A stretch of 64,000 nucleotides of DNA from Histomonas meleagridis (lineage: Eukaryota; Parabasalia; Tritrichomonadida; Dientamoebidae), in assembly GCA_020186115.1 (NCBI GenBank), contig WSYJ01000086.1:310001-374000 (forward strand), read 5' to 3'. This document shows, one piece after another, positions 1 through 64,000 of this stretch (position 1 is its first letter; each line of letters begins with the position of its first letter). The notes beneath the pieces are model-generated. The model had not been told where the DNA came from. It saw nothing but the letters and a program-made list of their open reading frames with translations, and did no database searches. Made by a program: the position numbers and the translations under genes.

Positions 1-159
1 CAACGATAGAATCGAATGAATGAAAAATCATCTGATTTATATTCAAGAACTGAAGCAATAAACCAAGAAAGTTAAATCACAAATACATATAATTAAAGAT
101 TTAAAAATACAAAACCTATTATATGCATACTAAAAAATTAAACAAAATAGACAAAAATG

Positions 160-565
160 CAAAAAATGATTACGTGAATCACAGATGTTTGAAAGAGAGA
201 GATAAAATGAGATAGTAATTATTAAATGAGATATGAAATTATGTGTGTATATTGAAAGTCTAAATGTGATGGATAAAATGATAAAATATATATATTAATA
301 AATTAGGTGTACTAAATCACAAATGAGAAAGACCAAATGATTTAATGAGCTGCACTGAAAGTTGAGATTAAAAACGAGAATATATGACACCCCGGGTAAA
401 CCAACAATTATTGATTCAATATTTGTATATGAATATAATCAGAACAATTTTATATCACATTTCTGAAATTACCAAGGAATTCCCCGCCTTTTTTACACAA
501 TTTTGTTGCTACTGAAATTTCAGGTTTGTCTGTAGCGAAAAACAATTCCTCAAATTTTAATGAAG
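160..565. repeat. Dispersed repeat, copy 1 (flanks or forms the end of the left MULE)
   Basis: This segment matches, in inverted orientation, the sequence at about 51925-52148. Shared blocks include GATGTTTGAAAGAGA near 184, a GTGTATATTGAAAG block near 245, and the GC-rich block GAATTCCCCGCC followed by TTTTTTACACAATTTT (about 478-505), then GGTTTGTCTGTAGC (about 523-536). The left copy carries about 135 extra bases (roughly 285-420). The unusually GC-rich blocks stand out from the AT-rich background. It probably is the end region of a DNA transposon, possibly the MULE that follows. Confidence 0.7.
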
Positions 566-2345
566 ATCTAAAAGGCTAATTGTTTTCGCCATGATCAGCA
601 CATTCAAAAAGTGAAATTTGATTAGAAAAAAATTTATTATATGAAAAAGTTATGTTCAAACGGTTATGAATGTAGTTTGCTATTTTGATGGAAAAAATCA
701 AATACAAAGTTACATCTCTTATTAATGAGTGTAATAAAATTAAAAAAAACAACTTTCCCATTCAACGGGTATATTAGTATAACAGAATTTGTTTCAAATG
801 TTTCAAGAGAATCTAAATTACTTTATTCTGCAGCTCAAACAAGTTGCTGTAACAGAAGATATGTATTCGAATGTACATTTCATTTATTGATCCTGATGAC
901 CATTCTCAAATCGTTTCATATGACTTTTTTTCAGATGAAACAGAAAATTTGTTTAAATTATTATTGAATGATATTAAACAATTTACACAAAAAAAAAATT
1001 TGTTTAATTGTTATGGATAGATATATGGCCCAATTCAATGCAGCTCATAATATCTTTCCTGAGACAATTATTGGATTTTGCTTAGTACACATCCAAAGAA
1101 ATCTTGAATTGCTCCACGACAACAAATTAATAATGGATATATTTTTTCATATTAAAATAATATACAATCTTGTAAAAGCTTTATAGAATATTTGACAAAT
1201 AAAATGAATAACATGGAAAATTCACCTGAAAAAGAACTTCTAAGTGAATTAATTAATTATAGACAACATCGGTTGCCATTGGATATGGCTTTAAAAAGCA
1301 TTCCTATAACTTATTTGAATACTGGAAAAATTGAATGTATTTTTTCGAAATTTGAATCGAATTATATATTGAATAACATTAACAAAATCGATTAAAATAT
1401 TAAATAATCTATCCAATTTATTAATAATTTAATCCATTTTTTTTTAATAAACAATGTTATTGATAATAAATTCATAATTAGACCTAATAAGGAAAATGAT
1501 AAAGTCGGACTTTTATATAAAATAGTAATAACAGATGAATATTTAAAAAACAGTATATATCCTCAAAATTATAATGACATTTGTTGTTGGTGTATTCGCA
1601 GAATACATAATCCTTAATATGCAATACCATGTAGGCATATTTCAAATAATAATAGAATAAAATTTAAAGAAGTACCATCAAGATATATTAGAGAAGAATC
1701 AGAAAAAATAAAAGGAAACTTAAAAATTATTAATAACAATGTTAAGGCTAAAAATAATTATGGTACAATAATGGCAAAAATTGCACCATACGCTGCAATT
1801 GCACATAAATATAATGATATCAAATATGCTTTTTGAAAAATTCTTTCAAGAAGCAGAACAAATTAAAATCATGCCTAATGAAGAATTGCTTTTAACAATA
1901 GCTCAAAAAGGACGTGCAAACACGAATATATCGAAAAACGTTCCATTTGGTAAGAAACAATTAAAGGGTGAAAAATATAGATGTAGCTATTGTGGCAATT
2001 ATGATCATTATATTAAAAAATGTCCATTGCTTAAGAAAAAAAATTAATCGATTACTTTTTTAAATAATAGAATTGTTATGTAATTACATGTAATAAATTC
2101 ATAAAGTGTGAAAATGTGATCTAATTGATTCAATAAGTGTGAAGATGTAATGTAATTGTGTTGTTTCGAATTTAGTTAATTAGTTAATAAACAACAAATT
2201 AATATATAAAGAGGCGCTAAATTGACTTTTTGTGCAGGAAATTTGTTTTTGATTAAATTTGAATTCAAAAAGCGGTTTCATGACGAAAACAATTAGCTGA
2301 TTTAAAATTTCATTTGAATTGAGTATTGTACGATACAATTCATAA
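541..2345 (+). mobile_element. Decayed Mutator-like (MULE) DNA transposon
   Basis: The body encodes remains of a MULE-type transposase (see the next entry). A 20-base motif, GCTAATTGTTTTCGCCATGA at 575-594, recurs as its reverse complement with one mismatch at 2278-2297. The flanking bases are also partly complementary, which is what terminal inverted repeats of this element would look like. The exact borders and target duplication are not resolved. A related copy on the other strand occupies the right end of the window (62380-64000). Confidence 0.6.
725..2047 (+). pseudogene. MULE transposase with SWIM finger and CCHC zinc knuckle, frameshifted
   Basis: Several frames must be combined to read this gene. 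Around 870-990 one frame reads a segment with FFSDETENL, typical before the second catalytic aspartate region. After a frameshift in the A-run near 985-1000 comes MDRYMAQFNAAHNIFP and then GFCLVHIQRNL, the C-x2-H block of MULE transposases. At 1576-1640 a SWIM-type zinc finger (CCWC ... PCRHI) is broken by a stop. The last open piece (1781-2047) ends in a CCHC knuckle, Cys-x2-Cys-x4-His-x4-Cys, at 1982-2023. MULE transposases cut and rejoin DNA through a DDE core; this copy has stops near 967, 1188, 1395 and 1618 and cannot be active. The domain order matches the right-end copy. Confidence 0.75.
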
Positions 2346-3246
2346 ACGGTCATCTAAGCTAAGACTGGACGTACCAATTAACCACATCTAAACCAGTATA
2401 TACGAGTATTGTTAAAGAAATGTTTAAAATATTTTTTTATTAGTCTCGCTCACTCGTTTCCGAACGAATTCTGATCTGGATCTGTAACCGCAAAGTCTAT
2501 TCAAAAAGTCATTTTTTCTCCTATGTCCTTAGAGCCTCCAATAATGAATAAATTGTTTCAAGAATTATCCTATTCATAGAACAAATCAATTATCAAAAAT
2601 TTCAAAGACAGATTTTTGAATTTTTGCTCTGGTAAAGATATTGAAAATATAGTATAACTTAAAAACAGAATGAAAACTAAAGAAAAATTATATAAATTAT
2701 TATTAACTATTATTAGTTCTATATATTTATTGAATTTAAACTTCTATTTTTATTTATTGAACCCAAAATAGCATTTTAGAGATTGCTGTGAAAAAAATGA
2801 GATAACAAATAATTTTAGTGAATATAGTACATATGCTTATTGATTTATATTTCTTTAAATTTATTTCAGTAAAAAATAAAAAAAATTGATTTTCTGATTT
2901 GAAGCAACTGTTTATTTGGTTGACAGCTACCATTTTTGAATGAAGATATTATGAAATATATTTCACTAAGTCCGTTGCCGTGTTTGAATGCGTTCTGAAA
3001 AGTATTTCACAGTGTTTGTTTAATCTATGGCGTGCGCACGTTTATAATCCTAAACCGCTTTCTGAAGGGTGTTTTCGTTGGCCAGTGGGGGATTTTTACT
3101 TGTTAGGGACTGTACATTGATTTTTAACTCTGATGCAAACAACGGCATTCAAATAAATGCATATGCATATTCGGACCTATTCTTAATTAATGTTAGATGG
3201 TTCTTTTAAATAAATAAATATCATCCGAATTCTTCAAAATCGAAAA
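2346..3246. other. Intergenic, no protein gene; contains a GC-richer island
   Basis: No coding region of credible length lies here. Most is AT-rich. A block at about 2968-3115 is distinctly richer in G+C (for example GGCGTGCGCACG and GGCCAGTGGGGG) and sits just upstream of tRNA-Pro. It could be a structured RNA gene or a transposon remnant. I recognise no snRNA, RNase P or SRP signature in it. Confidence 0.5.
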
Positions 3247-3318
3247 GGGTGATTGGTCTAGTGGAATGATTCTCGCTTTGGGTGCGAGAGGTCTCGGGTT
3301 CGATTCCCGAATCGCCCC
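3247..3318 (+). tRNA. tRNA-Pro (anticodon TGG)
   Basis: A full cloverleaf can be drawn. The acceptor arms GGGTGAT and ATCGCCC pair, with one G-T pair. The anticodon stem TCTCGC/GCGAGA closes the loop TTTGGGT, giving anticodon TGG for proline. The T arm is TCGGG-TTCGATT-CCCGA. It is 72 nt with no CCA encoded, as expected for a nuclear tRNA. It lies 56 bp upstream of the next protein gene on the same strand and is followed by a T-run near 3322. Confidence 0.95.
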
Positions 3319-3374
3319 AACTTTTTGCATTTTTTTTGGCTTAGTTTCACATTTCAATGGTTTAGAAAGATCTT

Positions 3375-4793
3375 ATGCTCACAACCAATTACAAATGCAA
3401 AAAAATTTCATCATTTTCCAAAAGGAATAAAGATATTATCGAACCTGATACAATGCTAAATTCAAATCCATTAATTTTGTCACAATCTTTTTCTGAAATC
3501 ATGAATAATTATAAAATAAATAACTTTGAAAAATTTTGTCAAAAACTTGAAGAACTCAAAGAAAATCTTTCCAAAATACAAGAATTTGATTTTCCTCAAG
3601 AAAAAAATAATATCAATTTTTTGCATTTTTTAATATCAATTTTATCTGATTGTAATTCACCTAATATTACAAGATGCGCTTTTGATTTAATTCAAGCGCT
3701 TCTCTCTTTCAACGGTATCATTGGTTCTTATTTTCTTCAAACTCCAATTATTGAATCTGTAATTGCACATTTACGAATGGATGAATTTCCTTTTAAAGCC
3801 AATGCATTTTCTGTTTTACGAAGTATTGTTTCATGTAATTCCAAACCACTTATACCAAATGCTCCAGATGATGAATCAGTTCAACGAGTATTCAATATAA
3901 TTACATTTCAAGAGCTCAAAGACATTGCGTTTAGTATCGAATGTCATGACGAACTTCTTTTATTCCTTTATAATTGCACAAAGTTTGAACCAAGTGTCGA
4001 TGTTGAAATCGAAATTCTTGAATATATTAACAAAATTTATGAAAAAGATGATAAAAAGTTAGAGTTCTTAATGATATGGATACTTAAACAACTTACAGAT
4101 TTTCGTAATCAATTTCCGTTAGATATGTTTTATCAAACAGACCTTCCTATTTTTATTAATGACATGCTTTTTTTCGAAAAGAAATATATTTATCCTGCGT
4201 TATCAACGATTATTAATTTATGTCAAATGAATGGAACTCAAAAATTAGTATTTGATATTGGCCGAATAGGGAACCTAGCTTTTTCCGAAGAAGACATACC
4301 TTATAGCACTGTAGTTCTCGCATTTGATTCAATAACGGAATTAATGAAAAGGGAAAAATCAGTTTTTGACTGGTTTACGGAAAATTCGGTTTGGGAAAAG
4401 TGCATAACCGATTTTGACATGGCACCTTTTGTTATAAAGCCCTCAATTTCGAATCTTATTTCAAATTACATCACAATGTGTAAACTCGATACATTAATAG
4501 AGATGGTTAAAAAAGGTCTTATTATAATGCTTAGTAATACAATTGAAATTGATTTACAAAGTTTGGCCAAACCTGCAATTATTGCAATGAAAGCTTTAGC
4601 TGATCAGTTTTCGGACCATGGAGATGAAGGATATTTCGAGAACATAGCTGCGGAGCAATTCCAAAGTTTTGATTTCTTATGTAGTCTGATAGATAATTCA
4701 GATAATTTTGAGATTGCTAAACTAGCTGCAGATCTCCAATCAATACTTTTGAACTTGCCAAATGGATTATTTAGAAGCCAAATAGATATTTGA
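3375..4793 (+). CDS. Armadillo-like helical repeat protein, function unknown
   Basis: This frame encodes 472 residues from the ATG at 3375. I see no catalytic motif. After a basic, Ser-rich N-terminus (about 1-35) the protein is almost wholly helical, with repeating amphipathic segments of the armadillo/HEAT kind (examples: RCAFDLIQALLSF, FSVLRSIVSC, AIIAMKALADQF). Trichomonads have large families of uncharacterised armadillo-like proteins, and this fits that class. There is no signal peptide or membrane segment. It begins shortly after tRNA-Pro and its frame is undamaged, so it is probably a real gene. A scaffold or adaptor role is an inference from the fold only. Confidence 0.8.
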   Translation: MLTTNYKCKKISSFSKRNKDIIEPDTMLNSNPLILSQSFSEIMNNYKINNFEKFCQKLEELKENLSKIQEFDFPQEKNNINFLHFLISILSDCNSPNITRCAFDLIQALLSFNGIIGSYFLQTPIIESVIAHLRMDEFPFKANAFSVLRSIVSCNSKPLIPNAPDDESVQRVFNIITFQELKDIAFSIECHDELLLFLYNCTKFEPSVDVEIEILEYINKIYEKDDKKLEFLMIWILKQLTDFRNQFPLDMFYQTDLPIFINDMLFFEKKYIYPALSTIINLCQMNGTQKLVFDIGRIGNLAFSEEDIPYSTVVLAFDSITELMKREKSVFDWFTENSVWEKCITDFDMAPFVIKPSISNLISNYITMCKLDTLIEMVKKGLIIMLSNTIEIDLQSLAKPAIIAMKALADQFSDHGDEGYFENIAAEQFQSFDFLCSLIDNSDNFEIAKLAADLQSILLNLPNGLFRSQIDI

Positions 4794-5142
4794 ATAAATT
4801 AAAAATATTTTTCTTATAAAACCAAAAATAAAATCCTATTTAAAGAAAATAACTACAAAATGATTTTAATGTTATTAATAATTGAGATTCCCCATTTTGT
4901 ACAAAATGTGAAAGTTCAGAAGATTTATAATAATTATTTTAGAATTCAACAAGATGATTATGATGAATCCAAACTTTTAAAGTTAGGTTTTAATGAACAT
5001 AGCTACAGAAATGATTTCCATAGTTTAATATTAAACAAAGCGTCAAATAAATCATAAGCAATTCTCAAACGAATTACATAACAAAAATAATTATTCAAAG
5101 CAAAATTACATAATAAAAACAATGTTTATTAAATACAATATT

Positions 5143-7185
5143 CTATTTATATCGTGTTATAATAAATGGCGCTGGATCGCCAGGATGAAATTCTGATTCG
5201 CAAAAGAAACAACCTGTTGATTTTCTCGTAGCTTCAATTTCATTATTCTTTTTAGCAACGAAATTTACATTATTCATTAAACTTTCATTCTCTTTATTAA
5301 GTTGTTGATTCATTTCTGCCATTGTTTGTACTTTCTTTCGAAGCTCATTAATTTCTTGTTGTTTTTCATTCATCATCTGAACAAATACTTGTTGTGGTTG
5401 ACTTGAATTCATTAATTGCTGCTTTAAGTTATTAAGTTCATCTTCTTTTTCAGTAATTTTTTGTTGCAATTTTGAACATTCTTCTTTTAATTGATTATTC
5501 GACTTTGTAAGTTGCATAACTCTTTTTGCAAGCATTACACTTTGTTTAATACGTCTATTTGCATCAGATGGAACAGCAAGCGGACCAAAATCATTAAGTT
5601 GTAAAGTTTCGATTGCTATATCAAGTTCACTTTCTAGTTTATCATACATTACAACTTTTTCGGATAAACTTTTGATTTGTTGATCTCTAATTTTAATTTC
5701 ATTTTCTAATTTATACATTTCTTGTTTAACAATATCAAACTTAGCAGATAATGCATCTCTTTCATCAGTAATGTCTTCATGATTCATTTTAAGTTCTTCA
5801 TAAACAAGTTTTATTCTTTCCAATTCATATGATTTAATTTTGTTATCACTTGAAAGATGTGTTAATTCAGCTTCATGTGAAAGTTGTAATGTTTGATATT
5901 CTGCTTGTAACTTAGACTTTTCTTCTTCTGTTCTTCTAATATCTAATCTAAGTTGTTTATTCTCTTCAATGACATTATTATATGACTTTGTAAGAACATT
6001 TATCTCGCGTTCTCTCATTTGTTCAGTAACTTTTTGTATGTATTCGACATCATTTCGACTTCTTTGTGATAATTGTTCAACTTCTGATTTTAACATTGTG
6101 CCCATTTCATTCCGTCTCTCTTCTGATGTTTGAATAAATCGATGAAAAAACTCATCACGCGTTTTCTTTAATTCCGATATTTCATGATATTGTTGTGACA
6201 AAATTGCTTCTTGACGATTTGTTAAGGTTTGTAATGATTGAAGTTGCGCATTTAAAGATGTGACTTCTGTTTTATAATGATTTATATTACTTTCAAGCTC
6301 CTTGCATTTTCGATTTAATTCTTCTTTTTGAAGATTGGATTCTTCAAGTCGTGCAAGTGTAACTTGATATGAACCGCGTAATCCTGCACGTTCATTTTCT
6401 AGTTTAATGATTTTTTCAGCTTGACCTTTTGGTGTTAATTCAACTGGCTTTGGTGATATTTTTTTGGTTAAAGAGGCAAGTCTTGATTCAAGCGATATCC
6501 GTAATTCGCGTTCCGATAAAAGCTCGGTTTGTAAACTATTCAATTCGTTTTGGAGATCTTGATTTGTAGTTTCAAATTTGTTGTTGACTTCTTCTAATTG
6601 TTGGATGTTATTCGGTGGCTTTTGTTGATACTCATAAAGTTGAATTGATAGGAATTGTTGAAGAGTTAAATTAGAAGGTGGACTTGTGATTAATGATTCA
6701 TATTCTTGTTTTGTTAAATTAGGAAGCTTATCAAATGTGAGATTTTCACGGTACTCATTGTTTAGTAGTTTGAGTCTTTTGATTTCTTTGGATGCATTTG
6801 CCTCGATTAATTCTTTTTCCTTGTTAAAATCTTTTGTTAACTTGCTAATTCTTTCTTCAAATTTCTCTTTTAAAAACTTAATTGATTGGTTTGTATCTCT
6901 TAACTTTTTATATAGAGAATCTAATTGTTGATTATGTCGTCTTCTAATTGCTTCAATTACTAAATCTCTCTGATTAATTTGATGTTCAAAAGAGCTTATG
7001 TTACTACTTGAAATTCCTGTAAGAGAACTAATTTTTAAATTGGAGTCTGTATCTGAATGATTTGATGATACACTTGATGCTTCTGAAATCGTCTCTAAAT
7101 TAATTAATGATGAAGAAAACTTGGAAAGGCCCAGTTGTTGTACAATGTTTTTGATAGCTTCATTGCTATTTGAATCATTATCCAT
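5143..7185 (-). CDS. Coiled-coil protein, 680 aa, with short Cys-containing C-terminal tail
   Basis: Reading from the ATG at 7185, the first ~75 residues are Ser/Asn-rich and probably disordered. From about residue 75 to 645 the protein is almost continuous coiled coil (high Glu, Lys, Gln, Leu with heptad spacing; for example ELEKSKLQ-like stretches and LESRLASLTKK). The last ~25 residues break the pattern with CFFCESEFHPGDPAPF, a small Cys-x2-Cys element conceivably binding a metal or partner. A structural role in the cytoskeleton or Golgi, like other long coiled-coil proteins, is plausible but unproven. The start is supported by an initiator-like TCATTA just upstream. Confidence 0.85.
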   Translation of the reverse strand: MDNDSNSNEAIKNIVQQLGLSKFSSSLINLETISEASSVSSNHSDTDSNLKISSLTGISSSNISSFEHQINQRDLVIEAIRRRHNQQLDSLYKKLRDTNQSIKFLKEKFEERISKLTKDFNKEKELIEANASKEIKRLKLLNNEYRENLTFDKLPNLTKQEYESLITSPPSNLTLQQFLSIQLYEYQQKPPNNIQQLEEVNNKFETTNQDLQNELNSLQTELLSERELRISLESRLASLTKKISPKPVELTPKGQAEKIIKLENERAGLRGSYQVTLARLEESNLQKEELNRKCKELESNINHYKTEVTSLNAQLQSLQTLTNRQEAILSQQYHEISELKKTRDEFFHRFIQTSEERRNEMGTMLKSEVEQLSQRSRNDVEYIQKVTEQMREREINVLTKSYNNVIEENKQLRLDIRRTEEEKSKLQAEYQTLQLSHEAELTHLSSDNKIKSYELERIKLVYEELKMNHEDITDERDALSAKFDIVKQEMYKLENEIKIRDQQIKSLSEKVVMYDKLESELDIAIETLQLNDFGPLAVPSDANRRIKQSVMLAKRVMQLTKSNNQLKEECSKLQQKITEKEDELNNLKQQLMNSSQPQQVFVQMMNEKQQEINELRKKVQTMAEMNQQLNKENESLMNNVNFVAKKNNEIEATRKSTGCFFCESEFHPGDPAPFIITRYK

Positions 7186-7191
7186 CGATTA

Positions 7192-7198
7192 ATGAATT
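7192..7198 (-). promoter_or_regulatory. Initiator-like motif of the coiled-coil gene
   Basis: On the minus strand TTCATTAATCG immediately precedes the ATG at 7185. TCATTA matches the Trichomonas vaginalis initiator TCA(+1)-Py-(T/A), which typically lies within 20 bases of the start codon. Confidence 0.4.
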
Positions 7199-9156
7199 CT
7201 TTATTTATATTTTAACGTCCAATAGTACGTACTATTCACTTTTATTACGGTTTGAAATTACGATACATCAACAAATGAACAGTTGATGGTATTCAAAAAC
7301 CATAATTACATAGATCAGCAGCTGATGGTGTCAGTTAATTTATACAAAATATTTAAAATATTGAAAAACAAATCCTTGCTTATTAAATTGTAATTAATTT
7401 TCATTGATATGAGGAAAAAAAAATGTTGTATTCTTCAGAGATGACATCAAACTTATACTTTTTTTAGGTTATATATGCATGAATTAAGTTATATATTAAA
7501 TATGAAAGGGCTTAAGGAAAATCTGAAGGAAAATGAAATATAAAGTATACGAATTCTTTTAAAAGATACTTTAAAAAACAAGTATTCCCGGAGGACAATA
7601 GTACTTGAATTAATTTTTAAATATATCAAAATGATCCAAAATAAAAGATGATAAATTATTTCCATATGAAATTTTATCTAAAGCTATTCATGAAAAAATT
7701 TTGGATAATTATGATATTGTAATTTTATGATAGCTTGTACGCCTTATTTTATATTTTTTAAATTTCTAAAATAAATGATATTGTTTTTTTGAATAATGAG
7801 AATTTCCAAAATTTAACAAAATCCAGAATATGATTTTGAAAAATTTAAATAAAAAAGATATAAAAGCAAAACTCATAATTTATCAAAGTTTGGATTTATT
7901 TTTTGCCGAAGAATATATAATTTTTTCTCAATCAGTCTTATTTCATCATTTCCCAAATAATTTCTGAATTTTTAATTTCTTAATAGATTAAGATATTATT
8001 CTTAGTTTTTTATTAATTATAGATGCAACTATGTATTTATATATTATATATCCATTATATCAAGATCGTATGATGATCTCCATATACGATTATAATCCGA
8101 TTATAAGTTACTGATATCATTATACATGTTCAAGCGGTTTAAAGTCAAATTTGAATGAGTAAATGAATAAAAATCACTCAATCTGCTCGTATCGTTATCA
8201 AAAACAATTTCAGAATAAAGCTTGCTCAAGAAACTGTTGTATTGACTCATATTCGGAGAAATAGATAAATTAACAACATTACGAATAATGTCAAATAAGT
8301 TGAAAAATGTAATATATTCAAAATTTGAAAGCACATGAGTAATATGAGATAAAAGGAATTGATAAACAAATCTCAAGTCAATATTTTAAAGATCATTTGC
8401 AAATTAAATTTGTATAGATATTCATTCAATAAAAATGAACTTTTTGCTAAAATACAAAAATTAAGAAAAAAAAAAAAAAAAAAAATCGAGGAAAGGGTAA
8501 AATTTTGATAATATTTACCATCATTCAAATTCGCTCCTATCGTCACTTATCGTTGTTGCTATCGTTTGATATAAACCATGCAAAAGTCGATTTTTATAGC
8601 TTTTTGGAATGAAAGAATAAATTTATCTCGTGCTAGTCATGATATAATTCTTAGATTTATATTAATTATATCTGTAACTATGTATAGATATTATATATCC
8701 ATGATATCAAGATTATAGGATGATCACTATATACGAATTGCTGAAATCGAAACTCAATTTTATATATATGTATTAATAGATTAAAGAGATTGTATCATTA
8801 AAATATTTCAAAAATGGAAGATTTTATTGGTACATCATTCGGTATTTTTGTTTATTCGACCTGGAAAATTATATTTTAGTAACTCAGCATTATTTAGAAA
8901 ATGACTCTGCACAACATATACACGCCGAAAAGTATGGTTATTGACAGTATTTTATGCAAAAATTACTTGAAATCATGAATTTATTTTTAAAAATAACTTT
9001 TGATAATGAAAATTTATTGTACAAAAGTTATTTTTTATTATTACCAAATTTTCGAAAACTTTTTTTTTTGACAAAGATGTTTTCACATTTTTGCGTCACT
9101 TCTTATATCATTGTGCGCATTCAAAGATGTTATCAAGGAATTTTATAGATCTATTG
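7199..9156. other. Long AT-rich intergenic region with a diverged direct repeat
   Basis: About 2 kb without a convincing gene. A roughly 95-bp direct repeat is present: about 8000-8095 and about 8645-8740 share ATTAATTATA, AACTATGTAT, ATTATATATCCAT and ATATCAAGAT blocks in the same order. A run of 18 A occurs at about 8466-8483. Short open frames here show no protein-like composition. Confidence 0.55.
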
Positions 9157-10200
9157 TTATATGGCAGCTTCAATTCTTAGAAATTGGATTATATATATAA
9201 CTGTATTTATTATGATTAAGAAACTGAATATTATTCCGTGTATCAAGGAGATCGCCAAGGCATCAATTCCTAATCCTTGGAATTTCTTATATAGATATTT
9301 ATCATTTCCTACGTCAGAAGCATTCGCGAGAATTATTAATGTGATTCCGATTCCCATTTGAATGATATTCAACACACCATTCATATGGATTCCTTTAATA
9401 TATACTTCCTCTAATGAGATTTTATCAATTGGGAAAATAAAGAAAAATATATTAATGAAAAGAATTATTATTGAAATGGCTTCAATAAAAATCGTAAGTT
9501 TATACAAATTAATTTCTTGAAAATTCGATTTGATTTCATTATTTACTAAAATAAAAGCTGAATGAAATATTAATGGAACACATGTTAATAAGGAAAAATG
9601 GAAGTATATGCCGAAAAATGTGAGATCAAATGATGAGTTTGTCGATAAATATTCGCAATGAGAAATTAATCTGATACATGATGGGAAAATTTTATTAAGG
9701 CCAATGTTGTTTTTTGTGGAACATGAAATGTATGTAGAAAAATTATGTTGGCGAGCAAATTGCCTTGCTTCGAAATCAGAAATATGATTTTGATTTCCAG
9801 GTTGTCTTAAATCTGACTTAGTCCCAATTAGAATAATATTTTTAGTTTGGCGATATTCGCTAATTTTAGGAATATATTTTGATATAAGATGATTAAACGA
9901 TTTCTTAGAATTAAGAGCAAAACAAAGAAGAACAACATTACTTGGAAAATAAAGATGAACCAAACTTTCCACTTTGAAACTTGAATCCCATAACCTAAGT
10001 GTATATGGCTTATTGTCGATGTTTACATCTTTTCGGATATTTTTCAGAATTTTCGGAATTTTTCCAGTAAAAGGATTTTTGTTTAAGCCCAACTTCATGA
10101 TAAGAGATGTTTTACCGACTCCTTCATCTCTAACAACAAGAATTTTAGCTTCTTTTTTCAATTTTATTGAAGTAAATGACCAAGTAATGATTGAAATCAA
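9157..10200 (-). CDS. Rho/Ras-like small GTPase domain fused to about four transmembrane helices; no ATG found
   Basis: The frame opens near 10200 but its first ATG lies after the nucleotide-binding loop, so the true start is missing or altered; treat as partial. Residues ~20-185 form a divergent Rho-type G domain: P-loop DEGVGKTS, a switch II region WDSSFKVE instead of DTAGQE, G4 GTKSDLR (TKxD) and G5 CSTKNN. Ras-family catalytic Gln is absent. Residues ~190-347 carry about four hydrophobic helices (near 195-220, 230-258, 275-295, 315-340) with a basic loop between some of them. Canonical Rho proteins end in a prenylated CaaX tail, so this membrane module may replace lipid anchoring. Loss of the switch Gln suggests slow or no hydrolysis. 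It could be a genuine receptor-like GTPase or a decaying fusion. Confidence 0.65.
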   Translation of the reverse strand: MISIITWSFTSIKLKKEAKILVVRDEGVGKTSLIMKLGLNKNPFTGKIPKILKNIRKDVNIDNKPYTLRLWDSSFKVESLVHLYFPSNVVLLCFALNSKKSFNHLISKYIPKISEYRQTKNIILIGTKSDLRQPGNQNHISDFEARQFARQHNFSTYISCSTKNNIGLNKIFPSCIRLISHCEYLSTNSSFDLTFFGIYFHFSLLTCVPLIFHSAFILVNNEIKSNFQEINLYKLTIFIEAISIIILFINIFFFIFPIDKISLEEVYIKGIHMNGVLNIIQMGIGITLIILANASDVGNDKYLYKKFQGLGIDALAISLIHGIIFSFLIIINTVIYIIQFLRIEAAI

Positions 10201-10448
10201 TGAAGCAAAAAAATTAAATAATATTTATTTCTTATATTTTTATTTTATAAATAAGAACAAATAATGTCGAAAGCAGGAATGATAAATATAAAAAATCTAT
10301 AGATTCTCTCGAAAACCAACTTTGGATTAGGATTTTTATAAAAATATATTTAAAATATTGAATTATGAGCGATGATAAGAATCCAATTTTTGCCGTTTGC
10401 TGAATTTGTCAAAAATTTCAGTACATTGCGGTTCTTTTGGATTTGATT

Positions 10449-10454
10449 TCACAT
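10449..10454 (+). promoter_or_regulatory. Initiator-like motif of the Ser-rich protein gene
   Basis: TCACAT lies 8 bases before the ATG at 10459 when the A is taken as +1. It matches the trichomonad initiator TCA-Py-(T/A) at the expected distance. Confidence 0.4.
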
Positions 10455-10458
10455 CCAT

Positions 10459-10974
10459 ATGGAGAGAGATCGTCTCGCTCGGGTAAATGAAATTACTGGT
10501 ATTCGTCCTTATAGGGAACCTACACATACCTATAGTGATGATAGTGATTCATCTGACGAAACATACACATTTTCATCAAGCAAAACACACAGTTACACAA
10601 GTCCTTATTCATCTTCGTCCACATATAAAAGTTCTTCATCCTCTTCTAACAGCACAACAAACAATTACACAAGTCCTTATTCATCTTCGTCCACAAATAA
10701 AAGTTCATCATCATCGTCACTGGTTCCTTCACATAGTACATCTTTAACTTCTTCTAGTCCTTCTTCAGTTTCTATATCCTCGTTTTCTTTCGACAAACGA
10801 TCTGTTGTCGCATATTCATCTGATAAATACGTATCCGTTTCTTCTACTACACAGTCCATTAAATCGTATTCATCTAAGACGCATTCTTATTTATCATATT
10901 CTTCTTCTTCAGTGTCTGCAACAATTTCTTCTTCTAACTCTGATCTTTTGAGGGCACTTCTAGCCTTAAAATAA
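10459..10974 (+). CDS. Serine-rich low-complexity protein, 171 aa
   Basis: This gene encodes a protein of more than 40% Ser by eye, with Thr, Tyr and Lys. A basic head (about residues 1-20, ERDRLARVNEITGIRPYREP) precedes an acidic patch (DDSDSSDE) and then Ser tracts. A 23-residue tandem duplication is visible at about 46-91: YTSPYSSSSTxKSSSSS occurs twice, encoded at about 10593-10655 and 10665-10720. It ends in a short helical LLRALLALK. There is no signal peptide or membrane helix. The composition suggests a disordered, heavily phosphorylated protein. I do not recognise a family. Confidence 0.7.
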   Translation: MERDRLARVNEITGIRPYREPTHTYSDDSDSSDETYTFSSSKTHSYTSPYSSSSTYKSSSSSSNSTTNNYTSPYSSSSTNKSSSSSSLVPSHSTSLTSSSPSSVSISSFSFDKRSVVAYSSDKYVSVSSTTQSIKSYSSKTHSYLSYSSSSVSATISSSNSDLLRALLALK

Positions 10975-11506
10975 TTATGCGTATCGAAGTCGCAGCTTGA
11001 AAAACAGCAAAACAAATAATAAACGGCCTTTACACATCTGTTTTACTTCAAACATATTATTGACAAAAAATCAAATGAAAATTGAAAGTAGATTTTTGCC
11101 TTATGTAGTAAGTGAATATTTAAATATTGGAAACTTTGTATTTTTCACGGGTAAATCAATTAGCATTTTATGGAATTAGTTGGTGAAACATTAGGAAAAG
11201 TGTGTGAATAAACATGTCTGATGGAGATGAGAATTTTAAATATAAACAATGATGCCATGAAGATTGTGTAAAATGTCCTATACATTTGGGTTATCTAAAT
11301 TTAAATCAGAAATTTTGATTTACATTAATAAATTCTTATAAATATTCATAAAATAAGAAATGGCAAAACATAGTGCAATAAGAATAAAACCTGGGTTATG
11401 CATAATGAATATTCAACCAGATGGTAGCTAAAACATAAAAAAGCGCCAGAAATAACTGTCACTTTATTTTAAAGCCTCAAAAAGTGGACTTATCTCCTGA
11501 TCGAAA
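10975..11506. other. Intergenic region without a recognisable gene
   Basis: AT-rich sequence between two genes on the same strand. Short open frames are present but have no recognisable motif. Nothing else is visible. Confidence 0.5.
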
Positions 11507-12658
11507 ATGGAATTACCAACACAAGCCGGATCAGAAAATACATTTAATGCATATAGAAAAACAATAAAAGCATTAAAGGATCAAATATCTATTCTTGAGG
11601 AGCAATTATATGAAATACAAGACCCAAATGAAAATCTTCTTGAAATATGTCAAATACTCCAACAAGAAAAGCAGGAACTACTTGATGAAAACAAAAGACT
11701 TAGAAATGAAATTCAAAGACAACAAATATTTTCAAACAATAAATTTACTCAAGAAGAAAACACTAATCAAGGAGAAAGCAATCAAATAACAGAGCTTGAA
11801 AAAACACTACAGGACCTACAAGAGGAAAATCAACAACTTACAACTAAAATTGAAAATCTTGAATCTCACAACGAAAAATATGCTGAAAAAATACAAAACC
11901 TGGAAAAACAAATTTCCGCTTATCAATCGCGTATTTCAGAATCAAAAGAAATTGAAAAACAATACTCACGTATGAAAACCGAAATCGAAGCTCTTCACCA
12001 TCACTACGAATCAATAATTAAAGGGCAAAAAGATTCTTTTGATAAGGTTTCTAAGGAACTCGAAGAAAGCAAATCGATAATACACAATTTCTTAAATTCT
12101 GATTTCCAACCATTTTCCAACAAAAGCGAATCTTCCGATGTTTCTGCACTTAAAAAGCGTAATGAAGAGCTGATACAAGAAATAAAAGATCTCAATCAAG
12201 AACTTTTTGATTCCGTAAATAACAATCCAGAAATTCAAGCACTTCTCGAAGAAAGGAAAGAACTGAAACGTGAAAACAACGAATTGCATGAGCGTGTTCA
12301 TGTTTTAGAACTTCAACTGAAAGGTGAAGATCAACCGTTGCTCGGAGATGGCGAAAACAGAAATGATGCCCTACCATTTAAAAAAGGTGTCTACTCTTTG
12401 TTTCAAGCGAACGAGAAAATAGACATAAGGAACTCTCATGAATGGGAAAATTTGGACGAAGACATACTTTTTGAGGAAGGTGAAGTGAACCCAGAGGAAG
12501 ATTCAGAAGAATTCAAAGATGTGACAGTTTCCGATAGCAGCGATGAGCCAGATCAAAAAGAATTCGGGTTCAAGCTTCTTGATAATGATTTAGAAGATGA
12601 AAAAGATGATGATAATGGGTTGCTAATAGAAGGTGATGAAGAAGATGAAAAAGAGTAA
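11507..12658 (+). CDS. Coiled-coil protein with acidic C-terminus, 383 aa
   Basis: From the ATG at 11507, residues ~15-275 form long coiled coil (repeated Glu/Gln/Leu/Lys heptads such as QISILEEQLYEIQ and ELHERVHVLELQL). Residues ~300-383 are strongly acidic, with patches such as DNDLEDEKDDDNG and GDEEDEKE at the end. No catalytic or membrane motif is seen. It converges with the minus-strand gene at 12708, leaving only about 50 bp between the two stop codons. Function is unknown; a structural or chaperone-like adaptor is possible. Confidence 0.85.
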   Translation: MELPTQAGSENTFNAYRKTIKALKDQISILEEQLYEIQDPNENLLEICQILQQEKQELLDENKRLRNEIQRQQIFSNNKFTQEENTNQGESNQITELEKTLQDLQEENQQLTTKIENLESHNEKYAEKIQNLEKQISAYQSRISESKEIEKQYSRMKTEIEALHHHYESIIKGQKDSFDKVSKELEESKSIIHNFLNSDFQPFSNKSESSDVSALKKRNEELIQEIKDLNQELFDSVNNNPEIQALLEERKELKRENNELHERVHVLELQLKGEDQPLLGDGENRNDALPFKKGVYSLFQANEKIDIRNSHEWENLDEDILFEEGEVNPEEDSEEFKDVTVSDSSDEPDQKEFGFKLLDNDLEDEKDDDNGLLIEGDEEDEKE

Positions 12659-12707
12659 GTAAAAATAAATCAGATTCTCATGAAGATGTTTTTTATGTTT
12701 CACATAA

Positions 12708-13283
12708 TTAATCAAAACCGCCATACCAAACATCAACAGCACATGGTGAAAAAACAACATAATCTTGGAAAGATCCAACGAATCTTTCATTCTGATTACC
12801 AAACATTATTTCAAAATCATTGTCATCATCAAGCATTACCTCTGGTTCTAACGAAAAAGAACTAACGTCCATAGTCTTGAGATGATCAATTGGCTTCATT
12901 GGAGGAGATTTTTGATCAGAATTGTAATTAAAAATTTCTTGAATTTCTGTCGGTATGACATAATCAAAGGAATCTGTAGTAGTTGCCTTTTCGCTGTCGA
13001 ATTGAACATAACAATTGTTCTTACTTGGATAAATATTGATTTTCTGCAAACAAGAAAAGCAAATCAACTGGAATTTTGAAGATGCAACTTTGCTTACACA
13101 TATTTTTGACCAGTCTTTTATGGAAATAGATGCCGAATTAAGTTGGAGTAAAGGAAAATCATTTTGCTTACGAAGGACTTCTCGAAGTGTTATGTGACTA
13201 AGAGCTGTTTTATGATGAAGGTCCACTTTTTCTCCATGGATATCAATGTTATTGCAATTGCAGCAATAGTGCTTGAAATCCAT
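12708..13283 (-). CDS. Small Cys-pair/acidic protein, 191 aa, function unknown
   Basis: The start is set at the ATG at 13283 (MDFKHYCCNCNN); the open frame extends eight codons further upstream with no ATG. The N-terminus has YCCNCNN followed by HGEKVDLHH, and FQLICFSCLQK occurs ~70 residues later. Two Cys-x2-Cys pairs plus His could form one zinc site. The second half is acidic and low in structure (DDDNDFEIMF). There is no signal peptide. It converges on the acidic coiled-coil gene. I cannot assign a family. Confidence 0.65.
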   Translation of the reverse strand: MDFKHYCCNCNNIDIHGEKVDLHHKTALSHITLREVLRKQNDFPLLQLNSASISIKDWSKICVSKVASSKFQLICFSCLQKINIYPSKNNCYVQFDSEKATTTDSFDYVIPTEIQEIFNYNSDQKSPPMKPIDHLKTMDVSSFSLEPEVMLDDDNDFEIMFGNQNERFVGSFQDYVVFSPCAVDVWYGGFD

Positions 13284-14251
13284 TTTAATGGTCTTGTTGA
13301 CCGTCAAAATTTTTTAACACAAAATTCAGAGAAGGAAATTTTCACGGATCTGACACATTCGCATTTTTTCTGAGAGTAGACAGAATTTTTCAAATCAGAA
13401 CGTCACGGCTACGTTTTGAAAAAGTAACGTAAAATGAGTTGAAATATTGATTTTCAAGCAATGAGGGGAACCCTTTGAAATTCCCACAATGTTTTAAACA
13501 TTATTACAAAAAATATTCCATAGTATGAATTAAAATAATATCCAAGAAAAAATAATTGTCTCTATGTTTAGGTAATATTACTCAAATTTCTTTTTGAATA
13601 TCTGTTTGATTTTTCAACAATTCGTATTCCTGTGACTTGAAAATAATAACTAATACCGAAATATACTTTAGACAGAAACTCTTTAATTCCTTTATGAAGC
13701 TACCAAAATTACTAGTGTAGGATGGAGAAAAAAAATTAGAGAAATTCATCAGACTGACAACTGAAATAAAAACATGTTTTTAGAGATAATATCAGAAAAT
13801 TCATTGATTAATTTATCGGAACAAATCAAACAATTTAAGTCAAAGATAAATTGTAAACATAAAGACCCAAAAATAATTATTTTATCTCATGAGATTTGTG
13901 AGCAACAAAATTGATGAAAACGTTAAGGAATGCTGATAGAAATCTCACCCTTGGAATTAGAACATAACTTGAAAATGAAACAAATGAGAAACATTGCAAA
14001 AGGCCGTATGTTAAGGGGACATGTTGGCAATGTATTTCATGATAAAATATCAAAAATATTAAACATCAAAAAATCAATTTAATTTCATCCTTAATTATAA
14101 AATAATTTAAAGCTATGTCAGTAAAAACAAAGTGATTTTTTATGCAAAATATAAAGTTTAATGGGAGTTAATTAACTTTTTTGTCCATTTGGACCACACC
14201 AAAAAAAGTTTTTACGGTTAACGAAATGAAAATCTTTTGTCCTTTCCCAAT
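13284..14251. other. Intergenic region, possible short relics only
   Basis: No gene longer than 50 codons is convincing. A short frame at 13930-14079 begins MLIEISPLELEHNLK and could be a relic, but nothing in it is recognised. The last 30 bases contain CCTTT (14241-14245), 11 bases before the next ATG, resembling the CCTTT core-promoter motif described in T. vaginalis. Confidence 0.45.
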
Positions 14252-15262
14252 ATGCTCACATGGGCCGAGGAGAGAGCAATAATTTTAAGAGGTCGCATAA
14301 CCCTAGCTCTCATTTTATTGTTTACACTCGTTTTATTCATGACATTCTTTCATGTTCATTTTCAGCCAACTCAAATTTGGATATTTCGTTATAGAAATAG
14401 TCTTCATATCAACCTTTTTTACCTTTGTTTTTTATTTGGTATTCTTTTTTTAATATATATGCATATTGAACCATTTACTCTTAAAATTCAAAGATTTTCT
14501 TTTCGATCAAATCGGAGTAATTTCCCACCACTAAAAATAGTGCAAATCACAGATACTCATGTTCATTATCCGTATCCCCAAGTTACATATTCACGTTTGA
14601 AATCCATAGTCAATCTCATCAATTTCGAGAACCCTGATCTAGTTGTTTTGACAGGCGACCTAATTAGTGACAAATCTAAGCATTCTACACAAGATGTTTA
14701 TACAATTGCCAATTCTCTCAAGTATCTTAATTCTCCATTATTTGTTTGTTTTGGAAACCATGATGTTGAATGTCAAAGCGAGCTCACAGAAGCGCTTTCC
14801 AACATCGGTGCAACAGTTCTTAACCAGCAAACAGTTGAGTTTCCAGTCAGAGGCAGCAAAATTTACATATCTGGATTAAAACCGTCACTCAAACTTTTTG
14901 AGACGAATTTATTCGTCGCCGAATTGAAATCTAACTTCACTGGTGATCCCACAGTTCCGCACATTCTTCTTGCTCATATGCCTGATGCAGCAGATGCAGC
15001 AAGCGAGTCACAAATGTTTGATCTACAGCTTAGTGGTCATTCTCATGGAGGACAATGTGTATTACCCTTTAATGCAGGAACACCATTTTTACCTCCTGGC
15101 TCATTAAAGTATCATGCATGTGTAACATCGAATTATTTAGTTGGTGACATGATATTACATATTAGCAGAGGGATTGGTGAAACACCATTACCTTATCCAT
15201 TAATAAGGTTTTTATGTAAACCTGAAATATCTGTGATCGAATTGAAACCTAACATAATTTAG
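14252..15262 (+). CDS. Membrane-anchored calcineurin-like metallophosphoesterase
   Basis: From the ATG at 14252 the product is 336 residues. Two N-terminal membrane helices (about 15-37 and 48-68) precede a metallophosphoesterase domain with the full set of metal-binding motifs: QITDTHVHY (DxH), LTGDLISD (GD), FGNHDVE (GNHD), LLAHMPD (H) and LSGHSHGGQ (GHxH). The arrangement resembles the YkuE/YaeI and TMPPE family, in which a two-metal centre hydrolyses phosphoesters at the membrane; bacterial relatives act on lipid-linked substrates. The substrate here is unknown. All metal ligands are present, so it should be active. The DNA upstream reads a few more codons without an ATG, so the chosen start is preferred. 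Confidence 0.92.
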   Translation: MLTWAEERAIILRGRITLALILLFTLVLFMTFFHVHFQPTQIWIFRYRNSLHINLFYLCFLFGILFLIYMHIEPFTLKIQRFSFRSNRSNFPPLKIVQITDTHVHYPYPQVTYSRLKSIVNLINFENPDLVVLTGDLISDKSKHSTQDVYTIANSLKYLNSPLFVCFGNHDVECQSELTEALSNIGATVLNQQTVEFPVRGSKIYISGLKPSLKLFETNLFVAELKSNFTGDPTVPHILLAHMPDAADAASESQMFDLQLSGHSHGGQCVLPFNAGTPFLPPGSLKYHACVTSNYLVGDMILHISRGIGETPLPYPLIRFLCKPEISVIELKPNII

Positions 15263-15400
15263 ATGAAAGACTTATTTTTGTAATAAACTTAATAATTATT
15301 TAATATTGTATTATTTAATATAACAAAAAGGAATTCTTTAAAGATTTTAGATGTCAGTAATGGCTTTTCCATTATATAACAATTGCATTTATATGATTTA

Positions 15401-15508
15401 TTAATTTTGTACAGCATCAGATTTTTCCTTTATGCCTTTTTCACGAAGTAATTGGACTATCTTTGTGTAACCAAATTGTTTTACAATTTCAATTGCAGTT
15501 CCAAAACA
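15401..15508 (-). pseudogene. Ankyrin-repeat gene fragment (C-terminal end)
   Basis: The minus strand reads GTAIEIVKQFGYTKIVQLL, followed by REKGIKEKSDAVQN and a stop at 15401. This is the last ankyrin repeat and tail of a lost gene. Nothing upstream on that strand continues it in frame. Unlike the ankyrin modules at 38, 57 and 61 kb, its repeat starts with an ordinary FGTA junction. Confidence 0.7.
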
Positions 15509-16236
15509 GTTTTAATATTTCTATATTCCAAAACTTATACAGAGGTACTAAAACTCAAAATCCTGAATATTTTTTCTACTATGATTTTAGGTTAAGGATA
15601 CGATACGGGCTAATTGAATGATATTGAAATTTGCCATCGCACCACCAAACGAATTACCTGTAACACTCAAATTATTATACTAATTAATTCCATCAAAACA
15701 AATGACATATGACAGTCATATTAAAATTAGTATGTTTAAGTCAATAATGCCACTAAAAAATTAGCAAATTTAATCATTTTATTATTATAAATTTTGAATT
15801 TGGCAACTCATAATAAATTTTATGACCAACCCATAATTTCAAAATTACATCATTACTTGAAATTATAGTAATCAAAATTAGAGGAATTAAAACATATTTC
15901 CCCATGGATATTAAAAGATGTATTTGAAAGAAGTCGATCATTTTGAACTCAAAAATTACGGAAACTATTGAATTGAAATAAAATTGGAAATAAAAAAAAA
16001 TTCTAAATATTATAATATATAATAAATTCAAACATAATAAAACAATTATACAAACACATCATATTGAAAATAAAAGTATAATACTTTAAGGAATTTAAAA
16101 TTCATTTATTTAGATATTTTACCATTTTTGAAATTTTTGAACTTTTTGAATTAAAAGGAACGTTTTTTGTTGACGATCAATAACCGTCGGAAGTTTTCAA
16201 TGCTTTATTAGGTATTCAAAATAATTTATTGTTGTT
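15509..16236. other. AT-rich intergenic region, no gene seen
   Basis: A minus-strand open frame around 15774-16031 is hydrophobic and Ile/Phe-rich, as random AT-rich DNA tends to be. It has no supporting motif, so I do not call a gene. Confidence 0.45.
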
Positions 16237-16326
16237 ATTCAAAAAGTTCTATCGTAAATTTTTTAGGCAGGATAAAATTGTGAAAAATTAGGAAATGCCA
16301 TCTCTTATACAACGATCACTTTTTGT

Positions 16327-16467
16327 ATGTTATCAGAAAAAGGTACGGTTATGCAAATCAACCAACTTTTTAAACATGTAAGACTTTTGAGAAGTAAGGG
16401 GAAATTCACTGATGATACGAAAATTTTGGCCAATGAATTTATTTCAAGTTTGGATGCATTAATTTAA
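16327..16467 (+). CDS. Small ORF, 46 aa, inside the candidate element
   Basis: ATG at 16327, stop TAA at 16465-16467. The product is basic and helical (begins MLSEKGTVMQINQLFKHVRL, contains KFTDDTKILANEF). It lies 110 bases upstream of the main gene of the element. No family is recognised, and it may be spurious. Confidence 0.3.
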   Translation: MLSEKGTVMQINQLFKHVRLLRSKGKFTDDTKILANEFISSLDALI

Positions 16468-16576
16468 GAATATTTTTCGTTTTGAATACAAAAGCCGCCT
16501 GATCTTCGTGCGTTTGAATCAAATTGAGAACAATTGAATGAGCAGTTGAATTTGATGTAAAAATCATTTTTTTTTT

Positions 16577-17434
16577 ATGGAAACAAATAAAAATTGTTCC
16601 AACTTCATTTATAAGATCTTTCACCAATTAACAAAAGCACATCAAAATCTTTGTGCATTAAGTGAATCACAGTCTCAAGTTTCTAAATTGACTGATAAAG
16701 AATGGAATTTGATAAAAAAATTTGATGTCTCAAATCCTTTAAACAGTCCTACTTTAAGTGATTTTAAAGATATTGCCCAAACCAAAGCTCGTGCTAAAGA
16801 TAATATTTTAATTAAATTATCAAATAATATTGAAACATATTGTCAACAGAATTCAAATTCTACTCAAGAAAATACTGAAACAACAAAGGATGAAACAACA
16901 AATCCTACTTTTAAAAAGTCTGGTAAAACAAATTCTCCTATACCTATGTAAAAACAAGTATACCAACATTTGATAACCGAAGCAAATATGGACTTAAAAT
17001 CTTACTTGGGTTATATAGTGTCTTTACCTAATAAGAAACAGAATTCACAAAATTCTTTACAAAATATATCTATAGATAAGAAATTTAATATATTTTTCAT
17101 AAAAGCTTTGATTTATACAGTAAGTTCCTCTAAAAGGATCAACCTTATTGATTTGTGCATATTAAATGAAATACTTCAAGAAAAAATGAAGAAGAATAGA
17201 CATATATTAAAAGGTAGTATTATCGATTTAAAAAGCAAAATGGAAGAAAATCATAAAGATTTGGTATGGCAAATATCCGAAATAAAAAATTTGTTGATTG
17301 AATCGGTTAATTACCGAAATGAGAACCAAAGACAATTTTTTGCCATACTGAAATATGTTCAAAATGTCGTTTTTGCTTCCAACAACTTCTTGGTTGGATT
17401 CTACAATTCTATTAGATTCCCTCAAGTCAATTGA
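16577..17434 (+). pseudogene. Unknown gene of the candidate element, interrupted by one in-frame TAA
   Basis: The frame starts at the ATG at 16577, runs 124 codons to a TAA at 16949-16951, and continues in the same frame for another 160 codons to a TGA. It can thus be seen as one ~285-codon gene with a single premature stop, or as two ORFs (the second starting at the ATG at 16988). The first part is helical then Thr/Asn-rich; the second is helical (for example FIKALIYTVSSSKRINLIDL and HKDLVWQISEIKNLL). No family is recognised. Confidence 0.45.
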
Positions 17435-17617
17435 CTTGATGAATTCATCGAAACTAAAAAGAGCACTTAAACCTGATCACGTTTAAATGAATTTATGAAA
17501 ACGTTGACAGTTTGCAGTGCTCTTAACTAAAAAAATAAATAAGAAAAAAAAAATGATTTTTTTTTATTATTTTTGGTATCTTGGTGTGCCACAGTAAACC
17601 GATATAACTTTTTGAAT

Positions 17618-18888
17618 AATTTATTATTTGAAAAAGTTTTATCCCATGGGATAACATGTTATCGTCAATTCCTTTTTGATCAAGAAACAATTTGTGTTAA
17701 AATATTGTGTTAAAATATTAATTTTGGCTTTTTAATTTCATATAATCTATTTATTATTCGTTTAATTTTATATCTTATGATTATTATATTTTTATTGAAA
17801 AAACATTTACATTATAAAAGAGTATTGTAATTATTTTCCCTAATTTTAAATGTTTCACAAGTTGATTAAATGAAGGCATGCCATGGTACCATTTTATTAT
17901 TTATTTTTTTAATCTACGCGAACTAATTTATGCTTAAATAAAAAAATATTTCCATTTTTACTATGGGTTTCACGGTTTGAATTCAGAATTATCTTGTATA
18001 AAATTTTTTTTTTAAATCAATTAATTAATTTATATCTATACAAAACAATATTTTTATCTGAAGAACCAGCATCATAAGGGATTTTTTAATGAATTTGTAT
18101 ATAATAATGGCTTATATTTACATGTTTATTGTTTAGCGATCACAGGTGGAAACTTCCAACTCTAACAAAAAAAAATTAAAAACGTTGTTATACTACTTTT
18201 CGAATTTAAGCACAAAAAGCCTAGACACAATAATTTTTCTCAAATAAATTGAGTCAATTCCAGTTTCAACAAGATGGAAATTGCATTCATCTATAAGGGG
18301 AAATTTTACATTTTTTTTGACATATGTTGTATATAACAATCATGTCTTGATAAGATAATATCTGCTTTTAATTATTAGTTTACCAAAGAATATAATGTTT
18401 ATAATAAAAAATTGAAATGCCATTATTTTGGAGGAAAAAAATCTTTATATAAATTAACATAAATTTATGTTAACAAAATCTTTTTATATTCAATTTTTTA
18501 CTGACATCATATATTCTTCTTTTATAACAAAAAATAAAAAATAAGATAAAATCTTCTTCATACAAAATTTATTATTAATAATAAATAAAATAAATATAGT
18601 AAAACCTTTTTTTATTCATCAATTCCAAATAGAATAGATTTCAAGTAGATATGAAATACACCAATACGGCGTTAGGTTTTTAAATTAAACTCTCACATAT
18701 ACCTTAAAGATCTTCAATTGGAGAAATCATTGAAAATTTCAAATTGTACCAAATAAAATTTTCAAAAGGAAGAATGCTCTTATTAAACTTACCTCACGAA
18801 CCTTATTTCTGAGAAAAGGTTGCAACCTTGAGTTGAGGCCTCAACAAAAATTTATTGATTTATAAAATTTATTATTTACGTAAACATC
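17618..18888. other. AT-rich intergenic region, no gene seen
   Basis: About 1.27 kb of very AT-rich DNA with T and A runs and no open frame of protein-like composition. Just before it, AAGAGCACT (about 17459) and AGTGCTCTT (about 17515) could pair across some 50 bases. Confidence 0.5.
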
Positions 18889-19083
18889 TTATATTCCTTC
18901 GCCTAATAGGTCAGAGTTCAGACGAGTGCTCTGTGATTGCTCGATCTTTGCATTCTTGATATTCTTAAGTTTTGAAAACCATTTTTTGATTGGACGCAAA
19001 CAAAACATTGGGAAAAAGAATAGGAACAAGACACCGATAATTACAATAATACTGAGAACAAGCGTTGCATTGTTGGCACTCAT
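18889..19083 (-). CDS. Small single-pass membrane protein, 64 aa
   Basis: From the ATG at 19083 a short polar N-terminus (MSANNA) is followed by one strong membrane helix (about residues 7-31, including LSIIVIIGVLFLFFF). A basic cytoplasmic stretch (RPIKKWFSKLKNIKNAK) and a polar tail follow. The positive-inside rule predicts Nout-Cin topology. It is divergent from the ribosomal protein gene, with about 230 bp between start codons. Despite its size, the clean domain pattern favours a real gene. Family unknown. Confidence 0.6.
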   Translation of the reverse strand: MSANNATLVLSIIVIIGVLFLFFFPMFCLRPIKKWFSKLKNIKNAKIEQSQSTRLNSDLLGEGI

Positions 19084-19317
19084 TGAAACGCAGCAATCCT
19101 TTTGTCAATTATTTTACAATATTGTCAATTTAAAGGATTTAATTAGAATTTTGTCAAATTAATTGAATAACAAATGATCCACCCGGTACACCTTCAAAAA
19201 ACGTTAACGTTCGAAATATTTTGAATGACTAAAAGGCCGATTAAACCGTATAAACGATCTTTTGTTATTCAAAAATGCGTTTTAAAACGGTTTTCCACCT
19301 TGGTCGACCTTTCTAAA

Positions 19318-19893
19318 ATGGTTTGCAAGAATAACAGAGTTCCTAATGACCACTTACGTAAGGATTGGTTCCGCCGAATTAAATTTTATTTCGACGATCC
19401 AGCACGTAAGAAGAGGCGCCAAATTGCAAGAGCAATTCGTGCAAAGAAGATCGCACCACGTCCAGTAGAAGGACCACTTCGTCCACTTGTTCACTGTCCA
19501 ACAGTTCGTTACAATCGCAAAGTTAGACTTGGACGCGGTTTTACAGTTGAAGAAGTTAAGGCTGCCGGATTTGAACCATCACGTGCCAGATTTATGGGCA
19601 TTGCCATGGATAAATTCCGTGTTCACACAAAAGATGAAATCAAGCAAGCCAACATAGAACGTCTTAAAGCATATAAAGCCAAGATGGTTCGTGTTCATAC
19701 AAAAACAGAGAAATTGCCAGCAGGAGAATCGATTCCATCACTCTTTGCTCTTCCAAAAGTTGATCAAAAGGTTACATGGAGAGTAATCAAGGATGAAGAA
19801 AAGAAAGCAGAATTATTTAAAGATAAGCAAGCAGCTCACAAAGCATGGAGGGCATCAATCAAAGCCAAGGAAGCGGCCAAGCACAAGAAATAA
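19318..19893 (+). CDS. RPL13: 60S ribosomal protein L13 (eL13)
   Basis: The product is a structural component of the large cytosolic ribosomal subunit. Recognisable eL13 blocks are HLRKDWFRRIKFYFDDPARK, KKIAPRP, GPLRPLVHCPTVRYN and GRGFTVEEVKAAG, followed by a basic Lys-rich tail. I place the start at the ATG at 19318 (MVCKNNRVPNDH), giving 191 residues; the open frame extends further upstream, but that part has no similarity to eL13. A CCTTT motif (19309-19313) sits just before this ATG, as in T. vaginalis core promoters. The stop codon is followed by an A, giving TAAA, the sequence used as poly(A) signal in trichomonads. No intron is seen. Confidence 0.97.
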   Translation: MVCKNNRVPNDHLRKDWFRRIKFYFDDPARKKRRQIARAIRAKKIAPRPVEGPLRPLVHCPTVRYNRKVRLGRGFTVEEVKAAGFEPSRARFMGIAMDKFRVHTKDEIKQANIERLKAYKAKMVRVHTKTEKLPAGESIPSLFALPKVDQKVTWRVIKDEEKKAELFKDKQAAHKAWRASIKAKEAAKHKK

Positions 19894-20119
19894 AAATGAG
19901 TAAATATCCAATAATTTCAGATTAACATAAACGATAAAAAACATTTATTTATTATGTTCAAAGTTTAGATTGAAAATAGAAATACTTTTTAAATGTAAAT
20001 CTTATTTTCGATTACTCTATAAATCAAATTTGATAAACTCTTAAATAGTATTTTTTATTAAGAAAATTATGAAAAACATTTTTGAATTAAATTTTATTTC
20101 ATTAAATTCCATAATGGTA

Positions 20120-21379
20120 TCAATTATCTCCCAGAAATGATATGTCTTCAGAATAAGCATCATCATCACTGTAATCACTTGATGATTCTGTCGTATCTCC
20201 GTTCATCAAATCATCGAAATCTGTTGATCCAATCTCCTCTTCAGGTGGCGGATCTGTTCGGGGTAGATCCCCATTTGTGACCATTTGATATCCAGGAATT
20301 TGGTATCTGTATTCATCTTCTTTGTTAAACCTTAGACAAGAATAGTCGAACCACGCCATATGCACAATAAATATCCCTTTGTATTTCGCTGCCTCATCGG
20401 CGACGGTTTGGGGTGGCCCAAATCCAACGATATGTGTAACATACGGACAAAAGTTCACGACGATGTTTGCTCCGAATTGTTCTGCTCTGCTGATTATTTT
20501 GTTCCTTTGGAGAGTATCTTCTTCATTCCAAGCATTTGAAAACATTATATAGCAATCACGCAAAACGCTAAGCTTAAGGTCGCAAATTGTTAAAAAAACG
20601 TTCTCTGTTTGTTTTTCAAAGAATTTGTGGTGAATTTTTTCGACCATTATATCTGCAATATTTTGAAGAGTAGTGTCATTGGCTGCTCTTTGTGAGATTT
20701 CCTTCTTCCCATCAGGAAAGCTTTTGAAATAGAGAAATGGTTCAAGTTGAATAAGATTGTGATAAATTATTGGTCGACGTGGAATGAAATCAAAATGATC
20801 ATTTTCCTGTTGCCAAACATCTGGCGTATCGTCAAGAGCAATGGTGTATTTATCACTAAGGATAAATGACTCAATTGTTTTTGTTTGAAGTTTTCTTTCA
20901 TCCCTGCATCGAATTCGACCTCTAAAATAAACATCTGTTGGGTCTATCTTTTTCATAATTATTTCCGCATAGCTTCTTTGTGATAATGTGTCAAGATGCA
21001 TAATGTAAAAAGGAGCTAATTTTTCTAAAAATTCATGGACGTGTGGACGTATTCTAACTAGGTAAAGCCTGTCTAACATGAAGTAAAATAAATCAGATTT
21101 GTTTTCTGGATCGAGATCAATAATTCTTTTTGCTTCTTCTTCATTCTTAACTATTATTGTATCAATTAATGTTCTATCTAGATCAATAACAAGAGCTAAT
21201 TTTTTGTTGTCCATAAGATATTTATCAATGCTTTCTTTTTCTTTTTGAATATCTTCTTTTCTCATTATAAGTTCATTATTTGGAACATAACCATTTGGCA
21301 AATTATGTGACATGTCTTTTCCACATAAGACACACATTCCATCGAATAATTCTGTATGGGGGCACTGATCTTGTTGCAT
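20120..21379 (-). CDS. FCP1-like RNA polymerase II CTD phosphatase with BRCT domain
   Basis: Start at the ATG at 21379 gives 419 residues; the 27 upstream codons lack an ATG. The N-terminus has the FCP1 signature CPHTELFDGMCVLCG. The phosphatase core carries VIDLDRTLIDT (DxDxT nucleophile motif, residues ~66-73) and ALDDTPDVW, matching the FCP1 acidic pair. A BRCT domain follows (about 285-375: IMFSNAW, GANIVVNF, THIVGFG, VHMAWFDYSCLRF). The tail is acidic and Ser-rich. FCP1 dephosphorylates the Pol II C-terminal repeat to recycle polymerase. It converges on eL13, with ~225 bp between the stop codons. Confidence 0.92.
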   Translation of the reverse strand: MQQDQCPHTELFDGMCVLCGKDMSHNLPNGYVPNNELIMRKEDIQKEKESIDKYLMDNKKLALVIDLDRTLIDTIIVKNEEEAKRIIDLDPENKSDLFYFMLDRLYLVRIRPHVHEFLEKLAPFYIMHLDTLSQRSYAEIIMKKIDPTDVYFRGRIRCRDERKLQTKTIESFILSDKYTIALDDTPDVWQQENDHFDFIPRRPIIYHNLIQLEPFLYFKSFPDGKKEISQRAANDTTLQNIADIMVEKIHHKFFEKQTENVFLTICDLKLSVLRDCYIMFSNAWNEEDTLQRNKIISRAEQFGANIVVNFCPYVTHIVGFGPPQTVADEAAKYKGIFIVHMAWFDYSCLRFNKEDEYRYQIPGYQMVTNGDLPRTDPPPEEEIGSTDFDDLMNGDTTESSSDYSDDDAYSEDISFLGDN

Positions 21380-21919
21380 TTGTAAATTCAGACGTTTACA
21401 AACCGTTGCAAAAAACGTTAGCGAAAAACGAAGAGGTGCAAAGCCGAAAAACTTATTCAATTAACCAAAATTAGAACCATCACGTACCGGGGTTCACACA
21501 TGGGTAATAAAGTTTTTCTTAAGCTTGTTCAACTTTTAGGCAAATTAGAAATACTATGTTGAGATGGAACCATAATAATCTTTTTCTGTGGTTTCAACAA
21601 ATATTCATTAGCTATGAAAAGAAGTCACCTGATTGAAATTCAAAATTCTGATTAGAATAAAAATTTTTAAATAATATATTAATTATTTCATATGAAAATA
21701 GCTAAGTTATTATGGCTTGCCTCTTTAAATGGATAATAATGTGTATACTTTGTTTTAAAAGAATAATTCATTCATAATTTATAGTAATTACTCACTGAGA
21801 GTAATTAATTGATTTAAAAAAAAAAGTTCTTTTTTTCCAAGGAAACACTTTTTCAAAAAATGCATTTATATTTTAAATCTTGGATATGCGTTAGACGTTT
21901 ATGGAAATATTTTGTTTAT
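21380..21919. other. Intergenic region upstream of FCP1-like gene
   Basis: AT-rich, with no gene seen. It holds the promoter of the FCP1-like gene at its left edge and borders an ankyrin-gene relic at its right edge. Confidence 0.45.
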
Positions 21920-22092
21920 AAAAATCATGAAGAATTATCAAATGCTGATTGAGAAATTCATAGTAAATATATTAAAGAAGGAGTTAATCCGAATGAAATT
22001 GCAAAAATAATACGAAATGATGAAGTAGAAAAACTTCAAGAATTGGCTTCATCAACAAATTTTGATTTTGCTCAATCTATTGAACGTTCACC
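21920..22092 (+). pseudogene. DUF3447-ankyrin gene fragment cut off at the retroelement 3' end
   Basis: The frame reads IKEGVNPNEIAKIIRNDEVE and then KLQELASSTNFDFAQSIE, nearly the same as residues ~170-205 of the ankyrin gene at 56 kb. An upstream Trp codon is replaced by a stop (AD*EIH against NDWELH). The similarity ends at about 22092, exactly where the retroelement hairpin starts. Confidence 0.8.
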
Positions 22093-25000
22093 TTACGCCA
22101 AACTTTGGCGTAATTAGTCTTTTAATACAATCTATCTTCTGAGTAATCTTTAATGGAGATTTCATAATTTTAGTAATTTGGTTCTTTATTTCATTAATAA
22201 TTAATCTAGAATGTTTTATCTTAATAGCTCTATTACAAGCTATTGGGATTCCTAAATTTTCAATATAAGACAATAAAGAAATTTGAGGAATAATTTCATT
22301 GTTAATTTTGAAGTTAATGTTCTATCAGTATAAGTATATCTTAAAAATTTACATTTTTTGGGCATTTTTTGCAGATTCCATTCCTGAAAATTTACAAAAC
22401 TTTTCAACTGTCTTTAACATATTATTCATACCTTCTTCTGAACTAGACATTAAAATAACGTCGTCTGCATAAGCTTGAATATTGAATCTAATTATTTCAT
22501 CATTGGTTTCGTCTTCAATTAGTATACCATCATTTTTATTTTTTATTTGAATTGCTTTTAATAGAGGTTCTAAACACAAATTAAATAATGTAGGTGATAA
22601 AGTGCATCCTTGTTTTACTCCTCTTTTGACGAATATTGGTCTAGAATTAGTTCCTTTATAAAATATTTTCGTGTATGAGTTCTTATAAGAATTTTTATTA
22701 ATATTAATAAACTTATCTGGAAAACCTTTGGCTATTAAAATCTAAATCTGTGATATAAATACTTTGTTTCTTTCTTCTGGCATTAGATATTAATTCATTA
22801 ATTGTTTCAATATGTTCTGCTGCTCCATTAATTCCTTCTTTAAATCCGTTTTGAACTCTATTAATGATATTGATTTTATAAGCGATATCTTAAATACATT
22901 TTACAAACATACAATAGATAATTCGAAATAAAGTATTAGAATACTAATTGGTCTCCATGATCTTAATTCTTCTGGTGCTTCTTCTCTATATAATAAAATA
23001 GTTTTTGATGATTTCCAGCTTTTTGGAATTCTTTAATATAAAATCATATAAAAAACTATATATTTAATAATTTTAGATGTAATATTGATATTGGATTTTC
23101 AAATTGTGTTAGAAATACCGTCAATACCATGAACATCTAAATTTGGTCTAGATCTAATGACTTCTTTAATTCTATCTTTATCTAATGATATAGTGATGAT
23201 GAATAAATCTTTATCTTCTTTTACAAAACAATTGTTAAAATTTCATCTAGAATCATTATTTAGTGGATGAAAATCAATTTTAGAGTTCCATTCATATACA
23301 GAGAATTCTTCAAATTGATTTAAAGTTAACGGACATTCTGGTGTAGGATTCTTACAGATATGCCAATTAATAAATTTTCGAGGATCTTCTTGATATAAAT
23401 TTTGAATCTTTTCTTTATATTTTTCACTTATAATACCACTTCTGGTAGCAATTTCATTTTTTAATGTATTCTTAATCCAGTTAAATTTCATATTTCGAAA
23501 TTATTCTTCTTCATTTATAAAAGATTTAATATCTTGGATTTATCTTCCTTCGAATGTTCTGTTAATAAAATCATCATCTAATTTATGTAAAATATCTACT
23601 AATATATCTTCAATGATTGATTGTATTTGATTTTGTTCTCGATTATTTAATTCTAAATATTTCTCAATATTTGATATAAGATTCGTAATATTTCTTTCTT
23701 GTTCATATCTAATTCTTTCTCTTCTTAGTTCTTCTTTGTTATTATTGTTTTTGTTTAGAATTGGTCGTCTTCTTAACATTTTGTTAATTGGGATCTTTAA
23801 AACTGTTCGTATAGTATTCCTGACGGAAAGAATCATTTTTGCTATAACTTCTTTCATTACAATACATTTCTGATCATTAATTTGATGTTGTTTTTAATTT
23901 TGATCTTCTTCATTGATGGAACAATTTAATCTTGAATAATTTACATATAGATTTTCTAAAAGATCTTCTAATCTTCTCTGTATATTTAGGTAAACCGATT
24001 CCATATCATTCTGCTCGTTTACATTTCTTGATCCATTTCTTCGCTTTATTTTATAAATTATCTAAATTTTCTTGTCCTAAATTATTAAGTTGATTATTAT
24101 TGAATGATAGTAATATTCAAAATAATTTTTTTTCATTTTAATTTTGTAATTGTTGTTCTTCTTCATTATTATTATCAACTTTATCTATTTGTTGATTAAT
24201 TACAACATTGTTCTCAATTCTTTGAATCATTCTTCTTCTATCTCTTATTCTTTGTCTTTCTTCATTTTTTCTTTTTCCATTAATTATTTCTTCATTGTTA
24301 TTATCATCGTTATTGTTGTTTGTTTGATTTTGTTGTACTGGTTGTTGTATGTTGATAGGTTTACCTATGCTTCACCCATTGTAAAATCATTGCCCAAAAC
24401 CAACCATTAATGTTATCATCTTTGTTGTATTGTGAATAAACTTTTCGAATGTGATTAGCCAATCCTGTTTTTATATCACCTACATATTTAAAATTTGGAC
24501 ATAGACGATTCCATAATGTTTTCCGATTTGTTTTCTTTTTACTTTCCATTACTCTCAAATGTGATAATTTTCCAAAATGTTTTTTTATCAATAATTGATC
24601 CAATTGTTTTCAATATTTGATTACCTTTTAATATTTCATTATGAACTTCTCTTCGATGTATGTTCAATAATGTATTGAAATGTGTTGCGAAACCACATGC
24701 ATGTGGACAGACAAATGTATTAACACCTGGCCATATCTATATAATAACTATTGAATTTGTAACGTAATGTTATTCCAAGAGTTAATTATCATCTATCCAA
24801 TCTGAAATATTATTAATATTATAAGAAGTCCATTTATCGATTATTTCTTCTAAATCTTTTTCAGAGTTAACGTTCCTTAACTTCTCAATTAAATTCTTTG
24901 GTTTGTGTGATAATTCTCTATTGTTATCTTCATTATCATGATTATTTCTATCATTATCGTTATTATTATTCGTATTCTGTGTAACATTTACATTATTTTC

Positions 25001-25530
25001 ATCATCATGATTTGAATTTTGAGTATTATTTTGAATATCTTGATTAATCCCTTCATATGTTAATTGATCATTTTGTTGTTGTTGCTGTAAGTTTACATTA
25101 TTATTAGATTTGAAGTTTGGTACTGGTATCCCAATGTCGATTTGTTATGGTATAATATTGAAATTAGGTCTTGGTATATCTATGGAAACTGAAATATATC
25201 TAAAATCATATTTCATGACATCTATATAAATTTTGATCCGATTTTCATAGAAATCTATTTTTGGGATTTCAACTGGAACATCAATTTTACTTTATACTAA
25301 TTGATAATTCGGTCTCTCAATTGATATTGATATATCTTTTTGTTCAAACATAACATTAGGTGTTTCAACTGTAACGTCAATCTTATTTTTAACTATATTA
25401 AATTTCGGTTTTTCAATTGGTACTTGATATTTATGGTAATCTGGAATACCTATTTCGAATGTAGTTGGATTTCTAACATAATTCGGTATATCTATGGGAT
25501 ATCCTATGTCACGTAGAAATTAATTGATAA
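22088..25530 (-). pseudogene. Zinc-finger/reverse-transcriptase part of the retroelement, multiple stops
   Basis: Read 3' to 5' on the plus strand and piecewise. Repeated Ile/Pro-rich segments such as VEIPKIDF lie at about 25140-25500, then an Asn-rich linker (about 24900-25130). A C2H2-like finger FVCPHACGFATHFNTLLNIH falls near 24640-24725 and another candidate, CPNFKYVGDIKTGLANH, near 24435-24510. Pre-RT segments lie at 23243-23857. The RT core includes a PKSWKSSKT and RSWRPISI region (about 22930-23040), GVKQGCTLSPTLFNLCLEPL (about 22560-22625) and AYADDVIL (about 22450-22475), followed by a thumb-like helical piece at 22088-22273. Stops and frameshifts throughout show it is dead. Confidence 0.8.
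22093..22113. repeat. Perfect 10-bp palindrome at the retroelement 3' end
   Basis: TTACGCCAAA, one C, then TTTGGCGTAA. It is GC-richer than its surroundings and would form a hairpin at the very 3' end of the element RNA, where non-LTR reverse transcriptases bind. It also marks the junction with the ankyrin fragment. Confidence 0.7.
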
Positions 25531-26874
25531 TTAGAAATTTCTATAATTGACTGGCACTTGTGCCATAGAATAGGCAGAAATATCAATCTCTAGATTAAAT
25601 AATGTGATTTTAGTTTTCGGGATTTTAATAGGACGAATTTCACGTTCAATAGAAACTTCTGGTATTTTAATTTTGACTTTATCTTCATTTGTATAAACTT
25701 GATTATAATTTCCAGAATTGTTTCTAATATTATTCTCTGATATGTGTAAAATAAAAAATGATAATCTATTTCTTAACTCATTTATTTTCTCATCTTTAAT
25801 CATCAACTCATCACTTATATCTTCAATAATTGGAATCGAATCACATACATCACAATTGATTAGTTCCCCATAATTTGTAATTTGTTTGACTCTAGGGTCA
25901 TTATTCAGAAGAATTTGGGGGATATTACTTATGTCGTTTAGGTCAATATTATCTATGATCAAACCACCATCTATTAATTGAATTGGTATACCTGAAACAG
26001 TTAAACTCATGTATCTATTAATTAATCCTAACCAAGGTGGGTAGTTATCAAAATTAAAATCAATGTTTTTTAATAAAATTAAAATTGTAATATTAAAGTT
26101 ATTACCGATAACGTTTTTTGGTATTAAAATATTTGTATCTGGAATTTTTAGAAATTCTCTAAATGTATAGATTTTGTTACGAATTTTAACATGACTGATA
26201 ATTATTGACCAAATATAACCGTTAGTGGCAAATGATTGATCTAAAATTTTTAACTGGTTTATTTGATTGGCGAAATGCTGCCAAAAATCATCAGGGTTTT
26301 TAATAAAATAATTACAACTTAGTAAAGGACATCTACGTATAACAAAACCTCTATTATGAGTATAAAATGAGAATGGTATTAAATTGTTGATTATATTTGG
26401 AACTTGGAATTTTAATCTTTTATATAAACAAGCATATAATGTAAGTTCGTGAGGTAAGAAACGCTTTAGTTGGTTGATTTCTTGTGGTTTATGCTCTTCT
26501 TCCAAATATGCATGTTTGATGCATTCTGAAAATGTATAAAAAATTCGTTGACAAAGCGGGTAAAACAAACATGGAAATGTGTTTTGTGGTGGAATAAGGT
26601 TGTAGGTGCTAAGTTGAAGTAATTCTGTGATGGGTGAATTTATCACATTTTTCGAAATTTCTCCGTTTGAACTAATGATACCTCTAGATGTGTTGGGGTC
26701 GTTCTGGAGGTGTTCCTGTTGTGTTCTGTATAGCGTATCGATGATTTCTGAAGAAATTATCTCGAAATTATTTATCTCCGAAAAAATTTTTTCCGTCCAA
26801 AAAAAAATCTTGATAAGGTTATCAGGGGTGCTGATTCCGGTAGTATCATTTTCTCGACTTAAAAATACTTGCAT
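25531..26874 (-). CDS. Retroelement first ORF, 447 aa, with C2H2-like fingers
   Basis: Intact from the ATG at 26874. Two Cys/His clusters are visible: CLFYPLCQRIFYTFSECIKH (about residues 102-121) with further His, and CPLLSCNYFIKNPDDFWQHF (about 187-206). These resemble the nucleic-acid-binding fingers of retroelement N-terminal proteins. A CDVC pair lies near residue 343. The C-terminus carries KIKIPEVSIEREIRPIKIP, related to the repeated Ile/Pro segments downstream. The start is only 17 bases from the tRNA-Arg 3' end. The stop at 25531 may be a mutation splitting a longer polyprotein. Confidence 0.65.
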   Translation of the reverse strand: MQVFLSRENDTTGISTPDNLIKIFFWTEKIFSEINNFEIISSEIIDTLYRTQQEHLQNDPNTSRGIISSNGEISKNVINSPITELLQLSTYNLIPPQNTFPCLFYPLCQRIFYTFSECIKHAYLEEEHKPQEINQLKRFLPHELTLYACLYKRLKFQVPNIINNLIPFSFYTHNRGFVIRRCPLLSCNYFIKNPDDFWQHFANQINQLKILDQSFATNGYIWSIIISHVKIRNKIYTFREFLKIPDTNILIPKNVIGNNFNITILILLKNIDFNFDNYPPWLGLINRYMSLTVSGIPIQLIDGGLIIDNIDLNDISNIPQILLNNDPRVKQITNYGELINCDVCDSIPIIEDISDELMIKDEKINELRNRLSFFILHISENNIRNNSGNYNQVYTNEDKVKIKIPEVSIEREIRPIKIPKTKITLFNLEIDISAYSMAQVPVNYRNF

Positions 26875-26891
26875 TCAAAAAATCAAAAAAA

Positions 26892-26964
26892 TGTACCACC
26901 CAGGACTCGAACCTGGAATCTCATGCTCCGTAGGCACACGCCTTATCCATTGGGCCAGTGGTAC
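26892..26964 (-). tRNA. tRNA-Arg (anticodon ACG)
   Basis: On the minus strand the acceptor arms GTACCAC and GTGGTAC pair perfectly. The anticodon stem TGTGC/GCATG closes the loop CTACGGA, giving anticodon ACG (read as ICG, arginine). The T arm is CCAGG-TTCGAGT-CCTGG. It is immediately followed by a seven-T run, a Pol III terminator, and then by the start of the retroelement frame. Confidence 0.95.
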
Positions 26965-27074
26965 TTCTGATAAATGTCTTATTACAATATTAATGAATAA
27001 TTATTTTTTACCCACAAGAAGAGTCGGTGGGGGAAATGATATTAAAATAAAAAAAAATTTAACCAAAAAATAAT

Positions 27075-30000
27075 TTACAAAGATATAATTAGTTCAATGC
27101 ATTTTCTCCAATATTCCGCAAAGTTCATATTTTCATTTTTCAATGTTTGAATATATTCATCGAAAACTTTTAATCTCTTTTCTAATTCCTTTGAGTAGCT
27201 GACATAACACTGATTTCTTTCTAATATCAAACCTCTATGTACAGATGTATCCAAACTTGTCACGAATTTCATCATTTTACATTTTAAATTTTCACCGTTT
27301 AAATCTTTTTCGTTTTTATATTTTTTTCTTTGCGTTGAAGGCACCGATTCATCGCTTTGTTTTTTATTAATATTTACGTAATTTTTTAATGGCTCCATTA
27401 TAATTTGTAATGATTCCCAATCTCTTAAATGAAAAGGCCTTCCATTTGATACGTTTAGAGTAGTTTTTTGTCTTTCTTTCTCTTTTTTTAATTCTTTTAA
27501 AGTTTTTCGTTTTATGTTTATAGTATTTCCATCATTTAAATCATCCAAAACAATAAATTTATCTAAGAAATTAAGAATTAAGTTTGTTAATAAAGGCAAA
27601 TTATAAGAAAATAATAACATGATATTATATTCACTTTCATAAATTTGATCATTAAATTGATTTATAATTTTTATTTCATTTTCATTCAGTTTTTGTTCAT
27701 TATTATTTAATTCATCTATTTCTTTTTCATTGTTTTCATTATTTGTGATTTTTTTAGTTAAAATATTTTTATTATTTTGTTTATCTTTTAAAAGTTTATT
27801 ATAATTAATTTCAAATTTATTTTGTATATTTGAACGTTCATTTTGTATCAAATTTATATAATAATTAGAAAAAAATTTATAAATTTCTTTTTCTATTTCT
27901 CGAATTTGATTTATTGTAATCGAAACTTGTGTTTTATAATGTAAAATCGAATTATTTTGTTCCGTTGGTAAATTTATAATCATATTATTCCAAATGTTTT
28001 TATTATTTTCAATAAATTCATTTTGTTGTTGTGGAATTAATGCTTCACGAGTAATTTGATATTTACGTGTTTTTAAATTCAAATAAAAATCATTTGAAAC
28101 ATTTGTAATTTTGGTAATAAAATCATTTTCAAGTTTTTCGATTTCTAATTTTAATGTTACAAATGATAAAATTTTGTTTAAATCTTGTTGATTTGCTTTA
28201 GATTTTATTTTTTCTATTGTTTGTTTTGAACGAATATGTTCATTACGTTGTTTAACTTTTGGGTTTTTTTCATTTGTATTAATATTTTGTGTTTGAAAAC
28301 TAAAATTAAATACAAAAGGATCGAAATTTAAATGCGATTTCATTACATTTAAATAATATCCTCTTTTAATCAATGATATTCGTAATTCATCAAGTTTTAT
28401 TAAAATCGAATTTATTTGTTTTTCTTCTGTTTCATTAATATCATTTACATTTAAATTATTTATTATGTTATCAATGTTTAATTCTTGTTGATTACTTTTA
28501 AAGAGAATTAAATTATATTTTTCTTTTGTTTCGTTTTGAATGGAATTTGTTGTTTCAATAAATGTTAAATCAGATTTATGAATATTGGAAATAAATTCGA
28601 ATTCTTGAATTGTTTCTTGATGTAAATTTTCGATTTCTTTGTTAATATTTTCGATTTTTAGTTTTAATGAATTAATATGTATATCAATTTGCGATCTCAT
28701 TTTATCAAATAAATTTTTTGTTGTTTCTTTTTCTTCATTTGATATATCTTTAGATACAATTTCAATGAATTTTTCATTTTTGATATTAAAATTATTAACA
28801 AATTTATTTAAATCATTTTTCATTTCTTCTGAAATTTGTTTAAATTTATTTAAAAATTTTTGATTTGAACTATTAAAACTTTGTGAAAATGTTATTAAAC
28901 ATGAAACAGATTTTTGTAAATTTAAATCATGAATAAATTTCTTTAATTTTTCTAATTCTTGAATTAGTAAATCTTTTCTTTTATTAAAGGTTTCATCTAA
29001 ATTTGAAATTCCTTTATTAAATATTTCGATGTTTTGTTTCAAATGTTTTTCGAATTGAATTTTATGTGTTTCAAGTTCGATAATTCGATTTTGAGCAATT
29101 TCTACTTCGATATAATTTAATTTTGGTGCTTGAACTTTCATAATTTCTTGAAAATGATTTTTTAATTCAATTTTTTCATTTTCATAATTTGCATTTTTTA
29201 AATCATTTATATATTCATTTTGTAAATTATATATTATATTATATTTTAAGTTATTTAACCAATCATTAATATCATCATTTGTCGGAATATAAACTTGAAT
29301 TGATATTATTCCATCGAATTTAGGCACAATATCAATTACATTATATTCAGGTATTATAAAGTCATCGATATCTTCTGATGGATTTTTAGTAATTTTACCT
29401 TTTTGTTGATAATTTTTTCCTTTTTTCCGATTTCTAATTGAAGAAGTTTTTTGTCGACTTTTCTTTTCAGGTATTACATTTTGTTGAACTATATTATCAT
29501 CAACAAAATCATCAAATGTTGGAATGACATTAAAATTCTCTATAATTTCATAACAATTTCCATTTGGTAATATAATGTTTGATGATTGTTGTGATATTTT
29601 ACTACTTGAATAGATTCTTTTATTACGTTGACTTGTACGCGATCTCCTTAAGTTCTCAGTTGAAATTCGTGATGCATTTTCATCGAAGTTTTGACCTGAT
29701 TTTAAATGTAAAATTTTCATAATTTCATTTTCTGTTTTATTATATTGATTTGTAACTAATGAAGGTTGAGTTTCATAAATATTATTAATTTTTTGATACG
29801 TTTCTTTATATTCTGTTTCAATATTATTAAGGATTTGTTTACATATATCAATATAATTATTTATATCTTCTTTAGAAGCAAGTGTTAATATTTGATTTGT
29901 TTTGTTTTCGAGTTCGAGTTCTAATTCATTAATTTTTTTGTTTGATTCAATTTTTATTTCATTTATTTCATTAACAACAAATGTAATGTTTTGATTAACA

Positions 30001-31112
30001 ATTTCTTTATATTCATTATATACTTTTATTAATGGTAATAAAAAATCTCGAATCGATTCAAATGATTTCATTAAAAAATGACTTCGATTATCCCAATAAC
30101 ATTTTAATTTCTCAATAAAAAAATTGTTTATTTTTTGTGATTGCTTTAATAATGGAGAAATTTCATTAATTGCTGTTGTTGTTTCAGATTCATTTTTTAA
30201 TTGCGTTAACTCTTTTTCCGTTTCATTTAATAAGTTTAGGTTCATTTGATTTCTTTCATCAAATTTCGCTTGAAATTTCATTTTAAATTGTTCAAGAAAT
30301 GACTTATGATATTGAATGATTTCTTCGACTTCTTTCCACCATTTTTGGAAATCTTCTTCAAGAAAATGTTCTGGCGGATTAATCATATCAAGCATTGATA
30401 ATAATTTCTTGATGCATTGCGTAAATTTGTTTTGGTCATTAAAAAAATCAGAATAAAGTGTTTGATAATCAATGATTTGTGTGGGATTTATTTGCTGTTT
30501 AAAGTCTTGAATTAGAAAATTGAATTTTGAGGTCTTCCATTCACTTTCCTTTTGTAAAAATTGGTCATTTATTTGATCAGTATAAATTCGATTGGAAATC
30601 TCTAAATTATAAAGAAATTTTAATATGTTCTGTTTGGTCGTTAAAAAGCTGTTATTTAAATTTTTAAGTTCGTCACTAAGTTTGTTTGCTTGTTGTGAAG
30701 GAAGTTGGCAAATATATTGTTGAGATTGATTAAATGATGAATTTGTAATTGATTGAAGCCTCTGATAAGAACTTGTGTATATTGCAATGACATTTTCATT
30801 AAGTTGTGTTACATTTGATATTATTTCATTATTATATGAGATTAATTGATTATGATCATCAGCGAATCTTGATGATGTATTTCCGATTGAATCAATGATT
30901 TCACTTTGCTTTTGCTTTACGTTTTTGATATTTTCTAAGCAAGTTGAAATTTGTGCTTCAAGAAGATTTTTGCATTCATTAGCTACTTCAGTTACAGAAT
31001 TTTGAAATTTGGATACAATTGTCATGTATTCATCTAAGATTTTATTTTGATATCTTTTAAGTGCACTACTTGTTGATGAATGGGGGGATATTTGTTTTCC
31101 ATCCCCATCCAT
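27075..31112 (-). CDS. Giant coiled-coil protein, 1345 aa
   Basis: Start at the ATG at 31112 (MDGDGKQISPHSSTSS); seven further in-frame codons upstream lack an ATG. The protein is Asn/Ile/Lys-rich coiled coil through most of its length. A basic low-complexity region lies around 480-600 (RRSRTSQRNKRIYSSSK and KKSRQKTSSIRNRKKGKN), and a better-conserved-looking C-terminus around 1230-1345 (RPFHLRDWESLQIIMEPLKN). The size and layout suggest an axoneme or cytoskeleton component; similarity to CCDC180-type flagellar proteins (DUF4455/DUF4456) is a guess. No membrane helix. It is divergent from the formin gene, with an 862-bp shared upstream region. Confidence 0.85.
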   Translation of the reverse strand: MDGDGKQISPHSSTSSALKRYQNKILDEYMTIVSKFQNSVTEVANECKNLLEAQISTCLENIKNVKQKQSEIIDSIGNTSSRFADDHNQLISYNNEIISNVTQLNENVIAIYTSSYQRLQSITNSSFNQSQQYICQLPSQQANKLSDELKNLNNSFLTTKQNILKFLYNLEISNRIYTDQINDQFLQKESEWKTSKFNFLIQDFKQQINPTQIIDYQTLYSDFFNDQNKFTQCIKKLLSMLDMINPPEHFLEEDFQKWWKEVEEIIQYHKSFLEQFKMKFQAKFDERNQMNLNLLNETEKELTQLKNESETTTAINEISPLLKQSQKINNFFIEKLKCYWDNRSHFLMKSFESIRDFLLPLIKVYNEYKEIVNQNITFVVNEINEIKIESNKKINELELELENKTNQILTLASKEDINNYIDICKQILNNIETEYKETYQKINNIYETQPSLVTNQYNKTENEIMKILHLKSGQNFDENASRISTENLRRSRTSQRNKRIYSSSKISQQSSNIILPNGNCYEIIENFNVIPTFDDFVDDNIVQQNVIPEKKSRQKTSSIRNRKKGKNYQQKGKITKNPSEDIDDFIIPEYNVIDIVPKFDGIISIQVYIPTNDDINDWLNNLKYNIIYNLQNEYINDLKNANYENEKIELKNHFQEIMKVQAPKLNYIEVEIAQNRIIELETHKIQFEKHLKQNIEIFNKGISNLDETFNKRKDLLIQELEKLKKFIHDLNLQKSVSCLITFSQSFNSSNQKFLNKFKQISEEMKNDLNKFVNNFNIKNEKFIEIVSKDISNEEKETTKNLFDKMRSQIDIHINSLKLKIENINKEIENLHQETIQEFEFISNIHKSDLTFIETTNSIQNETKEKYNLILFKSNQQELNIDNIINNLNVNDINETEEKQINSILIKLDELRISLIKRGYYLNVMKSHLNFDPFVFNFSFQTQNINTNEKNPKVKQRNEHIRSKQTIEKIKSKANQQDLNKILSFVTLKLEIEKLENDFITKITNVSNDFYLNLKTRKYQITREALIPQQQNEFIENNKNIWNNMIINLPTEQNNSILHYKTQVSITINQIREIEKEIYKFFSNYYINLIQNERSNIQNKFEINYNKLLKDKQNNKNILTKKITNNENNEKEIDELNNNEQKLNENEIKIINQFNDQIYESEYNIMLLFSYNLPLLTNLILNFLDKFIVLDDLNDGNTINIKRKTLKELKKEKERQKTTLNVSNGRPFHLRDWESLQIIMEPLKNYVNINKKQSDESVPSTQRKKYKNEKDLNGENLKCKMMKFVTSLDTSVHRGLILERNQCYVSYSKELEKRLKVFDEYIQTLKNENMNFAEYWRKCIELIISL

Positions 31113-31974
31113 TTGTATAACGAATTTCGTCACTTTTCATGTAAAGAAAAATTGTTAATTAACGGCTTATTTTTTATGGATTCATAAACTCTGTTTCAAT
31201 TTAGAAATCAACAACTTTGATCGACATTTTAAAATGGGTGGGTTGAGCTATGTTCACCTATTAAGGCTTATATCAATTTGTAAAAAAAACATTTCATGAA
31301 TTTTTTCTATTTTCCAATCATTTTTGGCATTTGGAATAAACTCTTTCTTCAAATGCTTTATTTTTAAAGTTGGTTTAATTTTTAAGATGAAAACAGTTGT
31401 TCAATTTTCCAAAAAAGCGAGAGGTAAAAATCTGCCAGCATCAAAAGTGTCAATATGTTCAAATATATTTTAACATGAAACATTATAAAAACATTTATTA
31501 TTTTCTTTTATAAAGAAGTTTTCAAATAATATAAAATAAAGAAAATCAAATTACTAATAATAACATTATTAAATGAACATGAAAAATTTCCATTAAATCA
31601 TCTTTACTAATTTACTAACATCATTAGTTGAAAGTTTACATGGATTTTTTTTAGCGTTACATATAATGAAAGTATTTTCGAATATAAAAATTGGTTTAAT
31701 GACTAAATCTTTATTTATGTCATCGAATTTAAATAAAAAACTTTTTTATTTATAAAGCGAATCCATACGATAAATTCAAAAAGTTTACAACGGATGATAC
31801 GGAACCACTTTTTTATCTGGCCTCGTTCGTAACGTTATCTTTGCACAAAGCGATATAAACGGTTTCGTAAAATCATCAGCGGATGTCCGAACACATTGTT
31901 TAATTGAGTTGAAATGTGTCAAAAGGTTTCGGTTTTTCACTGTTTTACAATCGACTTTTTAAATTCATTTTTGG
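31113..31974. other. Divergent promoter region of giant coiled-coil and formin genes
   Basis: No coding frame is evident. It holds the upstream regions of two divergent genes. The right part (31790-31930) is somewhat GC-richer than the rest. Confidence 0.5.
31965..31970 (+). promoter_or_regulatory. Initiator-like motif of the formin gene
   Basis: TCATTT with its A eight bases before the ATG at 31975 matches the trichomonad initiator TCA-Py-(T/A). Confidence 0.45.
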
Positions 31975-34900
31975 ATGCCGAAAAAAAAGAGCTCATCTTC
32001 AAAGAAGAAACCAGAGGCGAAGACTTTTGAGCCTTTTGTGACAAAGAAGCTTCCATCATCTAGGCCACCAGATAGCGCAATAGATGAAATGCTTTCTGCT
32101 TTTCTTGATGATATGGATATTCACGGAGAAAAGAGATCAAACTTTATCGAACAAAAAACTACGGACGAGAAATGGCAAATGATGGTTTTCCAAGAGCAAC
32201 TTGATTTATCAATTCCATCACCAAAGTCACTTCTCCAAGAACTTAAGAACAATTTAACTCCTGAAAACCTTAAGAATGTAGCTAACAACCTTGCTAAGTC
32301 ACGTTTATCTTGGGGTAAACAATTCTTAGAAGAAGGAGGTCATATCTTTCTCTTCAAAATCATTCAACAAATCTCCAACAAACTTAGTTCAGTTGGTGAA
32401 ATCTCTAAGGGCGATGCCATGTTACTTGAAGGCCTTCTAGAATGTTTTCGATCAATCTGTAATACATCACAAGGCTTAGACAAAGTTTTAGCCTATAACA
32501 AACACATCAGCATTCTTATCAATTGTATTTATCCACCACATTTACGCACATTTGACTTAGTATTTGGAATTTGTTTAGCATATCTTTTCGGAGAAACCGA
32601 TCCCAAGAAGCATGGAATCACAATCCGTACTATTTTAGAGTCATTTCGAAAGCTTGAACGTAATCATCATGGCTGGAAGAACATCACATATTTTGTATCA
32701 TCGAAAGGTGCCAATCTTTTAACATTATATTCCTTCTTGAATGGACTTTACTTGACGCTTGTTGGCCAAAATGGTGAAGAAGGATATCCATCATTTCGAT
32801 ATGATTGGTTAATGGACATTGAAAATGCCGGCTTAATCAAAGCCTTAAAAGAATGTACCAATGAATTATTGCAAAACTTAGCCTCAGTCTTAGAGGAAGA
32901 CATCTCAATATGTAAGTCCATCTTTCCAAACACGGGAATTAATCCATTCAATGACAAATCATTATGCAAGATCATTATTAACAATTCGAACCCACCATAT
33001 TTGTTTAGGAATGTACAACTTGGACTTGTTGATTTAGCGATTCGTCATAACAATATTTTTAATATCATAATGACATATTTATTTAATGCAGTCAACATCA
33101 CACGTTACTTTGCTATTTCAGCTAAGGACTTACGCAAATATAAGAACATTTTTATAGTTACAGCTGATTTAGAATCACCAATTAAACTTAGTATTGAACA
33201 AAATGATAATAACACTATATTAAATGAACTTGGAAGTGAAATGTTTATTGTTGAAAATGAACTTAAACGTCAACAAATGAAAAAGATAATTAAAAAAGCA
33301 GGAAAAGTTAATGAGAATAACTTACAAGCATTATTTGGTAAACAAGAACGTCCTTCAGATATTGATGGTCCAACGATTATATCCGAAGCAGAATTACGTC
33401 AATTACAACAAAACTTACAAGAAATGAATGGACAAGTAACTGAATTAAATAAGAAATGTAAATCATTAACTGAAGAAAAAGATGATATTGTTAAAGAGAA
33501 CAATAAATTAAAATCAATAATTGATGAATTAAAAGATAAATTAAGTCAAGCAACAACTAATAATAAATCTAAAGAAGAAAAAACTGAAGATTCAACAAAA
33601 TCAAAATCAGTTTCTAAATCTAAAACTAAATCTGATTCTTCAACTTCATCTGATTCTACTTCATCAGAAACAGAAGATTATGAATCATATAAATCACATG
33701 AAACTTCTACTTCTTCATCATCTACAACAGAAGAAAGTGGAATTTCAAATTTAACAGTATCTGATAATAAAGAATATATTAAATTACGAGAAGCTAAAAT
33801 CCAATCAGATACAAAAGTAGAAAAACTTTTAGAAGAAATTGAAGCATTAAAGAAACAAAATAATAATACTAAAGAACTTAATGAACTTCAACAAGCTAAA
33901 GCTACTGCAGAATCAAAAATCATTGAATTAAACTCTGAGATTGAATCATTAAAGAACAAAGAAATTACAATTAAAAATGAATCAGAAAACATAAAGAAAG
34001 AATTATCAGAAGTTAAACAAGAAAATGTTATATCGAAATCTAAAATCGAAGAGTTAGAAAATGAAATTGAAACATTAAAATCAAAAGAATCAGCAAATAA
34101 AGAAGATACTACAAGTGCTAAACAAGAAATGTTAACAATTAAAGAGAATAATGTACATTTACAATTTAAGATTGAAGAATTAGAGAAATTAAATGAAGAA
34201 ATGAAATCGAAAGAAGAAAATATTAAAGAAGAAAATGATAAAATTAAACAAGAATTATCATTAACTAAACAAAGTAAAGCAAGTGTAGAACAAAAAGTTA
34301 CTGAATTAGAAAATGAAATTGAATCATTAAAATCAAAAGAAAATAATATTAAAGAAGAATCAGATAAAGTTAAACAAGAATTAATTAATATGAAACAAAA
34401 CAAAGCTATAGCTGAAAACAAAATTGAAGAACTTGAAAATGAAATCGAAACATTAAAATCAAAAGAAAATAATATTAAAGAAGAATATGATAAAATGAAA
34501 CAAGAATATTCATTATTAAAACAAAATAAATTAGTTAATGAAAACAAAATTAAAGAACTTGAAGAAGAAATAGAAACATTAACACAAAAATCAGATTCTT
34601 CTTCATCTTCATCATCTTCTAGTTCAAGTGATAATGAAGATGAATTACGTAATGAAATTAATTCACTTAAAGAAGCTAAATCTTCAAATGAAGCTATGAT
34701 TCAACACTTAAAGGCACAAATTGAATCAATGAAATCTAAGAAAGGTAGTGATGAAGGTTCATCTTCTTCATCTTCTTCAAGTGATAATGATAATGATGAT
34801 AAAATCGAAATTCTTGCAACACGAGAAATCGAATTAAATGAAATTAAAGAAGCTAAAGCTAAATCTGATTTAAAGATTGTTGAATTAAAGAATGAAATAG

Positions 34901-37614
34901 AGAATTTGAAGAACAATGAAAATGAATTTAAAGAAGAAAATGATAAAATTAAACAAGAATTATCACAAATTAAACAAAGTAAAACTATTGCAGAAAGTAA
35001 AATCGAAGAATTAGAAACAGAAATTAATTCATTAAAGAACAATGAAAATGAACTTAAATCAGAAAATGATAAAATTAAACAAGAATTATCATTAACTAAA
35101 CAAAATAAAATTACTTCTGATTCTAAAATAGAAGAATTAGAAAATGATATTAATAACTTAAAGAATAATGAAAATGAACTTAAATCAGAAAATGATAAAA
35201 TTAAACAAGAATTATCTAATGTTAAACAATCTAAAGCAAGTTCTGATTCTAAGATTGAAGAATTAAATACTGAAATCGAATCATTAAAGAACAAAGAAAA
35301 TGAACTTAAATCAGATAATGAAAACATTAAACAAGAATTATTAAATGTTAAGAAATCTAAAGCCACAGCAGATTTAAAGATAGAAGAACTTCAAAATGAA
35401 ATTAATACTTTAGTTAATCAAGAATCAAATTATAAGAATGATAGTGAAAACATTAAACAAGAATTATCTCAAGCTAAACAAACTAAGGCTTTACTTGAAT
35501 CTAAAATCGAAAACTTAAATAATGAAATCGAATCATTAAAGAATAAAGAAACACGAATTAATGAAGAAAATGATAAAATTAAACAAGAATTATCAACTAC
35601 AAAACAAAATAAAGTAATTCTTGAAACTAAAGTTGAACAATATGAAAATGAAATTAAATCATATAAAGAAAAAGAACAATCTTTAGATAACAATAAGAAA
35701 GAACTTGAATCTAAAATCAAAGAAATGGAAAATGAAATCGAAGAATTAAAGAATAAAGAACATTCATCTTCATCATCATCTTCATCAAGTTCTTCAAGTT
35801 CTGAAGATGAAGATAAGAACAATGAACAAAAAGAACAAATCGAAAAACTTACAAAAGAAATATCCGAAAAAGATAAACTCATTAAATCTCATAAAGAAGA
35901 AATCACTAAATTACAAGGACAAATCAACACCATCAAGAAAGAATCATCAAATCAATCACAACCTCAGTCACAAAGCAATGCAAATATTGAAGCATTACAA
36001 AAACAAATCGAAGCACAAAAAGAAGAAATCGCTAAACTTAAAGAAACATTATCATCATCAGGTAAATCCGATGCATCAGCAACATCAGAAGCTCCTTCAG
36101 CTGCAGCAGAAGCAGAAGCTCCTCCTCCTCCACCTCCGCCGCCACCGCCTCCTCCACCCGGTGCTCCTCCTCCACCTCCTCCTCCGCCACCTCCCGGAGC
36201 ACCGCCTCCACCACCAGGCGCTCCTCCTCCACCCGGCTCCGGAATGCCATCCAAGCCCAATCCCAAGCCGCCGAAGCCATTGCGTAACTTATATTGGACT
36301 AAGATACCCGACTCGACAGTCAAAGGAACATTATGGGAGAAGATCGATGACACAAAGGCTAAATTCGATGAAGACAAATTATTGGAATTATTTGCTACAG
36401 CAGCACCTAAGCCAGCGCCAACACCATCGGGAGGAGCAGCAGCAGAAGCGGCACCGCCTAAGCCGAAGATTGTCGAATTGTTTGACCAGAATCGATCCAA
36501 AGCGATCACTATTATGGTGACACGCTTCAGAAGGCCGAATGAACAAGTTGCGACCGAAATTAAGACACTTAGCGACAAGCTGACTGAAGATGAAATCCAA
36601 GCGCTCCGTAGCAACAAGCCAAATGCAGAAGAAGTTCAAGCAGTTGTTTCATACGATGGCGATAAAGCATTGTTAGGTAAAGCTGAACAATTTGTGAATG
36701 CAATCAGCGGAATCCAAATGTTGGACACGCACATTGACTTCTTATACATTCGTAAGACATTTGATTCACAGATCGAAGATGTCGAGAAGCCATTATCGTT
36801 TATATATAATGGATTAAATAGCATTAACACATCAGAGAAGTTAAAGGACCTCTTAGCATTAATATTACGTATAGGTAATATATGTAACGGAGGTACTATG
36901 CGTGGAGGCGCTTACGGATTTAAGTTCGATTTCATTGATAAAATTAGAGAAATCCGTACACAAGTTCCTGGTTATTTACTAGTGAACTTTATCGCTGAAC
37001 AATTCCCTGTCGACGAATTATATAATGAATTGGAACCAATCAAAAAAGCTTTGACAGTAGATATGGATACGATCCGTAAGTCTTATAAAGCTATTGATGG
37101 AATGATGAACTCATTAGAAAGATCTTTAGCTCAAGCAGAGAAACTTGATGATAGTTATGTACTTGGTAAAGAAATTAATAAATTCATTAAAGATAAGTCG
37201 GCGACCGTTAAGAAGCAACCAGAAACATTTGACAAAATCGATGAATTATATGCAAAATTAGTTAAGGAATATGGAGAAGATCCTGACGCAATGCAAATGG
37301 CCGACTTCTTTAATGTATTTATTAAATTGGCAGAAGAATTAAGAAAGGCCAAAGAAGTTAATGAAAAGAAGAAGGCAGACGAAGAAAAGGCTAAGAATAA
37401 GATGCAGAACCCATTGAGAAGAGGAGTAATTAACGCTGGTGACGCACAAAGAGGTGTTTTGGATGAGTTAATGAAGAAGTTGCAGACTGGCCCACCCCAA
37501 CTCAAAAAAGTGGGAGGCGGACCACCCCAGCAAAGGGGCCCCCCACCAGGCCCACCAAAACCAGCTAATAACGACTTAATGGCAGCGTTCGCGAAAGTAA
37601 GAAAAACTGGTTAA
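31975..37614 (+). CDS. Diaphanous-type formin with giant repetitive coiled coil, 1879 aa
   Basis: Formins nucleate and elongate unbranched actin filaments. The N-terminal ~420 residues form the armadillo-like GTPase-binding/FH3 module of diaphanous-related formins (LSWGKQFLEEGG and LLEGLLECFRSICNTSQG are typical). Residues ~460-1330 are coiled coil built from ~45-residue tandem units with core IKQELSxxKQxK and ESKIEELENEIESLK, interrupted by four acidic Ser tracts (near 550, 870, 925 and 1265). The FH1 region (about 1383-1430) has runs of up to 12 Pro for profilin binding. The FH2 domain follows (about 1435-1830, with LRNLYWTKI and LLALILRIGNICNGGTMRGGAYGFK). The last ~30 residues are Pro/Gly-rich. 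The GTPase-binding region suggests Rho control. Confidence 0.97.
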   Translation: MPKKKSSSSKKKPEAKTFEPFVTKKLPSSRPPDSAIDEMLSAFLDDMDIHGEKRSNFIEQKTTDEKWQMMVFQEQLDLSIPSPKSLLQELKNNLTPENLKNVANNLAKSRLSWGKQFLEEGGHIFLFKIIQQISNKLSSVGEISKGDAMLLEGLLECFRSICNTSQGLDKVLAYNKHISILINCIYPPHLRTFDLVFGICLAYLFGETDPKKHGITIRTILESFRKLERNHHGWKNITYFVSSKGANLLTLYSFLNGLYLTLVGQNGEEGYPSFRYDWLMDIENAGLIKALKECTNELLQNLASVLEEDISICKSIFPNTGINPFNDKSLCKIIINNSNPPYLFRNVQLGLVDLAIRHNNIFNIIMTYLFNAVNITRYFAISAKDLRKYKNIFIVTADLESPIKLSIEQNDNNTILNELGSEMFIVENELKRQQMKKIIKKAGKVNENNLQALFGKQERPSDIDGPTIISEAELRQLQQNLQEMNGQVTELNKKCKSLTEEKDDIVKENNKLKSIIDELKDKLSQATTNNKSKEEKTEDSTKSKSVSKSKTKSDSSTSSDSTSSETEDYESYKSHETSTSSSSTTEESGISNLTVSDNKEYIKLREAKIQSDTKVEKLLEEIEALKKQNNNTKELNELQQAKATAESKIIELNSEIESLKNKEITIKNESENIKKELSEVKQENVISKSKIEELENEIETLKSKESANKEDTTSAKQEMLTIKENNVHLQFKIEELEKLNEEMKSKEENIKEENDKIKQELSLTKQSKASVEQKVTELENEIESLKSKENNIKEESDKVKQELINMKQNKAIAENKIEELENEIETLKSKENNIKEEYDKMKQEYSLLKQNKLVNENKIKELEEEIETLTQKSDSSSSSSSSSSSDNEDELRNEINSLKEAKSSNEAMIQHLKAQIESMKSKKGSDEGSSSSSSSSDNDNDDKIEILATREIELNEIKEAKAKSDLKIVELKNEIENLKNNENEFKEENDKIKQELSQIKQSKTIAESKIEELETEINSLKNNENELKSENDKIKQELSLTKQNKITSDSKIEELENDINNLKNNENELKSENDKIKQELSNVKQSKASSDSKIEELNTEIESLKNKENELKSDNENIKQELLNVKKSKATADLKIEELQNEINTLVNQESNYKNDSENIKQELSQAKQTKALLESKIENLNNEIESLKNKETRINEENDKIKQELSTTKQNKVILETKVEQYENEIKSYKEKEQSLDNNKKELESKIKEMENEIEELKNKEHSSSSSSSSSSSSSEDEDKNNEQKEQIEKLTKEISEKDKLIKSHKEEITKLQGQINTIKKESSNQSQPQSQSNANIEALQKQIEAQKEEIAKLKETLSSSGKSDASATSEAPSAAAEAEAPPPPPPPPPPPPPGAPPPPPPPPPPGAPPPPPGAPPPPGSGMPSKPNPKPPKPLRNLYWTKIPDSTVKGTLWEKIDDTKAKFDEDKLLELFATAAPKPAPTPSGGAAAEAAPPKPKIVELFDQNRSKAITIMVTRFRRPNEQVATEIKTLSDKLTEDEIQALRSNKPNAEEVQAVVSYDGDKALLGKAEQFVNAISGIQMLDTHIDFLYIRKTFDSQIEDVEKPLSFIYNGLNSINTSEKLKDLLALILRIGNICNGGTMRGGAYGFKFDFIDKIREIRTQVPGYLLVNFIAEQFPVDELYNELEPIKKALTVDMDTIRKSYKAIDGMMNSLERSLAQAEKLDDSYVLGKEINKFIKDKSATVKKQPETFDKIDELYAKLVKEYGEDPDAMQMADFFNVFIKLAEELRKAKEVNEKKKADEEKAKNKMQNPLRRGVINAGDAQRGVLDELMKKLQTGPPQLKKVGGGPPQQRGPPPGPPKPANNDLMAAFAKVRKTG
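33430..35800. repeat. Tandem coiled-coil repeats and Ser/Asp tracts inside the formin gene
   Basis: The DNA repeats units of roughly 130-145 bp that include AAAATTAAACAAGAATTATC and a following GAAATTGA/TCATTAAA block, giving about ten to twelve units. Ser codon runs (TCATCTTCATC type) at about 33645-33730, 34595-34630, 34755-34790 and 35765-35810 encode acidic-serine tracts. Such repeats expand and contract easily, so the length probably varies among strains. Confidence 0.8.
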
Positions 37615-37847
37615 ATAAATAAATTTTTGAAATGATTTGTTGCGTGTTCAAATGTATGTATTTGCATTTCAAATTTGTAACTACATACAATGGAAAATGT
37701 TTGAGTTGTATTGTATATTGTCAAATTTACATATGGAGTTGTTGATAATGATTAACAAAATAAAGTTCAAATTGGTTTCTGTATGATTGTGCGTTTGCGT
37801 AAGTTTAAAAAATATTAAGATATCTTAATATTAAGATAGATTTTTTA

Positions 37848-39184
37848 TGATATTTCAAAATAATATTTGAAATTTATTCAAATTGATTAATACAGCACTT
37901 ATGGCAGCATCTGAAGACAATAATGTAGATATGATTAAACTCCTTCTTGAACAAGAAGGAATTGATATTAATGCTAAAGATACCTATTTGTTTTATTTAA
38001 TATTTATTTTAATAATTTTGGATTTCAAAATAATATTTGGAAATTATTTAAATTATTTCAAACAGCACTTGTATTAGCATCTGAAAAAGGTTATACAGAA
38101 ATAGTTAAATTACTTCTTGAACAAGAAGGAATTGATATTAATGCTAAAGATATTTAATTATTTTATATAAGATTTTTTTTGATATTTTGATATTTCGAAA
38201 CAAAATTTGGAAATTATTTAATTTATTTGAAACAGCACTCGTGTGCGCATCTAAATCAAAAATAGTTCAATTACTTCTTGAACAAGAAGGAATTGATATT
38301 AATGCAAAAGGTATTAATTTGTTTTATTTGAAATTTATTTTAATATTTTGATATTTCAAAATAATATTTGGAAATTATTTAAATTATTTGATAAAGCACT
38401 TATTTGGGCATCTAATTTTGGTTTTATAGAAATCGCTAAATTACTTTTTAAACAAAAAGGAACTGATATTAATGCTAAAAGTATTTATTTGTTTTATTTG
38501 AAAATTATTTTGATAACTAAGAAACTCAAAATAATATTTGGAATTTATTTAAATTATTTGAAACAGAACTTATTTATACATCTCTAAATGGTTATATAGA
38601 TATTGTTAAATTACTTTTTGAATATGGAATCGTAGATATATATGTTAAAGATATTTATTTGGATTATTTTGGATACATTTTTATAATTTCAATTTTAAAA
38701 ATAAAATTTGGAAATTATTTAATACAGAACTTATTATGACATCTGCTAAAGGTCTATAGAAATCGTTAAAATGCTTCTTGAGCAAAAAGTAATTGATATT
38801 AATGCTAAAGATATTTATTTGTTTTATTTGAAAATTATATTTCAAAATAATATTTGGAAATTATTTAAATTATTTTGGACAGCACTTATGTGGGCATCTG
38901 AAAATGGTCATACAGAAATAGTTAAATTACTTCTTGAGCAAGAAGAAATTGATATTAATGCTAAAGATATTTATTTGTTTTATTTGATATTTTATTTTAA
39001 TAATTTTATATTTCAAAATAATATTTGGAAATTATTTAAATTATTTCAAACAGCACTTGTATTAGCATCTGAAAAAGGTTATACAGAAATAGTTAAATTA
39101 CTTCTTGAACAAGAAGGAATTTATATTAATAACAAAAATACTCAATTGTTTTATTTTATGTTTTTTTATTTTATCTTGATTTAA
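37848..39184 (+). pseudogene. Orphan array of eight ankyrin modules with intervening spacers
   Basis: Eight ankyrin units begin (with ACA/AAA-GCA/GAA-CTT) near 37892, 38062, 38232, 38393, 38563, 38724, 38879 and 39050. Each encodes about 30 codons of the type [21 protein letters not shown] ending GIDINAKD. They are separated by AT-rich spacers of 80, 80, 80, 80, 71, 66 and 81 nt. Unit 3 lacks exactly three codons. Unit 6 has a frameshift and stop (GGTCTATAG). No DUF3447 N-terminal domain precedes them, so this looks like the detached 3' part of an ankyrin gene, ending with a stop at 39184. Whether the spacers are introns is discussed in the findings. Confidence 0.75.
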
Positions 39185-39290
39185 TGATTCAAAAATTATA
39201 AATTCATTTTGATGACTTTCACAAGTTCGCCTAAATTTCACATAAAATTTAAATTAGAATGACAACAAAGAAAAATTAATTGTTTTTGGT

Positions 39291-39719
39291 TTAGTCAAGG
39301 GCATCTAGTTGTTTCATTCTGTTTACGATTATTAGTCTATTGCATTCACCAACTTCGCCAGCAACAATGAATTCATCAAGCATTGCATACACTTTGTGGA
39401 AGCCAATTAGTAAATCTATTTCACGTACTTTTCCGAAGTATGTATCCATGATTTCGACAAAAAGATGGATTGTTTCGAGAATAGCGAATTCATTATCGGT
39501 AGCATCAACGCACATGCACATGAACAAGGCAGCGTATGGACGGTAAATGATTTTGTAATTCTTATATTCAAGAACATTAGTAAGATTTGCTGTTCTTCTG
39601 CAAATTAAACGATGGAGATCTGTCTTTAACTTCTCCTTTTCAGCTTCAGAGTATGGAGTGTACCATTTGACCAAACGAACAGAACCCTGGCGATTGAAGA
39701 CAATGAAAAAGCGAATCAT
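39291..39719 (-). CDS. AP-2 complex subunit sigma
   Basis: 142 residues, the same length as the human sigma-2 chain. The N-terminus MIRFFIVFNRQGSVRLVKWY, then NYKIIYRPYAALFMCMCVD and ETIHLFVEIMDTYF are diagnostic of clathrin-adaptor small chains, and the ending LDEFIVAGEVGE fits sigma-2. The subunit forms part of the AP-2 core that binds dileucine sorting signals and clathrin-coated pits at the plasma membrane. Start at the ATG at 39719. Sigma-1 is the alternative, but the opening residues favour AP-2. Confidence 0.93.
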   Translation of the reverse strand: MIRFFIVFNRQGSVRLVKWYTPYSEAEKEKLKTDLHRLICRRTANLTNVLEYKNYKIIYRPYAALFMCMCVDATDNEFAILETIHLFVEIMDTYFGKVREIDLLIGFHKVYAMLDEFIVAGEVGECNRLIIVNRMKQLDALD

Positions 39720-39993
39720 GTTTTGTCACTTTTTATCCTTTGAATTAATTTATCAGGCCGATAGAATGTTATCGCATTTAGGGTGCCCTGCAAACCGTCA
39801 ATAAGAATGATAAGAATTTGTTTAAAAAGGGGTATTAACCATATATAATGCAAATAGTTTAGGAATGATGGTACTTTGAACAAGGTTAATTGTTTTTTTT
39901 TTTTTATATGAAAAAGATGTTTCTCAAAATTTGAATCAAATTTGCATTTGCGATTGAACCTAAAAATTTTCTTGTCAAAAACAAATAAAATGT

Positions 39994-40878
39994 TTATTGA
40001 TTCAACAAAATGGACAATCCAGGTGAGCATGTTAATGGACTAATAGTGAGTGAAAGTGATGCGTTGACCGTTATGTTTGGCTTAACGTTCTTCATAAATG
40101 AAGCACACAAAATTCCATTGCTCTGTACCACAGCGCTAGCTGTGTTGAAGCCATTACTATACTGGAATCCAAGACCAGTATTTGCTGTTTCATTTATTCT
40201 TTCATGTTGAAGTTGAAAACGAAGTTTTTGCGAAACCAAAATTTGAAGTTGGGCAGATAAAGATTTATCAGGTTGCTTAATAGATTTACCAAATTCAACC
40301 TTTCCTTGAATAAAGCCTATGTTCCCCATTCCTATTAGTGTGAAGAAAAGAGATTCTAATGGGTTAATATGATTAAAAGATAAAGATATACCGCCAAGAA
40401 CAAGATTATTATAAGAACTACATAAAGAGGAGATATAACTAAAATGATTGAAGTTCGTCAAATTAAGCGAATTTTTCGTACTAATATAATGTGTGCGGGT
40501 TTCCGTAGAAATTGTGAGGTTTGTGTTTTCAGATTTCGAAAAATTCAACATGACGTCAGTGCTTTCTGTTAGGTGAACATTATTGTTAAGCAAAAATGAA
40601 TCAAAATTAAGTCCATTTTTTGTCAGCAAGTTGCTTGATATGGTAACTCCATAGTTGTTGTAAGTTGCACCTAACCTTGTTGTTGCTGGATTTCCTGGTT
40701 GATTTTCAATAGGTAATTTTCTTGGAATAAGAGTTAATGAAGCATTTGTTGAAATGCTAGGTACAATTTGTTTTATATATGTGAAAGAAATTCCTGGTTG
40801 AGGCAAAACTCCAAATATATCACTGCATGCTGATGAAAGTTCATCGAATGATGGTGCAGTAATTCTTGGTATCTCCAT
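39994..40878 (-). CDS. Tom40/VDAC-like beta-barrel protein, probably hydrogenosomal
   Basis: Start at the ATG at 40878 (MEIPRITAPSFDELSSACSD), 294 residues; the open frame continues 15 codons upstream without an ATG. The sequence alternates short amphipathic strands (for example LGATYNNYGVTISSN, TNLTISTETRTHY, SLSAQLQILVSQKLRFQLQH) with polar turns, as in the eukaryotic porin (VDAC/Tom40) family, and is of the usual length. The last residues, SPGLSILLNQ, fit the C-terminal beta-signal (polar-x-Gly-x-x-hydrophobic). T. vaginalis has several Tom40-like proteins in the hydrogenosome outer membrane; this is probably one of them, importing preproteins, though VDAC-like metabolite transport is possible. 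Confidence 0.75.
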   Translation of the reverse strand: MEIPRITAPSFDELSSACSDIFGVLPQPGISFTYIKQIVPSISTNASLTLIPRKLPIENQPGNPATTRLGATYNNYGVTISSNLLTKNGLNFDSFLLNNNVHLTESTDVMLNFSKSENTNLTISTETRTHYISTKNSLNLTNFNHFSYISSLCSSYNNLVLGGISLSFNHINPLESLFFTLIGMGNIGFIQGKVEFGKSIKQPDKSLSAQLQILVSQKLRFQLQHERINETANTGLGFQYSNGFNTASAVVQSNGILCASFMKNVKPNITVNASLSLTISPLTCSPGLSILLNQ

Positions 40879-41342
40879 TTGGCCAGAAAAAGTGTCACTG
40901 AGATCGTTTATATTCAATTCCAAAACAAATGATGGAGCTCTTCTCTGTCATATATAACTCTCAAATTAACACATCCTATCAACTAGAGGAATTTTAGTGG
41001 ATTTCTGGAATTTAAATTTTATCTTTTGGATTCAGTAGCATAAGGAAAAACAGGTTAAAAGCACTAAAAACAGAACGGGTCCTATTCTGATTTTCTTATG
41101 GATTTTATATATTTTATTCATAATTAAATAACATATGATGTATTTCATTATATATTTCTTTTTTTATTCCATAACCAATTCTAAATAGAGATATTTATAT
41201 TTATATTTTCATTTTTTTGTATTGAAAATGATCGGTACAATTAGATTTCAGTTTCAAAATCAAATAAACTATTCAAAAATGTATACATTTGCTTCATTCA
41301 AAAATAAACATCAGAAATTGTGAAAGCTCTTTCACCATTATA
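40879..41342. other. Divergent promoter region, no gene
   Basis: Upstream sequence of the beta-barrel gene (minus) and of the C2-domain gene (plus). Nothing else is visible. Confidence 0.45.
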
Positions 41343-42767
41343 ATGTTTCATCATGTTTATGTTCACAGTATCATTGATAATCCAGCTATGAACTCTCGCG
41401 TATACGTGAATGTCTTGTCAAGAACTTCTAATCTCTGTTATTTCATTGGGAAAACAAAATACATCAAAAGTGCAAACCCAGTTTGGGATGAAAAAATGGA
41501 ACGCCCATTTTTGGTTCCTTTTTTTATGTCTCAAGAAATAATATTTGATGTGATGAAGCACAACCTCATCATGAAAGATGAAAAAATTTCAACATGCATA
41601 TTTAAAGTAGGTGAAACACCACAAAACATCGATATTGACCTAGATCTAAATCCAGGTTCTCTCCGAGTTCGTGTTGATCTTAATGCCGAACCAATCCAAA
41701 CGAGTGAAACACCAAACATAAACTGCGCTCTCTATGCAATTTCCACAATGCCTATTATTTTTTGTGGCAATCACCAAGCAAGTGGCCTTACTACATTTGA
41801 CGATTGGAAACAAATATATCAAAATGTATATCGTCTAAATTACAGATACATCCACAAGGTCACATACCATCCCCTTATACCTCCCACATCCGAATCACCG
41901 ATTTCGGATAACCAAATAAATCTTTCTCTCATTGGGGCACCCTTATCTTTTAAGGATGAAAAATTCGTTCTTGATCCCAAGAACCCACCATTTATCATTG
42001 ATCAGCGTCAAATCCAACTCCAGCAAATATCCGGGGGCCTAATTTCACTTGGCCTTTCTTATTCTTTTGATTCACTAAAATTTAGTATTCAAACTGAAAC
42101 ACAACTTAACCAAGATCCACAAATGAACGTTAATTCCTTCATCGGCAATGTTGTTCAAAACCCTTTATACCACATTCGCCAATACTTTATGCCACATTCG
42201 ATATATCATATTGGTTATCCGGAGAAAATATCCATCGTCACAAACTATCTAGGGCCCATCCATCTGTACTTTGTCAGTAATGGAAAGCCTCAACTCTTCA
42301 TTTCTACAAGCAAATCTTTATACACCAACAATCCGATTCTTGGTCTTGAAATTATTTATTCAATAATAAGGCAAAAAATAACAATTCAGCCGCGGCGTGT
42401 TTTTAGCCATTTCCAGTACTTCTGTGCGTTTTTGTCAATTGACAAAATGGAGCCCCGAGAGCTTATTTATGCTAAAATTAAGGGCGATAAAGATGCATCG
42501 GGACATCGCCGCGAGCTCTTATGCTCGCCAAGTGTACCCGAAAATGTTGATGGTAATTATCTGATGATTGGATGTATTCACAAACTTGGAAATGAAGTCG
42601 ATTTCTGCTCAGCATGGGAGTTCGTGGACTACCTCGAGCTGACCAAAGACGTGAGGCAGCCAAAGCTCAGACAGATTCTCCCGCCGTACATCCAAAGCTC
42701 AACCGAACAGTCCATAGAGCAGCAAATCGTGCTAGTGGAGAGGCCAAGAGTAATCATGTTGCCATAA
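41343..42767 (+). CDS. C2-domain protein, 474 aa
   Basis: Start at the ATG at 41343 (MFHHVYVHSIIDNPAMNSRV). Residues ~1-120 read as a C2 domain: VYVHSIID, SRVYVNVLS, then SANPVWDEKMERPF (the typical N-P-x-W-(D/N)-E block), IIFDVMKHN and a final LRVRVDL strand. C2 domains bind phospholipids, often with calcium; only part of the acidic calcium-ligand set is seen. Residues ~130-474 have beta-rich segments without a family I recognise (FSLIGAPLSF, GGLISLGLSYSF, CSAWEFVDYLELTKD). Codon use becomes more GC-rich toward the 3' end. Probably a peripheral membrane protein. Confidence 0.78.
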   Translation: MFHHVYVHSIIDNPAMNSRVYVNVLSRTSNLCYFIGKTKYIKSANPVWDEKMERPFLVPFFMSQEIIFDVMKHNLIMKDEKISTCIFKVGETPQNIDIDLDLNPGSLRVRVDLNAEPIQTSETPNINCALYAISTMPIIFCGNHQASGLTTFDDWKQIYQNVYRLNYRYIHKVTYHPLIPPTSESPISDNQINLSLIGAPLSFKDEKFVLDPKNPPFIIDQRQIQLQQISGGLISLGLSYSFDSLKFSIQTETQLNQDPQMNVNSFIGNVVQNPLYHIRQYFMPHSIYHIGYPEKISIVTNYLGPIHLYFVSNGKPQLFISTSKSLYTNNPILGLEIIYSIIRQKITIQPRRVFSHFQYFCAFLSIDKMEPRELIYAKIKGDKDASGHRRELLCSPSVPENVDGNYLMIGCIHKLGNEVDFCSAWEFVDYLELTKDVRQPKLRQILPPYIQSSTEQSIEQQIVLVERPRVIMLP

Positions 42768-43096
42768 TAAGGGTAAATCGTTCCTTTTGAAAATTATGTT
42801 TTAAAATGAGAATAAATTAAATATTAAAAACTAATGAGATATGTGAAAGATTAGAAAGATATGAGAAATATGAGAAAAAATCATAAAATAACAAGAAATT
42901 CATGGGAACATGGAAAAAAGCCAAAACAACAAGAAATAAATGATAAATTTGTAAAAGGATTAAGTGGAAAAAATATGAAAGCAAAAAGAAATAAATGTGA
43001 ATCTTAAAAATCAATAATCGCTTCATTATATTAATTTTGGCTAAATAAGACAAATGATAAATATATAAAATTTAAGTGATTGAATTCGTAAAATAT
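42768..43096. other. Short intergenic region between convergent genes
   Basis: AT-rich and purine-skewed (GAGATATG and GAAAGATATGAGAAATATG motifs near 42835-42875). No gene seen. Confidence 0.45.
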
Positions 43097-44614
43097 TTAA
43101 CATTTATTTACAAAACATTTATCTGAACTAATGAAATTAATAACCACGCTTAAGTTAGTAAATGCAAACTCAAACTCAGGTATCAATTCTAAGCCATAAA
43201 CATAAGGATGTATCACTCTCCATACTTGATAAATTGCAACAGGATCTGAAACCAAGAACAAAACAGAAGAGATATCACACAAATCGTCAACGCACAATAA
43301 ATAATCGCTTTTTGCCAAAACTTTTCCTGTCTCTTTTGATTCCTTCTCGAATAACAGGTTTGAAGCAATGTTTTGTATCATTTTGAATGCTTTACTTGAA
43401 ATTTGACAGAATTCCAATGGACAATAACAAAACGAAAGCATAGAAAACATTTCCACAGCCTCTTTATAGGGGTTGTCTTGTGGAAACGAGTCCAAAACAG
43501 TCCACTGCAGAATTGGTGGTAAAAATTTAATTGCCATTCCAAAATTTGCGGCGGACATTTTCCTCAAATCTGAAACCTTTTTTGAGAATGTACCAACTCT
43601 AAGGTGAAACATTTCATCACAGAGTTGATCCTCAAACATAATCTTAAAATAATATCTTGCAAAAAGAAAAAAATAATATTGAAATGCATTATTAGGAATA
43701 TGATTCTGTGAAACAAATGATTTTGTTGACTTTAAAATGGATGAACCAATAGTATTCGGCATTTGAGTACATGCTGATATCATTGAATGGAGTGATCGAA
43801 GTTCTTTTTTGCCCGTGCTTGATGGTAGAGAGGAAAACAATGATTCGGCTTCGCCTTTTTCTACAAGAAAAGTGTTATTTGAATCAAATAATGATGAGCA
43901 TATTTTTGTGATTTCAGAGATAGTAGCTTTGGAATAAGGAATGTAAAAATTGTTTTGGACTTGATCTAAGCACTTCTTCAGTCTTAGATAGGATGGATCT
44001 GTTGATGTAAAATATTGTTCATTCAATTGAATTTCAAGAAGTTCTAGATTAATAGAGAGTTCAAAAGTTGGGTTTGATGAAATATGAAAAGAAATGAGGT
44101 CTAATAACTGGGAAGCAATAGATTTAATCCTTAAAATATTTTTTTGTATTAACTTGTTTAATTTTAGAGATATTTTGAAATTGAGAAAAATCTGGTGACG
44201 AAGTTGTATTGGTGAATATGGTGAAATTTTGATTTTTCCTATTTTTTGAATTATTTGATCTCTTGAAGATTTAACATGTTCTAACAACGTGCAAACTTTT
44301 TTTGGAAAAATACTAAGCGAGCTTGCATATGACATGTCTATTTCGTGTATTTGTTTGGCTGTTTTTTTACTTGAATAAATAGTGATGTAAGGATGAATTT
44401 GAGGATGCTTTCTTATAAAAAATTGAACGTCATCCGAAAATTCAAAAGAGTTACTCTTTTTGTTTTTTATTTCAGTGGTTTCTGGTTTTTGATTGATAAT
44501 AAGTAAATCTTGGGAAGAACTCCTTAATTTTTTTTCGTTTACACCAAAAAGCGAAGTTGGTGGTGTTAAGCTACTGCGGATTCTTGTTTCTTGGAAAAGA
44601 ATATCTGTTGACAT
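43097..44614 (-). CDS. Putative VPS9-domain protein (Rab5-type GEF), 505 aa
   Basis: Start at the ATG at 44614. Residues ~1-60 are Ser/Lys-rich and disordered. The rest is helical. The C-terminal part, KSDYLLCVDDLCDISSVLFL, then VWRVIHPYVYGLEL and EFEFAFTNLSVVINFI, has the layout of a VPS9 domain: an acidic D-D-L helix, a hydrophobic helix, then a (G)-x-x-x-Y/F-x-L/F-T-x-L segment. VPS9 proteins exchange nucleotide on Rab5-class GTPases at early endosomes. The match is moderate and based on pattern only. A non-catalytic helical protein is the alternative. Confidence 0.6.
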   Translation of the reverse strand: MSTDILFQETRIRSSLTPPTSLFGVNEKKLRSSSQDLLIINQKPETTEIKNKKSNSFEFSDDVQFFIRKHPQIHPYITIYSSKKTAKQIHEIDMSYASSLSIFPKKVCTLLEHVKSSRDQIIQKIGKIKISPYSPIQLRHQIFLNFKISLKLNKLIQKNILRIKSIASQLLDLISFHISSNPTFELSINLELLEIQLNEQYFTSTDPSYLRLKKCLDQVQNNFYIPYSKATISEITKICSSLFDSNNTFLVEKGEAESLFSSLPSSTGKKELRSLHSMISACTQMPNTIGSSILKSTKSFVSQNHIPNNAFQYYFFLFARYYFKIMFEDQLCDEMFHLRVGTFSKKVSDLRKMSAANFGMAIKFLPPILQWTVLDSFPQDNPYKEAVEMFSMLSFCYCPLEFCQISSKAFKMIQNIASNLLFEKESKETGKVLAKSDYLLCVDDLCDISSVLFLVSDPVAIYQVWRVIHPYVYGLELIPEFEFAFTNLSVVINFISSDKCFVNKC

Positions 44615-44904
44615 TTTGCGAAAAGCTTTTTTTGTTCCTTCCGGTGAAATACGTTATAATATTTTGCAAAAAAAAAAAAAAATCATCAAAAGGGCAAGTT
44701 TTATATATTGAAGTTCATTAATTATATGACAATAAACTGTTTCTTCAATGTAATATTTTTTGATAATAATTATTTGTTTAATTTAATATTTATAAATTGG
44801 AAATGATTACGAAGCAACGAAAATTCATCATCAAAGGGAACTGGTAAAATCAGTTTGAATAATCAAAGTACTTTAAAAAAAAATAACAGTGTAAATATCT
44901 AAGT

Positions 44905-45492
44905 TTACTTTGGATCTTTTTTCTCAAGAATCATCACCGATCCATCAGGGCCATTCTTGAATGTTGTTGTATTGATTTCTTGACCAGGAGAAGATAAAAA
45001 TCGAGAATGTGGTGAATAGCGAAGAGTGCTTTGGAAAGGTAATTCAAGAGTCTTGAATATTTCGTCACTGAGTTTTCTTGCTGTTTCAAGATCTGCTGTT
45101 CTGTTCCAAATAAATAGAGAAAAACAATTTGGTTTGGCTGATATGGTCGCACCAATGATATCATAATCAAGGTTTTCGCCAATCAGATCAAGTAGAAGTT
45201 TTTCCCACATTGTAGGACCATGTCCTGTTGGAATTAAAATATTAAATGCTCCTCCATTGATATTATCGGCGTCTTCCCACATAGCTCTTGCGTCTCCACG
45301 GAAGAAGTGAAACGCATTCTGGCCATTTCTGTTGATTGGGATCATACGAGAATAAACACCCCAAAATTCTTCAACAGTTGAAACTTTTGCGATTTTGTGG
45401 ATACAACTTTCATAATCGGCATTACTACCTTTTCTACGTTGTGGTTTCTGGTAAAAATAAAATGTCCAAGGTGTTTGTAATAGATGAGACAT
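44905..45492 (-). CDS. eIF4E-family cap-binding protein (4EHP-like)
   Basis: 195 residues from the ATG at 45492. The eIF4E fold is clear: LLQTPWTFYFYQKP, VEEFWGVYSRM (the Trp used for eIF4G binding), RAMWEDADNINGGAF (the cap-stacking Trp and Glu), and a C-terminal half with LLDLIGENLD and FSLFIWNRTAD. In place of the first cap-stacking Trp there appears to be a Tyr (NADYESCIHKIA), as in the 4EHP/eIF4E2 class. The protein should bind the mRNA 5' cap and act in translation initiation or repression. Trichomonad mRNAs carry caps, so this fits. The ending is rich in Lys. Confidence 0.93.
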   Translation of the reverse strand: MSHLLQTPWTFYFYQKPQRRKGSNADYESCIHKIAKVSTVEEFWGVYSRMIPINRNGQNAFHFFRGDARAMWEDADNINGGAFNILIPTGHGPTMWEKLLLDLIGENLDYDIIGATISAKPNCFSLFIWNRTADLETARKLSDEIFKTLELPFQSTLRYSPHSRFLSSPGQEINTTTFKNGPDGSVMILEKKDPK

Positions 45493-46030
45493 AGAAAGCT
45501 GTTTGATTTATCGACCGTTTAATAAACGGTTTGTCTAAATTGGTATGTCAGTGTAAAGTTACATTGAATTTTTTTTGTCAAATATTTATTCACAATATTC
45601 ATCTTTATTACCAAAACGCGGTGCAGGGAAACAGCCTGAATTTGGCCTGCTTTAATAAAAATCTAATTTTTATTTACTAAATTAATGATACAAAAATATT
45701 AAAGTTCACCAATATTTTTATTTAGTTTTTTAATATCAAAAAGAAATAAGAACACTTTATATATCTAACAAATGTAACAATTGCAATTGAGAAGATTGTA
45801 TTTTAACAAAAACAACAAAAAATTTCATATACATCAATTAACCACACAAAACATCATATACAGAGGACTTATTTCAATGTTTTGTCCAGATAAGATAAAC
45901 TTCTGTATCATACAATTCATTAAACATTTTATTCCATCCACAAAATGCCAAAAAATTTTACATTTTATTTTTCACATTATTATTCGCATTCATTAATAAA
46001 TAAAATTTCTTTTTTCCATTTTTATTGCGA
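45493..46030. other. Intergenic region with a short GC-rich block
   Basis: Mostly AT-rich. A compact block at about 45616-45652 (ACGCGGTGCAGGGAAACAGC then CTGAATTTGGCCTGC) stands out by composition and can fold (GCAGG with CCTGC). It may be an RNA element or a transposon trace. No protein gene is seen. Confidence 0.4.
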
Positions 46031-47821
46031 TTAGAATCCAGCCCTATGAGTGAAATGTGTATGCAATAATTGTTTCGCCAATTCTGATTCAGGTTTACCC
46101 AAAACTTCGCTGTAAAGCTTTGACACCAGCTCATTCTTCAATGGACTTTTAACTTTATCACTTTTATCCATTTTCAGAATTTCGTTATATCTTTGTTCCA
46201 AGTTTGCTTTCGATGTTGGTTTGATAGAACCACCACCGCATACACATCCTCCTGGACAAGACATCATTTCGACGTATTTAATTCCATCCAATGATTTGTC
46301 CTTCTTCTTATACTTCTCTAAGAACTTCATAATGTTCGCCATTCCTTGTACTGATGCGACTTTAATCTTCTTAACACCCATATCGACCTCGACGACTTTA
46401 ATTCCATCCTTAAATGAAGTCAATTTCGGTATCTCTAACTTAGGCATCTCTTTGCCGTTGATTATTTCATATGTGGTCCTGAGGAGACCGTTAAGCTGGC
46501 CGCCACTTATTTCGGCTAATTTACCTGAACCTGAGCTTGCGCCATATAATGTGTCGAACTTACCTTCGGATGGTAAGTCTAAGATATGAATTCCGGAGAT
46601 TTGTAACATATGTACTAATTCACGAATTGTCAATGAGAAATCAGTCTCTGAAAAGCCTTTAGGTGTGGACAGTTGGGACCGGAGAGCTTCGTTCTTCTTA
46701 CCAATGCATGGCGTTAATGAAACACAGCAGACTTCATCTTCACTTAACTTATTAGCTTTCGAAATGACGTTCTTGACAAGAGATGACATTATCGCCGTCG
46801 GAGAGCGAACTGTGCTGAGCTTGGGGATTAAATCGGAGCGACTTTGTTCAACATATTTGACCCATGCAGAACATGAGGATGAGAATAATGGCTCCTTGTC
46901 ATTGGAATCTTGGATCTTGGCTGCAAGGCGTGCGGCTTCTTCAAGAATTGCAATGTCGCCACCAAATGATGAATCATAAACTTGTTGGAATCCGTATAAA
47001 CGAAGGGCATTGATGATTTTACCGGTGGGAAGACTTGAAATGGGTACGCCAAAGGCATCTGCAAGGCCTATTTTAACTGCTGGTGAAAAATGAATAACTG
47101 ATAATTTCTTGGTCCTATTACGAATACGTGTGAGGATTTCTTGGACTTGGGATTTCTCAGTAATGGCACCAACAGGGCAATATAAGGCACATTGACCACA
47201 TGAGATACAATTTGTATCATTAAGTAATTGGCCATTTGTGGTTTGTACATATTCGCGGCCGTTCTTCTTGGCTACTTTGAGGACTTTTTGACCCGAAATG
47301 TTCTTGCAAGCACGTACGCAACGACCACATGCAACACACTTGGATGGGTCAATACGGATGCTATTGGATGAGATATCGATGGAATTTGGTATTGGATAAG
47401 CTCTGTCAATATTTGAAACTCCATTTCCAAAGACAAGATCACGAAATTCACATCTTTCATATGCTATACAAGATGTACATTGTTGATCGTGAACATCAAG
47501 AAGCTTCTGAAGTTTGTCTTTAACATTATGTATAGCTCTTTGAGAATGAGTTTCAATTCGCATGCCATTTGAACACTTGGTAACACAAGCATTTCCTAAG
47601 CGTTCGCCTTTAGCATCAGTGATTTGAACAGCACAAAGGCCACATGAACCTTGAGGTGGGAGGCAAGGATGATAACATAAACGTGGAATCTTTAGATTGT
47701 TACGATCACAAAGTTGAAGGATGGTCTCGCCCTTCTTGGCTTCTAGCGCACGGCCATTAACAATGACTGTGATTTTGGCAGCTTTCCTTAGGAATGATGA
47801 AGATCCAAGAGAAGTCAGCAT
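46031..47821 (-). CDS. [FeFe]-hydrogenase, 64-kDa hydrogenosomal type, with altered L1 motif
   Basis: This enzyme family reduces protons to hydrogen with electrons from ferredoxin in hydrogenosomes. The 596 residues begin with a presequence-like MLTSLGSSSFLRKA. An N-terminal 2Fe-2S domain follows (Cys49, 60, 63, 79), then a His-Cys3 cluster (His111, Cys115, 118, 124), two 4Fe-4S clusters (Cys162/165/168/172 and 205/208/211/215) and the H-cluster domain. The four H-cluster Cys ligands are present (Cys317, 372, 522, 526). The L1 motif reads FSSSCSAW instead of TSCCPGW, so the proton-relay Cys is Ser316; L2 is TPCIGKK rather than MPCxxKK. L3, MMSCPGGCVCGGG, is normal. Overall this matches the 64-kDa T. 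vaginalis hydrogenase layout, but catalysis may be weak. Confidence 0.95.
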   Translation of the reverse strand: MLTSLGSSSFLRKAAKITVIVNGRALEAKKGETILQLCDRNNLKIPRLCYHPCLPPQGSCGLCAVQITDAKGERLGNACVTKCSNGMRIETHSQRAIHNVKDKLQKLLDVHDQQCTSCIAYERCEFRDLVFGNGVSNIDRAYPIPNSIDISSNSIRIDPSKCVACGRCVRACKNISGQKVLKVAKKNGREYVQTTNGQLLNDTNCISCGQCALYCPVGAITEKSQVQEILTRIRNRTKKLSVIHFSPAVKIGLADAFGVPISSLPTGKIINALRLYGFQQVYDSSFGGDIAILEEAARLAAKIQDSNDKEPLFSSSCSAWVKYVEQSRSDLIPKLSTVRSPTAIMSSLVKNVISKANKLSEDEVCCVSLTPCIGKKNEALRSQLSTPKGFSETDFSLTIRELVHMLQISGIHILDLPSEGKFDTLYGASSGSGKLAEISGGQLNGLLRTTYEIINGKEMPKLEIPKLTSFKDGIKVVEVDMGVKKIKVASVQGMANIMKFLEKYKKKDKSLDGIKYVEMMSCPGGCVCGGGSIKPTSKANLEQRYNEILKMDKSDKVKSPLKNELVSKLYSEVLGKPESELAKQLLHTHFTHRAGF

Positions 47822-47824
47822 CGA

Positions 47825-47831
47825 AAAGTGA
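47825..47831 (-). promoter_or_regulatory. Initiator motif of the hydrogenase gene
   Basis: On the minus strand GGTCACTTTTCG precedes the ATG. TCACTT matches the trichomonad initiator TCA-Py-(T/A), with +1 eight bases before the start codon. Confidence 0.5.
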
Positions 47832-48448
47832 CCCTGTCAATTTTGAATTGGCCAAATGCGTTATCGTTCTATCATTCAAATTGTTATCAAGCGATGATAA
47901 ATACATTTTGGCAATTTGACTTTAAAGTGTATTAAATAAATTTAGAACTAATAAAATTACTAAACTGTTAGAAAAATTTGGGTTTTGTTAAAAAATATTC
48001 ACAATAAATTTCGAAATTAATTGCATCTATTTTCAAAATAGTTTAGAACAAAAACTTCATATTAGTGAGAAAAAAGCATTCAATGAAAATTTCATTTTTT
48101 TAAGCTTAAAATTTAAGATATTTTATTAATGCAATATGCATACTTCAAAAGAAAATATCTTCAAAAGACTACTCCACATATACATCCAAGGGAGAGAGGT
48201 CTGTTAAAAGAAATTACATAATGACGCACCGAATATTTCTTTCTTTTTTGGAAATGACTACTTCTTCAATTGTCGATAGAATATCTTTAATTCCATAATC
48301 ACCAACTAAAGTGATCTTAACTTTTTTTTCATCATGATTTGTATAAAGTTTTCAAAAAGTCGTAATAAACTTCAGAATTCGAGGGGGGAAAAAAATCGAA
48401 ATTAACTAATTTTTAGATATATTAAATACATTATAGAGTAAACTAAGC
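47832..48448. other. Intergenic region, no gene seen
   Basis: AT-rich sequence between the hydrogenase 5' end and the surface-protein 3' end. No credible frame or RNA is visible. Confidence 0.5.
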
Positions 48449-51400
48449 TTAGATATTTAACAGTGTTGCATTTAATTGTTCAGTTATTAATTCAGAGTCT
48501 CTTTTTTCTTGCTCTTTTTTCTTATATATATAACACGAGACGAATATCACAGCGGCGATCATGATTACCACGAGCGACACCACCACCACTACGATGATTA
48601 TTGTTTTATTGTCATTATTTTTAGGTTTATCTTTTGGCGACACTTTTAAATAAACTTCTTCATTTGCGCAACTTAATTTTATATCTTTTGTTTCATTAAT
48701 TATTGTATTATTAAACAAATAAATTCGATTTAATACTTCATCACAATTCTCGTGAAAACCTTTAATAATTAATTGGTTCATATCTTTATAATAATCGAAG
48801 TATATATTAAATGCTTTTGGTAAAGTTGAATTGGAAAAGTCAATTCTTCCCATACCTTTAACGCCAGCATTAAATATAACAGTTGTATTATCTAAATTCG
48901 ACTTCGAAAATAGTGAATATGAAGCGTATTCGAAAATGATTTTATCATTTACATTTATGTTTTCGATATTAATTTCTGATCCGACTTTTAACTCTATTTC
49001 ATCCGTATTAAATTTCGATGTTTGATAAAATCGAATATTATATACTAAAAAAGAAGAAATTAAAAAGTTATTAAAATGAATATTTTCGATTTTATATGTA
49101 CTTTCTCTTGTAGCAAAAGATACTTCTTTCGATATATTAACTGAATATGGGAAATTAATTTCATTTAAATCATTTCTTGTAGAAATTATTGATATTTCTT
49201 TCGGACAATTAAATGCAAGATTAATCGGAATAATATTCGATGAAGTTTCAATGATAAATCTGTTTTTTGCATTCGGTACGAATTCCATTGCGAATTTTTT
49301 ACCTTTACTCCAATCACCGGAAACTTTTATTGTTATTTCTTCCGGTTCTTCATAATCTATATGATTTGGATATATTTCGATTTGTTTATAATCATTTCCA
49401 TTACAACTTATTTCAAATGAATTTGAAACTAATGAATAACGTGTAACATTTGTATATACTTGAAACCCATTTAAACTTAATAACCATTCATTAGCTAAGA
49501 AATCGATTTTAATAAATTCTTCGTTTAAATATAACCAAATTTTCATTTGTGAAATATCATTTTTTTGTAAGTTCGATAATGAATATATATCTGATTGAAT
49601 TGAAATTTGAGTAAAATCACATTTTTCGAATGTTTCTTTAGTAAATGTTGAATAATTATACATATAAATCCAACCTATATCAGGTCCAAACAATTTATTA
49701 TTGTTATTATAATCATAAGGAATAATGTTTAAAACAGCATTCGATATTATTAAATAATATATTTGATATATTTCAGATCCATGTTCATTATCATCAGTGA
49801 TAACATTCACTTGATAATTATTATTACTTTTAATTATTAAAATAAATTGTTGTTCAATGCCCGAAAAATTAAAACATAAATCGTTTGGCATTGTTTTTGT
49901 TAAATAAATAGTAAATGAATGTGTATAATTTATAAATCGATTTCTCCACAAAGAAAAATTGTTTTCATTAATTACATAATAATATTCATCATTACAATTG
50001 TCACCAAACCATATATGAGAGTCAACAATTGTCGGATAATATTTCATATAAAATGAAATTGTTCCATTTTCTTTTTGATAAATAGTTTCCATGAATGGAT
50101 ACTCATCACAAAATCCTGGGACATTACAATTATCCGAAAATTGGATTTTGATTTCATTATTAATACTTCCACCAAAATCAATGATTTTATATGGATTATT
50201 GATAAATGGTTCAACTAAATCATCAGTTGGAATTCCAATACTATTATTATATGATAAATAAATATTAATTAATGAACTTGACGTCTTTTGGAATGAACCA
50301 AAATGTATACGCCCGAACTTTTCCATTGTAAACATATACGCCATTTGAAATGATTCGCCAACATTTAAACTTTCAATGAATGTATCTCCTGAATAAAATT
50401 CAAGCGATTGTTCAATATAATATGGAGATTGACTTAAAAAGTTGATTTTGGGATCTTTTAGTAGGGAATCAATAGATAAATATTCAAATTGTACTTTGAT
50501 TATTTCTTTGAGATTTCGCATTTCAAAATTTGGACCATAAATTGTAAACGTTGCTAAAATAATATCAAAGATGATATCTTCAGGAGTTTCTAATGTCGTA
50601 TCAATTACCAAAGAACTTTTTCCTTTGATTGTGAGCATTGAAATTTTCGGATCGTTCGAAATTAAATTCATCTTAACGGTCGCGTTGAAGATTTCGATTT
50701 CGCCGTTTTTGCCAAATTTATTGATGTTAAGGGTACAATTGTCATATATTTGGATCTTAAAGTCTGTGTCTGATAATGATTGTAAGTAAGTCGGAATAGT
50801 AAACTCACTTCCTAAATACATATTTACTAATAAAAATGGAACTTTTGGCGTTTTACATGAAACATAAATTGTGTCCTTGGGATTGGTAAGTTCAACTGTT
50901 ATGTTGTTTTGTGAATAAAAATCTTTTTGGATATTTACAATATTTGAATTATTTGAAAATGTTAATGTGTCCCTTTGATTACCAAATGTTAGAAACGCTG
51001 TAAGTGCAAAGCCTTTGAGTGTATATAAATTGCTAATTTGGATTGTAATGTTGGATATTGGATAATAAGATTCTTCTGTAAGATCAATTTCTAGCATTTC
51101 AGTTGTAATTGAATTGAAGCTAGAAAGAGAATAAAGGTCACTATCTAATGAACTGCAATTTAATGAATTTTTTGAGTCAAGATTAATTTGTCTAAAATTT
51201 ATAGAATGAATATTCCAAAGTTGAAGATCAGAATAAACACTTATACCAGAGAGAATCAAATCTGTATTACTCTTTAATCCAAGAAGTTTAAGATAAGATT
51301 TGGAATTTCCACTAATTTCAAATTTCGTTTTTTTATAAGAATCAATGTTTATAGCAAATGAGTGCAATTTATCATTGATTATATATAAATGTATTGTATC

Positions 51401-51547
51401 GCCTGTGATTTCAGATTCTTTTATTTCTGATATGGAATTAATATATTCATAATTTATTGGGCATTCTTCTCTAGGAAACCCATCATAAACAACACAATAC
51501 TTAACATCGCATTTTGATTGAATAAAAAATAATAGAGTGAATAGCAT
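48449..51547 (-). CDS. Large type I membrane surface protein, 1032 aa
   Basis: The N-terminus MLFTLLFFIQSKCDVKYC is a signal peptide, probably cleaved before or near the first Cys. Residues ~20-985 are extracellular, beta-rich and full of Asn-x-Ser/Thr glycosylation sites. They contain repeated strand patterns such as LILSGISVYSDLQLWNI and IEIFNATVKMNLIS, suggesting a parallel beta-helix or adhesin-like fold. A single membrane helix lies at about 990-1015 (TIIIVVVVVSLVVIMIAAVI). A short tail follows with YIYKKKEQEKRDSE. Such proteins form large, fast-evolving surface families in trichomonads and may mediate host or bacterial contact; no named family is recognised. It lacks leucine-rich repeats of the BspA type. 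Confidence 0.85.
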   Translation of the reverse strand: MLFTLLFFIQSKCDVKYCVVYDGFPREECPINYEYINSISEIKESEITGDTIHLYIINDKLHSFAINIDSYKKTKFEISGNSKSYLKLLGLKSNTDLILSGISVYSDLQLWNIHSINFRQINLDSKNSLNCSSLDSDLYSLSSFNSITTEMLEIDLTEESYYPISNITIQISNLYTLKGFALTAFLTFGNQRDTLTFSNNSNIVNIQKDFYSQNNITVELTNPKDTIYVSCKTPKVPFLLVNMYLGSEFTIPTYLQSLSDTDFKIQIYDNCTLNINKFGKNGEIEIFNATVKMNLISNDPKISMLTIKGKSSLVIDTTLETPEDIIFDIILATFTIYGPNFEMRNLKEIIKVQFEYLSIDSLLKDPKINFLSQSPYYIEQSLEFYSGDTFIESLNVGESFQMAYMFTMEKFGRIHFGSFQKTSSSLINIYLSYNNSIGIPTDDLVEPFINNPYKIIDFGGSINNEIKIQFSDNCNVPGFCDEYPFMETIYQKENGTISFYMKYYPTIVDSHIWFGDNCNDEYYYVINENNFSLWRNRFINYTHSFTIYLTKTMPNDLCFNFSGIEQQFILIIKSNNNYQVNVITDDNEHGSEIYQIYYLIISNAVLNIIPYDYNNNNKLFGPDIGWIYMYNYSTFTKETFEKCDFTQISIQSDIYSLSNLQKNDISQMKIWLYLNEEFIKIDFLANEWLLSLNGFQVYTNVTRYSLVSNSFEISCNGNDYKQIEIYPNHIDYEEPEEITIKVSGDWSKGKKFAMEFVPNAKNRFIIETSSNIIPINLAFNCPKEISIISTRNDLNEINFPYSVNISKEVSFATRESTYKIENIHFNNFLISSFLVYNIRFYQTSKFNTDEIELKVGSEINIENINVNDKIIFEYASYSLFSKSNLDNTTVIFNAGVKGMGRIDFSNSTLPKAFNIYFDYYKDMNQLIIKGFHENCDEVLNRIYLFNNTIINETKDIKLSCANEEVYLKVSPKDKPKNNDNKTIIIVVVVVSLVVIMIAAVIFVSCYIYKKKEQEKRDSELITEQLNATLLNI

Positions 51548-51549
51548 TG

Positions 51550-51560
51550 TAACGAATGAT
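51550..51560 (-). promoter_or_regulatory. Initiator-like motif of the surface-protein gene
   Basis: On the minus strand GATCATTCGTTACA lies just before the ATG at 51547. TCATTC fits TCA-Py-(T/A) at about 10 bases from the start. Confidence 0.4.
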
Positions 51561-51924
51561 CGACAAATTTTGATCTTTGATAACTTGAACCGGACGGTTT
51601 TTTAACTGAAAGCAAAAAATTGATTAACCGAAAAATTATTCCAAAACATTTCACCAAAAAAAAGTTAGAGGATTCTTTTGATCGAAAATTTCATAATCGA
51701 TTTGTTTGATGAACAAAATTGATACTCTGCGTTAGTAAATGATTTCACCTAATAATTTATGTTATAATGTGCATAATTATAAAATTTCATAATTCTGATT
51801 GTGTAACAAATATCGAAAATTAGATTAAATCAAAAAAAGTGGAACTGAATATGAAATCATATGTTCATATGAATTTTTTGATAAAAAATCGGAAAGAAAA
51901 ATATTTGCACTAAAACTTTTTTGG
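51561..51924. other. Intergenic region, no gene seen
   Basis: AT-rich sequence between the surface-protein promoter and the dispersed repeat. Nothing else is recognised. Confidence 0.45.
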
Positions 51925-52148
51925 GAATAGTTTTTTGCTACAGACAAACCTTGTCAATTTTAGTAGCAAAAAAATTGTGTAAAAAAGGCGGGGAATTCCC
52001 CGGGGTTTTTGGAAATGTGATTTAAATAATTGTTCTGATCATCACATTTCGGCTTTCAATATACACATGTAATTTAATATCTCATTTAATCATTACTATC
52101 TCATTTTATCTCTTTCAAACATCATTGATTCACTTCATAATTTTAATA
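51925..52148. repeat. Dispersed repeat, copy 2 (inverted relative to copy 1)
   Basis: Inverted copy of the 160-565 sequence. TGCTACAGACAAACC, AAATTGTGTAAAAAAGGCGG, then GGAATTCCCC and further blocks correspond in reverse order to the left copy. It lacks about 135 internal bases of that copy. It is followed by a 27-bp palindrome and a recombinase mini-element, so three mobile-DNA features are packed here. Confidence 0.75.
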
Positions 52149-52166
52149 ATTTAATATTTCACAAAT

Positions 52167-52227
52167 AATAAAGGCAACTTTTTAAGACGATGAACTTTGG
52201 TCATCGTCTTAAAAAGTTGCCTTTATT
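52167..52227. repeat. Perfect 27-bp inverted repeat with 7-nt loop
   Basis: Arm 52167-52193 is the exact reverse complement of 52201-52227; the loop is ACTTTGG. The arm core is AAGGCAACTTTTTAAGACGA. An imperfect match (5 of 6) extends outward. It could be a transcription hairpin, two transposon ends head to head after excision, or a recombinase site. Confidence 0.9.
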
Positions 52228-52234
52228 ATGTGTA

Positions 52235-52730
52235 ATTCTCATCGACACTTTTTGAAATGAAAAAATTAAAAAAAGTAATTTCGCTCACAATTTTCAATAT
52301 TGTTTTTAAGTTTTTTTTTTATGAATCATATTTAAAATGTCATTGATGGAGCAATTACTTGCTGAAGCTGATACAATATCAGCCGCAAATGTTTCAGCAG
52401 GAACGAAAAGTACATATGATAGGCTGATTCATGCTTATGCCAAAGTGATGATAAATCTAATACACGAAGAACCATTTCCTATTACTCATGACAAAATGGT
52501 TGCATTCATTATATCTAAAAAAAATCAGAATATGAAATTTTGTACGTTACTAGCTTACATTAATAGTTTTACACATTATTTTCAGTAGACATGAGCAGAG
52601 CTGGTATGGAAATTTCAGAGGCACTTTCTATATAAACAATAAAATTTTTGCAATTTTAAATTGAATTGAAAATTGTGAACGAAATTATTTTTCTTAATTT
52701 TTTCATTTCAAAAAGTGGCTTGATGAGAAT
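52235..52730. mobile_element. Mini-element with 64-66-bp terminal inverted repeats around a recombinase fragment
   Basis: The left end 52235-52298 and the right end 52665-52730 are inverted copies with only a few mismatches and a 2-nt gap; both carry ATTCTCATC, CACTTTTTGAAATGAAAAAA and CACAATTTTCAAT (right end read as reverse complement). The 496-bp element encloses the open frame at 52337-52588. No clear target duplication is seen. It sits between the 27-bp palindrome and an ankyrin fragment. Confidence 0.8.
52337..52588 (+). pseudogene. N-terminal (SAM-like) domain of a tyrosine recombinase, truncated
   Basis: The 83-residue frame from the ATG at 52337 begins MSLMEQLLAEADTISAANVS and continues with AGTKSTYDRLIHAYAKVM and ITHDKMVAFIISKKN. 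This is the pattern of the core-binding domain of phage-integrase/Crypton-type tyrosine recombinases: a T-x-x-x-Y-x-x-x-x helix, then a region ending in a tight turn. The catalytic domain with its R-H-R-Y residues is absent; a TAG stop and the inverted repeat follow. Such proteins cut and rejoin DNA through a tyrosine. Here only the DNA-grip half could be made, possibly a relic of a larger element. Confidence 0.55.
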
Positions 52731-52732
52731 TC

Positions 52733-52899
52733 AAAATAATATTTGAAAATTATTTAAATTATTTAAAACAGCACTTATGTCTGCATCTGAAAAAGGTCAT
52801 ATAGAAATAGTTAAATTACTTCTTGAACAAGAAGGAATTGATATTAATGCTAAAGATATTTATTCGTTTTATTTGATATACCAAAAAAGAAATAAATAA
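52733..52899 (+). pseudogene. Single ankyrin module with 3' tail
   Basis: One ankyrin unit (52768-52857, [20 protein letters not shown]) is preceded by the 3' half of the spacer sequence and followed by [13 protein letters not shown] and a stop at 52897-52899. The unit, tail and downstream sequence to about 52977 are nearly identical to the end of the ankyrin gene at 61675-61928. It is a transposed or gene-converted 3' end. Confidence 0.8.
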
Positions 52900-52962
52900 A
52901 AATAAAATAATATATATAAAATAAACGAAAAATTCATTTAAACATTATTTATTTCAAATTCA

Positions 52963-54108
52963 TCAATAATAAAAAAATAGAAACAAAGCCAAAAATCCGA
53001 ACATCAGCTTGTACCAATTTGTTTCGTTCGGTAATGCGATTGCTGTAATTAATAAAATCACTAAACTTAAAACGGACAATACATATGGTCTTAAAATTTT
53101 CCATTTTCCTTCGTAATTAGAAATGTCGAATTCTTTACCAATGAAATTACAATATAAATAGTAAAAGTTCTTCTTCGCCATTCTTTTAATTGATGATTCG
53201 ATAAATTCTTTGTCATATGGTTCCTCATTCCATTCGAAGTTAATTGCATTTCGCATGGAAATAGCACTCCCTTTATTCACAAACAAGATTTGTACATGGG
53301 TGGTAAGGAACTCTGCACGCGGCGGACGCGAAAATTTCGATTTCATTACCAAACTTAATGAGTTGTCACTTTTTATAAGGCGATGCTTTGATGTAACATT
53401 AAGTCGTTGGAACATTAATTGCTGATATTGAACATTCCGAGTAAGTCCCTTTTGTGATTTGGCCCAATCTGATACTTTGACCGAATGACAATTGCAACTT
53501 TCTAACATTTGAATACAAATATCTTTTGTCTTAAGTTTGTCTATAACTTCGGTAAATGGTGTGGTAATATCAATTTCAAGGATTTCTTGGGAACGAAGTG
53601 GAGAAATTTTTTGGTTTATTTCAATATCATCTTTTGGATTGAAACCAAAAGTTTCAGTAGAATTGTTGGCTCGGCAAATGTTAATAAGGTAAATAAGTTT
53701 ATCACGATTTCGAAGAGAATAGAATTTGAAATTATTTGTCTTGGTTTGTACAGAAATGGATTTATCTCCTTTTTTGTGAATTTTATCAGCATCTACAATG
53801 GTGCAATATGGAATTTCTATTTTCAATTGAGGATGTATCTGTTTTGAAAGAAAGTTAATAGAATCTTGTGTAATTATCATATCACCATTGAGATGCCTTG
53901 AATCTATATCTACTTGTGATGGAATTTGCATGATTATTTTGGTTTTATCAAAAGATTTTTTTAATGAAAGTTGTCCTGAAGATTCTTCTGATTTATCGTC
54001 AACATCTGCATCAATTTCAGACAAATCCAAAGGTTTTGACTTGAAACCCATTGTAGATTTCCTTCTTGTTTTTTGTGCGATTGTAACTTTTTCGTTCTTT
54101 TCTTCCAT
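52963..54108 (-). CDS. GRAM/VASt-domain membrane protein (LAM/Aster-like sterol transfer)
   Basis: Start at the ATG at 54108 (MEEKNEKVTIAQKTRRKS), 381 residues; upstream codons lack an ATG. Residues ~70-150 form a GRAM domain (QVDIDSRHLNGDMIITQDSI, IEIPYCTIVDADKI, KFYSLRNRDKLIYLI). Residues ~170-320 resemble a VASt/StART-like domain (ITTPFTEVIDKL, GLTRNVQYQQLMFQR, AEFLTTHVQILFVNKG). One or two membrane helices end the protein (about 335-380). In yeast and animals this layout (Lam/Ysp, Aster/GRAMD1) moves sterols at ER contact sites. The stop codon and the last few codons lie in sequence shared with the ankyrin 3' region, so the C-terminus may have changed recently. Confidence 0.85.
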   Translation of the reverse strand: MEEKNEKVTIAQKTRRKSTMGFKSKPLDLSEIDADVDDKSEESSGQLSLKKSFDKTKIIMQIPSQVDIDSRHLNGDMIITQDSINFLSKQIHPQLKIEIPYCTIVDADKIHKKGDKSISVQTKTNNFKFYSLRNRDKLIYLINICRANNSTETFGFNPKDDIEINQKISPLRSQEILEIDITTPFTEVIDKLKTKDICIQMLESCNCHSVKVSDWAKSQKGLTRNVQYQQLMFQRLNVTSKHRLIKSDNSLSLVMKSKFSRPPRAEFLTTHVQILFVNKGSAISMRNAINFEWNEEPYDKEFIESSIKRMAKKNFYYLYCNFIGKEFDISNYEGKWKILRPYVLSVLSLVILLITAIALPNETNWYKLMFGFLALFLFFYY

Positions 54109-54566
54109 ATGTGCACTTTTTGTGTATTTTACATGCACCGAACGGTTCCACTTTCGAAATAATCCATTTAAACCTCGCACTTTTACATAAACCACAGAAA
54201 CGAAACAACAAAAAATGTATAAAACAATTCTAAATTTATTAATATATATAATGTGTTTCTATATGAATAAATAACAATTAATATTTTCATCGTCTAATAT
54301 ATAATTAATTTTGAGGATAACACAATAATTAATTACTTAAAAATTAAAAATGCACAACTTTTTGATTCTTGACTAAACAAAACTGAAATCATTTTTCCAA
54401 TTTGCAAAGAACAATAAATAACATCAGTTTCCAATCTTATTCTTCAATTCCTTTGCTGAAAAATGTTTCAAATTCTTCCGATCAAAATCAATTGAAAAAA
54501 TGGTGGTTAGCGGCTATAACGGATTGCAAATATTGGTGAAGATTTGTGTAAACGTTTACGAATTTC
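54109..54566. other. Intergenic region, no gene seen
   Basis: AT-rich sequence between the GRAM-protein 5' end and the helicase 3' end. Nothing recognisable. Confidence 0.5.
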
Positions 54567-55862
54567 TTATGCGTTCATGTAAGTTCCTGCATCGACAGTT
54601 GCTGGAAGATCCTGAATTTCAACTTCAAAGCGCTTCTGAATTTCATTAAGCATTGTATTTTCTTCTTCTGTTGAAACAAATGAGATTGCGAGACCTTTTG
54701 TACCGAAACGACCTGCACGGCCAACACGATGGAGATAAGTATCGGTCGAATTCGGGAGGTCGTAATTGATTACAATATTAACTCGCTCAACATCAATACC
54801 ACGTGCGAATACATCAGTAGAAACAAGGATTTTCTTTTTGAATTCTTTAAAGGAGCGGAATGCCTTGATACGATCAGGTTGAGCCATCTTTGAATGTATT
54901 GCTATTGATGGATATCCGCATTCATTCAAAAGGTTGTTAAGGGTTTCGGCACGCCTCTTTTCGGAAACAAAGATAACAACTTGGTTATATGTGAAATTAT
55001 CCAAGATATCAATGAGTTTGCGATTCTTTTCTGCAGGTTGGAGTTTGATGTAAAACTGTTGGAGGCCGTGCAAGGTCAGTTTCTTGTCATCATCAACAAA
55101 AACTTCGGCTGCATTGCGTGTAAATTTACGACAGATTTCTTTCATGGATTCTGGCATTGTAGCTGTGAAAAGTAGAGTTTGCTTTGACTGTGGAAGCTTA
55201 CGGAAAATCTTTTCGACATCATCTTTCATATTTCCCTTGCGACCTTCGGCAGAATTTTCAAATACTTGATCGCATTCATCAACTACAAAGAATCGTACTT
55301 TGGATAGATCAAGGACTGGATGTTTATCTTTAAGAAGGGCAAGTAATCTTCCGGGTGTTGCAATAATAATATTTGGTTTCTCTTGTTTGAGAGAATTGAT
55401 TTGTGCTTGTATTGAAATACCACCATAGATAACAAAAGCTTTGACATTGTTCATGTGAACTGAGAAACGTTTGAATTCTGAGCATATTTGAAAAGCAAGT
55501 TCACGGGTTGGTGCAATGCAAAGACATGCAATTTCACCTTCGGTTGGATGGTCGTCGAGCTGTTGAAGAACAGAAATGACAAAAACAGCTGTTTTTCCCA
55601 TACCACTTTTTCCTTGACAAATGATATCAGTTCCTAACAATGCTTGTGGAATGCAGTCTTGTTGAACTTGTGATGGATGTTCAAAACCATTGTCGTTAAT
55701 AGCTCTCATGATTTCGGGTTTAAGAAGAAAATCACGGAAAGCTGCAGAGTGTGTACCCACATAGCCTTTACCTTTGAGACTGGCCTTGTCTTGTTTGATG
55801 TCGGCGACTGGTTCAACTTCTTCGTAGTTCAGAAGTTCGTCTTCAAGGTCATGATCAGCCAT
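54567..55862 (-). CDS. DEAD-box RNA helicase UAP56/Sub2 (DDX39)
   Basis: 431 residues with all helicase motifs in order: GFEHPSQVQQDCIPQAL (Q motif), GKSGMGKTAVFV (motif I), PTRELAFQI (Ia), VVDECDQVFE (II, DECD rather than DEAD as in UAP56/Sub2), LFTATMPE (III), and STDVFARGIDVERVNIVINY plus HRVGRAGRFG (V-VI). The start is a clean ATG at 55862 with the acidic UAP56-type N-terminus (ADHDLEDELLNYEE). UAP56/Sub2 works in spliceosome assembly and mRNA export. Trichomonads have few introns, so the export role is probably the main one. It shares a short divergent promoter (about 260 bp) with the ankyrin gene. Confidence 0.97.
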   Translation of the reverse strand: MADHDLEDELLNYEEVEPVADIKQDKASLKGKGYVGTHSAAFRDFLLKPEIMRAINDNGFEHPSQVQQDCIPQALLGTDIICQGKSGMGKTAVFVISVLQQLDDHPTEGEIACLCIAPTRELAFQICSEFKRFSVHMNNVKAFVIYGGISIQAQINSLKQEKPNIIIATPGRLLALLKDKHPVLDLSKVRFFVVDECDQVFENSAEGRKGNMKDDVEKIFRKLPQSKQTLLFTATMPESMKEICRKFTRNAAEVFVDDDKKLTLHGLQQFYIKLQPAEKNRKLIDILDNFTYNQVVIFVSEKRRAETLNNLLNECGYPSIAIHSKMAQPDRIKAFRSFKEFKKKILVSTDVFARGIDVERVNIVINYDLPNSTDTYLHRVGRAGRFGTKGLAISFVSTEEENTMLNEIQKRFEVEIQDLPATVDAGTYMNA

Positions 55863-55872
55863 GGAGAATAAA

Positions 55873-55885
55873 TGGTCAGACTGAC
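55873..55885. promoter_or_regulatory. Palindrome GGTCAGACTGACC upstream of the helicase
   Basis: Perfect 6-bp arms around one A, 10 bases upstream of the helicase ATG and inside the bidirectional intergenic region. It could bind a dimeric factor, or be chance. Confidence 0.35.
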
Positions 55886-56124
55886 CTTGTCAAATATTAA
55901 AAGTAAACGTTTTGGCAATGATTCAGCTAAGTCGGTTATATCAAAACCTTTGGCGCCAAAAAGGGTTGTTCTAACTATTCAAAATTTGAAAGAATTGCTC
56001 CACTTTTATTTCAAATTTTTCTGGTTTGTGTTTCCACTTTTTGATCAAAAATATTGCCGACGTCACTTTTATCTCAAATCAGTCAACTTTTTAAATAAAT
56101 ATTGCATTTGTGTTAGTTTGGAAA

Positions 56125-57852
56125 ATGTTAGCATTAGAGAAAGAAATCTTTAATTTAAAAGATGACAACGTTGAATCATCAGTTCAAACAATTATTTCTT
56201 TATTTGATGGTGAAAATCCATCATTATTTTGTAATTTGATTTGTAGAAATGCTTTTTCTTTTTACTATTCTCATGGGAATGTAGATTTGGTTTTAAATAT
56301 GTTATGTAAAATTGGGAAATATTTTATTGATAAAAATGTAGATATTATAAATGTTTTTATTGATATTTTAATGAATTCCTATTCAAAAGATGGATCATAT
56401 TATGTTTTAATGATCATGTTAGAAAAAAATTTAATTTCATTTGACGTGATAGAAAAAATTCAATCTTTATATTTTGTTCACATCCAGAAGGATAAGTATA
56501 ATATAGACAGTGTGCCATATCGTGATCCATTTATTAGTGAAAAAAATGTAAATTTATTTTATGAACAAATAAAAAAAAATTACCAAAAAATTTCAAAGAA
56601 TGATTGGGAGCTTCACAAACAATTAATTAAAGAAGGAGTTAATCCAAATGAAATTGCGAAAATAATTCGAAAAGATGAAGTAGAAAAACTTCAAGAAATA
56701 ACATCACAAACAAAATTTGATTTTGATCAAACAATTGAACCATCACTTTATGAAAGATGTTCATTTATTAATCAAGAATATGTTTCATTAATTGATTATG
56801 CAGCATTCTTTGGATCAATTAAATGTTTTAAATATTTACTTATGAATTCTGCAAAAGTAAATAACACAGGTAAATATGCAGTTGCAGGTGGAAATTTAGA
56901 AATCATTCATTTATGTGAACAAAATCATTCAACATTTGAATATGCATATGAAGCAGCAATTGAATTTCATCGAAATGATATTTTTAAATATCTTTATGAA
57001 AATAAAATTGAAAAAATTAATAATTTGGAGGAATTAGGGCAAAAATGTTTGAAATTTAACAATTATGAATTTTTGCCATTTTTATTGAAAGAAGGAATGG
57101 AAATCAAGAAATTTCTTTTTGATGCTATAGATAATAAAAACATTTATTTTATTCATTTTCTAATATCACAAGAAGGAATTGATAATAATACTCAAATTTT
57201 TTATTTGTTTTATTTCAAATTTATTTTAGTAACATATTATTACAAAATAATATTTGGAAATTATTTAAATTTTTTAATATAGCACTAATATATGCGACTT
57301 CACGTGGTTATTTAGAAATTGTTAAATTCCTTCTCGAACAAAATAGATTTGATGTTAATACTAGAGATATATTTTTTCATCATTTTATACTGATTATAAA
57401 AAATATTCGATGTTTCATAACATTTCAGCAAACAGCACTTATTCTTGCAGTCCAATATCAAAAAACAGAAATAGCTAAATTACTTCTTAAGCAAAAAGAT
57501 ATTGATGTTAATGCTCATGATATTTATTCTTTTTATAGAGAATTTTTTTCTGTTTTTTTATATTTCATTGACATATTTGGAAATTTTTCTAAATATTTTA
57601 TACAGCGCTCATTTGGGCAGCTATGGGCAAAAGCACAGAAATGGTTAAATTGCTTCTCGAAAAAGAAGGAATTGACTTAAATGCTAAAAATATATATTTA
57701 TTTTGTTTTATTTTTGTTTAGATAATTTTATATTTCAAAATTAAATTTGGAAAATATTCAAATAATTTAATACAGCACTTATGTTTGCTTCTTCAAAAGG
57801 TGAGACAGAAATAGTGAAATTACTACAAGAAGCAAGCAATAAAAACATTTGA
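56125..57852 (+). CDS. DUF3447-ankyrin repeat gene with intron-like spacers
   Basis: The uninterrupted first part (ATG at 56125 to about 57185) gives a DUF3447 domain: KNDWELHKQLIKEGVNPNEI, then KIIRKDEVEKLQEI, IDYAAFFGSIKCFKYLLMN and YEAAIEFHRNDIFKYLYEN, all helical ankyrin-like units of the trichomonad type. Four further ankyrin units follow at about 57275, 57432, 57602 and 57772, with a stop at 57850-57852 after EASNKNI. Spacers before the units are 83, 73, 80 and 80 nt and disrupt the frame. If the spacers are spliced the product would be about 500 residues; if not, it stops near 57282. A cytosolic adaptor role is likely from the repeats only. Confidence 0.7.
57126..57852 (+). repeat. Ankyrin modules and spacers of the 56-kb gene
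   Basis: Units near 57126, 57275, 57432, 57602 and 57772 alternate with AT-rich spacers. The last two modules have an exact 170-bp period (90 coding + 80 spacer), the same as in the 61-kb array. The spacers share TATTTCA...ATTTGGAAA blocks and end in TACAG or TATAG before CACTT/CGCTC. Confidence 0.8.
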
Positions 57853-57867
57853 ATAAATGACTTTTCA

Positions 57868-57960
57868 TTTTTTTTTTATTTTTATTTTTATTTTTATTTT
57901 TATTTTTTTTTTTTTTTTTTTTTTTTTTTGTTTTGTTTTGTTTTGTTTTGTTTTGTTTTT
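57868..57960. repeat. T-rich microsatellite: poly-T with (TTTTA)n and (TTTTG)n
   Basis: About 90 bases of T runs with TTTTA repeats followed by a long pure T tract and then six TTTTG units. Replication slippage will make its length variable; on the minus strand it is poly-A. Confidence 0.95.
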
Positions 57961-58728
57961 AAAAACCAATTCAATTCAATGAATCATCAAATAAAAGGAA
58001 TTTTATTCCTTATTTTCAAGATTTCTTGATGATTATCACCAGTTTAATATTATTGGGAAAATGATTTTTATAACAAATTTTTATTCAAAAGGGGTTAGGA
58101 AATCATGACATTAATATCGTTCTTTTTCTTGAGGTTCTTGTTTCTAAAGAAATTCATGTGATTGGAAATACGATTGTTAAAATTTTTACCAAATTAGTGG
58201 GGGAAAGGTTAAAGAAGTAGAATTGCTCAGGGATAAACTTGCTTCATGAATTGGATACATTTCTGGAGTGATTTTCGATTTCTATAATTGTTTACTACAA
58301 AATCGGTAGATTTATCGAAAATTTTTATGCATAATATGAGTAGCGTAATCAACGTCTCAACAAGAATTACATTAGAAAGTCTTCACAGTGGAAAGTTGAG
58401 GGTACCAAACATCATTATTTACACCCAATTTGAAAATTGACACGAATTCAATACATATCGTTCAGTACAAATCCTGAGCAAATCCCTGTTAAAAGCACCA
58501 AAAAAAATGAAAAATCAAATTCAAAGTGAATGGGAAACACTCACATTAATCGAGAAGATGTTTTTTGATTTGAATGGAAAAAATCTTATGAAAATCAACA
58601 AATTCAATAATTAACAATTTTGATAATATTCATCCAATATCTTGCAACATAATTATTTCTCAAATTTTATATACTTTGTGTGCTACAAATATTTATGATT
58701 TTTGATATGTGTTTAAATTTTTTAAAGG
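57961..58728. other. Intergenic region, no gene seen
   Basis: AT-rich sequence between the two ankyrin genes. It may contain the lost 5' end of the second gene, but no frame is recognisable. Confidence 0.45.
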
Positions 58729-59591
58729 GAAATTGAAGCACTTGAAGCGAGTAAAAAAGTCAACCCAAGCTTTTTCGAAATATTCACAGATATTCTTATT
58801 AAAAAGAATACACAAGAATCATTTTATCTTCTTGAAAATTTGGTTGAACATAATTTTATTCAACCAAACTTCATTCAAACCGTAAAGAATCCATATTTTT
58901 CACATTATATGTCAAAAGAGAAATAAAAAACTTGAATATTTCGATTTTAAGGATCAAATCCTAGATAATTATGAAGAACTATCAAAGAATGATTGGGAAC
59001 TTCATAAACAATTAATTAAAGAAGGACATAATCCAAATGAAATATCAAAAATAATTCGAAATGATGAAATAGAAAAACTCCAAGAAATATCATCACAAAA
59101 TGATTTTAATTTTAATCAAATAATTTCAAAATCACTTTATGAAAGATGTTCAATTATAAATGAAAATTATAAAATTGTTAGATTAATTGATTATGCAGCA
59201 TTTTTCGGATCAATTAAATGTTTTAAATATTTACTTGTAAATGGCGCAGATTTAAAAGACACAGGCAAATTTTCTGTAGCAGGAGGAAATGAAGAAATTA
59301 TTCATTTATGTAAGCAAAATCATATATCATTTCAAGGATCATTTAAAATAGCAATTAAATTCCATAAAAATGATATATTTAAATATTTATATGAAAATAA
59401 TAATAAAAGGTTTAAAAACTTAACTGATTTAGGAAAAGAATGTATTTTATATCATAATTATGAGATTTTTACATTTTTACTGGAAAATGGAATGAAAATC
59501 AACGATGATATTATTAGTGAAGCAACACGAAATGGAAATTTATATCTTGTCAAATACTTTCATAAAGAATATCCACGCCTTCCAAATAATA

Positions 59592-60866
59592 TAGGGTGGT
59601 CAAAAAATTCGTTCGCCAGCTCTTTTCTTTATACATACTTATGTGATCGAATGTAATAACATAAATATGGATTATATAAAGTGTATAGAATATTTTTTTA
59701 TTTGAATGTTTTTTGTTTTATTCAATGTATATAAAATTATGCGCTTTAGAAAATTTTATTGTACGTTAAAAATGTACGTTAAGAATCAAATGCTAAACAG
59801 TATGGTAGAAATTCGGCCATAATTCATTATTTATGGCTAAAAGGCAATGACAACAAAAGCATACATCAAGAAGTACTCGACACATATGGTCCTAAAGCGA
59901 TAACTCTCAGAACGGTTCAGAAGAGAACAAAAGAATTCAAAGAAGGAAGAAATACGTTAAACGATCTTCCAAGAAGTGGTAGACCCCAAAAATTAGATTT
60001 AATACCTATTATTCAAAATTATTTGTTGCACAATCCATACGCAAGCACTCGCAAAATTGCTAAAGACATTGGGGAAAACAAAAATACTGTCAAAAAGGTT
60101 TTGATCAAGCATTTATCAATGAAAAAGGTCAATTTTAAATGGGTGCCATATGCTCTTACCGAACAAATGAAAGCAAAAAGAGTTGAAATTGCCAGCATCT
60201 TACTGGAATTCCTTACAAATGCATCGGAAAGGAAGCTAGCAAAAATATAAATTCAAGATGAGACATGGATCTACTTTAAAAATGGAAGAGATTCAATGTG
60301 AATTGAAGCCGGTGCACAAATACCAACAAAACCAAGGCAAACAATTGGGTCAAAGAAAGCGATGATATCAGTAATATGGGGAATCAATGGAATGAAATCA
60401 ATCACCATGCTTCCTCAAGGCAGTAAGTTCAACAAAAAGTTATTTTCCAATTGTGTGCTCGAAGATTTGAACAAAAAAATTCAGACAAAAGGGACATACC
60501 TACACATGGACAACGCAAAACCGCACAATGTACCAGAAAAATTAAGAGAATTAAAAATTAAAAGACTTGATCATCCCCCTTATTCACCGGATATAGCTCC
60601 TTCTGACTTCTTTCTATTCGGCTACCTTAAGAAATTATTAGAGGGAATGGAATTCAGCAGCGAGAATGAGCTTTTTGACAAAGTCCAAGAAATATTAACT
60701 TCAATACCAAAATCAATATTAAAAAATGCGTACAATGAGTGGATGAATAGGCTCTTTGCAGTAATCGAGACACATGGAGAATACATTCATTAATAAACAA
60801 CTTTGAGAAAAAAAATTTATGGATTGACTGAAAAAAATTAGACGAACGAACTTTTTGACCACTCTA
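59592..60866 (+). mobile_element. mariner-family DNA transposon inside an ankyrin gene
   Basis: Terminal inverted repeats of 26 bp (59592-59617 and 60841-60866) match at 23 of 26 positions by hand; the core is GTGGTCAAAAAxTTCGTTCG. TA dinucleotides flank both ends (59590-59591, 60867-60868), the target duplication of mariner elements. The 1275-bp size and internal transposase fit. The ankyrin frame resumes right after the element, so it is a clean insertion. Confidence 0.92.
59795..60793 (+). pseudogene. mariner transposase, two in-frame stops
   Basis: One frame runs from a helix-turn-helix region (WLKGNDNKSIHQEVLDTYG, RTVQKRTKEFK, NDLPRSGRPQ) through a second one (ASTRKIAKDIGENKNTVKKV) to the catalytic core: QDETW (first Asp), LHMDNAKPHN (second Asp) and HPPYSPDIAPSDFFLFGYLK (third Asp). 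Stops TAA (60248-60250) and TGA (60298-60300) break it, so it is inactive. I count 31 residues between the second and third Asp, against 34 in classic mariner, so the core may be a variant or have lost three codons. The C-terminal half (60362-60793) is still open. Confidence 0.9.
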
Positions 60867-61125
60867 TATATTACTTATTTCATCAGAAACAAGAAACATT
60901 GAACTTGTTAAATATATTTTGGAACAAAATGAAATCGATGTCAGCACGAAGAATGTTTTATTTGTTTCATTTAAAGTTTATTTTAGCAAATTGATATTTC
61001 ATATTAACAATTGGAATTTGCTCATGTTATATTGTACAGCATTTTTGCTTGCATGTAAATATGGTTTCAATGAAATGGTTGAAATACTAATTAAAATAAA
61101 TGGAATTGATATTCATGTTAAAGAT

Positions 61126-61715
61126 GTTTATATATTTTGTTTAATACTTGTTTAAATAATTTTCTGTTTCAAAATAACATTTGGAAATTTTTCATGTTAT
61201 CTGATACAGCACTTATTTTAGCATCTAAATATGGCAATACAGAAATAGTTAAATTACTTCTTGAACAAGAAGGAATCAATATTAATTATAAAAATGTTTT
61301 TTTGTTTTATTTAATATTTGTTATAGTAAATTTTAATTTCGAAATAATATTTGGAAATTATTTAAATTATTTAAAACAGCACTTATTTATGCATCTGAAA
61401 ATGGTCATATAGAAATAGTTAAATTACTTCTTGAACAAGAAGGAATTGATATTAATGCTAAAGATATTTATTTGTTTTATTTAAAATTTATTTTAATAAT
61501 TCTTTATTTCAAAATAATATTTGGAAATTATTTAAATTATTTCAAACAGCACTTATAATAGCATCTTGGAATGGTCATATAGAAATAGTTAAACTACTTC
61601 TTGAACAAGAAGGAATTGATATTAATGCTAAAAATATTTATTTGTTTTATTTAAAATTTATTTTAATAATTTTTTATTTCAAAGTAATATTTGGAAATTA
61701 TTCAAATTATTTAAT
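61126..61715 (+). repeat. Ankyrin module array with exact 170-bp period
   Basis: Spacers start at 61126, 61296, 61466 and 61636, exactly 170 bp apart. Each module is 90 coding bases (30 codons) plus an 80-nt AT-rich spacer. Spacer consensus blocks are (A/G)TTTATTTGTTTTATTT at the 5' side and TTTCAAAATAATATTTGGAA then ATTATTTAAATTATTT at the 3' side, ending xACAG before CACTT. Confidence 0.9.
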
Positions 61716-61847
61716 ACAGCACTTATAATAGCATCTTATAATGGTCATACAGAAATAGTTAAATTACTTCTTGAACAAGAAGGAATTGATATTAATGCTA
61801 AAGATATTTATTCGTTTTATTTGATATACCAAAAAAGAAATAAATAA

Positions 61848-62340
61848 AAATAAAATAATATATATAAAATAAACGAAAGATTCATTTAAACATTATTTAT
61901 TTCAAATTCACCAATAATAAAAAAAAAATGAAAATTGCACTTTTTTTTTGTCTTGTTATAGAACAGTGTTCTGCAGCACAGTAAACCGATAGAACTTTTT
62001 GATTGGTTTATATCGAATATTTACCCGGTAAAAGCCAAATTTCAACAATATGTCATTTTGATAACGTCGACATTCAATGAAGTTTTTGTGAAAATTATTT
62101 AATTGACGCTAAAATCATTTTTTTGGAATGTTGACAATGATAGTTGATCATTTCAGTCAGCAAACAATTGTTACACATTCATTACGTGGAGATAATGAAT
62201 ATACCAACATTTTAGTTCAAGATGAAAATTTTTGATTATCGAATATATTCAGAACAAATTTCAATGAATTGAATATTCATTACTTTTTTCTAGTATTATA
62301 TCATCAATATTATTTGGATATATATCTCCATTAAAAAATA
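61848..62340. other. Intergenic region with a solo copy of the novel-element end motif
   Basis: The first ~80 bases match the region after the ankyrin fragment at 52.9 kb. CACAGTAAACCGATAGAACT followed by TTTTGA (61977-62002) matches the right end of the 16-17 kb candidate element in 24 of 25 or so positions. No gene is seen here. Confidence 0.55.
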
Positions 62341-62379
62341 TAAATTACTTCATCATTTATTCCTAATACTCCTCCTCTT

Positions 62380-64000
62380 CTTACGTCACATGTTTGTGAA
62401 TTATGACCCCGTGAGTCACAAACTATACATTTATTTTTATTTTTTGGACGGAATAATTGTTTTTTGTCCGAATGTAATAATTATAAATCGAACAGTTTTC
62501 TGCTCTGTGTTCTTCACTTTTACATATTCTGCATGATGGGAAATCCTCACTTATAACTTCTGGTTCGTTTTGACTTCTCTTTTTATCCCTTTCTTCCGTG
62601 GGACCGCCATTTCAGGTTCATTCGATGCGTTTACTGGTAATGTTGTCATTCTATTTTTATATCAAAATTACTTAACTTCGAAAGTGATTCAGGATCAATA
62701 GTCATAGAAGGTAATGTCCCGAAAGTTATCCAATGTGGATGAATTAAATTTGTATGTGGAATATTTAATTTTAATGTGAATATAACACAAATAATGTGTG
62801 GACATGGGTTTCCATACACAATGTTTTGACCACATGTACAATTAATATGTGATTCATTAATTTCCACAACATTTTTCATTTATTCTTGTTCTTTATGAGC
62901 AACGAAATAATTATTTTCATTATTACCAACGATGATGTAATTTTTTGATTTTGAAATATGTGTAAATATCTCAATAACACATATCTTAAAAGCATTATGG
63001 GTAATATCTAAGAAAGGGAAAGTAATTGGACATAATAATTCTGAATCAAAAATTTGAGCATTTCTATATGATCTTTTCAGAGAACGGTTGTAATTTCTAC
63101 GAAATTCCGCCAAAAACATTTTTTTTATTTTTGTATCAGACTTGATTATTCGATTTATAAATTCAGCAACTGAAGAAGTATTGTAGACAAGTGTGCATTT
63201 TTGGATGAAAGCTTCACAAAAATAATTTTTATCATTATGAATTTTTCTTATATAATTTACCAATTGCGCATCTTTTAATTGAAACAAAAATGAAAAGCAA
63301 TTGTCAATATTTATTTTGTTAGTTGAATAACAAATTTTAGTAATCAAATTCTTTGCTTCAAGTTTTTCGAACTTGTTAATATCGCTTTCTTTAAGATGTC
63401 GATCGAAATTTTTTTTATGAATAGCGCAAAAAACATGATATGGAGAATGATTCATATCTGCTATTGGACTTCTATAAAATTGATCTTCATCAGTAATTAT
63501 TACAACGTTTTCTTCTGCAATATCGGGAGTAAAAATCTGAGATAGAAGTAATGAAATTGTTTCATCAGTTTCAAATGCTAAGAAGCAAAAGCCACCTGAA
63601 AGAATGTGTCTATTATAATCAATTACATATACAGGTATTACAATCCATCCATTTTTCAATTTAGGGTCTGTACTATCAAAAAAAATTATATTCACAAACT
63701 TTAATAAGTTTAATTAATTCTTTCTCAGTCTGAGTCCAAATTGCACATATTAATAGCATTTTTTGTTCAGGATGAATATAATCAAATGAAACACATATTC
63801 CATTATTATCAACCATATATTTACACAGGCTTTCATATTCATCATCAATGGATGAAAATCTTACTTTATATATTATTCCAGCTATAATATTTGAAGGTAT
63901 TTTTAGTCCTCTAAGTAATATTACTAAACATTCGTTAATCTTATATTGTTGCTCTAATATTGTTAATCTTATATTTTTATTCTTATATTTTTATTCATAT
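62380..64000 (-). pseudogene. Second MULE transposase, frameshifted and cut by the window end
   Basis: Read right to left, the frame begins beyond 64000 (KIPSNIIAGIIYKVRFSSID, SLCKYMVDNNGICVSFDYIH), shifts at a T-run near 63685 and continues as FFDSTDPKLKNGWIVIPVYV (first catalytic Asp region) to IITDEDQFY (second Asp) and YHVFCAIHKKN (C-x2-H block). It ends in a SWIM finger, CTCGQNIVYGNPCPHI (about 62805-62855). Past two frameshifts come two CCHC zinc knuckles at 62492-62533 (CRICKSEEHRAENC) and 62388-62430 (CIVCDSRGHNSQTC). The layout matches the left MULE, but this copy is longer and carries two knuckles. Confidence 0.8.

Follow-up and report, generated by a model that had tools for sequence, protein, structure and literature searches.

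Single-repeat division of a Histomonas meleagridis ankyrin gene family by short, similar, frame-breaking spacers

Parabasalids, among them the poultry parasite Histomonas meleagridis, are known as intron-poor. The 63 confirmed introns of Trichomonas vaginalis reported in PMC12316389 are all GT-AG, with a 5' motif conserved over up to 7 nt and a 12-nt motif that fuses the branch and 3' signals, and type A introns measure 56-196 nt. As described in that source, the type A and B spliceosomal introns of Trichomonas resemble the H. meleagridis spacers in being short AT-rich parabasalid intervening sequences, and the type A lengths overlap. They differ in that H. meleagridis has more than 1000 candidates with neither the 5' motif nor the branch/3' motif given there. 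The nonconventional introns of euglenids covered by PMC4770533 have non-canonical borders, a 5' purine and often direct repeats at the borders; their removal mechanism is described there as not established. Non-canonical borders, a 5' purine and direct repeats at the borders are also found in the H. meleagridis spacers, but folding gave no consistent pairing of the ends of these spacers (nothing above shuffles in the 80-nt class, a weak signal in the 63-nt class), and the copies are mutually homologous and occupy one position in one gene family. The introners of Amoebophrya treated in PMC7789003 have spread genome-wide, and their inverted repeats are 8-20 nt long. Common to these non-canonical introns and the spacers are repetition of similar sequences without GT-AG and short direct repeats, whereas the H. 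meleagridis element appears to have multiplied with its exon and, across the loci sampled, was found next to ankyrin repeats and nowhere else. Trichomonad DUF3447-ankyrin proteins share with the H. meleagridis genes an N-terminal DUF3447 domain and ankyrin repeats, but in the examples found the repeats follow one another directly, and four residues lie between the Asp/Asn and the Thr/Ser. Translational bypassing elements, such as phage T4 gene 60 and the yeast mitochondrial byps, are non-coding gaps inside coding sequence. The spacers are such gaps too, but lack matched take-off and landing codons. Among the papers covered by a literature search, none on introns of this kind in Histomonas was found. 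A contig scan for relatives returned no viral contigs and, among genome contigs, two bacterial MAG records, which were left out.

H. meleagridis has a large ankyrin-repeat gene family split into one-repeat pieces by short, similar, frame-breaking spacers. The module is one 90-nt ankyrin repeat plus an AT-rich spacer, mostly of 80 or 63 nt; the repeat unit is 93 nt when a codon earlier assigned to the spacer is counted in. Exon length was exactly 90 nt in 274 of 296 recognised exons, their ends being projections from the profile. Spacer lengths (n = 253) were 80 nt in 203 cases, 63 in 21, 81 in 13, 82 in four and 83 in three, the other nine lying at 57 to 137 nt. A whole-genome consensus search found the module genome-wide, at counts far above chance. 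A 24-base spacer word occurred exactly 1250 times, and 1011 times when followed by NNNACAGCACT; the 5' junctions of the 80-nt and 63-nt classes occurred 987 and 99 times, and the reversed-pattern control was 0 for each. A genome search for the module gave at least 194 matches (40 of 1940 candidates scored). At the sampled loci a spacer match adjoined an exon match in 269 of 270 cases, and the remaining one preceded ankyrin-like sequence. The earlier proposal that spacers were copied along with the repeat was supported. Thirty complete arrays of at least three exons were sampled: 24 had a DUF3447 N-terminal exon, 16 had an in-frame stop inside the last recognised exon, and 15 had both. The longest run noted was a 39-unit array. 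Residue entropy peaked at the codon before Thr (3.15 bits) and at repeat codons 5 (3.15 bits) and 8 (3.27 bits).

In the window, the whole 64-kb stretch of DNA analysed, three arrays are built on one module, as the preliminary description had claimed: 37892-39139, 57279-57852 and about 60.88-61.81 kb. The features are given in Table 1. Gaps between recognised repeats (n = 14) were 80 nt in ten cases and 81, 71, 66 and 63 nt in the others; the spacer earlier counted as 73 nt (57369-57431) has 63. In the first array the spacers measure 80, 80, 80, 80, 71, 66 and 81 nt in order. Its unit at 38232 is 81 nt long and still in frame, in agreement with a reported loss of three codons. The coding parts are not all clean as had been stated, since unit 38724-38812 is 89 nt, frame-broken, and contains two stops. 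The second array belongs to a complete gene (gene 2). Its exon 1 ORF is listed from a GTG at 56110, with the first ATG at 56125, and the frame continues through spacer 1 to a stop at 57282. The ORF matched PF11929 DUF3447 (E 2.2e-10) and the ankyrin families PF13637 (2.3e-6) and PF12796 (6.9e-6), and its best relative was 48% identical over 93%. Upstream of the third array are a partial unit (60876-60949) and, at about 58.7-59.6 kb, a DUF3447-like N-terminal stretch parted from it by a transposase-like insert (read by eye).

Table 1. Coordinates of ankyrin-module features in the window.
Feature	Position	Strand	Basis
Eight-unit array, no recognised DUF3447 exon, downstream of formin gene	37892..39139	+	
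Fourth locus: lone repeat unit and adjoining spacer pieces	52768..52857	+	
Gene 2 exon 1: DUF3447 N-terminal domain and degenerate ankyrin repeat	56110..57198	+	ORF, translation, domain matches
Gene 2 spacer 1, 80 nt, N-terminal exon to first repeat; last 3 nt AAT = codon before repeat	57199..57278	+	direct reading, codon test
Gene 2 repeat exon IALIYATSRGYLEIVKFLLEQNRFDVNTRD	57279..57368	+	
Gene 2 spacer 2, 63 nt, diverged; ends in coding codon CAA	57369..57431	+	
Gene 2 repeat exon TALILAVQYQKTEIAKLLLKQKDIDVNAHD	57432..57521	+	
Gene 2 spacer 3, 80 nt; ends in coding codon TAT	57522..57601	+	
Gene 2 repeat exon TALIWAAMGKSTEMVKLLLEKEGIDLNAKN	57602..57691	+	
Gene 2 spacer 4, 80 nt; ends in coding codon AAT	57692..57771	+	
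Gene 2 terminal repeat exon TALMFASSKGETEIVKLLQEASNKNI; in-frame stop, then no spacer	57772..57852	+	
Five clean units, 80-nt spacers	61036..61805	+	

The exons avoid stops. Among strict 90-nt exons, 2 of 232 had an in-frame stop, whereas the two remaining frames had stops in 217 and 232. Under looser criteria, 191 units contained eight stop codons. Among single-base codon changes between nearest unit pairs, none differed by a stop where 12.8 would be expected (65 pairs), and one did where 22.2 would be expected (76 pairs). Exon length was not a multiple of 3 in 14 of 296 cases, and 42 of 296 exons had a gap of such a length, in part alignment noise. The last three spacer bases read like a coding codon: among 219 spacers whose flanks were clean, the codon before ACA was never a stop and comprised 23 codons for 15 amino acids, and at the spacer/exon joint genome-wide, unfiltered, 4 of 384 T-initial codons were stops. 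In-frame stops were present in 10 of 21 63-nt spacers, and a spacer of 80 nt breaks the frame. The exons therefore seem to be read as one protein with the spacers omitted, and the earlier claim to this effect is supported by stop avoidance, the upstream DUF3447 exon and the in-frame ends. Diverged 80-nt spacers showed no codon periodicity (.80/.76/.75). Intervening sequence without coding periodicity between exons that are in frame and avoid stops is intron-like. Array L054 mixes 63- and 80-nt spacers across 11 exons with no stop or frameshift.

Based on these sequence features the spacers are probably non-canonical, excised introns that were multiplied with their exon. A gene of the family would open with a DUF3447 N-terminal exon, continue in one-repeat ankyrin exons and close with a stop-bearing terminal exon, neighbouring exons being separated by homologous AT-rich intervening sequences, mostly of 57-83 nt, that are most likely removed in the mRNA. 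The predicted product is a single ankyrin protein in which each repeat has about 31-33 residues, some of them at hypervariable positions, and is 1-3 residues shorter than the 34-residue repeat of a spacerless paralogue. The putative element starts with RTTTA, which follows the Asp/Asn codon immediately or, in the 63-nt class, after one further variable codon. It ends with ATTT right before the variable codon preceding Thr-Ala-Leu, and the message may keep 0, 3 or 6 nt from its edges. It has neither GT-AG nor a trichomonad branch motif; its candidate signals are the ATTT at both ends and a conserved TTTGGAAATTAT in the interior. We infer excision at the RNA level, the exact cut points and the machinery from these features. 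The full statement, that an organism of an intron-poor lineage removes more than 1000 homologous non-GT-AG introns (mostly 57-83 nt), each copied with a one-repeat exon, by means of the ATTT borders and the inner TTTGGAAATTAT, is tentative and commands somewhat less than even confidence. Among 120 matches listed of 5502 none exceeded 60% identity, so that an annotated protein in which these repeats are joined was not among them. This weighs against excision, as do the broken units, the non-match to any known splice signal, the poor folding, the shortened repeats, the near-neutral dN/dS and once-seen variants, and the failure to find a spacer-free copy of a junction.

The arrays could instead be a tandem repeat derived from an ankyrin gene, with no translation now beyond the first spacer. 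The DUF3447 N-terminal protein would then be the sole product, and the clean repeats would reflect recent copying. Units are indeed more alike inside an array than between loci (exon/spacer.87/.89 vs.83/.86), and orphan or broken arrays exist, such as that at 37.9-39.2 kb. Near units compared at three distance limits gave a structural-codon dN/dS of.98,.93 (bootstrap.62-1.72) and.77, values that do not fall clearly under 1; with all codons included the ratio was 1.46, 1.55 and 1.31. Constraint on the ankyrin amino acids, which the preliminary description had proposed to measure by this ratio, is thus not clear-cut. Once-seen variants also look neutral (11 synonymous, 44 non-synonymous and 2 stop; neutral expectation 10.9, 42.5 and 3.7). 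Against an untranslated repeat, the exons avoid stops while the 63-nt spacers do not, the joint codon behaves as coding genome-wide, more than half of the sampled arrays contain a stop in the last repeat, and variability is confined mainly to a few repeat positions. A degenerating repeat was among the alternatives first named; it fits poorly and is unlikely, yet stays a rival because structural-codon dN/dS is near 1. Two earlier calculations were dropped. A nearest-pair dN/dS-like ratio of.34-.63 was replaced, its G and C rates having come from the AT-rich spacer. Parsimony on the unit tree reconstructed 44 stop changes and 40 reversions, which were set aside as an artefact since 35 of the 44 lay in hypervariable codons 0, 5 and 8, columns reconstructed independently.

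The spacer borders bear on the possibility of ordinary GT-AG spliceosomal introns whose splice sites lie elsewhere than assumed. A GT was present within the first 12 nt in 193 of 253 spacers and an AG in most units. Only 5 of 253 spacers started with GT, however, and 29 of 253 had no GT at all. The AG before CACTT, previously taken for an acceptor, belongs to the codons ACA GCA (Thr-Ala); it is absent from Thr-Ser units (ACATCA), the spacers of which are normal. If the GT at nt 9 were the splice site, codon +2 would fall within the exon, and this codon is a stop in 5 of 196 long spacers; border-to-ACAG excision breaks the frame (by hand). No GT-AG or AT-AC placement preserved the frame given the observed bases (by hand). 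As first described, the Trichomonas signals GTATGT and ACTAACACACAG are missing from the spacers: ACTAACACACAG occurred at three places genome-wide against two in the control and is missing from the spacer consensus. Ordinary GT-AG introns are accordingly very improbable. The spacers have features of their own. The first base was A in.96 of the 203 80-nt spacers, giving a purine 5' end, ATTT is present at both ends, and in 31 diverged spacers from seven loci G58, A74 and T77 were kept at.97-1.00. Direct-repeat excision leaving a single ATTT or TATTT gave the wrong frame (by hand). A search for spacer-free copies of the exon-exon junction found none, the one match being a mutated spacer end.

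Translational bypassing, in which the mRNA retains each spacer and the ribosome skips it, would suit short AT-rich gaps at a fixed place with ATTT at both ends. It is about as improbable as conventional splicing: take-off/landing codon matches were at the shuffled level (29/239 vs 25.5, 0/239 vs 0, 2/239 vs 4.6 and 2/239 vs 2.8), and several hops per gene would be required, up to 38 in the 39-unit array. RNA pairing between the spacer ends gave no consistent signal. Folding of the 80-nt class was not better than shuffles (mean z +0.47; 60 of 157 distinct sequences) and in the 63-nt class the signal was weak, 20 spacers having a mean z of -0.83 and a quarter of them falling under -2. Some 63-nt spacers had an inner hairpin; none was common to the 80-nt spacers.

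Likewise very improbable is that the spacer began as a coding insert within the repeat, one that is in frame where it measures 63 nt and that has since degenerated. Metagenome proteins (e.g. P0086-P0088 and P0090) are read in frame through 63-nt-type spacers, but nearly half of the H. meleagridis 63-nt spacers contain stops and the diverged 80-nt spacers lack codon periodicity. The AlphaFold model of P0086 (mean pLDDT 53.9) was too poor to use either way. Silent cassettes donating repeats to expressed genes by gene conversion would account for many repeats with hypervariable positions, but are the least credible of these readings, half of the sampled arrays running in complete order from an N-terminal exon to a stop of their own, and the single spacerless paralogue read being about 58% identical to the repeat consensus. 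Frameshifting, also named at first, does not fit since stop-bearing 63-nt spacers and 80-nt spacers coexist in L054.

If the spacers are excised as introns, one gene family of one species would hold more than 1000 introns without GT-AG signals, and the hundreds of nearly identical copies, which vary at single sites, would form a natural series for mapping what the excision system recognises. Tandem exon-intron duplication would be shown as a route of intron multiplication, and a large variable ankyrin protein family would be one that GT-AG gene callers overlook. Rapid exon-intron amplification could then yield a large repertoire of variable binding proteins, and the relatives seen in metagenomes may share such introns.

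Array ends varied. Array L036, one of the 16 with a terminal stop, stops after 8 codons, which is hardly a natural end. Three more arrays (L050, L007 and L030) had a terminal exon behind a diverged spacer, and L007 and L030 share one end.

The ankyrin arrays of Histomonas meleagridis consist of 90-nt repeat exons and AT-rich spacers. In the simplest account one ankyrin exon and its flanking intervening sequence were multiplied together, and the intervening sequence would then be removed from the RNA. An nhmmer search (E ≤ 1e-4; ends set by projection from the profile) of the window plus 28 other loci recognised 296 exons, with 253 spacers between neighbours. The window has 18 repeat exons. Exon length was exactly 90 nt in 274 of the 296 and not a multiple of three in 14. 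The spacers were 80 nt (203), 63 nt (21), 81 nt (13), 82 nt (4) or 83 nt (3) long and the remaining nine spanned 57 to 137 nt. Spacers of the 80-nt class resemble those of the 63-nt class with a 17-nt ATTTATTTGTTTTATTT added close to the 5' end, and both classes were present in a single array (L054). In a 100-nt spacer (L036, 4027) the 5' element is doubled, and a 137-nt spacer (L052, 5759) contains an exon piece; each lies between recognised exons, so spacers tolerate length change. Genome counts were made on the 43.28-Mb assembly of 121 contigs and, as exact matches, are lower bounds for the ankyrin/spacer family. A 24-base spacer word had 1250 exact copies, with NNNACAGCACT next in 1011. 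The 5' junctions of the 80-nt and 63-nt types had 987 and 99 exact copies. All reversed-pattern controls gave 0. A protein search yielded 8605 first-look candidates and scored 150 of them.

In-frame stops were present in two of 232 exons of the strict 90-nt set, with stops in 217 and 232 in the other two frames. Of two looser sets, one had a stop in 5 of 253 unshifted exons, three of them at an array end, and the other had 8 stop codons among 191 units. At single-base-change codons of nearest-unit pairs, stop differences numbered 0 where 12.8 were expected (65 pairs) and 1 where 22.2 were expected (76 pairs). The three bases directly before ACA, the Thr codon opening each repeat, had been assigned to the spacer in the preliminary description. 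They behave as a codon: none of the 219 spacers with clean flanks (a filter that removed 34 of 253) had a stop here, yet 23 different codons were used. Among 384 T-initial codons at this joint genome-wide, unfiltered, TAA or TGA occurred in four and TAG in none. Stops begin at the third codon upstream of ACA (6/219 spacers) and at the second codon after GAT (5/196 long spacers), and 10 of the 21 63-nt spacers had an in-frame stop. Residue entropy peaked at three places, the joint codon and codons 5 and 8 of the repeat. The joint codon and codon 8 are randomised positions in designed ankyrin proteins. Codon periodicity was absent in 31 diverged spacers from seven loci (.80/.76/.75), and structural codons in 30 exons upstream of these gave.75/.91/.82 by codon position.

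The dN/dS of the ankyrin codons, proposed earlier as a check for selection, did not clearly show it. For pairs with at most 8, 15 and 30 differences it was.98,.93 (.62-1.72) and.77 at structural codons, 1.46, 1.76 (1.22-2.83) and 1.72 at hypervariable codons, and 1.46, 1.55 and 1.31 over all codons. Counted variants seen once looked neutral. The case for translation therefore rests on stop avoidance, exon length, the joint codon and gene anatomy, and takes no support from amino-acid conservation between close copies.

Spacers of the 80-nt class start with |ATTTATTTG and those of the 63-nt class with |ATTTATTTTAATAAT, one variable codon further on. Both end in TATTT| ahead of a variable codon. 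In diverged copies T77 stood at 1.00 and T2, T23, G58 and A74 each at.97; the motif TTTGGAAATTAT was conspicuous in them. The AG pointed out in the preliminary description is coding and is absent from Thr-Ser units whose spacers are intact. Its statement that the spacers lack Trichomonas signals held, with GT at the border in just 5 of 253 and the Trichomonas 3' motif at control level across this genome. No GT occurred anywhere in 29 of 253 spacers. The spacers did not show the defining signatures of trichomonad introns or, in the sampled loci, the spread over many unrelated genes that marks introners. Folding gave no consistent pairing of the ends, the feature that defines euglenid nonconventional introns, with a weak signal in the 63-nt class. 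The spacers were thus filed under none of the three kinds, and we call them putative non-canonical introns apart from these. The pattern GTATGT...ACTAAC...AG was found in 9 places genome-wide against 90 in the control. One of the nine, C120:1349876-1349933 (GTATGT...AACTAACACATAG), is likely a canonical trichomonad intron. For a virulent H. meleagridis strain 11,119 genes and 573 predicted introns were reported, in a main text where "ankyrin" does not occur (PMC8529796); these introns could rely on other signals.

In the spacerless ankyrin genes found in this genome and relatives four residues lie between Asp/Asn and Thr/Ser, whereas the predicted excised H. meleagridis product has one to three. 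Sequence was read for 22 homologues of the N-terminal exon, P0015 being from H. meleagridis. Three (P0005, P0022, P0023) end before the repeat does. Seven of the 18 remaining (P0001, P0002, P0006, P0007, P0009, P0012, P0014) end, at a stop codon or contig end, exactly two residues past the final Lys/Gln of the repeat, where the H. meleagridis spacer begins. P0003 and P0017 extend into one further repeat. Metagenome proteins such as P0086-P0088 and P0090 read through a 63-nt-type spacer in frame, and the reading of fragments P0141 and P0148 resembles that of the frame-broken 80-nt type. From these end points and metagenome proteins, the exon/spacer organisation probably predates H. meleagridis.

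Gene anatomy was studied in 35 arrays with at least three exons, 30 of them not cut by a locus end. A DUF3447-type N-terminal exon lay just upstream in 24 of the 30, in 16 a stop came no more than 33 codons after the last recognised repeat began, and 15 had both. Many of the 16 ends look like ankyrin caps, mutually different (for example ...LLQEASNKNI, ...LLLEWGKNM, ...NAKITKSKQCTIQ). At least one of them, that of L036 with its stop after 8 codons, is not cap-like, and certain others might be breaks. In three further arrays (L050, and L007 and L030 with one common end) a diverged spacer is followed by a terminal exon. In the window, the 61-kb ankyrin gene seems to have been split by a transposase-like insert, which by eye and from a motif we take to be of mariner type. 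A 143-aa ORF within it (60362-60793) had no family in Pfam.

Features of the window
Feature	Position	Evidence	Remark
tRNA-Pro gene	3247-3318
tRNA-Arg gene	26892-26964
Formin, 1879 aa	31975-37614	FH2 8.3e-64, Drf_GBD 3.7e-24	Directly upstream of orphan array at 37.9 kb
Ankyrin array	37.9-39.2 kb		Without N-terminal exon; one unit broken
Iron-only hydrogenase, 596 aa	46031-47821	Fe_hyd_lg_C 1.6e-63
Gene 2	56110-57852		Only complete gene of the family within the window
Transposase-like sequence	about 59700-60830	By eye	Between DUF3447-like N-terminal stretch and 61-kb array

The longest array seen was L052 (C72:127500-137499), with about 40 units. It has many 81-83-nt spacers whose single-base differences fall within runs of A or T; these differences may be errors made in assembling a repeat from long reads. 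Arrays L037 (minus strand) and L038 both end abruptly within a spacer at the identical sequence TTAATGGGTAAATTGCACAACCGCAG, which suggests that they have a duplication or an insertion in common.
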